A DNA stretch of 42,709 nucleotides from contig JAEEYU010000033.1 of assembly GCA_016288315.1 (NCBI GenBank), forward strand, positions 1-42,709. Direction: 5' to 3'. The notes beneath the pieces are model-generated. The model was not told where the DNA came from, ran no database searches, and worked only from the letters and a program-made list of their open reading frames with translations. Both the position numbers and the translations under genes were made by a program. Source of the stretch: Clostridiaceae bacterium. GTDB lineage: Bacteria > Bacillota > Clostridia > Oscillospirales > Acutalibacteraceae. This document shows positions 1-42,709 of this stretch, one piece after another (position 1 is the stretch's first letter; every line of letters begins with the position of its first letter).

Positions 1-675
<675 letters not shown>

Positions 676-1044
676 TTGTCGCTCACCAACCGTTCTTTAA
701 AAAATTCACATAAAACCAATAACAATTTCACTGAAACATTAACTGAGGTGAGTGTATTATACAGCAAACAAATGTTCGAGTCAATAGATTTTTTGCAGAT
801 AATTATTTGCGGTCGCTTTTAAGTGACTGCAAATTTTTTCAGCATTAAAAACGCGCTTATCTAAAAACTTGAAACATTTAATTTAACAACTGTTTCCGAA
901 ATAATCACCATTCAATTTCAAACCATCAACAAAAATGCCTCCGGCAGATTCAGAACAATTACTCTGAATCTCATCACCGGGAGCATAACTGTTTTTTTTC
1001 GGCTTATTGATTTATCAATGATGTGTAAAGGGTATTAGGGATAA
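676..1044. other. Non-coding stretch between mobile element and secretome cluster
   Basis: No convincing ORF is present. The stretch is AT-rich and holds a hairpin followed by a T-run (805-839) and a second inverted repeat at about 948-974 (AGATTCAGA / TCTGAATCT). It probably contains the promoter of the minus-strand pair to its left and may contain the junction of the mobile element, but I could not identify an attachment core. Confidence 0.4.
805..839 (+). terminator. Hairpin terminator candidate
   Basis: The arms ATTTGCGGTCGCTT and AAGTGACTGCAAAT pair over 14 positions with two G-U wobbles, and six T residues follow. No plus-strand gene is visible upstream in the window, so it may be a relic of a gene displaced by the mobile element. 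Confidence 0.5.
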
Positions 1045-1102
1045 TTCCCTAACAAGTTGGTGTCTGTGGGAACAGACACATTGCTTGCCAGGGAACGTTT
1101 TT
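1045..1102 (+). terminator. Long hairpin terminator abutting LytTR-type site
   Basis: TTCCCTAACAAG..GTGTCTG pairs with CAGACAC..CTTGCCAGGGAA around a TGGGAA loop, followed by CG and a T-run. The T-run runs straight into the first regulatory half-site, as also happens at 20,988-21,023. It insulates the following regulated operon from read-through. Confidence 0.6.
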
Positions 1103-1183
1103 CCGTTCGCGCCGCAAAAACGCCCGCTCACGCCGCAGGTCAAAACCTGTGGCTTTTTCCGTGTTATGGTTATGCTGCAGTCG
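1103..1183 (+). promoter_or_regulatory. LytTR-type direct repeat plus activator-dependent promoter (module 1)
   Basis: Half-sites CCGTTCGCGCCG (1103) and CCGCTCACGCCG (1124) start 21 bp apart. TGTTAT lies at 1162-1167, 38 bp from the start of the second half-site, and TGCAGTC follows. The position expected for a -35 box holds GTCAAA, which is not a consensus. The same layout recurs at 8123 and 21,024. Direct half-sites with a 21-bp period are the known binding geometry of LytTR-domain regulators, and one is encoded at 18,990. The start point is inferred. Confidence 0.75.
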
Positions 1184-1205
1184 AGAGAAAAGCAAAGAGG
1201 TTTAT

Positions 1206-1304
1206 ATGAGAAACAAAAAAAAGATTAAAGAATTTGCATACTGGTTCATATTAATTGCGTTGCTTCTGCTTAAAATTGCGACACTGATTTCAAAATCATT
1301 CTGA
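1206..1304 (+). CDS. 32-residue single-pass membrane peptide, first gene of module 1
   Basis: This ORF begins with a strongly basic segment (MRNKKKIKEF) followed by one hydrophobic helix (WFILIALLLLKIATLI) and ends ISKSF. AGAGG lies about 6 bases before the ATG. It occupies the position taken by the 40/41-residue peptides in modules 2 and 3 but does not share their sequence. It is followed after 14 bases by a frameshifted member of that peptide family. Location is probably the cytoplasmic membrane. Function is unknown; small size and a typical SD are the only support for expression. Confidence 0.55.
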   Translation: MRNKKKIKEFAYWFILIALLLLKIATLISKSF

Positions 1305-1318
1305 AAGGAAGAAAAACA

Positions 1319-1445
1319 ATGATTATCTGTTCTTACTGTAGCCGCCATAATGGCAATCGGCACACTCATCTGCACATCCGATGACGGCGATTATGCAGCA
1401 TCCGCTCTGGCACAAATGAATTCAACCCGCAGAAAGTATTGTTAA
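1319..1445 (+). pseudogene. Frameshifted copy of the Cys4/Cys20 small membrane peptide
   Basis: The leader CTGAAAGGAAGAAAAACAATG and the codons for MIICS are almost identical to the intact gene at 8396. The distance from ATG to the conserved GGCAC codons is 40 nt here against 45 nt there, so the frame is lost and translation from the ATG ends after about 21 codons. In the shifted frame the rest of the family pattern is intact: GTLICTSDDGDYAASALAQM followed by NSTRRKYC. It is either a decayed copy or one needing ribosomal frameshifting. A sequencing error is less likely because several bases are missing. Confidence 0.65.
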
Positions 1446-1514
1446 TTAATCTGAAAACCCCGCGACCGGGTTTAGGGCAATTCAGATTACAATAAAATTC
1501 AAGGAGGAATTTCA

Positions 1515-1562
1515 ATGGAAACTATTCTGATAAACGGAGGCATCAAAAATGACAGCGATTAG
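1515..1562 (+). CDS. Possible 15-codon leader peptide overlapping the next gene
   Basis: A perfect AAGGAGG sits 8 bases before ATG 1515, and the frame encodes METILINGGIKNDSD before TAG. This ends 14 bases inside the following gene, whose own start (1549) has GGAGG within this leader. Such an overlap can couple translation of the large protein to the leader. It is also possible that this is just a tandem SD. Low confidence. Confidence 0.25.
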   Translation: METILINGGIKNDSD

Positions 1563-4500
1563 CAAGAAGGCAACAGCGTTTTTACTGGCGGTAATTATGC
1601 TTATGAGCTTGCTGCCGTTGAGCGTTATGGCGGCAGAAGCAACGACGCTGACATTCAAAGTTGAATCAGTTACTGCGATTACTGGCTCGTCGGCACAGGT
1701 GAAGATTGAACTTAAACACAACCCGGGTGTTTCGTCAATCAAGCTCAAAGTATCATACGACAGCAGTCTGGCCCTTACGAGTGTTCAGTATAACCCGGAA
1801 ATGGGCGGGCAGACACTGTCACCGGGTTCTCTGACATCCCCAGCGACACTCATCTGGCTGAATCCTTTTGACAACTTCAGCGGCGATGTAACATTTGCAA
1901 CGCTGACATTCAAAACACCGTCAAACATCACGGAATCATATACCGCAAATGTCAATGTCAGTTATGATGAGGACGATATTTACAATATGCAGGAGAACAA
2001 CGTTCCCTGCGAGGCGGTCAACGGAGGCATTATGGTCTTTGCGGGAGTTCCCGGTGACATCAATGGCGACGGAACCTGCAACAACAAGGACCTTACAAGA
2101 TTTTTCCAGTATCTTGCAAATTGGAATGTCACTGTTAACGAGATGGCAACTGATACAAACGGCGATGGCTCGGTAAATATGAAAGATTTAACCCGACTGT
2201 TCCAGTATCTCGCAAACTGGAATGTTGAAATTCATTACGGTCTCTCCGCGGAGCACACGCATTCAATAACATCGGTTCCGGCAAAAGCCGCCAACTGCAC
2301 CGAAGCAGGCTCCGCTGCATATTACAAATGCACGGGCTGCGGTAAAATGTTCAGGGATTCCGGCTGTCAGGAAGAAATCGGCGAGGATGATATATCTGTT
2401 CCCGCAAAAGGGCACACGGCTATTATTGACGAGGCCGTTCCCGCCACGACAACCTCAACCGGTTTAACAGAAGGCTCACATTGCTCGGTCTGCAACACCG
2501 TTATTGTTGAACAGGAGATTATTCCCAAGCTGGAAACAAAACAGTATGCAATCAACTACAACCTTACAAACGGAGACACCTATCTTGCAACTTTAGAAAT
2601 CAACAACCCGAACCCGGCGTTCTACACATCTGAAGACGGTTTGAAACTTAAAGAGATAAGCGTTCCCGGCTATACATTTGAAGGCTGGTATGACGGTTCA
2701 AGCGACAAGGCAAACAGAATTACAAATATTGCCAAAGGCGAGAAAGAGGAAATCGACCTTTACGCGCACTGGACAGCTAGATCATATAAGATACAGTATG
2801 ATTCCGATTTGATTCCCGTTAATGACGATACATATACAACCAACACGGGAAAGGTTCTCCCCACCCCAAAACTTTCGGGATATACTTTTGTAGGTTGGTC
2901 AGACAGCAAAGGCGATATTATCAGAAGAATTCCGGTCGGAACTACCGGAGACAAAGTATATTCCGCAAACTGGCTGAGCGACAGAAACCAGGCGAGAACA
3001 TACAAAAATGTCGGAGATCCGATTGTAATGGAAGAAGATAACAAAATCCTTTACACATATGAAATAGGTGAAATCAGGAATGTTCCTGTTTCAGTTATAA
3101 AAGACTTCGGAAAGATTGTTGACGGCGGCGTAGCACATGAGGAAACTGTAACACATTCAAAGACAGTAAGCCTTTCCGAAGCGCAGAAATATGAAAAAAC
3201 AGTCGGCAATGCGACAACAGAGAATTACGGTATCACACTTTCAAGCGGTTGGGAGGAAGGTTACGAAATATCCGAAGAATGGTGCCGTGAACACGGAATG
3301 ACCTTAGAGGAAGCGGAGCAATATTGCAGAAACGACACCAACAGTTGGTATGTCTCTAACGGACAAAGCGGTAGCAACAGTTCAACAACATTCAACACTA
3401 CCGATACAACAAACATGACAACCGGCACAAAGAATTCTTCCGGCACATCGGGTGCCAGCACAGAAGTATCAGCCTCCGCAAAACACACGGAAGAAAATCA
3501 CAGTGATTTCGGCTTTGAAGAAAAAATAAAAGCCGGAGGAGGCATTGGACCGGTTTCAGTTGAAGCTTCAGTCGGTGCCAGCCAGTCTTTTGGCTCAAGT
3601 TCGGAGGATGAAACAACAAACTCATCCAAAAACTCTCTGAATTCCAGTGTTACGGTGTCTGACGGAAATTCTCATCAAAGCGGAACTGTTACACATACCG
3701 GCTCAAATTCGACAAGCACAAGCGGTTGGAACACGGAATCCGGACGCAGCGCCAGTCAGTCCGTAACAAGCACGCAGTCCACCGCAAAGAAGCTTTCGGA
3801 AGCAATCAGTCAGAAAACGGGGTACGGCCAATCATATATTAATACCGGTTCAGAATCGGCAAGCCAAGGCTTCAGCGCACAACAAAGTTCTTCTGTCAGC
3901 TATTCAACAGGCATAACTTATTCTACCGAGGAAACAGAAACAATTACTGAAACGATTTCAACATCAAACACAATCGGCGGATATCACCGTTGGGTTTGGG
4001 CAACTACCGCACACGTTTTTCTTGTTGTCGGATACGATATTGCAACATCATCGTATTTTGTGTGCAATTTCTCGATTCTTGATGACAAGCTCAGCAGATT
4101 TGAAGACTATTCATATGATACATCAACTTATGACGATAACCAGACAGGTGTTATCACTTTTGAGATTCCGACGGACATAAAAGAATATGTTAAAGAGCGT
4201 GTAGCCGGCAGTGACGGTCTTCAGTATTCAAGAGATGGAAAAGTAACCGGATACAATGGCAACGACGATTTCGTTATCATCCCGGAATACAAAGTAATTA
4301 ACGGAACGGTTATCAAGGTAACCGGTATTTCCGAAAACGCTTTCAAAAACAAGGTAAAATTACAGAACGGTGAAGATGAGTTACTTGGAATACAACTTTC
4401 TGATTTTATCACCGAGATTCCTGACGGAGCATTTTACGGCTGCAGTTCTTTGAAATATATTGACTTCAATAATGTCAATAAAATAGGAAGCAACGCTTTT

Positions 4501-6435
4501 GCGGGATGCAGCAGTTTAAAGGTAGTCAAACTCAGTGACAATATCACTGTTCTCGGCAGCAACGCTTTTAACGGCATCGATGCGCTGCTTGTAAACGCAG
4601 CCAATAAATCAATTGCCGAATATGCCGTGAATTCGGGAGCCAAGGCAATTGCGTTGGTTGTATCGGAAAAATGCGCCGATCTGAAAAACACAACATTGAC
4701 AATACCGGCGGGAACGGAATATTTCGGATTCTACGGTGCAATTTACTCTCCGAGAACATTCACCAATTTAAAAATAGATTCAAATGCAGAGGAAACACTG
4801 ATTCAGAATGCGGATTTTGTATCAACCGGAAAAGCTCCTGTTAAAATTGCGTCAAGCAATATAATCTGGGCGGAAAGCGATGTCTCGGCATCAAATTTCG
4901 GCATTGTCTTAACTGCGGAACATATTAATCTTTCGGTTTACGGAGAATCAACTGTTTCATCTAATACGAGCAACGCAATTCTAACAAGAGATCTTTCCCT
5001 TGCCGCTATCAATGAAGAACTGTATTCCCAGTTCCATCTTGACGGAAAAATAATGATATGGGGAAATATAATCGAAAACGGTCTGATTTCGTTTATGTCG
5101 GGAAAAGTTGAACATATTTCCGAAACAGAATACACTCGGTATTTAGCCGGCACATACACCCTGACATTTGATGCCAATGGCGGCTCAGTTAGTGAAACTC
5201 AGAAAACCGTATATTACGGCGAAGTAATAGGATCTCTTCCTTCGCCCACACGCACCGGTTACGCCTTTGAAGGCTGGTATACAGCCAAAACTGGAGGAAC
5301 GAAGATAACATCGACAACTGTTTCAACATTTGATGCCAACACGACTGTTTACGCACACTGGAATCCCAACGCATACACCGCAACCTGGAACACCGTAACA
5401 GGATGCACTATTACAGTCAAACGCACAAGCTCACCCTATGCCGGCGCGGCAACGGGCAGCCTTACAAGCGGAGCAACTGTTTATTACGGCGACATTCTGA
5501 GCATTACATACACGGCAAATACAGGCTACACACTCAAGACAAAAGGCAAAACATCAATTACGGTTACCGGCAATGTCACACCATCCGACATTTACGCAAC
5601 AGTAACGGTTAATTCCTATACCGCATCCTGGTCAACGGGCACCGGATACACAATAACAGTCAAACGCACAAGTTCCCCCAAAGCCGGCGCGGCAACGGGC
5701 AACCTTACAAGCGGAGCAACCGTTAATTACAGTGATGTTCTGAGCGTCACATACACAGCAAGCACCGGTTATTCGATTGCAACCCACGGCAAAACATCAA
5801 TTACAGTTACCGGCAATGTCACAGCATCCGATATTTACGCAACGGCAACACCGAACAACTACACCTACACAGTAAAATATGTTTCGGTTAACGGCACAAA
5901 TCTCGGCTCAGATTCGGTTACAAAGGCGTTTGGAACAACCAATACAATTACTCCGCCTGGAAAATACGGATATATTACGCCGCCAGCGCAAACTGTGAAA
6001 TGGGATTCAACATCGAAAACCATCACCTTCAAATATTCCATTGACAACAGCGGAATCGGCGGTAGCAGCAGCAGAGGTTTTGTTGACACGAGCGTAGGCA
6101 CGTGGGCAACCGTTAATATCTCATACTCAATCATCGGCAGAACCGCAAACTCGGTTACAATCAGAGCAACCTGCACGATGATAAAAAATAAAAACATCTA
6201 TACTCCTTATGAATATTCGTTCAGCTGCGCGGGTCAGGATAAAGAGATAATTCCCTTCGGCGCATGGAACAATTACAACAACGCAACGGCTACTCAGACA
6301 ATTGACTTTACAATTTCCGCGGGAACGGGCAGAGGAAGCACAAATGTCTCATGGAGTGTTCCCTGCCGCAACTATTACGGAACCGTTATTGACAACGAAG
6401 GCTATACCGACACGGTTGTCTATCCCGCATATTAA
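1549..6435 (+). CDS. Secreted cohesin-dockerin-InlB-LRR surface protein
   Basis: 1628 residues. A signal peptide covers residues 1 to about 29 (LLPLSVMA/AEA). A type I-like cohesin domain follows (about 33-160), then a dockerin with two calcium-loop repeats (GDINGDGTCNNKDLTRFF at 169, DTNGDGSVNMKDLTRLF at 203). Next come a CxxCGK-type Cys segment (237-310), two InlB/Flg_new-type beta repeats with GYTFEGW and GYTFVGW (331-475), and a Ser/Thr-rich region of about 400 residues (484-880). Three BspA-type LRR units follow (about 890-1040), then another InlB repeat (1203) and two 81-residue repeats from 1275. The end is Tyr-rich, with no LPXTG motif and none of the C-terminal helix seen in neighbours. 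Cohesins bind dockerins, so a chain carrying both could form polymers; that is inference. The gene lies downstream of regulatory module 1 and 31 bp before the next gene. ATG 1549 has GGAGG 8 bases upstream. Confidence 0.85.
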   Translation: MTAISKKATAFLLAVIMLMSLLPLSVMAAEATTLTFKVESVTAITGSSAQVKIELKHNPGVSSIKLKVSYDSSLALTSVQYNPEMGGQTLSPGSLTSPATLIWLNPFDNFSGDVTFATLTFKTPSNITESYTANVNVSYDEDDIYNMQENNVPCEAVNGGIMVFAGVPGDINGDGTCNNKDLTRFFQYLANWNVTVNEMATDTNGDGSVNMKDLTRLFQYLANWNVEIHYGLSAEHTHSITSVPAKAANCTEAGSAAYYKCTGCGKMFRDSGCQEEIGEDDISVPAKGHTAIIDEAVPATTTSTGLTEGSHCSVCNTVIVEQEIIPKLETKQYAINYNLTNGDTYLATLEINNPNPAFYTSEDGLKLKEISVPGYTFEGWYDGSSDKANRITNIAKGEKEEIDLYAHWTARSYKIQYDSDLIPVNDDTYTTNTGKVLPTPKLSGYTFVGWSDSKGDIIRRIPVGTTGDKVYSANWLSDRNQARTYKNVGDPIVMEEDNKILYTYEIGEIRNVPVSVIKDFGKIVDGGVAHEETVTHSKTVSLSEAQKYEKTVGNATTENYGITLSSGWEEGYEISEEWCREHGMTLEEAEQYCRNDTNSWYVSNGQSGSNSSTTFNTTDTTNMTTGTKNSSGTSGASTEVSASAKHTEENHSDFGFEEKIKAGGGIGPVSVEASVGASQSFGSSSEDETTNSSKNSLNSSVTVSDGNSHQSGTVTHTGSNSTSTSGWNTESGRSASQSVTSTQSTAKKLSEAISQKTGYGQSYINTGSESASQGFSAQQSSSVSYSTGITYSTEETETITETISTSNTIGGYHRWVWATTAHVFLVVGYDIATSSYFVCNFSILDDKLSRFEDYSYDTSTYDDNQTGVITFEIPTDIKEYVKERVAGSDGLQYSRDGKVTGYNGNDDFVIIPEYKVINGTVIKVTGISENAFKNKVKLQNGEDELLGIQLSDFITEIPDGAFYGCSSLKYIDFNNVNKIGSNAFAGCSSLKVVKLSDNITVLGSNAFNGIDALLVNAANKSIAEYAVNSGAKAIALVVSEKCADLKNTTLTIPAGTEYFGFYGAIYSPRTFTNLKIDSNAEETLIQNADFVSTGKAPVKIASSNIIWAESDVSASNFGIVLTAEHINLSVYGESTVSSNTSNAILTRDLSLAAINEELYSQFHLDGKIMIWGNIIENGLISFMSGKVEHISETEYTRYLAGTYTLTFDANGGSVSETQKTVYYGEVIGSLPSPTRTGYAFEGWYTAKTGGTKITSTTVSTFDANTTVYAHWNPNAYTATWNTVTGCTITVKRTSSPYAGAATGSLTSGATVYYGDILSITYTANTGYTLKTKGKTSITVTGNVTPSDIYATVTVNSYTASWSTGTGYTITVKRTSSPKAGAATGNLTSGATVNYSDVLSVTYTASTGYSIATHGKTSITVTGNVTASDIYATATPNNYTYTVKYVSVNGTNLGSDSVTKAFGTTNTITPPGKYGYITPPAQTVKWDSTSKTITFKYSIDNSGIGGSSSRGFVDTSVGTWATVNISYSIIGRTANSVTIRATCTMIKNKNIYTPYEYSFSCAGQDKEIIPFGAWNNYNNATATQTIDFTISAGTGRGSTNVSWSVPCRNYYGTVIDNEGYTDTVVYPAY
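5371..5856 (+). repeat. Two tandem 243-bp units (81 residues each)
   Basis: Units start at 5371 and 5614 and share long identical stretches such as GTCAAACGCACAAG and GGCAAAACATCAATTAC. The encoded repeats contain TVKRTSSP.AGAATG and GKTSITVTGNVT. A third unit begins in phase at 5857 but diverges at once. The close DNA match points to recent duplication. Confidence 0.8.
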
Positions 6436-6466
6436 GCTAATTTGATTTAACGGAGAGGTTATAACA

Positions 6467-8041
6467 ATGAAAAAAGCATTTTTGATTTTTCTTACGGTAT
6501 GTTCCGTATTTCTGTTCGGCGTTACGGCATTTGCGGCCGGATCACCGGAATTTGCAGTATCTTCCGCAAACGCTGCTCCTGGAAGCAGCGTGGAAGTTAC
6601 GGTATCGGTTAAAAACAATCCCGGTCTGACATCAATGAAGTTCAATGTTTCATTCGATTCGGTTCTTCAACTGGAAAAAGTTGAATACAACACAGCCTTT
6701 AAAGGCCAGACCATGCAGCCGAATCAGATGACAAGCCCCGTTACGCTTATCTGGCTGAGCCCCTTTGAAAACTGCGGACAGAACGGAGTGTTTGCTACCT
6801 TGACTTTCAAAGTCAGTTCTTCGGCAAAAAACGGCGACACGGCGGACATTGTTCTTGCCTACAACCCGAACGATGTTTATAACCTCAACGAAGAAAACGT
6901 CGGCTTTGCGGTTACAAACGGAAAAGTTACGGTCGAGAGCGGAAACGCTGCGCCTGCCGCAGGTGTTACACTGAACAAATCTGCCGTAACCGTAAAAGTC
7001 GGCGAAACGGAAACCCTGTCGGCAACGGTCAAGCCCGACAATGCCGGAAACAAAAATGTTGAATGGTCATCCGAAAACACAACAGTAGCCTCGGTAAGCA
7101 ACGGCAAAATTACCGGAAACAAAAGAGGCACAACAACAGTTAACGCCACAACCGAAGACGGCGGATATACCGCGGCGTGCTCGGTAACGGTAGTATGCGA
7201 CCATAAAAACAAAACCAAAATTCCGGCAAAAGATTCAACCTGCACGGAGCAGGGGTGGGACGAGTATTATGTTTGCGACGACTGCGGGCAAACACTTTCT
7301 TCTGACGGCACCGGGGAGGTTGCCGCTCGCCCCTTTCGCTGCCTCGCAGAACACACAGGAGGCACGGCAACATGTAAATGCAAAGCGGTTTGCAGTGTGT
7401 GCGGCAGTCATTACGGCAATTATGCTCCTCATAATTATAATTCTGAAATTGAAAATGAAAAGGCAATGAAAAAGCAAGGCACCTGCCGCGGGAAAACTGT
7501 ATATTACTACTCCTGCTCCGTATGCGGTGAGTGTGAAAAAAATGACGCACATACCTTTGAAGGATCTTTTGGCGAACACCGGTTCACAAACTATGTTTAC
7601 AACAATGACGAAACAGCCGAACACGATGGCACCGAGACCGCGAAATGTGATTATTGCAACGCAACAGACACCCGAGCAAGAACCATTAATATATATATTC
7701 GCGCACGCTCAACAGCAAATGTTGCCTATGAAGCAAATGTAACAATCACGGCAGAGGGCTGCAATGTGCCGGCAGGATGCAGGCTTGTTATTTGCGACGG
7801 CGACAGAACAGTTGCAACAGGCAGCCGTGAGAAAGTCAGTTTCAATGCAGGCAATATGACAAAAACCAAAAGTTTTACCGTAAAAATCATTACTTCAACG
7901 GGTTCGGTAAGAAAAAACAGCGCGGGAGCCGAAATAAGTCAGAAAATCAAAGTCAATGTTTTCGACGGCTTTTTTGCCAGATTGTTTGCCCTCATCAGAA
8001 AACTTATGGGAACCACTCCGAATATAGAAATTAAACCTTAA
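6467..8041 (+). CDS. Secreted cohesin and Big2 domain protein with C-terminal helix
   Basis: 524 residues. Signal peptide 1-24 (FLFGVTAFAA). A cohesin domain at about 27-163 is clearly paralogous to that of the upstream protein (SPVTLIWLSPFE here, SPATLIWLNPFD there). A Big2 immunoglobulin-like domain follows at about 168-245 (LNKSAVTVKVGETETLSATV), then a long region with Cys pairs of CxxCG type (246-405) and a beta-rich domain. Near the end is a short hydrophobic/basic helix, FFARLFALIRKLMG. It starts 31 bp after the preceding gene with CGGAGAGG before ATG, so it is in the same operon, and a strong hairpin terminator follows. It has no dockerin, so it may offer its cohesin as an extracellular anchor for dockerin-bearing partners. 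That role is inferred. Confidence 0.85.
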   Translation: MKKAFLIFLTVCSVFLFGVTAFAAGSPEFAVSSANAAPGSSVEVTVSVKNNPGLTSMKFNVSFDSVLQLEKVEYNTAFKGQTMQPNQMTSPVTLIWLSPFENCGQNGVFATLTFKVSSSAKNGDTADIVLAYNPNDVYNLNEENVGFAVTNGKVTVESGNAAPAAGVTLNKSAVTVKVGETETLSATVKPDNAGNKNVEWSSENTTVASVSNGKITGNKRGTTTVNATTEDGGYTAACSVTVVCDHKNKTKIPAKDSTCTEQGWDEYYVCDDCGQTLSSDGTGEVAARPFRCLAEHTGGTATCKCKAVCSVCGSHYGNYAPHNYNSEIENEKAMKKQGTCRGKTVYYYSCSVCGECEKNDAHTFEGSFGEHRFTNYVYNNDETAEHDGTETAKCDYCNATDTRARTINIYIRARSTANVAYEANVTITAEGCNVPAGCRLVICDGDRTVATGSREKVSFNAGNMTKTKSFTVKIITSTGSVRKNSAGAEISQKIKVNVFDGFFARLFALIRKLMGTTPNIEIKP

Positions 8042-8056
8042 AGTCAATCGTATCAC

Positions 8057-8088
8057 GGAAAGCGGTCCGCTCTGGCGGGCCGCTTTCT
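8057..8088 (+). terminator. Rho-independent terminator of operon 1
   Basis: GGAAAGCGGTCCGC pairs with GCGGGCCGCTTTCT around TCTG, just after the stop of the cohesin/Big2 gene. The T-run is short. Module 2 starts about 35 bp downstream. Confidence 0.75.
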
Positions 8089-8122
8089 GCGTGCCTGCAA
8101 TGCGTTTATTAATATGGATTTT

Positions 8123-8205
8123 CCGCTCGCGCCGTAAGATCGTCCGCTCACGCCATGAACGGCATTTCTCCGTTTTTTCGTGTTATTGTTTAATTGCAGT
8201 CAGGG
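8123..8205 (+). promoter_or_regulatory. LytTR-type direct repeat plus promoter (module 2)
   Basis: Half-sites CCGCTCGCGCCG (8123) and CCGCTCACGCCA (8144) start 21 bp apart. TGTTAT lies at 8181, 37 bp from the start of the second half-site, followed by TTGCAGTCAGGGAAAA. The -35 position reads AACGGC, so an activator is probably needed. The leader box matches module 3 over at least 14 bases. Confidence 0.78.
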
Positions 8206-8242
8206 AAAACCCGACACAAAACAGAAAACGGAGGATATTGTC

Positions 8243-8365
8243 ATGTTACTTATTTGCTTACCGGTTATTATTGCAACGGCGGTTGCAGGCGCTTTTATCT
8301 GCGCATCGGAAGACAATGACAGAGCGGCTCTGGTTCTTGCAGAAATGAACTCGGCAAAACAGTAA
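8243..8365 (+). CDS. 40-residue Cys5/Cys20 small membrane peptide
   Basis: The peptide starts MLLICLPVIIATAVAGAFIC and continues with an acidic-to-neutral tail ending LAEMNSAKQ. One hydrophobic helix covers residues 2-20 with no basic residue before it. GGAGG lies 8 bases before the ATG. It matches the peptide at 21,156 through the tail (CTSDDNDKAA there, CASEDNDRAA here, both ending MNSAK). Longer in-frame starts exist upstream but lack an SD. It is the first gene after regulatory module 2. Function is unknown: it could be a small membrane regulator, a secreted signal or an antimicrobial peptide. Confidence 0.7.
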   Translation: MLLICLPVIIATAVAGAFICASEDNDRAALVLAEMNSAKQ

Positions 8366-8395
8366 TTGTCAGCAAACCTGAAAGGAAGAAAAGCA

Positions 8396-8563
8396 ATGAT
8401 TATCTGTTCAATTATCACAGCGGCCGTAGTGATTACTGTCGGCACAATTATCTGCACATCGGGCGGGAGCAGCTTTGCAACATCCGTTCCTGCAAGATAT
8501 GATTATGAAAAACATTTACGCGAATCCGACGCAATCAGAAAAATGATAAACAAGCACGCTTAA
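8396..8563 (+). CDS. 55-residue Cys4/Cys20 small membrane peptide
   Basis: The peptide starts MIICSIITAAVVITVGTIIC and continues TSGG, then a charged tail with KHLRESDAIRKMINKHA. The helix and Cys pattern match the family (Cys at 4 and 20), but the tail is longer and different. AAGGAAG precedes the ATG, identical in context to the frameshifted copy at 1319. It follows the 40-residue peptide by 30 bp and is followed by a terminator-like hairpin, so module 2 appears to drive a two-peptide operon. Confidence 0.68.
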   Translation: MIICSIITAAVVITVGTIICTSGGSSFATSVPARYDYEKHLRESDAIRKMINKHA

Positions 8564-8576
8564 TACTAAAAACATA

Positions 8577-8634
8577 AAAGCAGTCCGCAAGAGCAGGAAC
8601 TTATAAAAATCCTGCTGCAAAAGCGGGCTGCTTT
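8577..8634 (+). terminator. Nested hairpin, probable terminator of the peptide operon
   Basis: AAAGCAGTCCGC pairs with GCGGGCTGCTTT, and an inner stem AGCAGGA/TCCTGCT lies between the arms. The short T-run is interrupted. Transcripts from module 2 may stop here, or partly read through into the giant gene, which also has its own promoter. Confidence 0.6.
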
Positions 8635-8694
8635 CTGTTCGGCATCGAAATCTTTTTCTGTCCCGGCTTGGCTTATTTATTTTTTATTATTATA

Positions 8695-8724
8695 TTGAAA
8701 ATTAAGAAATATATATGATATACT
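8695..8724 (+). promoter_or_regulatory. Vegetative promoter candidate for the giant LRR gene
   Basis: TTGAAA, an 18-bp spacer and TATACT lie about 100 bp before the ATG at 8823. No LytTR half-site pair is present here, so this gene may be expressed independently of modules 1-3. Confidence 0.5.
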
Positions 8725-8822
8725 GTAAAATGGATTTTTATATAGCAAATAACGGCAAATTGCATTTTTGAAAAAGACTTTTTCGGGTTGACTGACTTGA
8801 TTTGAATACGGGGGTTGTCGGG

Positions 8823-11800
8823 ATGATTAAAAAGTTCAGAGGAATCGTATCGCTTCTGCTTTGCGTTGTGCTGCTGTTCGGCAATGTTGCCGTCGGCGGC
8901 GAAGGCTTTGCGGATTTTGTTGCGTCTGTATATGACGCGTTAAGCATCCGCGCAAGCGCCGTTGAAAGCGGCACCTGCGGCGACAACCTGACATGGACTC
9001 TCTCCGATGACGGCGTGCTGACAATAAGCGGCACGGGGGATATGAAGGACTTTACATATAATTCTTCGGATGCTTGGCGACAGTATAAAACTTTAATAAA
9101 AGAATTAATAATCGGGCAGGAGATTACAAGCATAGGCAGTTACGCTTTTAATTCATGTCTTGCTCTTACAAATGTAGAATTTCCCGACAGCATTGTCAGC
9201 ATAGGATTGTGCGCATTTGAAAGTTGCGAAAGACTAACAAACATAGTCATACCTGACAGCGTTACAAGTATAGGTGGCAACGCGTTTGGTAGTTGTTACA
9301 ATCTTGAATATATTACTATCGGTGACGGAATTACTTCAATTGACGGTGGTGTTATCGGCGGATGCTCTATCTTCAGTATTGATGGCAATCTAAAAAGCAT
9401 AACAATCGGTAAAGGTGTCGCATCGATAGGCGAAGGCATTATCAGCCAGTGCTGTAATCTCGAAAGCATTACTGTTTCTCCCGACAATCCGGTTTATCAT
9501 TCAGCGGGGAATTGCATTATTGAAACCGCAAGCAAAACACTGATTTCGGGTTGCAAAAACAGCGTTATCCCTTCCGATGGAAGTGTAACCAGCATAGGTA
9601 ACTTTGCGTTTATTCTTTGCGAAAATCTGGAAAACATTATCATTCCTTCCTCTGTCACGAGCATTGGTGATTCTGCCTTTTTTGAATGTTATGCTCTTAA
9701 AAGCATAACATTTCCTGAATCCGTTACTAGCATTGGCGATTATGCGTTTTTAGAATGTTATGCTCTTGAAAGCATAACAATTTACGACTCCATCACAAGT
9801 ATAGGTGAAAAAGCTTTCTTGAAGTGCAATAAATTAACAGATGTTTACTACACCGGCGCAGAAGAACAGTGGAACGAAATCAACATATCAGAGGGTAACG
9901 AAAAACTGTTAAGTGCGGATATTCATTATGTGATTGAACCGCTCAGTGTTTTAGAATACGAAATTAACGATGGCAAAGTTACAATTACCGGTTGTAATCA
10001 AAATGCAAACGGTGAAATTGTCATACCCGAAACAATAGAGGGATATCCGGTTACAAGTATTGGTAAAAATGCGTTCCAAAACTGTTCGGAGCTCACAGAT
10101 TTAATAATTCCCGCAAGCGTTACAAGCATTGACACAAATCCGTTCACCGGTTGCACCGGGCTTGAAAGCATAACCGTTGATGAAAACAACACAGTTTATC
10201 ATTCTTCGGGGAATTGCCTTATTGACACAGAAAGCAAAACACTTGTTGCAGGCTGTAAAAACAGCGTTATTCCGGCAGACGGCAGCGTTACAAGCATCGG
10301 TAATGCAGCTTTTGGCGGATGCTCCGGACTCGCTGAATTAACTGTTCCTCCTTGTGTTTCAAAAATCGGCGATGGCGCATTTTCTTTATGCAGCGGTCTT
10401 AACAAACTGGTTGTTTATAGTCCTTTAACCGGCACTGGTGCATTCAACGGTTGCTCGGGACTTAAGACAGCCGGTCCGATTGGAGGCGGCTATGATTTTG
10501 AATTTGGGTGGTTTGATACAATTCCCCCTTATGCGTTTTACGGTTGTTCCGGATTGGAAAGAATAATACTGCCTAACAGCATCGGCGAAATAGGTTATAG
10601 TGCGTTCAGCTATTGCAGCAGTCTTGAAAGCATAAAAATACCTTTCTTTGTAACTACAATTTACGGAGGAAGTGATTATTTAGAAGATTTATTTGGAGAA
10701 ATCGGCTCACCCGGAGATAGCCCCGGGAAAGGAACGTTTTACGGCTGCACGTCCCTTACAAATGTTATTATTGGGAAAAATGTTACCACTATTGGTCCCA
10801 AAGCGTTTTTTAACTGCCCTAATTTGACAAATGTATATTATCTTGGTTCAGCAGATGAGTGGAGAGAAATCAGCATTGTTAACAATAACGGGTATAACGA
10901 TTCGCTGGTTAATGCAAACATTATTTATAATTCGCCTTCTTCTTTAGCGTTTTTAGTATATTCAATTAACAACAATGAAGTTACTATAACAGGAATTGAT
11001 ATAAGGGAGAGTAACTTTGCTCTTGCGGGTATTATGCCAGACTCAACCGAATTCGTCATACCAGATTCAATAGAAGGATATCCGGTTACATCTATAAGAT
11101 TTGATGCATTCAACAACTGCACCGAGCTTACCGCCATATCAATACCGGGCAGTGTTAACGATATAGAACCGGGAGCATTTTCGGGTTGTTCGAGTCTGGA
11201 AAGTCTGATTGTTTCAAACGACAACCCGGTTTACCATTCAGACGGAAACTGTATCATTAAAACAGACAGTAAAACTTTAATTGCCGGCTGCAAAAACAGC
11301 AATATCCCCGATGACGGAAGTGTTACAAGCATAGAAAACAGAGCGTTTTACGGCTGTAAAAACCTGGAAAACATTGAGATTCCGGAAGGAATTGAAACAA
11401 TAGGTGCTTTTGCATTTTACGGGTGCGAAAAGCTGAAGAATGTTAACATACCCGACAGTGTCAGCCATATAGCACTGGGTGCGTTTTCCGGTTGTTCCGG
11501 CATTGACAGTCTGAGTGTTTCACCTGACAACCCGGTTTATCATTCATCGGGCAACTGTATTATCAGAACACAAACCGGCTCGTTGGCTCTGGGCTGCAAA
11601 AACAGTGTTATTCCGACCGACGGCAGTGTTCAGACCGTTGGTATTTATGCGTTTGTGGGCTGTTCGGAGCTTGAACATATAGCTATCCCCGACGGAGTAA
11701 CGAGCATAGGCGATTATGCTTTTTCGGGGTGTTCCGGGCTGTCTTTTGTTGTAATTCCCGACAGCGTTACAACAATAGAACACAACGCCTTTTCAGGCTG

Positions 11801-14800
11801 CAACGGTTTAACCGATGTTTATTATAAAGGCACCGAAGAACAGTGGAACGAAATTGAATCCGGTGACAACAATGAAAATTTGCTGAACGCAAATATAACA
11901 TACAACTTTGTTCCCGGCGAATATACACTCAATATTGGTTATCGGATGGTTGACGGTAACGATGCAGTTAAGCCCGCAGATTACAGTGCGTCGTTTGCTC
12001 TCGACGAAAGCTACAGTGTTACCTCTCCTGCTGTTACGGGATATACTCCGGATATTGCTGCCGTTGAAGGCAGGATGGACAGTCTTGACGGCAAAACAGA
12101 AACAGTAAACTATATACCCGATATTTATTATGAAAACAATCTGTTTGATGTTTCAGAGTGGTATAACAACCTAAAAACAAAGCCAAATAACGGCACAAAC
12201 AGTCCGGATGCGAAAGTAAGCCTTTCCGGAGAAAAAGTTGTTTTTGAAACAGGTGAAAATGTTCAAAACCCTGATTGCTATACTTTATGGAGCGCAGGCA
12301 ACGGTGACACCTCTTATTATAAAATTCCGTGTGAACCGAACACAGAATATACATTTCTTTACAATGTTGAACTTGAAGGTGAAGGCATAAGTCAAATTAT
12401 TTTATTTGAATATGCAGAGAATTATACCGATCCAATAGCAGGTGAAATAGGTTGGCATGTTTTGTGCCCGGACTATCAATCTGATGCCGGCACTTATGTA
12501 AAAACCTGCACAACAGCCGAAAACGCAGCATATATCGGTGTTCGTGTCGGCACTGCAGGAGTTGCAGGCACAAAGGCAGCTTATTCAAATATAATGTTGC
12601 TTAAAACAAGCGATATAAAGCCATACACCATCACATACAGATACGGAGAAGTCAACGGCAATGCCGTTTATAAGACAATAACTCAGAATTTCGGCGCGGC
12701 GGTCACGCCTCCCGATGACCCTGAGTTCAGCGGTTATACCTTTGTCGGTTGGGATTCCGAAATTCCCGGAACAATGCCCGCAGAAAATCTTACCATTAAT
12801 GCGCTTTGGATAAGCAGCACGGGAACTTATGGTCCGCTAACATACAGAATCGACAACAACAAAGAAGTTACCATTACCGATTGTGATAAAGAAGCAACCG
12901 GCGAACTTGTCATACCCGAAACAATTGATGGTTATCCGGTGACAAGCATTGGCGGAAATGCATTCCGTTATTGCAGACTTACAAATATTGAAATTTCAAA
13001 CAGCATAAAACGAATAGATGATTACGCCTTCTTTAATTGTAACGGTTTTACAAATATAGATATTCCCTATGGCGTTGAAACAATCGGTAATTCCGCTTTT
13101 GCAGCTTGTTTTTGGTTAACAGACATTAATATTCCGAATAGTGTAATAAGCATCGGCAGTTCTGCTTTTGAGAGATGTTCCAAGTTAAAAAGTGTGGAAA
13201 TCCCCAACAGTGTATCAAGTATCGGCAGTTCTGCTTTCAGAGATTGCACAGGACTTACAAGCATAGAAATTCCCGACAGTGTAACAAGCATAAGCAATTC
13301 TGCGTTCAGCGGATGCACAGGACTTACAAGCATAGAAATTCCCAACAACGTAACAAGCATCGGCAATTCTGCGTTCAGCGGATGCTCCGGGCTTGAAAGT
13401 ATAACGGTGTCGCAGGGCAATTCAATATATCATTCAACAAATAACTGTCTCATTGAGACAGTAAGCAGCACTTTAATTCTCGGATGTAAAAACAGCGTTA
13501 TTCCCGCAGACGGAAGTGTAATGAGCATAGGAGATTCTGCGTTTTACAACTGTTCAGGGCTTACAAGCATAAATATTCCCGACAGCGTAACAAGTATCGG
13601 CGATGCTGCTTTTAAAGATTGCACAAGACCTACAAACGCAACAATACCCAGCAGTGTAACAAGCATCGGCAGTTCTGCGTTCAGCGGATGCACAGGACTT
13701 ACAAGCATAGAAATTCCGGACAGTGTAACAAGTATCGGCAGTTCTGCATTCAGTGGATGCACCAGATTGACTGAAATAACCATTCCCGGAAGTGTAAAAA
13801 ACATAGAGTCACGCATGTTTGAAGACTGCACGGGACTTGAAAGCGTTACAATCGGCAACGGTGTTGAAAGCTTGGGTGATCTGGCGTTTTTATACTGCCT
13901 GAATCTGAAAGAAATCGAATTACCCGAAAGTGTAACAAGCATAGGGTGGCTTGCTTTCTATGTGTGCAGAGACCTTGAAAAAATAACTGTTTCACAAGGT
14001 AATCCGGTTTATCATTCGGCAGACAATTGCGTAATTGAAACAGCAACTGATACTTTGACTCTCGGATGCAAAACAAGTGTTATTCCCGCCGACGGAAGTG
14101 TTACAAAAATAGGTCATTATGCGTTTGCCGGCTGTATAGACCTTAAAAGCATAACCATTCCCGTAAGCGTAACCGACATTGGTGTTCAAGCATTTGAATT
14201 ATGTGTAAGTTTGAAAGATGTAACGATTTTGGAAAATGTTGAAACAATAGGCGAAGGTGCCTTTTATTACGTTGGTAACATATCTTATTCGGAAAATATG
14301 ACGGCAGAAGGCTCTCCCTGGGGTGCCAGATGTGTTAACGGATTTGTTGACGACAATCTGATTTATTCCGATGAAAGCCGAACGGAATTGTGCGCTTGCT
14401 CTACAACGGCAAAAGGTGAAATCACTATTCCCAGTAGTGTTACGAATATAGGCGACTATGCGTTTGTTTTTTGCGAGGGAATTACAGATGTTACAATCGG
14501 CAGCGGCGTTGAAAGCATAGGTGAATCGGCGTTCGCCTTTTGCTCCGGTCTTGCGAGCGTAACCGTTCCCGTTGGCGTAAAAAATATCGGTGCATCCGCG
14601 TTTACCGAATGTTTCAATCTTACCGATGTAAATTACACCGGCACTGAAGAGCAGTGGAATGAAATCAGCATTGCAAGCGACAACGAACCGTTGCTGAACG
14701 CAAACATAAAATATTATGACGGGTCGCTCACAATTAATTATCTTATTGAAGGCAGCGACGAGCCCCTTCGTGAAGCGTATAAAGACAGCTCACTTTCTTA

Positions 14801-16568
14801 CGGTGATTCTTACAGCGTGGTTTCGCCTGAGGTTCCCGGCTATCACCTTGTTGATGACGGGCAGACAACAGTAAACGGTGTTATGGACTTTGACCCGGTG
14901 AGCGTCAATGTATATTATGCCCCGGGCGATTACCCGCTGACAATTAACTATGTTATGAGCGACGGCAATAATGCCGCCAAGCCCGAAAACCATACGGAAA
15001 ACATAACCTTCAACACCGCATACAGCTTTCCCTCGCCTGCCGTTACGGGTTATACACCCGATGTTGATGTTGTTACGGGCACAATGGACGCCGAAGGTAA
15101 AACCGTTACGGTTACATATTCGCCGAACATATATAGCATTAAATACTATGTTGACGGTAAGGTTTATTTAAGTGTTAAAGTCGCATTCGGCAGCGAAGTT
15201 ACCGCACCGGAAAACCCGCAAAAATTAAGTTATCTTTTTGCCGGCTGGACTCCGGAAGTTCCTGCGACAATGCCCGCAAAAAATCTCAGCTTCAATGCTT
15301 TATGGACCGATGTTTACGGCATAGGCGAAGAAACATACAGTTTCAAGAACTTTTCAAATAAAGACATAAAATGCTCACACAGGAATTATAACGGGCACTG
15401 TTTCGGAATGGCAGCAACAAGCTCCGGCTATTATATCGGCAAGCTTGACAAAGCTGATATCGGCGGGGAAAACAAAACCCTTTATTCGCTTTCAATCAAC
15501 AATAATAAAGTTAGGGAGCCGATTTGCACTTATCTTTTAATACAAGGTCCCGTAGGTCCGTTTGGAACCAAAGGCGCAGAGCGTGAAGCTATAGTTGCGG
15601 GCGGCAGCATCGATCTGAAAAAAGAAAAAAACACATCATCCGACTGGAACGCCTGTGTAAACTACATTAAAAATCACAAATACGACTATAAAGGTTCGCT
15701 CAATGTCGGAGTATGGTATAAAGACAGAGGAGGTCATGCGGTTAATTTCCTGTATTACAAAGAGGTCAACAATCAGCAGAGAATCTACGTTTACGACAGC
15801 AACTATCCCGGTTACGAAATGTATTATTACAAAAAAGGTTCATATATTTATGAAAACTCCGACGATCCGCGATACAAATACGGCGACAGCCCTGCAATAA
15901 AAGGAATTGACCTGATGGATGTTGCTACATATTTTGATTATGCAAAAAGTGTTTCTTTGCTTGATTACATTTTTACATCAATAAAATCAGTTGAAATTGA
16001 AAACGCCGAATACAGCTATATGAAATGTGACGGCGAATTAAGCGACTATGTTATTTTTAAGATTCCCGAAGGTGTCGAAGAAGTTAAAATTACACCGTTG
16101 GAAGATAACGCATCCTTCGAATATATGGGCGTTGAATACACGTTCGGAAAAGTTGATGAAGACACTTACGGTGTTCTTGAAGTTTTAACGGAAAGCGCCG
16201 AAGAGGGCAAAAAGACCGAATTTGTTATTGAAAATGCTCCCGCACAGGTGCAGATTAAAAATTATGTTCCCGAACGCACAGACGATTACCGGACATCAAT
16301 AACCTTCACTGCGACAATCACTGACCTCAATGATGATGTAACCGTTCACTGGTTCATTAACGGCAAGGATTCAGGAACAGGCAAAACGTTCAAGGTCGAA
16401 GAAGCAAAAGCCGATTACACTGTTCAGGCAAAACTCATAGACAAGTCAGGCAAAACCACGTCTGAAAGTGAAAAGGAAACGGTGAAAATAAAGCACGGAT
16501 TCTTTGACATTATCATCTGGTTCTTCAGGCACCTCTTCAACCCCGGCGCATATGATAAAAAACAATAA
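8823..16568 (+). CDS. Giant BspA-like LRR surface protein with papain-like protease domain
   Basis: About 2581 residues from ATG 8823; an in-frame TTG at 8802 adds 7 residues but lacks a clear SD. After a signal peptide (MIKKFRGIVSLLLCVVLLFG) come a WTLSDDGVLTISGTG start motif (about 54) and BspA-type LRR_5 units (AF.GC..L..I.IP.SVTSIG) in blocks at about 100-1023 and 1337-1966. Six copies of a NPVYHS.GNCIIET insertion interrupt the blocks. MucBP-like segments lie at about 1033 and 1970, a beta-rich segment at about 1106-1260, and Flg_new repeats with YTFVGW and YLFAGW at about 1268 and 2104. Residues about 2170-2380 look like a papain/C39-type cysteine peptidase: GHCFGMA (Cys2193), GGHAVNF (His2305), YVYDSNYPG (Asp2325). 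The end has a hydrophobic helix, FFDIIIWFFRHLFNPG. Likely exported and surface-associated. Substrate unknown; protease activity is predicted from the Cys/His/Asp order only. Confidence 0.85.
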   Translation: MIKKFRGIVSLLLCVVLLFGNVAVGGEGFADFVASVYDALSIRASAVESGTCGDNLTWTLSDDGVLTISGTGDMKDFTYNSSDAWRQYKTLIKELIIGQEITSIGSYAFNSCLALTNVEFPDSIVSIGLCAFESCERLTNIVIPDSVTSIGGNAFGSCYNLEYITIGDGITSIDGGVIGGCSIFSIDGNLKSITIGKGVASIGEGIISQCCNLESITVSPDNPVYHSAGNCIIETASKTLISGCKNSVIPSDGSVTSIGNFAFILCENLENIIIPSSVTSIGDSAFFECYALKSITFPESVTSIGDYAFLECYALESITIYDSITSIGEKAFLKCNKLTDVYYTGAEEQWNEINISEGNEKLLSADIHYVIEPLSVLEYEINDGKVTITGCNQNANGEIVIPETIEGYPVTSIGKNAFQNCSELTDLIIPASVTSIDTNPFTGCTGLESITVDENNTVYHSSGNCLIDTESKTLVAGCKNSVIPADGSVTSIGNAAFGGCSGLAELTVPPCVSKIGDGAFSLCSGLNKLVVYSPLTGTGAFNGCSGLKTAGPIGGGYDFEFGWFDTIPPYAFYGCSGLERIILPNSIGEIGYSAFSYCSSLESIKIPFFVTTIYGGSDYLEDLFGEIGSPGDSPGKGTFYGCTSLTNVIIGKNVTTIGPKAFFNCPNLTNVYYLGSADEWREISIVNNNGYNDSLVNANIIYNSPSSLAFLVYSINNNEVTITGIDIRESNFALAGIMPDSTEFVIPDSIEGYPVTSIRFDAFNNCTELTAISIPGSVNDIEPGAFSGCSSLESLIVSNDNPVYHSDGNCIIKTDSKTLIAGCKNSNIPDDGSVTSIENRAFYGCKNLENIEIPEGIETIGAFAFYGCEKLKNVNIPDSVSHIALGAFSGCSGIDSLSVSPDNPVYHSSGNCIIRTQTGSLALGCKNSVIPTDGSVQTVGIYAFVGCSELEHIAIPDGVTSIGDYAFSGCSGLSFVVIPDSVTTIEHNAFSGCNGLTDVYYKGTEEQWNEIESGDNNENLLNANITYNFVPGEYTLNIGYRMVDGNDAVKPADYSASFALDESYSVTSPAVTGYTPDIAAVEGRMDSLDGKTETVNYIPDIYYENNLFDVSEWYNNLKTKPNNGTNSPDAKVSLSGEKVVFETGENVQNPDCYTLWSAGNGDTSYYKIPCEPNTEYTFLYNVELEGEGISQIILFEYAENYTDPIAGEIGWHVLCPDYQSDAGTYVKTCTTAENAAYIGVRVGTAGVAGTKAAYSNIMLLKTSDIKPYTITYRYGEVNGNAVYKTITQNFGAAVTPPDDPEFSGYTFVGWDSEIPGTMPAENLTINALWISSTGTYGPLTYRIDNNKEVTITDCDKEATGELVIPETIDGYPVTSIGGNAFRYCRLTNIEISNSIKRIDDYAFFNCNGFTNIDIPYGVETIGNSAFAACFWLTDINIPNSVISIGSSAFERCSKLKSVEIPNSVSSIGSSAFRDCTGLTSIEIPDSVTSISNSAFSGCTGLTSIEIPNNVTSIGNSAFSGCSGLESITVSQGNSIYHSTNNCLIETVSSTLILGCKNSVIPADGSVMSIGDSAFYNCSGLTSINIPDSVTSIGDAAFKDCTRPTNATIPSSVTSIGSSAFSGCTGLTSIEIPDSVTSIGSSAFSGCTRLTEITIPGSVKNIESRMFEDCTGLESVTIGNGVESLGDLAFLYCLNLKEIELPESVTSIGWLAFYVCRDLEKITVSQGNPVYHSADNCVIETATDTLTLGCKTSVIPADGSVTKIGHYAFAGCIDLKSITIPVSVTDIGVQAFELCVSLKDVTILENVETIGEGAFYYVGNISYSENMTAEGSPWGARCVNGFVDDNLIYSDESRTELCACSTTAKGEITIPSSVTNIGDYAFVFCEGITDVTIGSGVESIGESAFAFCSGLASVTVPVGVKNIGASAFTECFNLTDVNYTGTEEQWNEISIASDNEPLLNANIKYYDGSLTINYLIEGSDEPLREAYKDSSLSYGDSYSVVSPEVPGYHLVDDGQTTVNGVMDFDPVSVNVYYAPGDYPLTINYVMSDGNNAAKPENHTENITFNTAYSFPSPAVTGYTPDVDVVTGTMDAEGKTVTVTYSPNIYSIKYYVDGKVYLSVKVAFGSEVTAPENPQKLSYLFAGWTPEVPATMPAKNLSFNALWTDVYGIGEETYSFKNFSNKDIKCSHRNYNGHCFGMAATSSGYYIGKLDKADIGGENKTLYSLSINNNKVREPICTYLLIQGPVGPFGTKGAEREAIVAGGSIDLKKEKNTSSDWNACVNYIKNHKYDYKGSLNVGVWYKDRGGHAVNFLYYKEVNNQQRIYVYDSNYPGYEMYYYKKGSYIYENSDDPRYKYGDSPAIKGIDLMDVATYFDYAKSVSLLDYIFTSIKSVEIENAEYSYMKCDGELSDYVIFKIPEGVEEVKITPLEDNASFEYMGVEYTFGKVDEDTYGVLEVLTESAEEGKKTEFVIENAPAQVQIKNYVPERTDDYRTSITFTATITDLNDDVTVHWFINGKDSGTGKTFKVEEAKADYTVQAKLIDKSGKTTSESEKETVKIKHGFFDIIIWFFRHLFNPGAYDKKQ
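13113..13763 (+). repeat. Nearly identical 69-bp LRR repeat units
   Basis: Successive 23-residue LRR units start every 69 bp (for example 13,182, 13,251, 13,320, then 13,557 and 13,695). They share runs such as CTTACAAGCATAGAAATTCC and TCTGCGTTCAGCGGATGC. Most other LRR units in the gene are much more diverged, so this block has expanded or been homogenised recently. A YHS-type insertion (13,389-13,556) divides it. Confidence 0.75.
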
Positions 16569-16571
16569 ATA

Positions 16572-16605
16572 AAAAACAAGCACCTGAAAAACGGTGCTTG
16601 TTTTT
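16572..16605. terminator. Bidirectional terminator between convergent genes
   Basis: AAAAACAAGCACC and GGTGCTTGTTTTT form a perfect 13-bp stem around TGAAAAAC. A T-run follows on both strands. It serves the giant gene from the left and the minus-strand operon from the right. Confidence 0.9.
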
Positions 16606-16623
16606 ATATGACAGAAGGTGTTT

Positions 16624-16962
16624 TTATTTTTTCAGCCACTCAATAATGGCATTTATTGCTCTTGAAAAAAGCGATGAAGAACCGCCGGCTCCTTTTCCGC
16701 TTTCAGTCAGTGCAAGTAACTGCTCAAGCATATTAATTAAAAACTGTTTGAACGGAGAAAGGTTTGCCGTGTCATCTTTTTCCTCTTCTTCCGCTTCTGC
16801 CGACGGTTCGGCGTCGCCGGGGGTTCTGGGTTCAGCTTCATCGTCGGCGGCAGCAGCATCGTAATTATATGCTGCAAAAGCCGTGACCGCGGGAACCGCT
16901 GCCGCAAGCAAAAAAATGCTCACAAGCATAATTGAAATAAGCTTTGTGATTCGATTTTTCAT
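16624..16962 (-). CDS. Small secreted protein: signal peptide, acidic linker, C-terminal helix
   Basis: 112 residues from the ATG at 16,962, which has AGGAGG just upstream; a longer frame lacks this. A signal peptide (MKNRITKLISIMLVSIFLLA) ends near VTAFAA. A strongly acidic linker (EAEPRTPGDAEPSAEAEEEE) leads to two amphipathic helices, SPFKQFLINMLEQLLAL and, at the very end, LFSRAINAIIEWLKK. There is no known domain. The architecture matches the protein at 22,640. It is the last gene of a three-gene minus-strand run of secreted proteins. Function unknown; the C-terminal helix resembles the tails of its larger neighbours. Confidence 0.75.
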   Translation of the reverse strand: MKNRITKLISIMLVSIFLLAAAVPAVTAFAAYNYDAAAADDEAEPRTPGDAEPSAEAEEEEKDDTANLSPFKQFLINMLEQLLALTESGKGAGGSSSLFSRAINAIIEWLKK

Positions 16963-17030
16963 AGTAATCCTCCTGAATATTTTAAATTGTATTATAACAG
17001 ACCGCAAAAAAACCGCAATTCACGCCGCGG

Positions 17031-18038
17031 TTAATTTAACCACGGAAGAAATACTTCAATAATCTCAATAACAGCAACACATATATCGATTATTAAAGAG
17101 TTCCCTGTGTCGCCGACAGAAGAACCGGATGAAGATTTAGATGTGGAAAAGCGTCTTTTAAATCTGGCTGCAAATGTATTAATTACTTTCGAAGTAGCCA
17201 CTAAAGCTCCGCCCCAAATTCCAGGCTGCTGTAAAAGAATTGAGTGTGTTGAGTTTTCCCATCCTTCCGGCAAGTCGCTGTTTTCCGCTTTTATCAACAG
17301 CCCGAAAGCACCATAAACGCTGTTGCAACCGTAAAAACAGCCCCGGTAGTAGAACGAGGGATATATCGGCTGGTTTCTCACTCTTTTGAGATTGCTGCAG
17401 TTGAAAAACGCGCCGGTATCTATTTTTACACTGCGGTTAAGAGTGATTTTTTCAAGGCTTTTGCTGTTTGAAAAAGCGTATTCATAAACGGTTTCAACCC
17501 CGTCGGGCAATATAAAATCTTTGTTTTCACTGCAGTTGGGATATAACAAAAGCGTTTTCATATCCTTGGTGTAAAGCACACCGTCAACGGAATGGAAATA
17601 CTTGTTGTTTTCATCACACTCATAATGCTTGCAGTAAAAATCCCCTTTCTTTTCAGAAGGTTCATAAAAAAACAAGTATTCCACAGTTGATGGAATAACA
17701 ATTTTATCAAAAACCGTGTTTTTAGGGAAGTTAGAAAGAGCTACATATGTAACCGGAAGACCATTTATTTGCTCTGGTATTTCAACAATTGAATCGCTTC
17801 CGTTGTAACCGAGAATCAATATCTCTCTTACCCGAATCGACCACTCACCGCAATAAAAATCGTTATTATAATAAAAATTATTAGCAGATGTTACATTAAA
17901 TGAGTTGCAACAGTCGATACGAGGTGAGTAAGAAAGCACCTCTTCGGGTTCAGCGGCAGAAGAACCACAGAAAAACACCCCCGACAGCAATGAAACAGCC
18001 AGAACAACCGAAATAATTCTTAAAACTTGTTTTTTCAT
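17031..18038 (-). CDS. Secreted BspA-like LRR protein
   Basis: 335 residues from ATG 18,038, with GGTGA upstream; ATG 18,053 in frame is an alternative. A signal peptide (MKKQVLRIISVVLAVSLLSG) is followed by a divergent LRR_5 region: INGLPVTYVALSNFP, then FHSVDGVLYTKDMKTLLLYP, which is the classical BspA insertion, then VYEYAFSNSKSLEKITL. A basic Ser-rich linker precedes a C-terminal hydrophobic helix, ICVAVIEIIEVFLPWLN. It is probably exported and held at the surface. It sits 43 bp downstream of the next gene on the minus strand and is likely co-transcribed with it. Confidence 0.78.
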   Translation of the reverse strand: MKKQVLRIISVVLAVSLLSGVFFCGSSAAEPEEVLSYSPRIDCCNSFNVTSANNFYYNNDFYCGEWSIRVREILILGYNGSDSIVEIPEQINGLPVTYVALSNFPKNTVFDKIVIPSTVEYLFFYEPSEKKGDFYCKHYECDENNKYFHSVDGVLYTKDMKTLLLYPNCSENKDFILPDGVETVYEYAFSNSKSLEKITLNRSVKIDTGAFFNCSNLKRVRNQPIYPSFYYRGCFYGCNSVYGAFGLLIKAENSDLPEGWENSTHSILLQQPGIWGGALVATSKVINTFAARFKRRFSTSKSSSGSSVGDTGNSLIIDICVAVIEIIEVFLPWLN

Positions 18039-18081
18039 TGAATCACCGCACAAGAAAATTAATTAATCTAATTTCATTTTA

Positions 18082-18846
18082 TTATGAGAATATTTCTAAA
18101 GTTGCCCTTATTATTTCAAAGAAAGAACTACCCGAGGTAAAATGAGTGTTGAAAAAAATGTTAACCGCTCTTGCGACATAAGCGATACTGAATCTGCCGC
18201 CTGCCCAATCGATTGACTTGATAAAAGCAATAACCGAGCGCCAATTTGCCCAATCAATATCAGGCGACCCAATAGATCCAATCCAAGGATTATAACTAAC
18301 GAACTTAAAATATTCAGCGCTTGTTGCTGCATAAAAAATGTTTGAATCGGTAAAGGTGCCTGTTGTGTTCCATGAGCCGTTTTCATATTGCTGAATGACA
18401 AACTCAACTTCAACCCTGACGGTTACGATGGCGTCGATAGTTGTGAATATTAATAATAAAGTGTCAACGGTGGCGGTTTCGACGGTAGCTTCATTTGTCC
18501 ATTCACCGCTGCCGACATCCCGGTCTGAGTCAACCTGTTTAGCCGTCCATTTCACAGGTATCATTCTGACATCGCCCTCAACAGGCGTTACAAGGACTCC
18601 CTGGGTAAATGTGTCAATATATGAACCGAAAGCGGTAATATTGACACTCTCGCCTTTGACTGCTTCATAACGGTCGAGACCAACCCAGCAGTCTTCCGGC
18701 TTGGGAATGAAAGGATCCCTTTCTTCTGTTACGGCGGGTTCGCCTGCAGAAATCTCCGTTTCATCAGCCGCAGCGGATATACTCACAGCGGAAAATGCCA
18801 TTATTACTGCCAGCAGAACAGAAACCGGTTTTTTAAACGCTCTCAT
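18082..18846 (-). CDS. Secreted protein of unknown function
   Basis: 254 residues. A signal peptide (MRAFKKPVSVLLAVIMAFSA) ends around SISAAADE. The mature part has an N-terminal proline/acidic stretch (ERDPFIPKPEDCWVGLDRY), a beta-rich middle (VKGESVNITAFGSYIDTF) and an aromatic C-terminal third. It ends with a helix, SSFFEIIRATLEIFS, like its neighbours. I recognise no domain. AGGTG precedes the ATG. It is the first gene of the minus-strand operon and is transcribed divergently from the LytTR regulator. Confidence 0.72.
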   Translation of the reverse strand: MRAFKKPVSVLLAVIMAFSAVSISAAADETEISAGEPAVTEERDPFIPKPEDCWVGLDRYEAVKGESVNITAFGSYIDTFTQGVLVTPVEGDVRMIPVKWTAKQVDSDRDVGSGEWTNEATVETATVDTLLLIFTTIDAIVTVRVEVEFVIQQYENGSWNTTGTFTDSNIFYAATSAEYFKFVSYNPWIGSIGSPDIDWANWRSVIAFIKSIDWAGGRFSIAYVARAVNIFFNTHFTSGSSFFEIIRATLEIFS

Positions 18847-18889
18847 TTCGTTTCACCTGTCAGGGATTTAATTAAACATACTTTTTTTT

Positions 18890-18917
18890 AGTATATCATA
18901 TATTTTTTCATTTGCAA
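18890..18917 (-). promoter_or_regulatory. Promoter candidate for the minus-strand secreted-protein operon
   Basis: On the minus strand TTGCAA, a 16-bp spacer and TATACT lie about 45-70 bp upstream of the ATG at 18,846. It lacks the paired half-sites of modules 1-3. Confidence 0.5.
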
Positions 18918-18928
18918 ACAAAAAAATA

Positions 18929-18957
18929 TTGAATTATATTATTTTCGAATATATAAT
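18929..18957 (+). promoter_or_regulatory. Promoter of the two-component system
   Basis: TTGAAT, a 17-bp spacer and TATAAT lie 33 bp before the response regulator ATG. This is a good vegetative promoter with no LytTR half-site pair, so autoregulation through modules 1-3 is not evident. Confidence 0.65.
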
Positions 18958-18989
18958 TAATATGATTACTCATTTAAACGGGGTGTGTT

Positions 18990-19682
18990 ATGAAAATCGC
19001 GATTTGTGACGATGAAAACATATGGCTCGATTCCGTTGTAACCGTTCTTGAAGATTACTCAATTGAGAGAAAGCTTGACATAGAATATCAATCTTTCAAC
19101 AGTTATCTGCTTCTTGAACCGAAAACGGATGAGTTTGACATTTTCATAATGGATTACCAGACTCCCGAAATCGACGGTCTTACTTTCGCGAAAAAAATCC
19201 GCGAAAAATACGGCGACAAAAAAACGATTATCTTCCTGACATCTTACCAGGAGATTGTTTATGACACCTTCGCCGTGCGCGTGCACAGGTTTCTGATAAA
19301 GCCGGTAGATAAAGCCAAGATGTTCGAAGCGCTGGACGCGGTCATCGGCACCAGCAACCTGAACAGCACGCTTTCCGTCAAGAGCGACGGCAAGGTTGAA
19401 ATTATACCCATACGGGATATTCTCTACATTGAGGTAGCCGACAAGGAGTGCTATATCTGCCTGAGTGAAGACCAGATAGTCTGTCACAAACCCATTTCAC
19501 AGCTTGAAGACGAGCTCGTTTCACGCGGCTTTTTCAGAACTCACAGGACCTACCTCGTGAATATGGGCAACATACGCAGTTTTGACGCGAAAACAATAGA
19601 ATTCAGCAACGGCGAAACAATTCCGATGAGCAAACGCCGCTATAAAGAATTCTGCAGCGCTTATCTCGATTTTAACGGATAA
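18990..19682 (+). CDS. LytTR-family response regulator (AgrA/LytR type)
   Basis: 230 residues. A receiver domain covers residues 1 to about 120: acidic residues D7 and D8, phospho-acceptor D55 in FIMDYQTPEIDG, T in FLTSYQE, and K in RFLIKPVDK. A LytTR DNA-binding domain follows (about 130-228) with DILYIEVADKECYI, FFRTHRTYLVNMGNI and PMSKRRYKEF. Such regulators bind direct repeats about 21 bp apart and activate weak promoters. Three such sites occur in this window (1103, 8123, 21,024), so they are the obvious targets. The kinase gene follows after 15 bp. Transcribed from the promoter at 18,929. Confidence 0.93.
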   Translation: MKIAICDDENIWLDSVVTVLEDYSIERKLDIEYQSFNSYLLLEPKTDEFDIFIMDYQTPEIDGLTFAKKIREKYGDKKTIIFLTSYQEIVYDTFAVRVHRFLIKPVDKAKMFEALDAVIGTSNLNSTLSVKSDGKVEIIPIRDILYIEVADKECYICLSEDQIVCHKPISQLEDELVSRGFFRTHRTYLVNMGNIRSFDAKTIEFSNGETIPMSKRRYKEFCSAYLDFNG

Positions 19683-19697
19683 AAACGGGGGAAGGGA

Positions 19698-20966
19698 ATG
19701 CTTACATACATTCTTCATTTACTGTTGTTAACCACTTCGGTGTCGATGATTCTTGTTTCGCTTTATGTGTTTTTCGGTTATGAGGCGAGAAAAAACAAGG
19801 TGCCGTTCATTGCCGGGTCGGCGGTTTCGGCTGTGGTGGCTGTTCTTCTGATTTATTTCACAAAGGGCAACGAAGACGCCGAATTTATGTTTGACCTTTG
19901 GCAGATTGCGACAAACATGTTCCTGCCTTATCTGCTGTTTAAATCCGGCAGAAAAGCAACCTTCGCGCTATACGGTTTTGTTCTGCCCTCTTTTTCGGAT
20001 ATAATTGCCTCGCTGATAAGTTCAAAAATCGGCGATATTTCCGAAAACGAGACTATTTTGATGTATATTGCCATTTTTGTTGCAACAACATTATTGATAA
20101 TAATTTTACGCAAAGCTCTGCCGATAAAATTCACGCCGGAATTCCTTGAAACAATTCCCGTCTATGTTTATGTAATAATTTTCATTTATCTTTTTTCCAA
20201 TTACTACAGCATTGAACTGGCGCAGGACGCTTCGTTCCATGTGGAAGTCGCGAACATTCTCAAGGTTGTTTCGGCAATCCTCGTAACCGTTTCGGTGGTT
20301 GTGATTGTAATACGCTACATAAATGTTCTGAATCTTCAGAAAGAAGCCGAAAAACAGCTTGAAGCCGAAATTCATCATTATGAAGATATGATGCGCAAGA
20401 ACAGCGATATCCGTTCATTCAGGCATGATTACAAAAACAACCTTTTCTCGCTCAACGCCCTTATGACCGACGGCAGAACAGATGAAGCGCAGAAATATAT
20501 CTCCGAACTCGCGGGTGAACTGGAAAACACTTCCAACAATTACCAGACGGGCAACTACCTTGCTGACGCCATTATTTCGGAGAAATCGGAAAACGCTTCA
20601 AAGAGCGGCACAAGAATCAGCTTTTCGGGCACAATTCCGAAAGACTGGGTCAAAAACAACGACCTGTGCGCGATTCTTTCCAATTCGCTTGACAACGCTG
20701 TCAGGGCATGCGAACCGATTGAAAACGCGGTTGTCATGGTTAGTTCAAAAGAAACGCCGAACAGCGTTGTGATTTCTGTCGCCAACCCCGTAACAAAACG
20801 GGTTGAAATCAAGAACAACCGGATAAAAACCACTAAATCGGATTCACAGAACCACGGAATCGGTCTTGCAAATGTTGAGAAAACAGCGAAGAAGTATAAC
20901 GGATACATGAAACTCTCCTGCACCGACGCCGAATTCGAACTCAAAGTCGGTTTGATAAACAACTGA
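19698..20966 (+). CDS. AgrC-like GHKL sensor histidine kinase
   Basis: 422 residues. The N-terminal half (1 to about 212) has about six hydrophobic segments, as in AgrC-type peptide sensors. A coiled segment (LQKEAEKQLEAEIHHYEDMM) leads to the H-box with His243 in SFRHDYKNNLFSL. The ATPase part has an N-box NSLDNAVRACE and a G-box DSQNHGIGLANV, typical of the HATPase_c_5 group. It should phosphorylate the LytTR regulator encoded 15 bp upstream. No agrB/agrD-like pair is in the window, so the stimulus is unknown; the small membrane peptides of modules 1-3 are candidates only. A terminator follows. Confidence 0.92.
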   Translation: MLTYILHLLLLTTSVSMILVSLYVFFGYEARKNKVPFIAGSAVSAVVAVLLIYFTKGNEDAEFMFDLWQIATNMFLPYLLFKSGRKATFALYGFVLPSFSDIIASLISSKIGDISENETILMYIAIFVATTLLIIILRKALPIKFTPEFLETIPVYVYVIIFIYLFSNYYSIELAQDASFHVEVANILKVVSAILVTVSVVVIVIRYINVLNLQKEAEKQLEAEIHHYEDMMRKNSDIRSFRHDYKNNLFSLNALMTDGRTDEAQKYISELAGELENTSNNYQTGNYLADAIISEKSENASKSGTRISFSGTIPKDWVKNNDLCAILSNSLDNAVRACEPIENAVVMVSSKETPNSVVISVANPVTKRVEIKNNRIKTTKSDSQNHGIGLANVEKTAKKYNGYMKLSCTDAEFELKVGLINN

Positions 20967-20987
20967 TAACAATTATAAATAATCTCC

Positions 20988-21023
20988 AAACAGTCCTGCA
21001 CCCTTTCGGGCAGGGCTGTTTTT
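20988..21023 (+). terminator. Terminator of the two-component operon
   Basis: AAACAGTCCTGC pairs with GCAGGGCTGTTT and ends in a run of T residues. The last T is immediately followed by the first half-site of module 3. Confidence 0.85.
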
Positions 21024-21108
21024 CCGTTCACGCAGAAAAACCGACCGTTCGCGCAGCAGTCGTCCGGCAGGTCCGGTTTATATGTTATTATTCAGTTGCA
21101 GTCAGGGA
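21024..21108 (+). promoter_or_regulatory. LytTR-type direct repeat plus promoter (module 3)
   Basis: Half-sites CCGTTCACGCAG (21,024) and CCGTTCGCGCAG (21,045) start 21 bp apart. TGTTAT lies at 21,083, 38 bp from the start of the second half-site, and TTGCAGTCAGGGAAAA follows. It lies directly behind the kinase gene, which ties the regulator to its probable targets. Confidence 0.8.
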
Positions 21109-21155
21109 AAACCTGAAACATAAAAATCAAAAGATTAAAACGGAGGGGTTTTATT

Positions 21156-21281
21156 ATGTTAATTATCTGTTCAGTGGTTTTTGCGGTAGCGGCGGTCGCC
21201 GGCACTCTTGTATGCACATCCGATGACAACGACAAAGCGGCAATGATTCTCGCCAAAATGAATTCCGCGAAAATAAATTGA
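21156..21281 (+). CDS. 41-residue Cys5/Cys20 small membrane peptide
   Basis: The peptide starts MLIICSVVFAVAAVAGTLVC and continues TSDDNDKAAMILAKMNSAKIN. One hydrophobic helix (2-20) with no preceding positive charge is followed by a polar tail. GGAGGGG lies about 8 bases before the ATG. It shares the pattern Cys5, G16, Cys20, acidic triplet, MNSAK with the peptide at 8243. It is first in the module 3 operon, ahead of two secreted-protein genes. Function unknown. Confidence 0.7.
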   Translation: MLIICSVVFAVAAVAGTLVCTSDDNDKAAMILAKMNSAKIN

Positions 21282-21360
21282 GAAAACCAAATACAGATTT
21301 GTTCCGCTTTTTCGGAGTGTATTCCGAATTTCAGGAACAACCGAAAGGATGTCAAATAAA

Positions 21361-22605
21361 ATGAACCCGATAAAAAGAGCCTTTTCTCTCGTTTCAGCCT
21401 TGATTATGACGGTAAACATCGTAGCTTTTTTCGGCTTTGGTGTTTCGGCTCAGGACAGCAGCGCGGATTTCGCAACGGTCTCCGAAACCGCAGGGAATGC
21501 CGGCACAATCAACATCGGCAGGAACAATGTGTCTTTGAAATCTTCCGATTATTACAGCTTCACCCCCGCTGACGGCGGCTATTATGCAATTACCGGCGAA
21601 GCGGTTGTCCGGACCGCGAAAAAAGCGGACAGCAACACTGTAAAAAATGTTTCGGAAAAGAATATGCACTCGTATTTCAACAAATACGGTCTCCGCGCGT
21701 CAGATCTGTTTTATTTCGAAGCGGACTCGCTTTACTGTGTATATTTCAGTGATTGGTTCGGCGAGAACGATAAAGCCGAAATAATTGTTGAATACTACGG
21801 TGAAATCACCGATTACTCATATGAAAAAACAGAAGTGAATTCTCAGAATATTGAAGCTGGTGTCTTTATGCGTAATGATTCCGAAAAGGATTATCCGTAT
21901 CTTGGTTCTGTGTGCTGTTTTCCCGCCGAAATCAGATTCTCAGGCGGAAAAACATTAAAGAACGATAGTTGGAGCGGGTATATGAAAATTCGCGATCTCG
22001 GAACGCAGACGCTCAAAGTGTTTATGTCAAACAATGACGGTCCCGTCTTTGAGTTTGAAGTAGTTTATGAGCCGGAAGATGTTGAAAGCGTCGAATTGCC
22101 CGCAAACTTCAGACCGTCTTTGTTTGAAGTGTTCTCCGGAGGCAGCGGTTATTACTATTGGAATTTAATCTACCCCGATAAGATTACGGTCAATTTCAAA
22201 AACGGAAACAAATCCGTTGTTACGGACATATTCCGGACCTCATCTTTCATTTCGGAAAACGAAATCCGCCACAGTCTGAGCTCGGGTTATGAAAGAAACG
22301 ATGAAGACCGGATGGTTTTCAGGGTATATATCGACGGAAAACTGTTTTGTGAAAAAGACGCCGACTGCTCTTCCTCTCTCATAGTTGATACCGCAGAACT
22401 GTTTAAAGCAATTACAGAAGAAATTATATACGCCGCCGACCGTATCTCAGACGGTGCTGACCCCGTCAGAGTTTTGCCGGATTTCTTCAGCAGTCTGATG
22501 TCCGTATTCAGATACTTCATTAAACACAGAATGTATATTATGAAAAACGGATACTTTTTTAACGGAACAATCCCCCATATGACCAACTGGCTGGTTACGA
22601 TATAA
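21361..22605 (+). CDS. Secreted protein of unknown function
   Basis: 414 residues from ATG 21,361; ATG 21,349 is in frame, but AAAGG abuts it with no spacing. A signal peptide (MNPIKRAFSLVSALIMTVNI) ends near FGVSAQD. The N-terminal part resembles a beta domain with SSDYYSFTPADGGYYAITGE; the middle is also beta-rich (FRPSLFEVFSGGSGYYYW). A hydrophobic segment DFFSSLMSVFRYFIKH lies about 40 residues before the end and resembles the C-terminal tails of neighbours. I recognise no family. It lies 79 bp after the module 3 peptide and 34 bp before the next gene. Confidence 0.72.
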   Translation: MNPIKRAFSLVSALIMTVNIVAFFGFGVSAQDSSADFATVSETAGNAGTINIGRNNVSLKSSDYYSFTPADGGYYAITGEAVVRTAKKADSNTVKNVSEKNMHSYFNKYGLRASDLFYFEADSLYCVYFSDWFGENDKAEIIVEYYGEITDYSYEKTEVNSQNIEAGVFMRNDSEKDYPYLGSVCCFPAEIRFSGGKTLKNDSWSGYMKIRDLGTQTLKVFMSNNDGPVFEFEVVYEPEDVESVELPANFRPSLFEVFSGGSGYYYWNLIYPDKITVNFKNGNKSVVTDIFRTSSFISENEIRHSLSSGYERNDEDRMVFRVYIDGKLFCEKDADCSSSLIVDTAELFKAITEEIIYAADRISDGADPVRVLPDFFSSLMSVFRYFIKHRMYIMKNGYFFNGTIPHMTNWLVTI

Positions 22606-22639
22606 CCGCCCGAAATAAAAGATTTAAAAGGAGACAATT

Positions 22640-23008
22640 ATGCGTTCTGTAAAAAAATTCATTTCAATAATCCTCTGCCTCGCGGCGCTGGTTTGTATGT
22701 TCCCGGCCGCGGCGTCAGCGGAGGACGGCACCGAAGACCCTTTTCCCGACACGGTATACGCACAGGAAGCGGAACCCGACGAAGACAATATTTCCGCGGC
22801 CCCTGACATACCTTTGGGCGGTAACCCTGCCGACAAAGTCATCAAGATGATGACTTCGTTTCTGCTAGAACATCCATTGTTTATAATCCCGCTGGTTCCC
22901 GCAACCGTGATATCCGTAATTGTGTCTATGATTGAAAACTTTATCGGAATGATAGTGGAGTTTTTCGAAAATCCCGGCGACTATATCCCGTTCCCCGTTT
23001 TTGAATAA
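22640..23008 (+). CDS. Small secreted protein: signal peptide, acidic linker, hydrophobic C-terminus
   Basis: 122 residues. A signal peptide (MRSVKKFISIILCLAALVCM) ends near AAASAED. An acidic linker (AQEAEPDEDNISAAPDIP) is followed by a hydrophobic stretch (FIIPLVPATVISVIVSMIEN) and FIGMIVEFFENPGDY. The layout equals that of the 112-residue protein at 16,624, with no globular domain. AAAGGAGA precedes the ATG. It is the last gene of the module 3 operon; a perfect hairpin follows 68 bp later. Confidence 0.75.
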   Translation: MRSVKKFISIILCLAALVCMFPAAASAEDGTEDPFPDTVYAQEAEPDEDNISAAPDIPLGGNPADKVIKMMTSFLLEHPLFIIPLVPATVISVIVSMIENFIGMIVEFFENPGDYIPFPVFE

Positions 23009-23076
23009 ACCAACGGGCTTTCCCAAAAGTAGCCGATGACATCTTGTTTCAAAAATACAAAAAAGCAAAAATAAGA

Positions 23077-23107
23077 GGGTATGGAGATTATCAAAATCTC
23101 CATACCC
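23077..23107. terminator. Bidirectional terminator between convergent operons
   Basis: GGGTATGGAGATT and AATCTCCATACCC form a perfect 13-bp stem with a 5-base loop. AT-rich tracts flank both sides. It ends the module 3 operon on the plus strand and the hydrolase operon on the minus strand. Confidence 0.85.
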
Positions 23108-23218
23108 TTTATTATTAACCAGTCCTGCTTGACAATTCCGCAATCGTTTTTAAAGAGTTTTCTTAAATTACTGGTTTATGACAGGACGGCGGAAGCAGTC
23201 CTTTTTTCTGTAAAAGAA

Positions 23219-24139
23219 TTATCCGTTTCCGTTTTCAATAAATTTTACGCAAAGCGGCACAAGCTCGTCCGCTCTGTCTTCAATGCACTGGTGACCTCCG
23301 CCTTCAACAAGATATTTTTCGGCATCCGGGAAGGCGCCGTAAAACTGATTTCTCATCGTGTCATTTATAATTATGTCTCCGTCTGCGTTTACAAGCAGAA
23401 CCGGGCAGGTGATTTTATTCGTGTTTTCAAGGTCGGTTTCGCGCACATTGACAAGCATATTGCACATTCCCGCGCCGATTCCGTCATACAAAAACGGGTC
23501 CGTGACGCCTTTTGTGTCATATTCAAGCGAGAACTTCAGATTTCTTGTCGCCGCAAAGACTATCAGTCTCACAAGAGGAGTGATTTTAGTTCCGTAACGG
23601 AAAAATGCGTTCATAATGAACTGCATCGGTCTGCTCGTCACAACTCCCTCAAAGCTCTCGGGGCAGGTGCTCTGCGGTGCGGGGCAGAAAAGCAAAAGTC
23701 TCTTCACGGGGAATTCCTCCGCAATATTCGTCGCAACTCCGCCGCCCATTGAGTGCCCTGCAAGAATCCACTCCCCGTCAGGGTCAATTTCCTTCATAAG
23801 ACCGGTTATCAGCTTCTCTCTCTCAACAACCCTTGTGTCTGCGCTCTCCCTTGTGCTGTAACCGAAATTCGGCAGATCGGCAAGCACGCAGTCGTAGCCC
23901 CTGTCCGCCAGACCCGACGCCATATTCCGCCAGGCGTAGGTTGAACACAAAAAACCGTGGAGCATCATAATTCTGCCCTTGAAATCACCCTTGTGCTCAA
24001 TTATTCTGTAATGAATTTCATAATCGCCCTGTGTGTAGAATCTGCTGTCGTCATACGGAGTGTCAACCGCAAAAACGGCAGGGCTCAGAACGCCGCAAAG
24101 CAGGGTGAAAACAAGAATAACGCTTATAAATCTTTTCAT
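23219..24139 (-). CDS. Secreted alpha/beta hydrolase
   Basis: 306 residues. A signal peptide (MKRFISVILVFTLLCGVLSP) is followed by an alpha/beta hydrolase fold: oxyanion-hole motif MMLHGFLCS, nucleophile Ser130 in AGHSMGGG, an acid candidate in NADGDIII, and catalytic His in VEGGGHQCIEDRA. Such enzymes cleave esters or amides; the substrate cannot be read from the sequence. It starts 12 bp after dut and is the last gene of the femAB-dut-hydrolase operon. Confidence 0.85.
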   Translation of the reverse strand: MKRFISVILVFTLLCGVLSPAVFAVDTPYDDSRFYTQGDYEIHYRIIEHKGDFKGRIMMLHGFLCSTYAWRNMASGLADRGYDCVLADLPNFGYSTRESADTRVVEREKLITGLMKEIDPDGEWILAGHSMGGGVATNIAEEFPVKRLLLFCPAPQSTCPESFEGVVTSRPMQFIMNAFFRYGTKITPLVRLIVFAATRNLKFSLEYDTKGVTDPFLYDGIGAGMCNMLVNVRETDLENTNKITCPVLLVNADGDIIINDTMRNQFYGAFPDAEKYLVEGGGHQCIEDRADELVPLCVKFIENGNG

Positions 24140-24151
24140 TTTTCTGTCCCC

Positions 24152-24592
24152 TTATTTTGTTCCCGTTGAGCCGAATCCGCCTTCTCCCCTTGCCGTATCG
24201 TCAAGGTTTTCAACCTCGACGGGGTCAAGCGGGCACACCGGCATAATCACAAGCTGGGCTATGCGTTCGCCCGGCTCTATTGTGTAGGGCTCGCTTATCT
24301 GGTTTATTACGCCCACCTTTATTTCTCCGCGGTAGTCGCTGTCAATTACGCCCACGGAATTAAGCAGACCTATTCCGTGTTTTATGGCAAGACCGCTCCT
24401 CGCAAAAACAAAGGCGCCCATCTCATCTGACGGCAGAGCTATGGCTATTCCGGTAGGAATAACGGCAGTTTCTCCGCCTCCGAGAGTCAGCGGAGCGTCT
24501 ATGCAGGCGCAAAGGTCCATGCCTGCGCTGCCCTGAGTTGCCCTGAAAGGAATCTTTGCATTTTCGTTTACTTTTTTTATTTTCAGTTGCAT
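24152..24592 (-). CDS. dut: dUTP diphosphatase
   Basis: 146 residues from the ATG at 24,592 (MQLKIKKVNENAKIPFRATQ); AAGGTG precedes it. The five trimeric dUTPase motifs are all present: GSAGMDLCA, FARSGLA, GVIDSDYRGEI, PGERIAQLVI and RGEGGFGSTG. It hydrolyses dUTP to dUMP and PPi, keeping uracil out of DNA and feeding dTMP synthesis. A longer in-frame start lies inside the upstream gene and is unlikely. The gap to the upstream ligase gene is 10 bp. Confidence 0.96.
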   Translation of the reverse strand: MQLKIKKVNENAKIPFRATQGSAGMDLCACIDAPLTLGGGETAVIPTGIAIALPSDEMGAFVFARSGLAIKHGIGLLNSVGVIDSDYRGEIKVGVINQISEPYTIEPGERIAQLVIMPVCPLDPVEVENLDDTARGEGGFGSTGTK

Positions 24593-24602
24593 ATTATTCA
24601 CC

Positions 24603-25628
24603 TTATCTTCTGAGCATTTTTGCAATTTTCTGAGCCGCCTCAACCGTCTTTTTCCCTTTTGCGTCAACGGTTAAATCCGCTTCACCCATAAACTCGAGCA
24701 TATCGCCGGAGAAGCCCTTTTTGAACCGGTAAAGCCCGTTGTTCTCATCCACAATTCCGGAAACACCCCTGAAATCATAGATATCGCAGCCGAGCGAAAT
24801 CGCCCATTGAATGTTTGTCCATTGCAGCAGATAATTCGGCATGACGTTGCGGTGCGAGTTAAGGGATGCGCCGTAGAAATACCACACCTTGTTGCCCCAG
24901 TGAACACAAAGGGTGCCCGCAATCGGCTCCCCTTCATAATACGCCATATTCAGGCGGCAGTCCTCACCGAAGGTGTCAATTATTTTAGCAAAATATGCGG
25001 CCGAGCGTATGGCAAAGCCGTCACGTTCGCCCGTTTCTTCCATTATCCTGTAAAAATCTTCAGCCGCTTCGCTGCCGCACCTTCTGATTTCAACATTGTG
25101 CTTGAGCGCAACCCTGACATTGTAGCGGTGCTTTGAGGCAAATGCCGCAAAGACCTCGTCCTCCGTCTTTCCGCTTATATCAAGGCGGTAAACGAATCTG
25201 CACTGGTAGCCCTCAAAGTTCATAAATCTCGGCTGCTGAACAAAGCCCGCCTCTTTAATGATTTGCGCATATTCCTCATCCGATGCAAGGGCGTCGGTGT
25301 CAATTTTAAGCATATAACCGTTCAGCTTTCCGCCTTCTTCTTTCGCCGCTTTTACAAGGGCGTTGAAGGTTTCTGCATCGTGAAGGTCGCAAACTGGACC
25401 TCTCGGAGCATAGAGCATATGGTATTTCAGTTTGGAAATTCTGCGCGCGAGCACGGCAAGCGTGCCCTTGATTTTGCCCGAATCATCACGGGCAATTACG
25501 CCGAACCACTGCCAGTCATCCTTTACCCTGCCCCAGACGGATGTCTGTAAAAAATGCCCCTTCGGATGCGAGGCGACAAAGGAGTCAAGCTCTTCTGCGT
25601 TGTCACGGTAAACAATCTCGGTTTTCAT
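24603..25628 (-). CDS. FemAB-type peptidoglycan bridge aminoacyltransferase
   Basis: 341 residues, the usual size of the FemAB/MurM family. Seen motifs include HFLQTSVWGRVKDDW near the start, the tandem GNAT-like halves, YNVRVALKH, AGTLCVHWGNKVWYFYGAS, and PNYLLQWTNIQWA followed by YDFRGVSG. The family adds amino acids from aminoacyl-tRNA to the lipid II stem peptide in the cytoplasm. Which residue is added is unknown. AGGTG precedes the ATG. It heads the operon with dut and a hydrolase, behind a good promoter. Confidence 0.9.
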   Translation of the reverse strand: MKTEIVYRDNAEELDSFVASHPKGHFLQTSVWGRVKDDWQWFGVIARDDSGKIKGTLAVLARRISKLKYHMLYAPRGPVCDLHDAETFNALVKAAKEEGGKLNGYMLKIDTDALASDEEYAQIIKEAGFVQQPRFMNFEGYQCRFVYRLDISGKTEDEVFAAFASKHRYNVRVALKHNVEIRRCGSEAAEDFYRIMEETGERDGFAIRSAAYFAKIIDTFGEDCRLNMAYYEGEPIAGTLCVHWGNKVWYFYGASLNSHRNVMPNYLLQWTNIQWAISLGCDIYDFRGVSGIVDENNGLYRFKKGFSGDMLEFMGEADLTVDAKGKKTVEAAQKIAKMLRR

Positions 25629-25701
25629 CTTTTCACCTGCGTAAAACGCATCCTTTCACGGCAGAAGTCAGCATCTGCCAAAATTTAACATAACTTTATA
25701 T

Positions 25702-25730
25702 ATTATATACTTTATGCGCTCCGTTTTCAA
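25702..25730 (-). promoter_or_regulatory. Promoter of the femAB-dut-hydrolase operon
   Basis: On the minus strand TTGAAA, a 17-bp spacer and TATAAT lie about 75-100 bp before the FemAB ATG. It is close to consensus. Confidence 0.7.
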
Positions 25731-25978
25731 GTGCCCGCAGCAGCAGACCGGGCATAATAAAACCGTTTTCCTTTTTTGCGTTTTTTGTGACGGAAAACCG
25801 TATTGCCTGCCTTCTTCGGCTTTGATTGCAGTTTCCGGTATTAACGGGTTTTTCAGACAAAGCTCCTGCGGCTTATCTCCGCAACATCCTCCCCTGCTGA
25901 CCAAACTCATTCCGCCGCCCCACCGCGTTTTCACGATTTAAACCGCTGAATTAAGTGCCGGCTTGTTTTTGTATTTTT

Positions 25979-25994
25979 TGTTTCACGTGAAACA
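25979..25994. promoter_or_regulatory. parS chromosome-partition site
   Basis: TGTTTCACGTGAAACA is a perfect 16-bp palindrome identical to the ParB/Spo0J consensus of Firmicutes. ParB loads here and spreads to organise the origin region. A second copy lies in mnmG. No parA/parB gene is in the window. Confidence 0.92.
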
Positions 25995-26024
25995 GTGCTG
26001 CTGTGCCGTGCGGTTCCGGATAAA

Positions 26025-26055
26025 AATTAAAGCGCTCTGTTAGGAGCGCTCTTTT
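26025..26055. terminator. Terminator after the small barrel-protein gene
   Basis: AGCGCTC and GAGCGCT pair around TGTTAG. A-rich and T-rich tracts flank the stem, so it can act on both strands. It lies just past the stop at 26,067 in the minus direction. Confidence 0.75.
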
Positions 26056-26066
26056 GCTGCTGTTTT

Positions 26067-26261
26067 TCAGTCGGTTGCTTCTTTTTTGATGTTGATGTAG
26101 TTCACTGCGTCGCCGTTTATAATCTGCGTGTATTTTTTGCCTTCGAGCATAATCCAGTTGTCTTCAATTTTAACGATTGTGCCTTCAAATCCCATCGCAG
26201 AGCCCGTAGTGACTATTGTAACTTTTTTGCCAATGAACGCCTGTAACATTTCTGTCGGCAT
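26067..26261 (-). CDS. Small Sm/SH3-like barrel protein, possibly membrane anchored
   Basis: 64 residues from the ATG at 26,261 (MPTEMLQAFIGKKVTIVTTG), with GGAG 11 bases upstream. The beta pattern VTIVTTG..GFEGTIVKIEDNWIMLE suggests a small five-strand barrel. The frame stays open upstream for another 41 codons and encodes NIWFLYIIIFLILI and then RRRRIVRKRNK, a membrane helix followed by a basic stretch, as in YajC. The best start for that longer form is ATT at 26,384 with AAAGGAG 8 bases upstream; an in-frame TTG is at 26,348. It lies downstream of rsmG and may be in the same operon. Function unknown; a YajC-like role is only an analogy. Confidence 0.7.
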   Translation of the reverse strand: MPTEMLQAFIGKKVTIVTTGSAMGFEGTIVKIEDNWIMLEGKKYTQIINGDAVNYINIKKEATD

Positions 26262-26418
26262 TTTTCTTTCAACTCCTTTTTCTTTGTTTCTTTTTCTAAC
26301 AATTCTTCTTCGCCTCTGCGTGTTTGCCGCAGTCGTAATCAGAATCAAAAAAATAATGATATATAAAAACCATATATTTGAAATATGATCATCTCCTTTG
26401 CCTTTTGAAAACTCGGAA

Positions 26419-27126
26419 TCACAGAGGTTTTTTGGAAATCTGTGCCGACGGTCTGGGGTATTTCGGGGGAGTCGGTCCGGATTTTTTTATAACAACCAGG
26501 TTTCTTGTTTGCTCATCTGCCAGCTTTAATTCTTTACAGCAAACGAATTTTCCGCCGAGCGTTTTCACGGCAGAACGTGACACCGATAATTCCTCTTCAG
26601 CCTTTGAACCTTTTAATGCAACAAAAGATCCGTCCTCTTTTACAAACGGCAGGCAATATTCGCAAAGCACATTAAGCGAGGCGACGGCGCGTGAAACGGC
26701 AAGGTCGAATTTTTCTCTGAGCTCTCCCCTGCCGAGTTCTTCCGCTCTCGCATGAAGAACCTGCGCTTCAAGACCGAGCTCCGAAACAGCGTAGCGGACA
26801 AAATCGAGTTTTTTGCCTGTGCTGTCAAGCATTGTGATTTTCAGACTGTTGTCATAAATCAGCATCGGCAGACCGGGAAAACCGGCGCCTGTTCCGATAT
26901 CAATTACTTTTGATTTTCCCGGAATGTCAAGAGCGGTAAAAACCGTTAAACTGTCAACAAAATGTTTTGTTACAATTTCATCCGGATTTTTAATTGCAGT
27001 CAGATTAAACTGCCTGTTTGATTCGACAAGCATTTCGGCATATCTGTCAAACAAATCAAGTTGTTTTTCATTGAGAGTCAAACCAAAAGCAGCCGCCTCG
27101 GTTTTCAGTTGAAGTTTGTCAATCAT
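26419..27126 (-). CDS. rsmG: 16S rRNA (guanine527-N7)-methyltransferase
   Basis: 235 residues from the ATG at 27,126, which overlaps the mnmG stop by 8 bp; GAGGGAGGG precedes it. RsmG motifs: NRQFNLTAIKNPDEIVTKHF, then SAM-binding VIDIGTGAGFPGLP, LDSTGKKLDFV, and DLAVSRAVASL. The enzyme methylates G527 of 16S rRNA using S-adenosylmethionine. The mnmG-rsmG pair is the conserved order near bacterial origins. Confidence 0.96.
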   Translation of the reverse strand: MIDKLQLKTEAAAFGLTLNEKQLDLFDRYAEMLVESNRQFNLTAIKNPDEIVTKHFVDSLTVFTALDIPGKSKVIDIGTGAGFPGLPMLIYDNSLKITMLDSTGKKLDFVRYAVSELGLEAQVLHARAEELGRGELREKFDLAVSRAVASLNVLCEYCLPFVKEDGSFVALKGSKAEEELSVSRSAVKTLGGKFVCCKELKLADEQTRNLVVIKKSGPTPPKYPRPSAQISKKPL

Positions 27127-28993
27127 TTTTGCCCTCCCTCTCAAGCCAGATGAGCAAAACTGTAACATCGGCGGGGCTTACTCCGGAGATTCTTGATGCC
27201 TGCCCGATGTTCTCCGGTCTGATTTTGCCGAGCTTTTCCGCCGCTTCAAGTCGAAGCCCGGTTATTTCATTATAATTAATATCTTCGGGAAGTTTGCGGA
27301 CTTCAAGTCGGCGCATTTCGTTAATCTGCTGTTGCTGATGTTTTATGTAACCTTCATATTTAATATCCAGCCCGACCTGCTCGAAAATTGCAGGAGGAAG
27401 GTCCGGACGGGTTTTGTCAAACGGTGTGAGTGCATCATAATCGAGCTGCGGTCTGCGTAAAAGTTCAACAAGGCGAATGCCCGTAGTCATCGGTGCTGTT
27501 TCACGTGAAACAAGCATTTTGTTGATTTCTTCAGACGGAGCGATTGTTATGCTCTCAACTCTCTGCCGTTCTTCATCAATTAGTCGAAGCTTTTCTTTGA
27601 ATTCTGCGTAGCGATCTTCTCCGATAAGCCCGATTTCATAGCCGAGCTGAGTAAGACGGCGATCGGCATTGTCCTGACGGAGAACAAGACGGTATTCTGA
27701 CCGGGAAGTCATCATTCGGTATGGGTCGGAACAGCCCTTGGTTACTAAATCGTCGATTAACGTGCCGATATAAGAGCTTCCGCGGTCAAGAACAACCGGT
27801 TTTCTGCCTTTTATTTTCATAGCGGCGTTAATTCCGGCAACGAGTCCCTGAGCCGCCGCTTCCTCATATCCGCTGGAACCGTTGAACTGCCCTGCGCCGA
27901 AAAGTCCGTCAAAATCAAGGAATTCAAGGGTTGCTTTAAGAGCGAGAGGGTCAACGCAGTCGTATTCAATTGCATAGGCAGTTCTCATAACCTCGGCATG
28001 GGTAAGACCGGGTATGGAATGCAGTATTTTAAGCTGCACATCTTCGGGCAAAGACGAGGACAAGCCCTGTATATAGAGTTCATCTGTGTTTGCGCCGCAG
28101 GGCTCAACAAAAAGCTGGTGACGCGGTTTTTCGGAAAAACGAACGATTTTATCTTCGATGCTGGGGCAGTAGCGGGGACCTACGCCGTCAATTCTGCCCG
28201 AATAAAGAGGGGATTTATCAAGGTTGTCAAGAATAATCTGCTTTGTTTCGTCGTTGGTGTAGGTGATATAGCAGGGCTCGGTGTTGACAATTTCTTCTTT
28301 TGTCGTAAAAGAAAATGGGGTTGTGACATCGTCGCCGGGCTGCAATTCCATTTCATTAAGGTCGGCGCTTCTGCGGTTGACTCTCGGGGGAGTGCCCGTT
28401 TTGAATCTGCGGGTCGGAACGCCGAGCTTTTTGAGGGCAAGTGCGAGTTCATTTGCAGGGAACATTCCGTCGGGTCCGCTCTCGTAGCAGACGTCGCCGA
28501 CATAGACCTTGCCTGCAAGGAAGGTGCCGGTTGCAATAATTACACATTTTGCTTTATGGACGGCTTCAAGGCGGGTTCTGACAGCCCAAAGGTCGCCGTC
28601 GCGGTATAAATCAACAATTTCCGCCTGCTTAACAAAGAGATTCTCCTGCTGTTCGAGAACGTGTTTCATATAGGCGGAATATTCTCTGCGGTCAATCTGC
28701 GCGCGAAGAGAGTGAACGGCGGGACCTTTGCCGAGGTTTAACATACGGTTCTGAAGGGTGTTTTTGTCCGCAGCTATTCCCATTTCGCCGCCGAGAGCGT
28801 CTATTTCACGAACAAGATGCCCCTTTGAAGTGCCGCCGATTGAAGGGTTGCAGGGCATATTGCCGACCCAGTCGAGATTTATTGTGAAAACGGCAGTTTT
28901 ACAACCGAGGCGCGCCGAGGCAAGACCCGCCTCAATTCCGGCGTGCCCCGCTCCGATAACAACTATATCAAACTGGCTTGCTTCGTATTCCAT
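27119..28993 (-). CDS. mnmG: tRNA uridine-5-carboxymethylaminomethyl modification enzyme
   Basis: 624 residues, full length. An FAD-binding Rossmann motif (VVIGAGHAGIEAGLASARLG) is followed by NMPCNPSIGG, then GTFLAGKVYVG, a family signature, PRYCPSIEDKIVRF and FGAGQFNGSSGYEEAAAQG. MnmG works with MnmE (not seen here) to modify the wobble uridine of certain tRNAs. A parS site is embedded in the codons for LVSRETA, as in other Firmicutes. The promoter at 29,025 is close upstream. Confidence 0.97.
   Translation of the reverse strand: MEYEASQFDIVVIGAGHAGIEAGLASARLGCKTAVFTINLDWVGNMPCNPSIGGTSKGHLVREIDALGGEMGIAADKNTLQNRMLNLGKGPAVHSLRAQIDRREYSAYMKHVLEQQENLFVKQAEIVDLYRDGDLWAVRTRLEAVHKAKCVIIATGTFLAGKVYVGDVCYESGPDGMFPANELALALKKLGVPTRRFKTGTPPRVNRRSADLNEMELQPGDDVTTPFSFTTKEEIVNTEPCYITYTNDETKQIILDNLDKSPLYSGRIDGVGPRYCPSIEDKIVRFSEKPRHQLFVEPCGANTDELYIQGLSSSLPEDVQLKILHSIPGLTHAEVMRTAYAIEYDCVDPLALKATLEFLDFDGLFGAGQFNGSSGYEEAAAQGLVAGINAAMKIKGRKPVVLDRGSSYIGTLIDDLVTKGCSDPYRMMTSRSEYRLVLRQDNADRRLTQLGYEIGLIGEDRYAEFKEKLRLIDEERQRVESITIAPSEEINKMLVSRETAPMTTGIRLVELLRRPQLDYDALTPFDKTRPDLPPAIFEQVGLDIKYEGYIKHQQQQINEMRRLEVRKLPEDINYNEITGLRLEAAEKLGKIRPENIGQASRISGVSPADVTVLLIWLEREGKND
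27497..27512. promoter_or_regulatory. parS chromosome-partition site inside mnmG
   Basis: A second perfect TGTTTCACGTGAAACA, 1.5 kb from the first. It is read as the codons for V-S-R-E-T, so protein and DNA constraints overlap here. Confidence 0.93.
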
Positions 28994-29024
28994 AATTACC
29001 GTCCGATTTATAAAGTTCCCCGCT

Positions 29025-29053
29025 ATTATACTCTAACGTGAGAAAAAAAACAA
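29025..29053 (-). promoter_or_regulatory. Promoter of mnmG-rsmG
   Basis: On the minus strand TTGTTT, a 17-bp spacer and TATAAT lie about 31-60 bp before the mnmG ATG. Confidence 0.6.
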
Positions 29054-29094
29054 CCGTATAATATAATGATTATATAATAAATGCGGGGAGGCAT

Positions 29095-29128
29095 AAAAAA
29101 GGAACGGAGGTGTGAGTTTCCGTTCCCT
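29095..29128 (-). terminator. Terminator of the CoA ligase/ACT operon
   Basis: On the minus strand GGAACGG pairs with CCGTTCC, followed by TTTTTT. It lies about 40 bp past the stop of the ACT-domain gene. Confidence 0.75.
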
Positions 29129-29164
29129 TGTTGTTTATTGTTTTGTCCCCGGTTTTTATACTTT

Positions 29165-29554
29165 TCAATTTGCGAGTGCTGCTTCGAGAGCGGTGCTGTC
29201 TGCTGTTTTGAAAACCATATCGGCGTTTTCGCTGTCGCCCGACACCATAGAATACATATATTCTATGTCAATGCCTGCGTCGGCGATTTTCTGCAGCGCG
29301 GAATTGAGCCCGCCCACGCTGTTTGAGATGGTCACGCGCGAAACGTCGCTGACCTTGACAACCATACCGGCGCCTATGAGCGCGTCCGTTGCGGCGGCGA
29401 CATCGTCAACGATTATGCGCACAATGCCGTATTCAGTGGTTTCCGCTATGTTGAGCGCGAGCAGATTTATGCCCGCCTGCGCGAGTATCTTTGTTATCTC
29501 GTTGAGCTGACCCTTGCGGTTTTCAAGAAATACCGAAATCTGTTTGACTGTCAT
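29165..29554 (-). CDS. Tandem ACT-domain amino-acid-binding protein
   Basis: 129 residues with two ACT units: the first starts VKQISVFLENRKGQLNEITK, the second around VTISNSVGGLNSALQ. It has no catalytic domain. Such proteins are commonly encoded beside PaaK-type ligases in anaerobes, where they are thought to sense an aromatic or other amino acid; this is the case here, 9 bp after the ligase gene. GAGGTGG precedes the ATG. Confidence 0.88.
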   Translation of the reverse strand: MTVKQISVFLENRKGQLNEITKILAQAGINLLALNIAETTEYGIVRIIVDDVAAATDALIGAGMVVKVSDVSRVTISNSVGGLNSALQKIADAGIDIEYMYSMVSGDSENADMVFKTADSTALEAALAN

Positions 29555-29563
29555 TTTTCCACC

Positions 29564-30871
29564 TCATAACTTTCTGTTGTCTATTATGCGAACCGCCTTG
29601 CCCTCGCTTCTTGCAATGGTTCTGGGCGCGACAAGGTGAACCTTTGCAAATATGCCGAGCATGGATTTCAGCGCTGATACAAGCTGTTTCTCCATATCCG
29701 CAACCTTGCCGAGGTTGTCGGTAAACTTTTCGGGAGTCATCTCCACGTTTACATCTATTGTGTCGGAATTGTTGACACGGTCAACGATTATCTGGTAATT
29801 TGCCTCGTAGCCCTGCTCAAGAAGAACGGTTTCTATCTGTGACGGGAAGACGTTTACGCCGCGGATAATAAGCATATCGTCCGTGCGACCCATCGGCTTG
29901 CTCATTCTTACATGCGTTCTGCCGCACGGGCACTGCGAGTCGGAGAGCACGCATATATCTCTTGTGCGGTAGCGGATCATCGGGAACGCCTCTTTTGCAA
30001 TTGTGGTGAAAACAAGTTCACCCTTTGAGCCGTAAGGCAGAACCTCTCCCGTTTTGGGGTCGATGATTTCGGCAATGAAATAGTCCTCATTAACGTGCAT
30101 TCCGCCCTGGTCGCTGCACTCAAACGCAACTCCGGGCCCCGTTATCTCAGTAAGACCGTAGATGTCATAAGCTTTCATGCCTCTGCCGAATTTGTTCTCA
30201 ATGTCGCGGCGCATTTCTTCAGTCCAAGCTTCGGCGCCGAAAATACCGGCTTTGATATGGATATTGTCAATGGCGCCGGTGTTTATTGCGCTTTCGGCAA
30301 GATATTCGGCGTAGGAGGGGGTGCAGCAGAGAATTGTTGCCTTTAAATCCTGCATAAACTGGAGCTGTCTGTCGGTGTTGCCCGATGACATGGGAAGGGT
30401 TAAGGAGCCGACCTTGTGAGAGCCGCCGTTGAGACCGGGACCGCCTGTGAAAAGACCGTAGCCGTAGCAGACCTGAACAACATCGTCTTTTGTGCCGCCG
30501 ACGGCTGTGATTGCACGCGCGCAGCATTCATCCCACATATCAATGTCATTCTGTGTGTAGAAGGCGACAACTCTTTTGCCGGTTGTGCCCGATGTTGACT
30601 GGATGCGGACACAGTCGGAGAGGGGACGGGCGAGCATTCCGTAGGGATACTCGTCGCGGAGGTCATCCTTTGTTGTGAACGGAAGAAGGTGAAGGTCTTC
30701 AATTCCGTGTATGTCTTCGGGTTTAACACCTGCGGCGTCCATCTTTTTGCGGTAGGGCTCGACATTTTCATAGACGTTTTTAATCTGTTTTACAAGGCGT
30801 TCGCTCTGAAGCTTTTTGATTTCATCGCGGGGCATAGTTTCGATTTCGGGTGTGAAATATTTTTCTGCCAT
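29564..30871 (-). CDS. Phenylacetate-CoA ligase family (PaaK-type) enzyme
   Basis: 435 residues, standard length for PaaK. AMP-binding motif STSGTTGKRVVAFYT, then GYGLFTGGPGLNGG, YDIYGLTEITGPGV, RYRTRDICVL and CGRTHVRMSKPMGRTDDMLIIRG, all typical. It makes an acyl-CoA from an aryl acid with ATP. In gut anaerobes it often activates phenylacetate or indoleacetate from amino acid breakdown; the exact acid is not readable here. It is paired with an ACT-domain gene, suggesting amino-acid-linked control. Confidence 0.9.
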   Translation of the reverse strand: MAEKYFTPEIETMPRDEIKKLQSERLVKQIKNVYENVEPYRKKMDAAGVKPEDIHGIEDLHLLPFTTKDDLRDEYPYGMLARPLSDCVRIQSTSGTTGKRVVAFYTQNDIDMWDECCARAITAVGGTKDDVVQVCYGYGLFTGGPGLNGGSHKVGSLTLPMSSGNTDRQLQFMQDLKATILCCTPSYAEYLAESAINTGAIDNIHIKAGIFGAEAWTEEMRRDIENKFGRGMKAYDIYGLTEITGPGVAFECSDQGGMHVNEDYFIAEIIDPKTGEVLPYGSKGELVFTTIAKEAFPMIRYRTRDICVLSDSQCPCGRTHVRMSKPMGRTDDMLIIRGVNVFPSQIETVLLEQGYEANYQIIVDRVNNSDTIDVNVEMTPEKFTDNLGKVADMEKQLVSALKSMLGIFAKVHLVAPRTIARSEGKAVRIIDNRKL

Positions 30872-31009
30872 TTTGTTTCTTCTTTCTTTTTTAGAAATAT
30901 ATAATTAAGTATAATTATATCCTTTTTAACTGTATTCAATAATTCCGGGCGGACAGCAATAAGGCACGGATAATTCCGCGCCCCTGACTGCCGGGAATTG
31001 CGGTATTTA

Positions 31010-31168
31010 TTAAAAGCCGGTGAAATAATCTGCTATGGAGTTTATAAAGGCGGCAAAATTCTCCTGGAAAAGGGTGCCTGCCTGACCGAAGAAGCTGAGA
31101 AGATGGGTTTCTTTGCCGGTAAGCATTGAAAAGATGATGTTGATGAGAACGATTGTGTAGCTTATCAT
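31010..31168 (-). CDS. Small hydrophobic protein, 52 residues
   Basis: The ORF begins MISYTIVLINIIFSMLTGKE, then HLLSFFGQAGTLF, and ends ENFAAFINSIADYFTGF. AAGGAG lies 9 bases before the ATG, and a TATAAT-like box occurs about 50 bp upstream. Two hydrophobic segments suggest membrane association. The end resembles the amphipathic helices at the C-termini of secreted proteins in the left half of the window. No family is recognised. It stands alone between remB and the CoA ligase gene. Confidence 0.5.
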   Translation of the reverse strand: MISYTIVLINIIFSMLTGKETHLLSFFGQAGTLFQENFAAFINSIADYFTGF

Positions 31169-31267
31169 TGCAGATTTCTCCTTTTTTAAGCAGATGATAT
31201 ATTATATTATACAATCACCTGATAAATTGCAATCACAAAACAGGGGCCGATTGTATAATTTTTTGAT

Positions 31268-31531
31268 TTAACCGAATTTTTTTGTGTTTTTTGCTCTTTT
31301 TAAAAGGGTTGAGGTGTTAAGCTGGGTGATATAAACCGTCTGACCCGTTTTTTCGGCGCAGACTACAAATGATTTGGGAAGGTCGGTGCAGACGTCTGTA
31401 ATCTGACCGTTTTTTTGTGCCGCGGAGAGATAATCGCGCGTAACCTTTGAAACGGTGGTGTTGTCGAGGTCGAAAATGCCGAGAACATCGCCCGAACGTA
31501 TGACTTTGTCGAGACCTATGTGAATAAACAT
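31268..31531 (-). CDS. remB: RemB-like DUF370 protein
   Basis: 87 residues. The start MFIHIGLDKVIRSGDVLGIF and LDNTTVSKVTRDYL match the DUF370/RemB family (YaaB of Bacillus), which lies between recF and gyrB in many Firmicutes. RemA/RemB proteins bind DNA to control matrix genes. It is 3 bp after recF, with AAAGG upstream, so it is in the dnaN operon. gyrB does not follow. Confidence 0.85.
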   Translation of the reverse strand: MFIHIGLDKVIRSGDVLGIFDLDNTTVSKVTRDYLSAAQKNGQITDVCTDLPKSFVVCAEKTGQTVYITQLNTSTLLKRAKNTKKFG

Positions 31532-31534
31532 AAT

Positions 31535-32632
31535 TTACCTTTCGCTCACGGTGCCGCCCGTAACTTCAAAAACTTTGCCGTTTTCGCTGCGCATAAGCGT
31601 TGACGGGTCGCAGCAGGTGATAAAAACCTGCCAGCTGTCAAGATAATTGAGAATAAATTTCTGCCTGCCCTCATCAAGCTCGCTCATGACATCGTCAAGC
31701 AGAACAACGGGTTCTTCGCCGGTGAGACCGCCCATTACGGACGCTTCGCCGAGTTTTAACGAGAGGGCGCAGGAGCGCTGCTGACCCTGGGAGCCGTAGA
31801 TTCTTGCATCTCTGCCGTTTAAGGTGACGATGAGGTCGTCGCTGTGGGGACCCGCGGAGGTATATAGTTTTTTTAAATCGGACTCGCGGGTGGAGTGAAG
31901 CTCATTGATAAGAATCTGTTTAATATCGGTATTGCCGTCTATTTCGGTGGTTTTGCCGAAGGAGTAGCGAACGGCGAAGCTCTCTTTTGAAGAGCTTATG
32001 CCCGAGTAAATTTCGGAGCTTTTTTTGCCGAGATCTTCAATATATTCAAGACGGTATCTGATTATTGACGCGCCGAGTGATGCAAGGGCGTCATCCCACG
32101 TGTCAAGAATATTAAGATCATACTGTTTTTCATTTATTTTTTTTATAAGTGCGTTTCTCTGATTGAGTGTTCTGAGATAGCGGGACATAATGACAGCGTA
32201 ATTCGGCTTGATTAAACTCAGGGCAACGTCAACCAGCTTTCTTCTTTCGCCGGGGGAGCCCTTTATTACGGAGAGAGTTGACGGTGAAAAGACAACGGCG
32301 CGGAATTTACCCATCATTGCTCTGGGAGATTCGCAGGCAACACCGTTTAAAATTATATCTTTGGTTTTGCCGATTTTCATCTCAGCGGTCTGTTCACGTT
32401 CGGAAGCGAAAAAGCGGAGCTTTGCCCTTGCCTCATCGCTGTTTTCACACACAAGCTCGTTGTTTTTGTGCGTGCGGAAGCTGTAACAGCCGGTAAACAG
32501 CCATATACTCTCGATGATATTTGTTTTTCCCTGTGCGTTTTCGCCGAAAATTATATTCATTGAAGGATGAGCTTCAATATGAGTATTTTTAAGATTGCGA
32601 AAACCATCTGCCGAATGGCTGATTACGTTCAT
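31535..32632 (-). CDS. recF: DNA replication and repair protein RecF
   Basis: 365 residues. Walker A GENAQGKTNIIE, ABC signature SQGQQRSCALSLKL and Walker B VVLLDDVMSELD are all present. RecF is an SMC-like ATPase that helps RecR/RecO load RecA at gaps. recR lies about 1.6 kb away in this window. It starts 5 bp after the S4-domain gene. Confidence 0.95.
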   Translation of the reverse strand: MNVISHSADGFRNLKNTHIEAHPSMNIIFGENAQGKTNIIESIWLFTGCYSFRTHKNNELVCENSDEARAKLRFFASEREQTAEMKIGKTKDIILNGVACESPRAMMGKFRAVVFSPSTLSVIKGSPGERRKLVDVALSLIKPNYAVIMSRYLRTLNQRNALIKKINEKQYDLNILDTWDDALASLGASIIRYRLEYIEDLGKKSSEIYSGISSSKESFAVRYSFGKTTEIDGNTDIKQILINELHSTRESDLKKLYTSAGPHSDDLIVTLNGRDARIYGSQGQQRSCALSLKLGEASVMGGLTGEEPVVLLDDVMSELDEGRQKFILNYLDSWQVFITCCDPSTLMRSENGKVFEVTGGTVSER

Positions 32633-32637
32633 AAGGA

Positions 32638-32877
32638 TTATTCCGCTGTATAAATTGTATTGTTGAATTCGACGCTGTCGCCGGGACGGATTTTTTTGCC
32701 GCGCTGAAGGCAGGTTTCGCCGTTGACACGAACAAAACCGTCCTGGATAACCGTTTTTGCGTGACCGCCGCTTTCAACGGCGTCACACAGCTTTAAAAAA
32801 GAATCAAGTTTAATAAACTCTGTGGAAATGTGTTTTGTTACCTTCTTTTTTTCGGCAACTTTGACTTTAATCTTCAT
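32638..32877 (-). CDS. yaaA: S4-domain RNA-binding protein (YaaA type)
   Basis: 79 residues. The S4 fold is visible as IKLDSFLKLCDAVESGG, VIQDGFVRVNGE and RGKKIRPGDSVEF. This small protein is conserved between dnaN and recF in Firmicutes. Its start overlaps the end of dnaN by 11 bp, so translation is probably coupled. The precise RNA target is unknown. Confidence 0.92.
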   Translation of the reverse strand: MKIKVKVAEKKKVTKHISTEFIKLDSFLKLCDAVESGGHAKTVIQDGFVRVNGETCLQRGKKIRPGDSVEFNNTIYTAE

Positions 32878-33976
32878 TTTTCAGCCTCACGGGAAGAACA
32901 AGGAATATGAAGGATTCGCCTTCGGGCGGGCAGATGAGAATGGGTTTTGTGGAGCCGACGAGGAGAAGGCGGATTTCATCTGTGTCGCAGACTCTGAGCG
33001 CTTCGAGCATAAGACGGTTGTTAAAGCCGATTGTGCAGTCTTCGCCCTGAATCTCAGCCGGGATTTTGTCGTTTGCACTGCCGATTGAGGTTACGGATGA
33101 AATGTCGATTACTCCCTCTTTGAACACGCATTTGACAGGGCTCTTGAGGCGGTCGGTGATAATCAGCGAGGTTCTGTCTATACTTTCAAGAAGAGAGCGG
33201 GTGTTTACCTTGACTACGGTATTTGATACCGAAGGAATTGCCGCTTCATATTTTAAAAATTCGCCGTCGAGAAGTCTTGAAATGATGCTGTAGCCCTCAA
33301 GCTCAAATATTATGTGGCGTTTGCCTACTCCGATGTTTACTTCGCCGCCCTCTTCACTCATAAGCTTGACTACTTCAGAGAGAGTTTTTGCGGGAACAAC
33401 AAATGATAATTCTTCATCGGAATAATTGATTGTTTCGTTTCTTATTGCAAGACGGACTCCGTCAACTGCAACAAGGCGGATTGAATTGTTGCCTATTTCA
33501 AATTTTATGCCGGTGTGAACGGCTTTACTGTCTTTGACTGCTACCGCAAATATGGTTTTTCTTATCATATCCTTAAGCAGTGCCTGGTCTATTTTGACGG
33601 GATAACCGTTTGAGACGGAAGGCAGTTCGGGATAATCCTCTGCGTTTATGCCGATTAACTGATATTTGACCTCGCCGCTTTTGATAATTGCTATCTGGCG
33701 TGAATCGCTTTCAAGCGAAACGGTGTCGCCGGGAAGTCTTCTCAGAATATCGCTGAGCATATGGGCGTTTAAAACTATTGAACCGTTTTCTTCCACATTT
33801 GAAGGAATCTGTGTGGTTATGCCCATTTCAAGGTCATAGCCGGTGAGAGTGAGAGTGTTCTGACCTGTTGTTATTAAAATACCTTCTATTGCTGGTATTG
33901 CCGTTTTGCCCGATGCGGCTCTTGAGACATTCTGACAGGCGTCCGAGAGGTCGGCTGTGTTGCAGATGAATTTCAT
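32867..33976 (-). CDS. dnaN: DNA polymerase III beta sliding clamp
   Basis: 369 residues, three clamp domains. MKFICNTADLSDACQNVSRA at the start, LSDILRRLPGDTV, and LVLPVRL near the end are typical. It forms the ring that tethers polymerase to DNA. AGGAGGG precedes the ATG. In most Firmicutes dnaA lies upstream; here the upstream intergenic space has origin-like features and then recR. It heads the dnaN-yaaA-recF-remB operon. Confidence 0.96.
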   Translation of the reverse strand: MKFICNTADLSDACQNVSRAASGKTAIPAIEGILITTGQNTLTLTGYDLEMGITTQIPSNVEENGSIVLNAHMLSDILRRLPGDTVSLESDSRQIAIIKSGEVKYQLIGINAEDYPELPSVSNGYPVKIDQALLKDMIRKTIFAVAVKDSKAVHTGIKFEIGNNSIRLVAVDGVRLAIRNETINYSDEELSFVVPAKTLSEVVKLMSEEGGEVNIGVGKRHIIFELEGYSIISRLLDGEFLKYEAAIPSVSNTVVKVNTRSLLESIDRTSLIITDRLKSPVKCVFKEGVIDISSVTSIGSANDKIPAEIQGEDCTIGFNNRLMLEALRVCDTDEIRLLLVGSTKPILICPPEGESFIFLVLPVRLKNED

Positions 33977-33989
33977 GGTTTGCCCTCCT

Positions 33990-34245
33990 GATATGTGTAA
34001 TTGATTTATAAACTTATTAGTAGTAGCAGTAGTTGGTGTTGAAAAAGTGGAAAAGGGGAGAAAGCGTTGAAAAATAAGGGAAAACGGGAGATAGGGGTGG
34101 TTTAACGGCGGTGGAAAGACGGTTTGATGATTTCAACAGAAAATTCAACAATGTGGATTATGTGAATAACTCATTGTTAATTGTTTGTGAGTTTGTTGAT
34201 AAGCTTCAACATAGGTGTTGTTAACTTATTGTGGATTGAGATGTT
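33990..34245. other. Candidate replication origin upstream of dnaN
   Basis: The gap between recR and dnaN holds TGTGAATAA (34,161), a perfect reverse DnaA box, abutting TGTGGATTA (34,152) with one mismatch. Weaker matches are at 34,230 and 34,046. TAG triplets TAGTAGTAGCAGTAG at 34,018-34,032 lie on the dnaN side of the boxes beside an AT-rich stretch (TTGATTTATAAAC). In the direction away from the boxes they read as 3'-GAT-5' repeats, as expected for DnaA-trios. The absence of dnaA is unusual. Confidence 0.5.
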
Positions 34246-34257
34246 GAAAACCTTCTA

Positions 34258-34857
34258 TCAGATATCTTTTCTGCCTTCTATTGCCTTGACAAGTGTAACC
34301 TCATCGGCATATTCAAGGTCGGCACCGACGGGAACGCCGTAGGCGAGGCGGGTGACTTTGACGCCGATAGGTTTAATCAGGCGTGAGAGATACATGGCGG
34401 TTGCCTCACCTTCGACGGTGGTGTTTGTTGCCATAATAATCTCTTTGACGGTGTCATCCTGAAGGCGCAGAATGAGCTCTTTTGCGCAGATATCTTCAAT
34501 TCCGATGTCGTTCATCGGTGAAATTGCGCCGTGAAGAACGTGATAAAGGCCGTTATATTCGTGGGTTTTTTCGATGGCGTTGACATCCTTAGGATTTTCA
34601 ACCACGCAGACAGTGCTTTTATCTCTTGACGGGGAGGAGCAGATTCTGCAGACATCCTTGTCGGTAAGATTGCAGCAGACGGGGCAGCGGTGAATTGAAG
34701 AACGGGCGGAATTTATGCTTTTTACAAATTTTTCCGCTTCTTCTTCTTTCATTGAAAGAATGTGAAAGGCAAGGCGCTGTGCGCTCTTGCGCCCTATTGA
34801 GGGGAGAGCGGCAAATGAATCTATGAGCTCCTCAAGAGGAGCGGCAAAACCTTCCAT
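34258..34857 (-). CDS. recR: Recombination protein RecR
   Basis: 199 residues. A helix-hairpin-helix segment ([20 protein letters not shown]), a C4 zinc finger ([16 protein letters not shown]) and a Toprim domain ([17 protein letters not shown], then [18 protein letters not shown]) are in the usual order. RecR acts with RecF/RecO in gap repair. It starts 1 bp after ybaB in the dnaX-ybaB-recR operon. Confidence 0.96.
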
Positions 34858-34858
34858 A

Positions 34859-35200
34859 TCAGAAAAGACCGGGGATATTCAGACCGCCGAGACCGCCTTT
34901 TGCGGTTTCCATACCCTTTTCCATTGCCTCGTTGGCTTTGCAGATGCTCTCGTTTACGGCGGAGATGATGAGATCCTCGAGCATTTCGACATCTTCGGGA
35001 TCGACAACCTCGGGTTTGATTGTAAGGGAGACGATTTCGTGCTTGCCGTTTACCTTTGCTTCGACGGCTCCGCCGCCTGTTGAGGTTACAAATTCGGTGT
35101 TTTCAACCTCTTCGGTAATACGCGCCATATTTTCCTGCATTTCCTGCACCATCTTCATCATATCGCCTCTGTTGGGCTGGTTGGGTATTCTTGCCTTCAT
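34859..35200 (-). CDS. ybaB: Nucleoid-associated protein YbaB/EbfC
   Basis: 113 residues, with the family pattern [39 protein letters not shown] and [19 protein letters not shown]. It binds DNA as a dimer. GGAGG precedes the ATG; the start overlaps the dnaX stop by 4 bp (ATGA). The Met/Asn-rich N-terminus is normal for the family. Confidence 0.95.
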
Positions 35201-36882
35201 TTGTTATCCTCCTGGTTGTTATTGAAAGAATCTATTTTGCTTTTTAAATCTTCAAGTGGGTTCTTTTTTTGAACTGTTGCAGCGCCTTTGTCGTCTATCT
35301 GCAGGCGGAGCTTTTTGCCTGTTACAGCTGTTACCGCGGCGGAGAGCTCTTTTGCGTGGGAAGTGTTTTTATCCGTAATAAAGCGGAAAAGCTGGTTATT
35401 CTCTGTTCTGATTACAAGGAAAATGCCTTCTCTGATATAGGAAGAGGTTGTGCGCAGCATATAATAGAGCGGAACGTCGCGTTTTTTGACCGTTTCAAGA
35501 ACCTCTGCCCACTGTGTAAACTCGGTGTTGCCGGTCTGAGGGGGTGTCTGAGAAGGGGGAGGCGCAGTCTGCGTTTCGGCAGGGGGCTCGGGGGACGGTG
35601 CGCTCTCTTCTTTGACGGGTTCTTCTTTTTCGGGGGCGGGCTTGGGTTTTTGCTCCGTTATGACCGGATCGGCGGGAATTGCGGCAGGTTTTTGCGGAGC
35701 TTTGACAATATTGCCGCTTTGCAGAGCGGACAGTGCCTGCTCAAGCTCGGTTATGCGAAGGTTTAAATCCGAGATATCTGCGGAAGAATCTGCAGAAGGT
35801 GCTGCGCCGGCACACATACGGATGACTGCCGATTCGAGAAGAATCTTTTTATTTGACGCGCCTTTCATACTCCTGAGTGTTTCTTCAAGAATATCAAGGC
35901 ACGAAAGAATTTTTGAAAGACGGAACTGTGACGCTCTTTCTTTAAGCTCGTTAATCTCATCGGGGGCTGCCGTTATGAGAGAGGAGCAGTCTCTGACCGT
36001 TTTGGCAACCATAAGGTTGCGGAAATGGTAGGTGAGTTCAGAACAGAGACTTTCAATGTCGCACGCTTCACGGTGAAGGGTGTTGACGAGGGTGAGGCAG
36101 GCGGATGTGTCGGCGGAAGCTATGTGCTCCGACATTTTAAAAAGGTGCATTGTGCCGGCTATGCCTGCGGCGGACGAGACGGTGTCGGTGTCAATATCAG
36201 ACCCTCTTGCGCAGCAGCGGTCGAGGAGAGATACAGCGTCGCGCATGCCTCCGTCTGCAAGACGGGCAATGAGAGCGGCGGCATCGTCGGTGATATTGAA
36301 GCCCTCGCCTTTTGCTATGACCTTGAGGCGGTCGGAAATATTCTCGGGTGAGATTCGTTTGAAATCAAACCTCTGGCAGCGGGAAAGAACCGTTGCGGGA
36401 AGCTTGTGAACCTCGGTTGTGGCGAGGATGAATATGACGTGGGCGGGGGGCTCTTCAAGAGTTTTGAGAAGAGCGTTGAACGCGCCCTGTGAGAGCATAT
36501 GGGCCTCGTCTATGATATAGACTCTGTATTTGCCGCGAAACGGAGAGAGGTTGACCTCCTCGCGGATGTCGCGGATATTGTCTACGCCGTTGTTGGAGGC
36601 GGCGTCGATTTCAATTATATCGGGAGCGTCGCCGTTCTCCGCCGAGCGGCACATTTCACAGGCACAGCAGGGCTCGCCGTCAACGGGATTTTCACAGTTG
36701 ACAGCTTTTGCGAGAATCTTTGCGCAGGAGGTTTTGCCCGTGCCGCGGCTGCCGGTGAAAAGATAGGCGTGCGAAATTCTGCCGCTCTTAAGCTCGTTTA
36801 AAAGAGTAAGAGTGACCTGGGGCTGACCCGACACCTCGGCAAACGACGAGGGCCTCCATTTTCTGTAAAGTGCCTGATACAT
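35197..36882 (-). CDS. dnaX: DNA polymerase III subunits gamma/tau
   Basis: 561 residues. MYQALYRKWRPSSFAEVSGQ, Walker A GSRGTGKTSCAKILA, a zinc-binding Cys set (CENPVDGEPCCACEMC), VYIIDEAHMLS and the sensor region ATTEVHKLPATVLSRCQRFD are intact. A Pro/Glu-rich linker (about residues 395-450) separates the AAA+ clamp loader from a C-terminal domain of the tau type. It loads the DnaN clamp. The SRP RNA gene lies upstream and ybaB overlaps its end, the common Firmicutes arrangement. Confidence 0.96.
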   Translation of the reverse strand: MYQALYRKWRPSSFAEVSGQPQVTLTLLNELKSGRISHAYLFTGSRGTGKTSCAKILAKAVNCENPVDGEPCCACEMCRSAENGDAPDIIEIDAASNNGVDNIRDIREEVNLSPFRGKYRVYIIDEAHMLSQGAFNALLKTLEEPPAHVIFILATTEVHKLPATVLSRCQRFDFKRISPENISDRLKVIAKGEGFNITDDAAALIARLADGGMRDAVSLLDRCCARGSDIDTDTVSSAAGIAGTMHLFKMSEHIASADTSACLTLVNTLHREACDIESLCSELTYHFRNLMVAKTVRDCSSLITAAPDEINELKERASQFRLSKILSCLDILEETLRSMKGASNKKILLESAVIRMCAGAAPSADSSADISDLNLRITELEQALSALQSGNIVKAPQKPAAIPADPVITEQKPKPAPEKEEPVKEESAPSPEPPAETQTAPPPSQTPPQTGNTEFTQWAEVLETVKKRDVPLYYMLRTTSSYIREGIFLVIRTENNQLFRFITDKNTSHAKELSAAVTAVTGKKLRLQIDDKGAATVQKKNPLEDLKSKIDSFNNNQEDNK

Positions 36883-36932
36883 ATAAATCTCCGATGCTGG
36901 AAGTTATAAATTATTTTCTGTAATTAAAAAAA

Positions 36933-37072
36933 GGGCTTTGCTCCGGTCATACGGCGGCAGGCAGACTGTGGCGCGCAAGACGTGCCGCTTAATGCTGCTC
37001 GGTTCCCCGCCTGACATGGTTCACGGTGCCCCGCCGCACAGGACCTACCGCCGCATGACCCAAACAAAGCCC
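36933..37072 (-). ncRNA. ffs: Signal recognition particle RNA (4.5S-like)
   Basis: Read on the minus strand, GGGCTTTG at the 5' end pairs with CAAAGCCC at the 3' end, closing a long hairpin of about 140 nt. The apical part contains the SRP core GTGAACCATGTCAGG, a GGAA tetraloop and AGCAGCATTAAG. A TATAAT-like box lies about 20 nt upstream (37,092). The length is too short for an Alu domain as in Bacillus. Ends are inferred from pairing. Confidence 0.9.
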
Positions 37073-37257
37073 GACAGGTTTTGTTCATCATATTATAATA
37101 ATATAAAACAAAACCAATATCAAGTATTTTTTAATTATTAAATAAACAGTGAGAGAATAATAACAGAAAAAAGATTGTATGTCAAGTGAGGGGGAGTCAA
37201 CAGATCCGGAACAGCGGACGGAGTTCCCTGAGGGTAGCGGCATAACATGGAAAATGA

Positions 37258-37293
37258 TAAAAGGCGGGGGATTAAAACCGCACCGCCTTTTTT
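37258..37293. terminator. Terminator after the oxidoreductase operon
   Basis: AAAAGGCGG pairs with CCGCCTTTTTT around a loop containing GATTAAAACC. It lies about 57 bp beyond the stop of the oxidoreductase gene on the minus strand and could also act on the plus strand. The stretch 37,073-37,257 holds only the SRP RNA promoter as far as I can see. Confidence 0.75.
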
Positions 37294-37349
37294 GTTGAAA
37301 AAAATATAAATTTTTCTGTCTTTTCTCTTAAAAAAAGTGATTAAAACTG

Positions 37350-39425
37350 TTATTTCAGGGCTTTGGCGGCGGCGTAGGCGGTGGAGGTGGCGTTGTGTAT
37401 TCTGCCGACCTTTGCGCTGTCGCCGATTACAAAGACGTTCTGAAATTCGCTCTTCAATGCTTCGGCGAGGGAGTTTTCGCTCGCACTGCCCAGGGCGAGA
37501 ACAACGGCATCGACGTCAACCGTCGTTTTTTCGCCTGTTTTTATATTCTTAATAAGAATATTGCCGGGGTTTATCTCGCAGAGCTGTTCGCCCGTAAGCA
37601 GCTGAGTGCCATTTTCTTTCAGGCGTGGAAGAATGTCGTCGGTGTGCTGCATCCAGGTTCCGGGCGCGACGACGGGAGCCATCTCCACAACGACGGTCCG
37701 GCAGCCCTTTTCATTGAGAAAATCTGCTGTTTCAAGGCCGGTCATGCCCGAGCCGATGACGGCGACTTTTTTGTTATCAAGAACGGTTTTTCCGCTTAAA
37801 ACATCGGCGAAGGTGATTAAATCGTCAAACTTGTAGCTGCCGCCGAAGAAGGGCTTGAGCGGGTTTGAACCTGCGGCGAGAAAGACTGCGCAGGGCTTGT
37901 ATTTCTTTATTTCTTCAACATCCGCCTCGACGCCGTATTTTATGACAACTCCGTTTTCGGTGCAGAGGCTGACAATATCTTCAATGAACCAGCCGATTTT
38001 TGCCTTATGCGGAGGAGCGCAGGCGAGTTTCAGCTGACCGCCGGGGGTTGCGCTCCTTTCAAGCACGGTCACATTGAAGCCGCGCAGGGCGAGGATATAG
38101 GCAGCCGTAAGACCGGACGCGCCCGCACCGATGACAACAACGCTTCTGTTGTTGCCGTCGCGGGGTATTTTATCCGTTTCGTGCCCGACGAAGGGGTTTA
38201 CGGCGCACTCGCCGTGCCCGCCGGTATAGGCGTTTGTCTGCATAGATTCAATGCAGTTGAGGCAGCAGATGCAGCGGCGGATTGTTTCGCCCCTCTGCGC
38301 CTTGCCTGCCCAGCACGGGTCGGCAATATGCGGCCTGCCGAGAGATACAAAATCCTGCGTGCCTTCTTCAATCTGAGCCGCCGCCTGTTCGGGCGAACGG
38401 ATGAGATTGGCGGCGATGACGGGAATACCGACCGCCTCTTTTACCGCTTTTGCCATATATTTGCGCCAGCCCGGTTCAAATGATACGGGCTCGAGCCAGT
38501 AGTTGAAGGTGTCATAGCCGGCGCTTGAAACGTCAATGGCGTCAATGCCGAGCGCCTCGAGCGCCTTTGCGATTTTAACGCCCTCTTCAAGACCGTAGCC
38601 CTTGCCCGGTCTGCCGATTCTGTCATAGCACTCATCGACGGTCAAGCGAACAACGAGCGGGTAATCCCTGCCGCATTTTTCGCGGATGCCGTTTATGATA
38701 TTTGTTATGAAGCGCATTCTGTTTTCGAAGCTTCCGCCGTATTCATCGGTGCGCTGGTTTGTGACGGGTGAAAAGAACTGCTGAAGCAGGTAGCCGTGGG
38801 AGGCGTGGAGCATTACGCCGTCAACGCCGGCTACTTTGCAGCGGAAGGCGGCGTCGATAAAATTCTGCTCGAGCTCTTTGATTTCATCGTGCCTGAGGGC
38901 GCGGACTCTGCCGCCCGCAAAGTAGGCGGGCTCGCAGGCGGAGGGTGCGACCGAGGAGGGAACGATGTTTTTCTTTAAAAGAGCGGGTCCGACTGCGGGT
39001 GTGAGCTTATAAAGAATTTTGCCATACATACCCGCAGTGTATTTCTGCATTTTTATACTCAGCGGAACAGTGCCGACGAGCAGACCGACGTTCTGCCTGC
39101 CGGGGTGGTGGAGCTGAACGAAGAGCTTTGCGCCGTGGCTCTGAATCTTTTTTGCAAATTCCGCCATGGGGGCGATGTTCTCATCACTGCTCATTGAAAG
39201 CTGGGCGAAGGCGCCCGCTCCTGTTTTGTCGTTGACACGGGTGATTTCGGTAACGATAAGACCTGTTCCGCCCTTTGCCCTCGCCTCGTAGTAGTCGGTG
39301 AGCGCCGCGGTCGGTTTGCCGTCAAAGCCCGCAAAGCCCATAAGCATGGGCGACATAACTATTCTGTTTTTTATTTCGCAGGTGCCGATTTTCATCGGGG
39401 TGAAAAGAATATCGGTATTACTCAT
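37350..39425 (-). CDS. Old-yellow-enzyme-type NADH:flavin oxidoreductase with Fe-S and FAD/NAD domains
   Basis: 691 residues. An FMN TIM barrel (1 to about 345) with MSPMLMGFAGFDGKPT, VQLHHPGRQN and MLHASHGYLLQQFFSPVTNQ is followed by a 4Fe-4S Cys set (C385, C388, C391, C407 in RRCICCLNC...GEC). An FAD/NAD(P)-binding part follows (VVVIGAGASGLTAAYIL at about 428, VAVIGSGMTGLETADFL). This is the 2,4-dienoyl-CoA reductase/enoate reductase/BaiCD-like architecture, which reduces activated C=C bonds. The substrate is unknown; enoates, steroids, bile acids or bile pigments are all possible for the family. The start overlaps the SDR stop by 8 bp. Confidence 0.9.
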   Translation of the reverse strand: MSNTDILFTPMKIGTCEIKNRIVMSPMLMGFAGFDGKPTAALTDYYEARAKGGTGLIVTEITRVNDKTGAGAFAQLSMSSDENIAPMAEFAKKIQSHGAKLFVQLHHPGRQNVGLLVGTVPLSIKMQKYTAGMYGKILYKLTPAVGPALLKKNIVPSSVAPSACEPAYFAGGRVRALRHDEIKELEQNFIDAAFRCKVAGVDGVMLHASHGYLLQQFFSPVTNQRTDEYGGSFENRMRFITNIINGIREKCGRDYPLVVRLTVDECYDRIGRPGKGYGLEEGVKIAKALEALGIDAIDVSSAGYDTFNYWLEPVSFEPGWRKYMAKAVKEAVGIPVIAANLIRSPEQAAAQIEEGTQDFVSLGRPHIADPCWAGKAQRGETIRRCICCLNCIESMQTNAYTGGHGECAVNPFVGHETDKIPRDGNNRSVVVIGAGASGLTAAYILALRGFNVTVLERSATPGGQLKLACAPPHKAKIGWFIEDIVSLCTENGVVIKYGVEADVEEIKKYKPCAVFLAAGSNPLKPFFGGSYKFDDLITFADVLSGKTVLDNKKVAVIGSGMTGLETADFLNEKGCRTVVVEMAPVVAPGTWMQHTDDILPRLKENGTQLLTGEQLCEINPGNILIKNIKTGEKTTVDVDAVVLALGSASENSLAEALKSEFQNVFVIGDSAKVGRIHNATSTAYAAAKALK

Positions 39426-40218
39426 CCCATTTTACTCCCGTTCCGTTTTTTATGTGCTCTTTAAACTCGCTGAATTTGCGTTTTTCAAGCGCCCAGTAAA
39501 CCGTGCGCACGGGCGGGCAGACGCCCATAAGCACCTTTGAGAGCCCGAAGAGGAAGCAGGGGCTGACCTTGGATTTTCCGCTCTCGATGCCGTCAACCAT
39601 CTTTTTTGCCACAAGGGCGGGTTCCTGGACGGGGAACGGCTTTTTGAAGACGATTTCGTTTGCGGTGCGGAAGAAGTTTGTGTTTGTTGCAACGGGGTAG
39701 AGGCAGGTCAGCTGAACGTTTGACGGCATTTCGAGACGGATTCCCTGCTGAAAGCCGTGCATTGCAAATTTGGAGGCGCTGTAAACGGTGAAGCCGGGCA
39801 TCGCCATTTCGCCTATGGCGGAGACGGTGATTGCCATAACGCCTTTTCTGCCGTTCAAGTGCTTTACATATTTCTGATATGAATAAATGGGCGAGAAAAC
39901 GTTTGTTTCAAACATCGCCTGCACCCTGTTCCAGTCGGTGTAGTTCATCTCTTCATAGTAGGGGTAGCCCGCATTGGCATAGAAGATGTCAATCATCGGG
40001 AAGATGCTCTCCGCCTTTTCGAAAATTGCGTCAACCGCCTGCTCGCTTGAGACGTCAATCTGAAAGATTTCCACATTTGCGGGGTCGAATTTGTCAAGAT
40101 TATATCTGTCTTTGTCAACCGCAAGAATTTTGTTGCTGCCCCTGACAAGGATTTTGAGAACCTCAAGCCCGATGCCGCTGTTACAGCCCGTAAGAACTAT
40201 GTTTTTGCCGTTAATCAT
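39418..40218 (-). CDS. Short-chain dehydrogenase/reductase
   Basis: 266 residues. NAD(P)-binding GCNSGIGLEVLKILV, an acidic residue at the end of the second strand (ILAVDKDRYNLD, suggesting NAD), YANAGYPYY and catalytic VSAIGE...VYSASKFAMHGF (Ser-Tyr-Lys). It oxidises or reduces an alcohol/ketone pair. Its start overlaps the acetyltransferase stop by 4 bp and its stop overlaps the oxidoreductase start, so the three are translationally coupled and probably act in one pathway. Confidence 0.9.
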   Translation of the reverse strand: MINGKNIVLTGCNSGIGLEVLKILVRGSNKILAVDKDRYNLDKFDPANVEIFQIDVSSEQAVDAIFEKAESIFPMIDIFYANAGYPYYEEMNYTDWNRVQAMFETNVFSPIYSYQKYVKHLNGRKGVMAITVSAIGEMAMPGFTVYSASKFAMHGFQQGIRLEMPSNVQLTCLYPVATNTNFFRTANEIVFKKPFPVQEPALVAKKMVDGIESGKSKVSPCFLFGLSKVLMGVCPPVRTVYWALEKRKFSEFKEHIKNGTGVKWDE

Positions 40219-40826
40219 ATTGTTTCCTCCTCCTTGTGCGCGTTGCGGTAAATCATTTTAAAGGGCGTGCCGTCCTCGTTTACCATCTGTATTTTTTCAA
40301 TGTTGTAGGTGTCAAGAACCTTCTCCCATCTCTCCTGCATACCCTCGTCGTATTCGACGGGCAGAAAGCCTGCGGTAAGATAGGACTTGACCGCCGAGAC
40401 GCGCCACTCGTTTGTGGTGAGCGACACGAAAGGCGCTCCCCTCTCCTTAAGCGTTTTCTGCACTATCCAGCTGAGGTATTTTGCGAGCCCTTTGCCGCGG
40501 AAGCTCTCTTTTATGCCGACCCAGTGCATGTCGCCTATGCCGGTGCCGGGAAAGATGAAAGAGGTGGCTGTGCCGACGTGCCTGCCGTTATAGTCGAGAA
40601 ACCAGACATCCTCTTCGGGCACTATGCCGCCGAAGTTGAAAATCTCGTTTGCGAACCGCTGCTCGTCGGTTATGTCGCTCTCATCCCAGGTTTTTATGCA
40701 CTCGTTCCAGTCGCGGATATCCGTCTCCCTGTTCTTTTCGCTGTAGTGCGAGAACGAATAGCCCTCCGGCAGAACAAGCTCCTCAAGCGGTTCCGATGTG
40801 AACCAATACATTTTTAACTGCGCCAT
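40215..40826 (-). CDS. GNAT-family acetyltransferase
   Basis: 203 residues from the ATG at 40,826 (MAQLKMYWFTSEPLEELVLP) with GGGGAGAG upstream; a longer frame starts inside the preceding gene's end. The acetyl-CoA site reads HWVGIKESFRGKGLAKYLSW, followed by VSLTTNEWRVSAVKSYLTAG. The substrate is unknown. It lies 10 bp after the GH28-like gene. Confidence 0.82.
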   Translation of the reverse strand: MAQLKMYWFTSEPLEELVLPEGYSFSHYSEKNRETDIRDWNECIKTWDESDITDEQRFANEIFNFGGIVPEEDVWFLDYNGRHVGTATSFIFPGTGIGDMHWVGIKESFRGKGLAKYLSWIVQKTLKERGAPFVSLTTNEWRVSAVKSYLTAGFLPVEYDEGMQERWEKVLDTYNIEKIQMVNEDGTPFKMIYRNAHKEEETI

Positions 40827-40836
40827 ACTCTCTCCC

Positions 40837-42345
40837 CTATCTTTTAAACAGATTGTCATTGTATTTATAGATGATTTTGCCTCTGTCGAAAATCACCTTT
40901 TCATAACCTGCGGCGTTCTCATTGCCGCCGAAGGATGCCGCCCTGATTCTCGCGTAGCCGGAATCCGCTTTGCCGCGCTCGATTCCCAGACGGTAGTTGC
41001 CGCTTTCGGGAACGGTGAATTCCAGCAGCTTCTCACACCAGTCGGTGTTGTGAAAATCGAGAGAGGCAACAGTCTCGCCCGAGTCGGAGCTTCTGACAAA
41101 CAGACGGCATCTGCCGCCCGATGACATAACCTCCGCCCTGAAAAGGCAGGGTCTGCCCGCCTCAATGAATATGCCCTGAAAAATTGCGGCGTCGCCCAGT
41201 GAAAGGTTGTTTATATAGCCGTAGGAGCCGCCCTCTCCGCGGTGAACACCGGCGGAATTTTCGCTGTGGTTTTTCTTCATATTCCAGAAAACCCTGCCCT
41301 GCGAAAAATCGCCGTTTATCATTTTGCGCATTGACGGGAAGCCCGTCATATCGCTTACCTGCGTTTCAAAAAAATTCTCTTCAATGCCGTCGATTGTGTT
41401 GTTTTCAAACCTGACGTTCGTCACGGGCGGGAAGCCCGCCCTGTCGGTATATGGGTTCCACAGCCAGTTGCCGAGCGTTTCAATATGATTGTCGTGAACA
41501 TAGACGTTTCGCACCTCGACCTTTTCGGGCTCCTCGCAGTTGAGCCCCCAGAGAATCATCCCGAACGCCTTGCAGTGGTTGGATTTAAGGTCGTTGTGGT
41601 CTATCTCTATATTCTCGCTCGGCTGAGGAGAATCGCTGTTCCACCACTCGCTTTTGCGGGGGTCGCGGCAGGATGAAAAGATATAGACAGAGTCGTCGCC
41701 CGTGAACATTTCGCAGCCGGTCACCCTGATATTGCGGCAGTTCATAAGGCAGATTCCGTCGCCGTTGCCGTGCGACCAGTTGTTGATTTTAACGTTTTTT
41801 ATAAGACCGTTCTCACTTGTAAAAGGCATCATCGCATAGCTGTGGTAGTTTGTTATTGTGATGCCGCTTATTTCAAAATCGCTGCAGCGGAAAAAGCCGA
41901 CGGGGCAGAGCTTTATCAGCTTTGCGGGGTCGTCGGTGTCCGCCATGCGCACGGTGCCGCCGCCCGTGATTTTAAAATCGTGCGCGCCCTCGGGGGCAAA
42001 GATGAACGGGTAGTTTTTATACCAGCAGTGACTCCATTTTATATTCTCATCAAAGTTGTGACCCGGCACGGGCGTGTATGTGACATAGCCGCTGCCGGAG
42101 GGTTTAACGAAATTGTCGGCAAAGGGAGTCTGCTGAAGAACGGCGCCGTCGCCGAAAAGCAGGGTCACTCCGCTTTTTATGATGATTCCGCTTGAAAGAA
42201 AGGTTTTTCCGCCGTCAAGCAAAACCGTTCCGCCTCCGTTTTTGCAGACGAAGTCAATCGCGCCCTGAATTGCGGCGCGGTCGTTTGATTTGCCGTCGCC
42301 CTTTGCGTTGAAGGGCGGGGAGCATACGCTGATTTCAACACTCAT
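40837..42345 (-). CDS. GH28-like (polygalacturonase family) beta-helix protein
   Basis: 502 residues, no signal peptide, so probably cytoplasmic. The start VCSPPFNAKGDGKSNDRAAI and FVCKNGGGTVLLDGGKTFLS is typical of pectinase-type beta helices. Acidic motifs GNGDGICLMN and MFTGDDSVYIFS match the NTD and GDD sites of GH28; the expected GHG is replaced by KAFGMILWG, so activity is uncertain. A beta-sandwich region of carbohydrate-binding type follows from about 345 (DFSQGRVFWNM). Intracellular members often act on imported oligogalacturonides. It heads the operon with GNAT, SDR and oxidoreductase genes. Confidence 0.82.
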   Translation of the reverse strand: MSVEISVCSPPFNAKGDGKSNDRAAIQGAIDFVCKNGGGTVLLDGGKTFLSSGIIIKSGVTLLFGDGAVLQQTPFADNFVKPSGSGYVTYTPVPGHNFDENIKWSHCWYKNYPFIFAPEGAHDFKITGGGTVRMADTDDPAKLIKLCPVGFFRCSDFEISGITITNYHSYAMMPFTSENGLIKNVKINNWSHGNGDGICLMNCRNIRVTGCEMFTGDDSVYIFSSCRDPRKSEWWNSDSPQPSENIEIDHNDLKSNHCKAFGMILWGLNCEEPEKVEVRNVYVHDNHIETLGNWLWNPYTDRAGFPPVTNVRFENNTIDGIEENFFETQVSDMTGFPSMRKMINGDFSQGRVFWNMKKNHSENSAGVHRGEGGSYGYINNLSLGDAAIFQGIFIEAGRPCLFRAEVMSSGGRCRLFVRSSDSGETVASLDFHNTDWCEKLLEFTVPESGNYRLGIERGKADSGYARIRAASFGGNENAAGYEKVIFDRGKIIYKYNDNLFKR

Positions 42346-42709
42346 AACATCACCCCCGGCGGAAAAAAATAATTAAATATAAAGAGATTATTTTATATAC
42401 AAATCAATACTACCACGAAACAATCGTTTTTTCAATGAGGAATCGGAAGGGAAAGCGGGTGCTGAGGTTATGAGATCCTTCGCCTGCGGCTCAGGATGAC
42501 AAATATTCCGTGGTTACCTGTAGCAAAAAGCCGTAAAACAGCTGCAGCCGCCCAAGGGCAGTCACTCATAAAACAGTAATGCCTCAAAGAGCGACCTTCG
42601 CACATCTTTGCAGGTATTCCTCTTCGGAATACATCAAGTATTCCTCATCGTCATAACCCGCAAATATGCACAAATTTCATCTCTTTGAGGTGCGAAGCAG
42701 TTTTCACGC
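42346..42709. other. Intergenic region at the right edge with inverted repeats
   Basis: No gene is supported. Near 42,470 lies GAGATCCTTCGCCTGCGG, then GCTCAGGATGAC, a sequence type often seen as a dispersed intergenic repeat in bacteria. CCTCAAAGAG (42,582) and CTCTTTGAGG (42,681) form a 10-bp inverted repeat, with a GTATTCC/GGAATAC hairpin inside. The AT-rich part near 42,360-42,410 probably holds the promoter of the GH28-like operon. Confidence 0.45.

Follow-up and report, generated by a model that had tools for sequence, protein, structure and literature searches.

Three copies of one direct-repeat element lie around a LytTR two-component system in the window, that is, the whole 42,709-nucleotide stretch of DNA analysed here. 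The locus raises the question of whether the three copies are promoters of a single regulon, whether the neighbouring regulator/kinase pair operates them, and what they express.

Promoter modules and the neighbouring regulator/kinase pair

The elements and the two regulatory genes are the following:

1103..1133, + strand: module 1, half-sites 1103-1112 and 1124-1133 (pattern; 52.0 bits with a matrix trained on relatives alone)
1162..1170, + strand: extended -10 of module 1, TGTTATGGT (read from the sequence, compared with the relatives' modules)
1176-1182, + strand: TGCAGTC of module 1, near the expected transcription start
8123..8153, + strand: module 2, half-sites 8123-8132 and 8144-8153 (pattern; 68.0 bits)
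8181..8189, + strand: extended -10 of module 2, TGTTATTGT (read from the sequence)
8194-8201, + strand: TTGCAGTC of module 2 (read from the sequence)
18990..19682, + strand: LytTR response regulator, receiver plus LytTR domain, FFRTHRT (Pfam, motif)
19698..20966, + strand: sensor kinase, AgrC-like in architecture, with a GHKL ATPase domain at the C-terminus and FRHDYKNNL (Pfam, by eye)
21024..21054, + strand: module 3, half-sites 21024-21033 and 21045-21054 (pattern; 54.9 bits)
21083..21091, + strand: extended -10 of module 3, TGTTATTAT (read from the sequence)
21096-21103, + strand: TTGCAGTC of module 3 (read from the sequence)

In each module two CCGYTCRCGC half-sites start exactly 21 bp apart (1103/1124, 8123/8144 and 21024/21045), TGTTAT begins 38, 37 and 38 bp after the start of the second half-site in modules 1, 2 and 3, respectively, and (T)TGCAGTC lies 3' of it, all at the coordinates and spacings given in an earlier, sequence-only reading of this DNA. 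TGTTAT is not itself the -10 hexamer: the nine conserved bases are TGTTATTRT, that is, TGn plus TATTRT, an extended -10, and no -35 box is seen in the modules, as had also been claimed. Variants of the extended -10 are TGTTATAAT in one relative and TGCTATAAT in a sister genus. With two repeats of about 10 bp, a 21-bp period and a -10 downstream, the modules have the layout of direct-repeat promoters. The half-site is GC-rich, as had been noted, but it is less foreign than its supposed unlikeness to AgrA and ComE sites implied, its GTT core being compatible with the consensus for LytTR sites in general, [TA][AC][CA]GTTN[AG][TG].

Scanning the window with the pattern at up to three mismatches gave three matches, each with none, against 0.02 expected, and 0 of 100 shuffles reached three. 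Since the pattern derives from these same sites, an independent matrix was trained on 11 modules from three other genomes and none from the window; the modules took ranks 1-3, the next-best score on either strand being 10.9 bits and the maximum over 40 first-order Markov copies 11.5 bits. The T-rich stretch 5' of the -10 might be taken for a terminator, as it scores as hairpin plus T-run in modules 1 and 2; this reading was dropped, several relatives having only T-rich DNA or neither feature there.

The claim that a LytTR regulator and its kinase lie just upstream of module 3 agrees with the Pfam domains, both regulator domains being above cut-off (Response_reg 1.1e-12, LytTR 1.4e-21; kinase HATPase_c_5 8.1e-24), and with the gap of 58 bp between the end of the kinase gene and the module. 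The kinase is built like AgrC/ComD-type proteins, with a hydrophobic, multi-spanning N-terminal half and FRHDYKNNL (both by eye), whose FRHDY stretch is the H-box, and a GHKL ATPase domain. The regulator's FFRTHRT follows the LytTR motif FhRhHRS, as given in the accessible text of PMC4227749, with a final T instead of S. The curated NCBIfam models were not reached, the regulator scoring 52.5 with AgrA (cut-off 400) and the kinase 38 with AgrC (cut-off 500).

The half-site pair without the -10 was rejected as a genome probe, being unspecific at loose settings: it found 4 places in the own genome (G000; 2.15 Mb, 78% complete) against 15 for the reversed control, and 32 against 40 across 45 genus genomes (table sums). 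Outside the window, the own genome holds one further half-site-pair place, with 3 mismatches. The scan of genome and relatives that had been proposed, half-sites and promoter combined, returned 12 places in 4 of the 45 genus genomes, own genome included, and 0 for the reversed control; only module 2 of the window enters this count, the spacing in modules 1 and 3 being 38 bp. Modules were found in G039, G041 and G007. G007 carries seven, one of them, like module 3, just past the kinase gene of the best regulator orthologue found (71% identity), which lends sequence support to the earlier suggestion that regulator and modules belong to one regulon.

Micropeptides and surface proteins behind the modules

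The reading frames behind the modules are:

1206..1304, + strand: 32-aa hydrophobic ORF, first behind module 1, outside the new peptide family
1319..1445, + strand: frame-disrupted micropeptide copy (HMM E 8.5e-15 in the frame of 1326-1433)
1549..6435, + strand: 1628-aa dockerin / BspA-LRR / Listeria-Bacteroides-repeat protein (domain search)
6467..8041, + strand: 524-aa cohesin and Big_2 protein (domain search)
8243..8365, + strand: 40-aa micropeptide, new family (HMM; dN/dS 0.46 against the 21156 copy)
8396..8563, + strand: 55-aa micropeptide, a second, more divergent copy after module 2 (HMM E 1.4e-4 and 1.7e-8)
8611..8627, + strand: terminator-like hairpin after the two peptides of module 2 (consensus match only)
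8802..16568, + strand: 2588-aa BspA-type LRR protein (domain search)
21156..21281, + strand: 41-aa micropeptide, new family (HMM)
21349..22605, + strand: 418-aa protein, signal-like N-terminus by eye, no Pfam match
22640..23008, + strand: 122-aa protein, signal-like N-terminus by eye, no Pfam match

The 2588-aa protein perhaps has its own promoter, a candidate TTGAAA-18-TATACT at 8695-8724 (consensus match only). In the disrupted copy, the ORFs starting at 1319 and 1350 occupy different frames. What the sequence-only reading overlooked is that the first product encoded behind most modules is a micropeptide of a new family. Its members, of about 40 aa, share a hydrophobic stretch of some 16-18 residues, a conserved Cys and a D-rich tail, and form an apparently undescribed membrane-type family: five peptides each searched against Pfam and NCBIfam (E up to 1) gave sub-threshold matches only. 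Such an unnamed family is of a size easily missed by gene callers. Its HMM found 12 matches in 5 of 45 genus genomes, G000 and G007 being the two richest in copies. A module lies upstream of 11 of the 12 scored copies, one copy being a divergent 67-aa ORF; the G038 peptide has none (score -15.7). In the 8 pairs that we chose out of 55, dN/dS was 0.15-0.46; that the peptides are coding is shown by sequence.

Regarding their function, we see about even chances that the peptides are single-span membrane accessory or feedback proteins encoded by the regulon, and rank this role above that of pheromone precursor, which we consider doubtful. A full quorum-sensing circuit, in which secreted, processed peptides would be sensed by the kinase and autoinduced through the modules, is rather unlikely. 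It would suit the gene order, with a peptide gene as the first one after the module that lies past the kinase gene, as in known autoinducing loci, as well as the conserved Cys and hydrophilic tail, and LytTR regulators paired with GHKL kinases are commonly peptide sensors. Nevertheless, AgrB (PF04647) was above cut-off in 1 of 12 genomes (G016) and was found neither in G000 nor in G007 (97% complete), for which reason Agr-type processing was set aside. Moreover, no family peptide follows two of the G007 modules (seven in all), one of these two being the neighbour of the 71% regulator and its kinase; G007 holds five divergent copies; and no member of the family turned up in G001, G016 or the sister genus g18, despite their related regulator/kinase pairs. 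A double-glycine leader is absent from ten peptides inspected by eye; the copy at 8396-8563 has GG in its tail (CTSGGSS) and not in a recognisable leader.

Related regulators and diverged half-sites

Promoters that keep the 21-bp period also flank related regulators elsewhere, the half-site differing by clade. Pairs of CGTTCATACC adjoin the related regulators of G001 and G016 (read by eye), and a search of 300 genomes of the family placed TTTCTGTACC half-sites at 9 positions in four of them, every one from g18, against 1 control place; one of the nine precedes a cytoplasmic-looking AMP-binding-like protein (by eye), and G271 has the g18 site but a regulator of only 29% identity. Across the same 300 genomes, which left out G001 and G016, the CGTTCATACC pair with 2 mismatches stayed at noise level (11 places in 9 genomes, 9 in the control). 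G202 accounts for three of the 11; two of these have TATAAT at similar distance and could be genuine modules belonging to a different system, but their downstream genes look unrelated by eye.

Named relatives of the regulator came from a contig scan using an alignment, an earlier contig scan having given nothing. In 20 of the 80 named loci, offset 21 gave 26 matches, about 15 of them with a half-site recognisable by eye and 5 in the already-seen G007, G190 and G061 loci, whereas twelve other offsets gave 0-7 each. In the cultured strain Ruminococcus albus AR67, a 40% homologue lies near two 21-bp repeats with half-sites GTTCACTC/TTTACTCC. Viral contigs held just 7 regulators, at 26-29% identity, and a plasmid origin was rejected, the plasmid collection having no near match to 18990-21300. 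Regulator identities, taken over the three groups whose half-sites are known and so without G294, are 52-84% inside a group and 38-49% from group to group. The regulator tree, from which G047 was left out, has good support at 2 of 9 inner branches, and the grouping of the regulators therefore rests on the identities.

These data bear on a second, quite improbable reading, in which another LytTR regulator or factor binds the modules and the neighbouring pair is a bystander. Counting against the regulon link, no close regulator orthologue was found in G039 and G041, which carry modules, nor in G036, G038 and G041, which carry peptides (best matches: none in G039 and G036, 29% in G041 and 30% in G038), and the own genome encodes at least one second LytTR-type protein (G000:C21, 25% identity). 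However, three of these four genomes are just 79-87% complete (G036 reaches 96%), the kinase gene directly precedes module 3 and its G007 counterpart, and in three groups related regulators adjoin modules with a half-site specific to each group. The 29% regulator of G271, the g18 site before the AMP-binding-like protein, the G038 peptide without a module, the two G007 modules without a family peptide and the lack of a module 5' of the regulator gene also weigh against the one-regulon reading. In G006, a regulator fragment of 81 residues (60%) was found, and the repeat scan gave no convincing match.

It is even less probable that the peptide ORFs are mere leaders, whose translation would only tune the downstream surface-protein gene. 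Indeed, a peptide ORF heads two of the three transcripts in the window and four of the seven in G007 (five counting the 67-aa ORF), but behind module 2 two peptides precede the terminator-like hairpin, the gene after the G007 C63 peptide is on the opposite strand, no gene is evident by eye in about 380 bases past the G038 peptide, and peptide dN/dS is well below 1. Finally, although the peptide genes are paralogues, so that the units were probably duplicated, it is hardly credible that the repeats are non-regulatory remnants of duplicated surface-gene DNA, since half-sites and extended -10 are conserved while most DNA between them has diverged, and the 21-bp period returns with other half-sites in other genera.

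Proposed regulon and comparison with known systems

The modules, their recurrence and their link to related regulators can be read directly in the DNA. Very probably, all three modules depend on an activator and serve as promoters of a single regulon run by the neighbouring LytTR/GHKL pair. The kinase (19698-20966) would phosphorylate the regulator (18990-19682), a dimer of which would bind the two 10-bp half-sites, two helical turns apart. The pair of half-sites would reach roughly to the expected start of a -35 box, and the bound regulator could recruit RNA polymerase to the extended -10 (TGn-TATTRT), which lacks a -35 of its own. Transcripts would start near TTGCAGTC and encode micropeptides, followed by secreted surface proteins: cohesin/dockerin and BspA-type LRR proteins in the window, CHAP and subtilase proteins as candidates behind G007 modules.

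Near the regulator and its relatives, large surface proteins of the BspA-type LRR and cohesin/dockerin kinds are found repeatedly. BspA-type genes adjoin related regulators in three clades, with a BspA LRR_5 protein nearby in 8 of 9 loci; beside the 71% regulator of G007, the four proteins scanned at the module included no LRR. The literature searched gave no account of LytTR control of such proteins. More broadly, we tentatively envisage a signalling system for surface remodelling in uncultured gut Oscillospiraceae, in which a LytTR pair would switch dispersed operons, each for a lineage-specific membrane micropeptide and a large adhesin, scaffold or hydrolase. Half-sites would have drifted across clades (CCGTTCGCG, CGTTCATACC, TTTCTGTACC, GTTYACTCC) with the 21-bp geometry and -10 placement fixed, and the micropeptides would be a signal or a new membrane-embedded feedback element. 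With operator, promoter and regulator pair defined, the regulon can be searched for and put to the test, and differing half-sites under a single geometry constitute a natural experiment on the evolution of LytTR specificity.

Among known systems, the VirR boxes of Clostridium perfringens likewise form a pair of imperfect direct repeats and lie 5' of the promoter for a secreted protein, but box sequence and targets differ. ComE/ComD is another type of LytTR two-component system. It shares with the AgrA/AgrC type (PMC4227749, accessible text) and with the pair described here a receiver-LytTR regulator with FhRhHR(S/T), a GHKL kinase and repeats upstream of the promoter. In that text the agr promoter has poorly spaced -35 and -10 boxes, whereas the modules have no visible -35; the missed AgrA/AgrC cut-offs and the failure to find AgrB in G000 or G007 are further differences. 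According to the available part of PMC6193735, the HdrRM and BrsRM LytTR Regulatory Systems resemble the modules in their 11-13 bp spacers and in combining variable repeats with conserved spacing, and an extended -10 occurs in some of them (TGCTATAGT for HdrR). There, the LytTR regulator is paired with an inhibitory membrane protein and activates its own operon, whereas here the partner is a kinase and the matrix scan of the window found no module upstream of the regulator gene. The geometry is that of SilA/SilB of Streptococcus pyogenes, also a LytTR regulator with a kinase: in the accessible portion of PMC2766830, promoters P3 and P4 carry two 10-bp direct repeats with an 11-bp spacer, and a change of +/-1 base abolishes activity. 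This 10-11-10 arrangement, together with the period kept by related regulators, supports the earlier attribution of the 21-bp period to a LytTR protein. The SilA/SilB targets described there serve quorum sensing through an identified pheromone, SilCR, whereas the repeats here are GC-rich (CCGYTCRCGC) and the predicted targets are surface proteins and micropeptides.

Direct-repeat modules in the window

The sequence-only reading placed three copies of one promoter module in the window, the third directly downstream of a LytTR two-component system. Re-reading of the window bore out all three positions, and module 3 was found to start 58 bp past the end of the kinase gene, which is itself separated from the regulator gene by 15 bp. 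The features concerned are as follows.

3-347, minus strand: resolvase (serine recombinase N-terminal domain), cut by the window edge
1103: module 1
1319-1445: family peptide, frame-disrupted
8123: module 2
8243-8365 and 8396-8563: family peptides
18990-19682, plus strand: LytTR response regulator, 230 aa, receiver and LytTR domains
19698-20966, plus strand: GHKL sensor kinase, 422 aa
21024: module 3
21156-21281: family peptide
36952-37050, minus strand: bacterial small SRP RNA (Rfam RF00169), not part of the module set

The position of the resolvase domain suggests that a mobile element may border the cluster. The window corresponds to contig C45 in a genome of 2.15 Mb (74 contigs, 78% complete), and most named relatives retrieved with the regulator are uncultured gut Clostridia, from which we infer that the window comes from a gut or rumen bacterium.

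Since the half-site pattern derives from the same three sites, a shuffle test of it is circular. An independent matrix in two parts, one spanning 38 bases across the repeats and the other 20 around the -10, was therefore trained on 11 modules from relatives only, namely seven from G007, the genome with the best regulator orthologue, and two each from G039 and G041. Window modules 2, 3 and 1 scored 68.0, 54.9 and 52.0 bits, respectively, against 10.9 for the next-best site; none of 40 Markov copies of the window exceeded 11.5. Scanning the genome and its relatives, as proposed earlier, favored the pattern with its extended -10 but not the half-site pair alone. The former, at a 37-bp spacing that overlooks window modules 1 and 3 (38 bp), occurred at 12 places in four of 45 genus genomes (G007, 7; G039, 2; G041, 2; own genome, 1) and at none in the control. 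For the latter, with three mismatches allowed, four real places in the own genome compare with 15 for the control; with two allowed, the 45 genomes gave 32 versus 40.

In the relatives' 11 modules, the repeat-part consensus is CCG.TC.CGCCG.AAAA....CCGTTCGCG, and that ahead of the start is TTT..GTG.TATT.T, containing the extended -10 TGnTATTRT. The TGTTAT element reported previously lies within this extended -10 but is not its hexamer: -10 hexamers carry A at the second position, which TATTRT has and TGTTAT lacks. Variants of the -10 are TGTTATAAT in G041 (contig C133) and TGCTATAAT at one site of the sister genus g18.

A micropeptide family behind the modules

Module 1 precedes a 32-aa hydrophobic ORF, a family peptide, a protein with dockerin and LRR domains and one with cohesin; this peptide is spread over two frames and looks broken, whereas the copies at 8243 and 21156 are intact. 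Behind module 2 lie two family peptides, after which comes a terminator-like hairpin. Module 3 is followed by one family peptide and, beyond it, by proteins of 418 and 122 aa whose starts look signal-like. Four of the seven G007 modules precede peptides matched by the family HMM, one a 67-aa ORF that starts like the family peptides but is not matched by the HMM, and two neither. Two weaker sites on G007 contig C5 lie ahead of an LRR protein and of a fifth HMM-matched peptide (30.6 bits). The genes 3' of the G007 peptides encode, among others, proteins of the CHAP/ricin-lectin, List_Bact-repeat and subtilase types. No convincing first gene was identified behind the G039 modules and two G041 modules.

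Ten aligned copies have in common a hydrophobic stretch as well as G..(I/V)C, D and AA, with M, S and L nearly invariant. By eye, the tail is D-rich, and neither a basic N-terminus nor a lipobox was seen; no curated family matched the peptides above cut-off. The HMM found 12 copies in five of the 45 genus genomes (G007, 5; own genome, 4; G036, G038 and G041, 1 each), and among 300 family genomes, five of them from the genus, it matched only the own genome and G007. Differences at codon positions 1, 2 and 3 (0.40, 0.33 and 0.62) and dN/dS values of 0.15-0.46 (eight pairs computed) indicate that the peptides look translated and constrained.

An upstream module site was found for 11 of the 12 scored copies (30.6-71.0 bits, 107-273 bp away, two of them sharing module 2), each own site being dropped from the matrix where it had been included. 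This count includes the 67-aa ORF; the G036 copy was unscorable, its contig beginning 48 bp before it. The G038 peptide had no upstream module in this scoring. Despite this, its long untranslated leader (L095, contig C244) and that of the G041 peptide (L096, contig C133) share stretches such as GTATAAACGGG and TATAAAACGGGGGAT.

Regulator groups and their half-sites

Related regulators occur in G007 (71% identity, with a 57% paralogue), as a fragment in G006 (60%), and in G001 (50%), G016 (46%), g18 (40-44%) and G294 (38%). A BspA-type LRR_5 protein flanks the regulator at eight of nine loci examined (the window, the G007 paralogue, G001, G016, G332, G061, G190 and G294); none was found among four proteins scanned beside the 71% G007 regulator.

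Half-site sequence goes with regulator group. In G001 and G016, CGTTCATACC pairs lie 21 bp apart directly 3' of the kinase gene. A second, more divergent pair of this type in G016 precedes a 44-aa peptide of different sequence (L092, ~15725-15960), hydrophobic with a Cys ending the hydrophobic part; it is like the family peptides in place and build, unrelated in sequence, and of a different family. TTTCTGTACC pairs occupy nine places in four of the 300 family genomes, all g18 (G061, 3; G190, 3; G332, 2; G271, 1), versus one control place; the regulator in G271 reaches only 29%. By eye, seven of the nine precede proteins with signal-like N-termini, some of them of the LRR, VWA and collagen-like/cohesin kinds. 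Of the other two, one lies before a cytoplasmic AMP-binding-like protein and one before an FHA plus FtsK/SpoIIIE protein. The last, of 1522 aa, is encoded divergently from the regulator in G332 (L098, 9955-14665) and resembles EssC, the type VII secretion motor.

In 20 of the 80 named loci, collapsed direct-repeat plus promoter matches favored the 21-bp period assigned to LytTR regulators, with 26 at offset 21 versus 0-7 at every other one between 15 and 27. A half-site was recognizable by eye in about 15 of these matches, and five of the 26 lie in the already known G007, G190 and G061 loci; the rest resemble chance. Among the new loci are those of Ruminococcus albus AR67 and R. flavefaciens ND2009, whose half-sites are GTTYACTC(C)-like. 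Both CCGTTCAT and CCGTTCAC match the general LytTR consensus well, and the window half-site CCGTTCGCG is a GC-rich drift of it. In G202, from another genus, CGTTCATACC-like pairs with the 21-bp period and a TATAAT behind them (L140 ~1974, L141 ~3001) precede seemingly unrelated genes, and perhaps represent another LytTR system sharing the code.

ORFs also follow 21-bp modules elsewhere. On the minus strand of L160 (Oscillospiraceae Hs463_bin100), near 6988, 5306 and 2837, three near-identical modules with CCGTGCTATAAT are each followed by an ORF whose leader is bacteriocin-like and of the double-glycine type (...ELLAVDGG... or the like). On the minus strand of L154 (Clostridiales Firm_05), near 7959, 7680 and 7383, a module occurs three times in tandem close to a LytTR regulator, and the short ORFs there have NGRILGF(Y/H)L(W/R)KI in common, possibly a pheromone array.

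Regulatory model and known systems

In the best-supported reading, a phosphorylated regulator dimer would bind the 10-11-10 element and activate the extended -10 promoter. A -35 box, if any, would begin ~17 bp from the first base of half-site 2, which puts the proximal half-site right next to it, as would be expected of an activator substituting for -35 contacts. AgrB was not found in the own genome or G007, the two richest in peptide copies, and the HMM search found no family peptide in G001, G016 or g18, although related regulator-kinase pairs occur there. Both observations argue for the peptides being an output rather than a conserved signal.

Literature searches turned up no published account of the regulon or of the peptide family; the papers cited are PMC2766830 (SilA), PMC4227749, PMC4064291 and PMC6193735. 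For the 10-11-10 geometry itself, SilA provides a precedent (PMC2766830).

What the first reader, a model, noticed from the sequence alone, without database searches (positions are those of the whole stretch)
1103..21108. Three copies of one LytTR-type promoter module around a LytTR two-component system
At 1103, 8123 and 21,024 two half-sites of the form CCGYTCRCGC start exactly 21 bp apart. In each case TGTTAT follows 37-38 bp after the start of the second half-site, then TTGCAGTC or TGCAGTC, with no -35 box. The 21-bp direct-repeat period is the known geometry of LytTR regulators, and the only regulator in the cluster is a LytTR protein, encoded immediately upstream of module 3 with its kinase. 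The GC-rich half-site differs from the AgrA and ComE sites I know. The regulon link is inferred.
Basis: partly seen in the sequence, partly recalled or inferred. Interest (0 to 1): 0.85.

Follow-up and report, generated by a model that had tools for sequence, protein, structure and literature searches.

The report
LytTR switch for surface-protein genes
Three near-identical promoter switches sit around the genes of a two-component regulator and very probably let it turn on large surface proteins, together with a previously unnamed family of tiny membrane peptides, in a Clostridia-type bacterium; the switch is of a known kind, but its targets and peptides are new.

Summary
TGTTAT is better read as the start of an extended -10 (TGn-TATnnT) 37-38 bp after the second half-site.

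The inferred link to the adjacent LytTR regulator survives comparative tests. G030, with a 71%-identical regulator, has seven such modules by pattern and nine by profile, one just behind its regulator-kinase pair as in the window. Relatives at 50% and 46% have the same geometry with a shifted half-site, GCGTTCATACCG, again right behind the kinase gene. Three modules found blind in other genera also lie directly behind LytTR regulator-kinase pairs, there before ABC transporter genes. The geometry is canonical for LytTR; the half-site resembles the AlgR box CCGTTCGTC.

New: the three window units (one copy frame-broken) and five of nine G030 units carry an unnamed 40-55 aa single-span peptide, often before secreted proteins (BspA-type LRR, cohesin/dockerin, subtilase, CHAP/ricin lectin).

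Verdict: a LytTR regulon of ordinary kind with an undescribed peptide family. Binding, signal and peptide role are untested. Four draft genomes with modules or peptides lack a detected close orthologue of the regulator, so other LytTR proteins may use similar sites.

The parts
1103..1170 (+). Module 1: half-sites 1103-1112 and 1124-1133 (21 bp apart), extended -10 TG-T-TATGGT at 1162-1170
1206..1304 (+). 32-aa ORF, basic N-terminus then hydrophobic (MRNKKKIKEFAYWF...); first ORF after module 1; only a sub-threshold Pfam match
1319..1433 (+). Frame-broken copy of the small membrane peptide family (profile match starts at 1323-1326, in another frame from the ATG at 1319)
   Evidence: an intact relative, P0127, exists
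1549..6435 (+). 1628-aa protein with signal-like N-terminus: dockerin I, Flg_new repeats, LRR_5; presumed module 1 target
6467..8041 (+). 524-aa protein with signal-like N-terminus: cohesin and Big_2
8123..8189 (+). Module 2: half-sites 8123-8132 and 8144-8153, extended -10 TG-T-TATTGT at 8181-8189
8243..8365 (+). Small membrane peptide, 40 aa, MLLICLPVIIATAVAGAFICASEDNDRAALVLAEMNSAKQ
8396..8563 (+). Small membrane peptide, 55 aa, MIICSIITAAVVITVGTIICTSGG...
8802..16568 (+). 2588-aa BspA-type LRR protein with MucBP; possible module 2 target, 238 bp behind the second peptide and so perhaps with its own promoter
18990..19682 (+). LytTR response regulator, 230 aa; presumed binder of the modules
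19698..20966 (+). GHKL histidine kinase, 422 aa, six predicted TM spans, H-box FRHDYKNN
21024..21091 (+). Module 3: half-sites 21024-21033 and 21045-21054, extended -10 TG-T-TATTAT at 21083-21091; 57 bp behind the kinase gene
21156..21281 (+). Small membrane peptide, 41 aa, MLIICSVVFAVAAVAGTLVCTSDDNDKAAMILAKMNSAKIN
21349..22605 (+). 418-aa protein with signal-like N-terminus; presumed module 3 target
   Evidence: no Pfam family
22640..23008 (+). 122-aa protein with signal-like N-terminus, last gene behind module 3
   Evidence: no Pfam family

Best explanation
The three modules are LytTR-activated promoters of one regulon run by the neighbouring two-component system. The six-span GHKL kinase (19698-20966) senses an unknown outside signal and phosphorylates the response regulator (18990-19682). 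The regulator binds as a dimer to the two GC-rich half-sites 21 bp apart and recruits RNA polymerase to an extended -10 promoter (TGn-TATnnT, no evident -35) 37-38 bp further on. Transcription then starts near the conserved TGCAGTC and expresses small single-span membrane peptides and large secreted surface proteins. Shown by sequence: site anatomy, co-occurrence and co-divergence with the regulator, position behind LytTR regulator-kinase pairs, and coding constraint on the peptides. Inferred: binding, activation (not repression), operon extent, secretion (from N-termini read by eye), signal, and what the peptides do (most likely small membrane accessories or exported peptides of the surface programme).
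For: Geometry far above chance. Ten regions picked by the peptide gene, not by the motif: 9 of 10 carry a direct repeat of 8/10 or better at exactly 21 bp; the next spacing (20) reaches 5 of 10; 60 mononucleotide shuffles give mean 0.8, max 4 at 21 bp. Extended -10 at +37 in 19 of 23 modules, +38 in 3, +35 in 1. G030: 7 pattern hits, 9 profile hits, and the same regulator-kinase-module order at the 71% pair. G004 and G021: orthologues at 50% and 46% with half-site GCGTTCATACCG; in 45 genus genomes that pattern gives 4 hits in G004 and 1 in G021, hits in six other genomes only at 3 mismatches, and one control hit; one hit in each lies at the stop codon of the kinase gene. Of 398 family genomes only G000 and G030 have more than one extended-pattern match. 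Blind test: of 41 other pattern sites held as loci, three score 8 or more of 11 for the extended -10, all at +37 (G053, G046, G365), and all three lie directly behind a LytTR regulator and GHKL kinase, before ABC transporter genes. Published geometry matches. Targets are surface-type in the window and in G030, G003 and G004 where tested.
Against: No binding or expression data. G037 and G042 (87% and 79% complete) have modules, and G003, G016 and G042 have peptides, but no close orthologue was found in these four: best hits 2.6e-28, 6.5e-32 and 1.3e-30 in G037, G042 and G003, none at 1e-8 in G016, which is 96% complete; the G042 and G003 hits sit in another neighbourhood shared by both. G053, G046 and G365 show that LytTR regulators too distant to reach E<=1e-60 have similar half-sites, so site and orthologue are not exclusive. 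The G003 peptide has no recognisable module within 330 bp. G000 has two weaker LytTR matches elsewhere that could also bind. Of the five regulator-carrying genomes of other genera only G391 has a clear module near the regulator; G370, G099 and G228 have a weaker repeat, G332 none, and UBA1767 none.
Confidence: 0.85

Rival explanations
1. A peptide quorum-sensing loop: the small membrane peptide next to the kinase (21156) is the precursor of an exported autoinducer sensed by the six-span kinase, and the other copies are further signals or bacteriocin-like products, as in blp, sil or com systems.
For: Kinase has six predicted TM spans and a FRHDYKNN H-box, and its best NCBIfam match is AgrC, well below the cut-off. 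A peptide gene follows the regulator-kinase pair behind the module. Peptides are under coding constraint: differences by codon position 166/126/293 over 528 codons.
Against: G004 and G021 have the same regulator, kinase and module with a signal-peptide-like protein, not this peptide, behind the kinase. The peptide family was not found at E<=1e-4 in the other 396 genomes; the equal-sized draw, which I take to be the same genomes (not all are listed), holds five further regulator carriers. AgrB was not found in G000, G030 and G004. Several different paralogues per genome are unusual for one signal.
Confidence: 0.2
2. The modules are bound by another LytTR protein of the genome, not (or not only) by the adjacent one.
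For: G000 has two more LytTR-type matches, on C21. Modules occur in G037 and G042, which lack a close orthologue of the adjacent regulator. More distant LytTR pairs in G053, G046 and G365 have near-identical half-sites, so recognition is shared within the family.
Against: The module sits directly behind the kinase gene in G000, G030 (71% pair), G004 and G021, and the half-site changes together with this regulator. Even in G053, G046 and G365 the module belongs to the adjacent pair.
Confidence: 0.1
3. The three segments are recent copies of a repeat or mobile promoter-peptide cassette whose similarity reflects duplication only, without regulation.
For: Each segment carries promoter plus peptide; a recombinase-like fragment lies at the left edge of the contig.
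Against: Similarity is highest in half-sites, extended -10 and start region, while the sequence between diverges. In G004 the half-sites changed at the same positions in several modules while spacing stayed fixed. Downstream genes differ from unit to unit.
Confidence: 0.04

Closest known systems
Sil/Blp/ComE-type LytTR promoters of streptococci (SilA sites: two 10-bp direct repeats, 11-bp spacer; passages of PMC2766830)
   Same: Same half-site length and exact 21-bp period; adjacent kinase of GHKL type; small peptide genes in the units.
   Different: Half-site sequence (SilA letters not seen); no AgrB found; cargo is large surface proteins, not bacteriocins. Blp and ComE details are recalled.
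AlgR binding sites, core CCGTTCGTC and variants such as CCGTTCATC (passages of PMC4064291)
   Same: Half-site core CCGTTCG/CCGTTCA as in the window and relatives.
   Different: [quoted passage not shown] different host group.
LytTR Regulatory Systems such as HdrRM (passages of PMC6193735)
   Same: 9-bp direct repeats 12 bp apart, an extended -10, repeats a few bp upstream of the -35 position.
   Different: LRS regulators lack a receiver domain and pair with an inhibitor membrane protein; here there is a full response regulator and a histidine kinase.
AgrA/AgrC
   Same: LytTR response regulator plus multi-span GHKL kinase; direct repeats upstream of promoters (passages of PMC4227749).
   Different: No AgrB found in G000, G030 or G004; NCBIfam AgrA and AgrC models matched far below their cut-offs.

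Membership tests
LytTR-activated promoter | Pair of 9-10 bp direct repeats with 10-13 bp between them | tested here: met
   10-bp repeats, 11-bp gap, three of three; definition from passages
LytTR-activated promoter | Repeats just upstream of the -35 position or of an extended -10 | tested here: met
   Extended -10 at +37 in 19 of 23 modules; a -10 hexamer at +40 puts the -35 position 7-8 bp behind the second half-site, against 4-11 bp in S. mutans
LytTR-activated promoter | Co-occurs and co-diverges with a LytTR regulator | tested here: met
   G000, G030, G004, G021 and, with more distant regulators, G053, G046, G365; exceptions G037, G042 (modules) and G003, G016 (peptides) without a close orthologue
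LytTR-activated promoter | Bound and activated by the regulator | not testable with these tools
   needs footprint and expression data
LytTR response regulator (AgrA/ComE class) | Receiver plus LytTR domain with phospho-acceptor Asp | tested here: met
   PF00072 and PF04397; D7, D8, D55, T84, K104 invariant in the 25 sequences of A4; roles of these residues recalled
HPK10-type peptide-sensing kinase | About six TM spans and FRHDYxNN-type H-box with GHKL ATPase | tested here: met
   (class name and features recalled, TM count by a simple hydropathy script)
Agr quorum sensing | AgrB processing protease | tested here: not met
   No PF04647 match in G000 (78% complete), G030, G004; one in G021, about 225 kb from its regulator on the same contig; of 14 control genomes only one rang, below the cut-off
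ComDE/Blp quorum sensing | Double-glycine leader peptide and C39 peptidase transporter | not tested
   Peptides show no GG leader by eye; the transporter was not searched
LytTR Regulatory System (LRS) | Regulator without receiver, paired with inhibitor membrane protein | tested here: not met
   Receiver domain present and partner is a kinase
Any named small-peptide family | Match above cut-off in Pfam or NCBIfam | tested here: not met
   no PDB relative

The most novel reading that the evidence does not exclude
The 40-55 aa peptides are a new class of exported signal: a membrane-anchored peptide with an acidic tail (ICTSDDxDxAAxxLAxMNS), made without AgrB, read by the six-span kinase, so that several paralogous peptides and the surface-protein programme form one self-amplifying, cell-to-cell circuit in gut Clostridia.
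Probability: 0.17. Interest if true: 0.75.

Novelty: new member of a known kind. Interest (0 to 1): 0.5.

Why it matters
It gives a sequence-defined regulon (site, regulator, kinase, targets) for giant BspA-type LRR and cohesin/dockerin proteins in uncultured Clostridia; four library searches listed no paper that describes such control (listings only). Related regulators with two half-site versions, CCGTTCGCGCCG and GCGTTCATACCG, make LytTR site recognition testable by natural covariation, and the module can be used to find LytTR targets blind, as it did for ABC transporters in three other genera. It also turns up a small-peptide family with no database name. The promoter architecture itself is textbook LytTR, which limits the surprise.

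Tried and rejected
Tried and dropped. (1) The TGTTAT-as-hexamer reading: the alignment across 23 modules favours TGn-TATnnT. (2) Canonical Agr: AgrB found in one (G021) of the four genomes searched. (3) Module upstream of the window's own regulator gene: no repeat of 8/11 or better at 21 bp in the 260 bp before it; G391 and G005 do have one there. In G370, G099 and G228 a weaker 21-bp repeat (GGTACAGAAA / GGTAYRAAAA) in the divergent intergenic region may be a module facing the divergent gene; read by eye only and not counted. (4) Other hits at 2-3 mismatches: one search gave matches in 31 of 99 genomes and in 21 of 398. In one search the nineteen genomes with one hit each compare with 30 hits of the reversed control pattern (my count of the table). 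Of 41 sites outside the three window modules, G030, G037 and G042 that were held as loci, 38 score 7 or less of 11 for an extended -10 and were not counted; many hits had no locus and were not looked at. (5) My own first reading that the G053 and G046 hits were not modules was wrong: scoring them showed full modules behind LytTR pairs, as for G365. This raises the case for a LytTR module and lowers the case that only this orthologue uses it; I moved the rival 'another LytTR protein' from 0.08 to 0.10 and left the rest. (6) Of 80 loci around more distant regulators, 14 have an LRR-rich ORF nearby by a crude regular expression, so the LRR link is not universal. (7) Pfam and NCBIfam matches of the peptides were all below cut-off.

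Selection caveats: the scans require or start from the 21-bp spacing, and searches take the best extended -10 in +34 to +44 and +35 to +40, so fixed spacing is independent evidence only. Model R1 was built from 15 modules, which it finds by construction; what it added are G042:C22, G037:C51:239-322 (already one search hit) and two weak G004 sites. In one search the shuffle control was mononucleotide, seven sources times five, one hit. The family searches score a limited number of first-look candidates per genome.
Full report
Observation. The pattern search gives three perfect matches at 1103, 8123 and 21024, against 0.02 expected at up to 3 mismatches. Half-sites occur nowhere else in the window and, as pairs, nowhere else in the 2.15 Mb, 78%-complete assembly except one 3-mismatch site without an extended -10. 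All three point towards the genes that follow them. The distance of 37-38 bp to TGTTAT and the following TGCAGTC are as reported. Comparison of 23 modules shows that TGTTAT is the first part of an extended -10, TGn-TATnnT: TG is kept in 17 of 23, and the element starts at +37 in 19, +38 in three and +35 in one. The element was taken as the best in a +34 to +44 range.

Surroundings. The regulator (18990-19682) has receiver and LytTR domains and the kinase (19698-20966) a GHKL ATPase domain, six predicted spans and FRHDYKNN. The best NCBIfam names are BtsR and AgrA for the regulator and AgrC for the kinase, all far below cut-off. The units contain proteins with signal-like N-termini (read by eye): dockerin/Flg_new/LRR_5 (1628 aa), cohesin/Big_2 (524 aa), a 2588-aa BspA-type LRR protein, and two proteins without a Pfam family.

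The ORFs at 8243, 8396 and 21156 and a frame-broken copy at 1319-1433 are one family: a hydrophobic stretch without basic residues in front, then C-T/S-S-D/E and an AA..LA tail in most members. A profile found it in 45 genus genomes as follows: G000 (four, one broken), G030 (five), and one each in G016, G003 and G042; the remaining matches have E of 0.02 or more. In 398 family genomes only G000 and G030 match at E<=1e-4. Differences between paralogues fall on codon positions 1/2/3 as 166/126/293 over 528 aligned codons in 13 non-independent pairs, as for translated genes. Pfam, NCBIfam and PDB give no family above cut-off. Of the nine G030 units five start with a family member by profile and one (C66) with a diverged ORF of like form; the other three have an 87-aa ORF, another protein, or an LRR protein directly. 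In G030 C63 the next gene is convergent, so there the peptide can be the whole unit. G004 has another small ORF with one hydrophobic stretch and an acidic tail behind a module.

Test of the regulon link. (a) Close orthologue: G030 (contigs named Tb.RUG.35) has two orthologues, 71% and 57%, 7 pattern hits and 9 profile hits (R1 was trained on modules including these nine). One module follows the kinase of the 71% pair as in the window; two diverged ones lie in the cluster of the 57% pair. (b) More distant orthologues: G004 (50%) and G021 (46%) have the half-site GCGTTCATACCG. Of 45 genus genomes 8 match that pattern at up to 3 mismatches: G004 four times (three exact), G021 once (one mismatch), six others only at 3 mismatches; the control gave one hit. 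In both, one module starts at the stop codon of the kinase gene. With a fifth, weaker site G004 has five. (c) Specificity: 21 of 398 family genomes match the extended pattern, G030 seven times, G000 three times, nineteen others once each, against 30 hits of the reversed control by my count of the table. (d) Motif-free test: of ten regions chosen by the peptide gene, nine have a direct repeat of 8/10 or better at exactly 21 bp; the next spacing (20) reaches five; 60 shuffles reach at most four at 21. The tenth is G003. (e) Blind test in other genera: of 41 further pattern sites held as loci, three reach 8 or more of 11 for the extended -10, all at +37: G053, G046 and G365. Each lies directly behind a LytTR regulator (profile E 1.6e-43, 2.3e-45 and 6.6e-41) and a GHKL kinase and is followed by an ABC transporter gene. 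Chance sites would not do this, so the module marks LytTR pairs in general, with different cargo.

Results against. G037 and G042 have modules (two and three by profile), and G042, G003 and G016 have peptides, without a close orthologue of the regulator; the assemblies are 87, 79, 83 and 96% complete. The best G042 and G003 hits are other LytTR proteins beside hom-like genes (gene name recalled). Test (e) also means that the half-site is not private to this orthologue group: G053, G046 and G365 show no regulator at E<=1e-60. UBA1767 and G332 show no clear module. Only 14 of 80 loci around more distant regulators have LRR-rich ORFs nearby by a crude test.

Wider neighbourhood. In 398 family genomes seven have the regulator at E<=1e-60: G000, G030 and five of other genera. 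In four of these five (G370, G099, G228, G332) a kinase-like ORF follows (H-box seen in G370 and G228) and then a protein with LRR matches, several in three and one in G332; in G391 the regulator stands alone with a 21-bp repeat and an extended -10 upstream. The regulator-kinase-LRR link therefore looks older than the peptide family. Proteins in G030 units or clusters include CHAP/ricin-lectin, Flg_new/Big_3, subtilase and LRR proteins.

Known frame. Papers seen as passages only: PMC2766830 (SilA sites are two 10-bp direct repeats with an 11-bp spacer, and one base more or less abolishes activity), PMC6193735 (9-bp repeats 12 bp apart, 4-11 bp upstream of -35, an extended -10 at hdrRM), PMC11347149 (canonical 9-bp repeats 10-13 bp apart; most LytTR regulators bind upstream of -35 and activate), PMC4064291 (AlgR core CCGTTCGTC, variant CCGTTCATC) and PMC4227749 (AgrA repeats near -60). 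The window's modules meet this geometry: a -10 hexamer at +40 would place a -35 hexamer at about +17, 7-8 bp behind the second half-site. Searches for LytTR with BspA, with dockerin, with BspA and Ruminococcus, and (three of four terms) with leucine-rich repeat, two-component and Oscillospiraceae listed no paper that by title or abstract start describes this regulon (listings only).

Mechanism. Most likely the phosphorylated regulator binds the tandem half-sites on one face of the helix and brings RNA polymerase to an extended -10 promoter without -35; the products are small membrane peptides and surface proteins. Binding, direction of control and signal are inferred. The peptide as autoinducer is possible but not favoured, because orthologous systems run without it and AgrB was not found in G000, G030 and G004.

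Verdict. By kind it is a LytTR regulon with canonical geometry; new are the target set, the peptide family and a half-site that shifts with the regulator.

Noticed in passing
window 1319-1433: The small peptide copy behind module 1 is split between two frames, while an intact close relative (P0127) exists in another assembly; pseudogene or assembly error cannot be told apart here.
   Followed up: partly
window 1-340 (- strand): Left edge of the contig encodes the N-terminal part of what looks like a serine recombinase (by eye from the translation), next to module 1.
   Followed up: no
window 1549-8041: Both proteins behind module 1 begin with a similar cohesin-like stretch by eye (Pfam calls it only in the second), and the first also has a type I dockerin.
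   Followed up: partly
positions just behind the extended -10 in the modules (e.g. 8195-8201): TGCAGTC near the expected transcription start is kept in all three window modules, two G030 modules and one G004 module, with near matches in others, although it is in untranslated sequence; reason unknown.
   Followed up: partly
L043 529-3940, L044 845-4255, L193 1-2985 (- strand): In three other genera (G053, G046, G365) the same module lies between a LytTR regulator-kinase pair and ABC transporter genes: a second cargo type for this promoter.
   Followed up: partly
L276 (G391) around 9656, - strand: An orphan regulator relative in another genus has a 21-bp repeat (GTTCGTACCC / ATTCGTACCC) and extended -10 right upstream, suggesting autoregulation.
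   Followed up: partly
L174 7912-8175, - strand (G030 C10): The module behind the G030 71% regulator-kinase pair is followed by an 87-aa ORF without a hydrophobic stretch by eye (MKNFESGKLVRLTTANENG...) in place of the membrane peptide; not identified.
   Followed up: no
L173 (G030 C5): G030 has a second regulator-kinase pair (57%) inside its own LRR cluster with two diverged modules, so a duplicated regulon with drifting sites may exist in one genome.
   Followed up: partly
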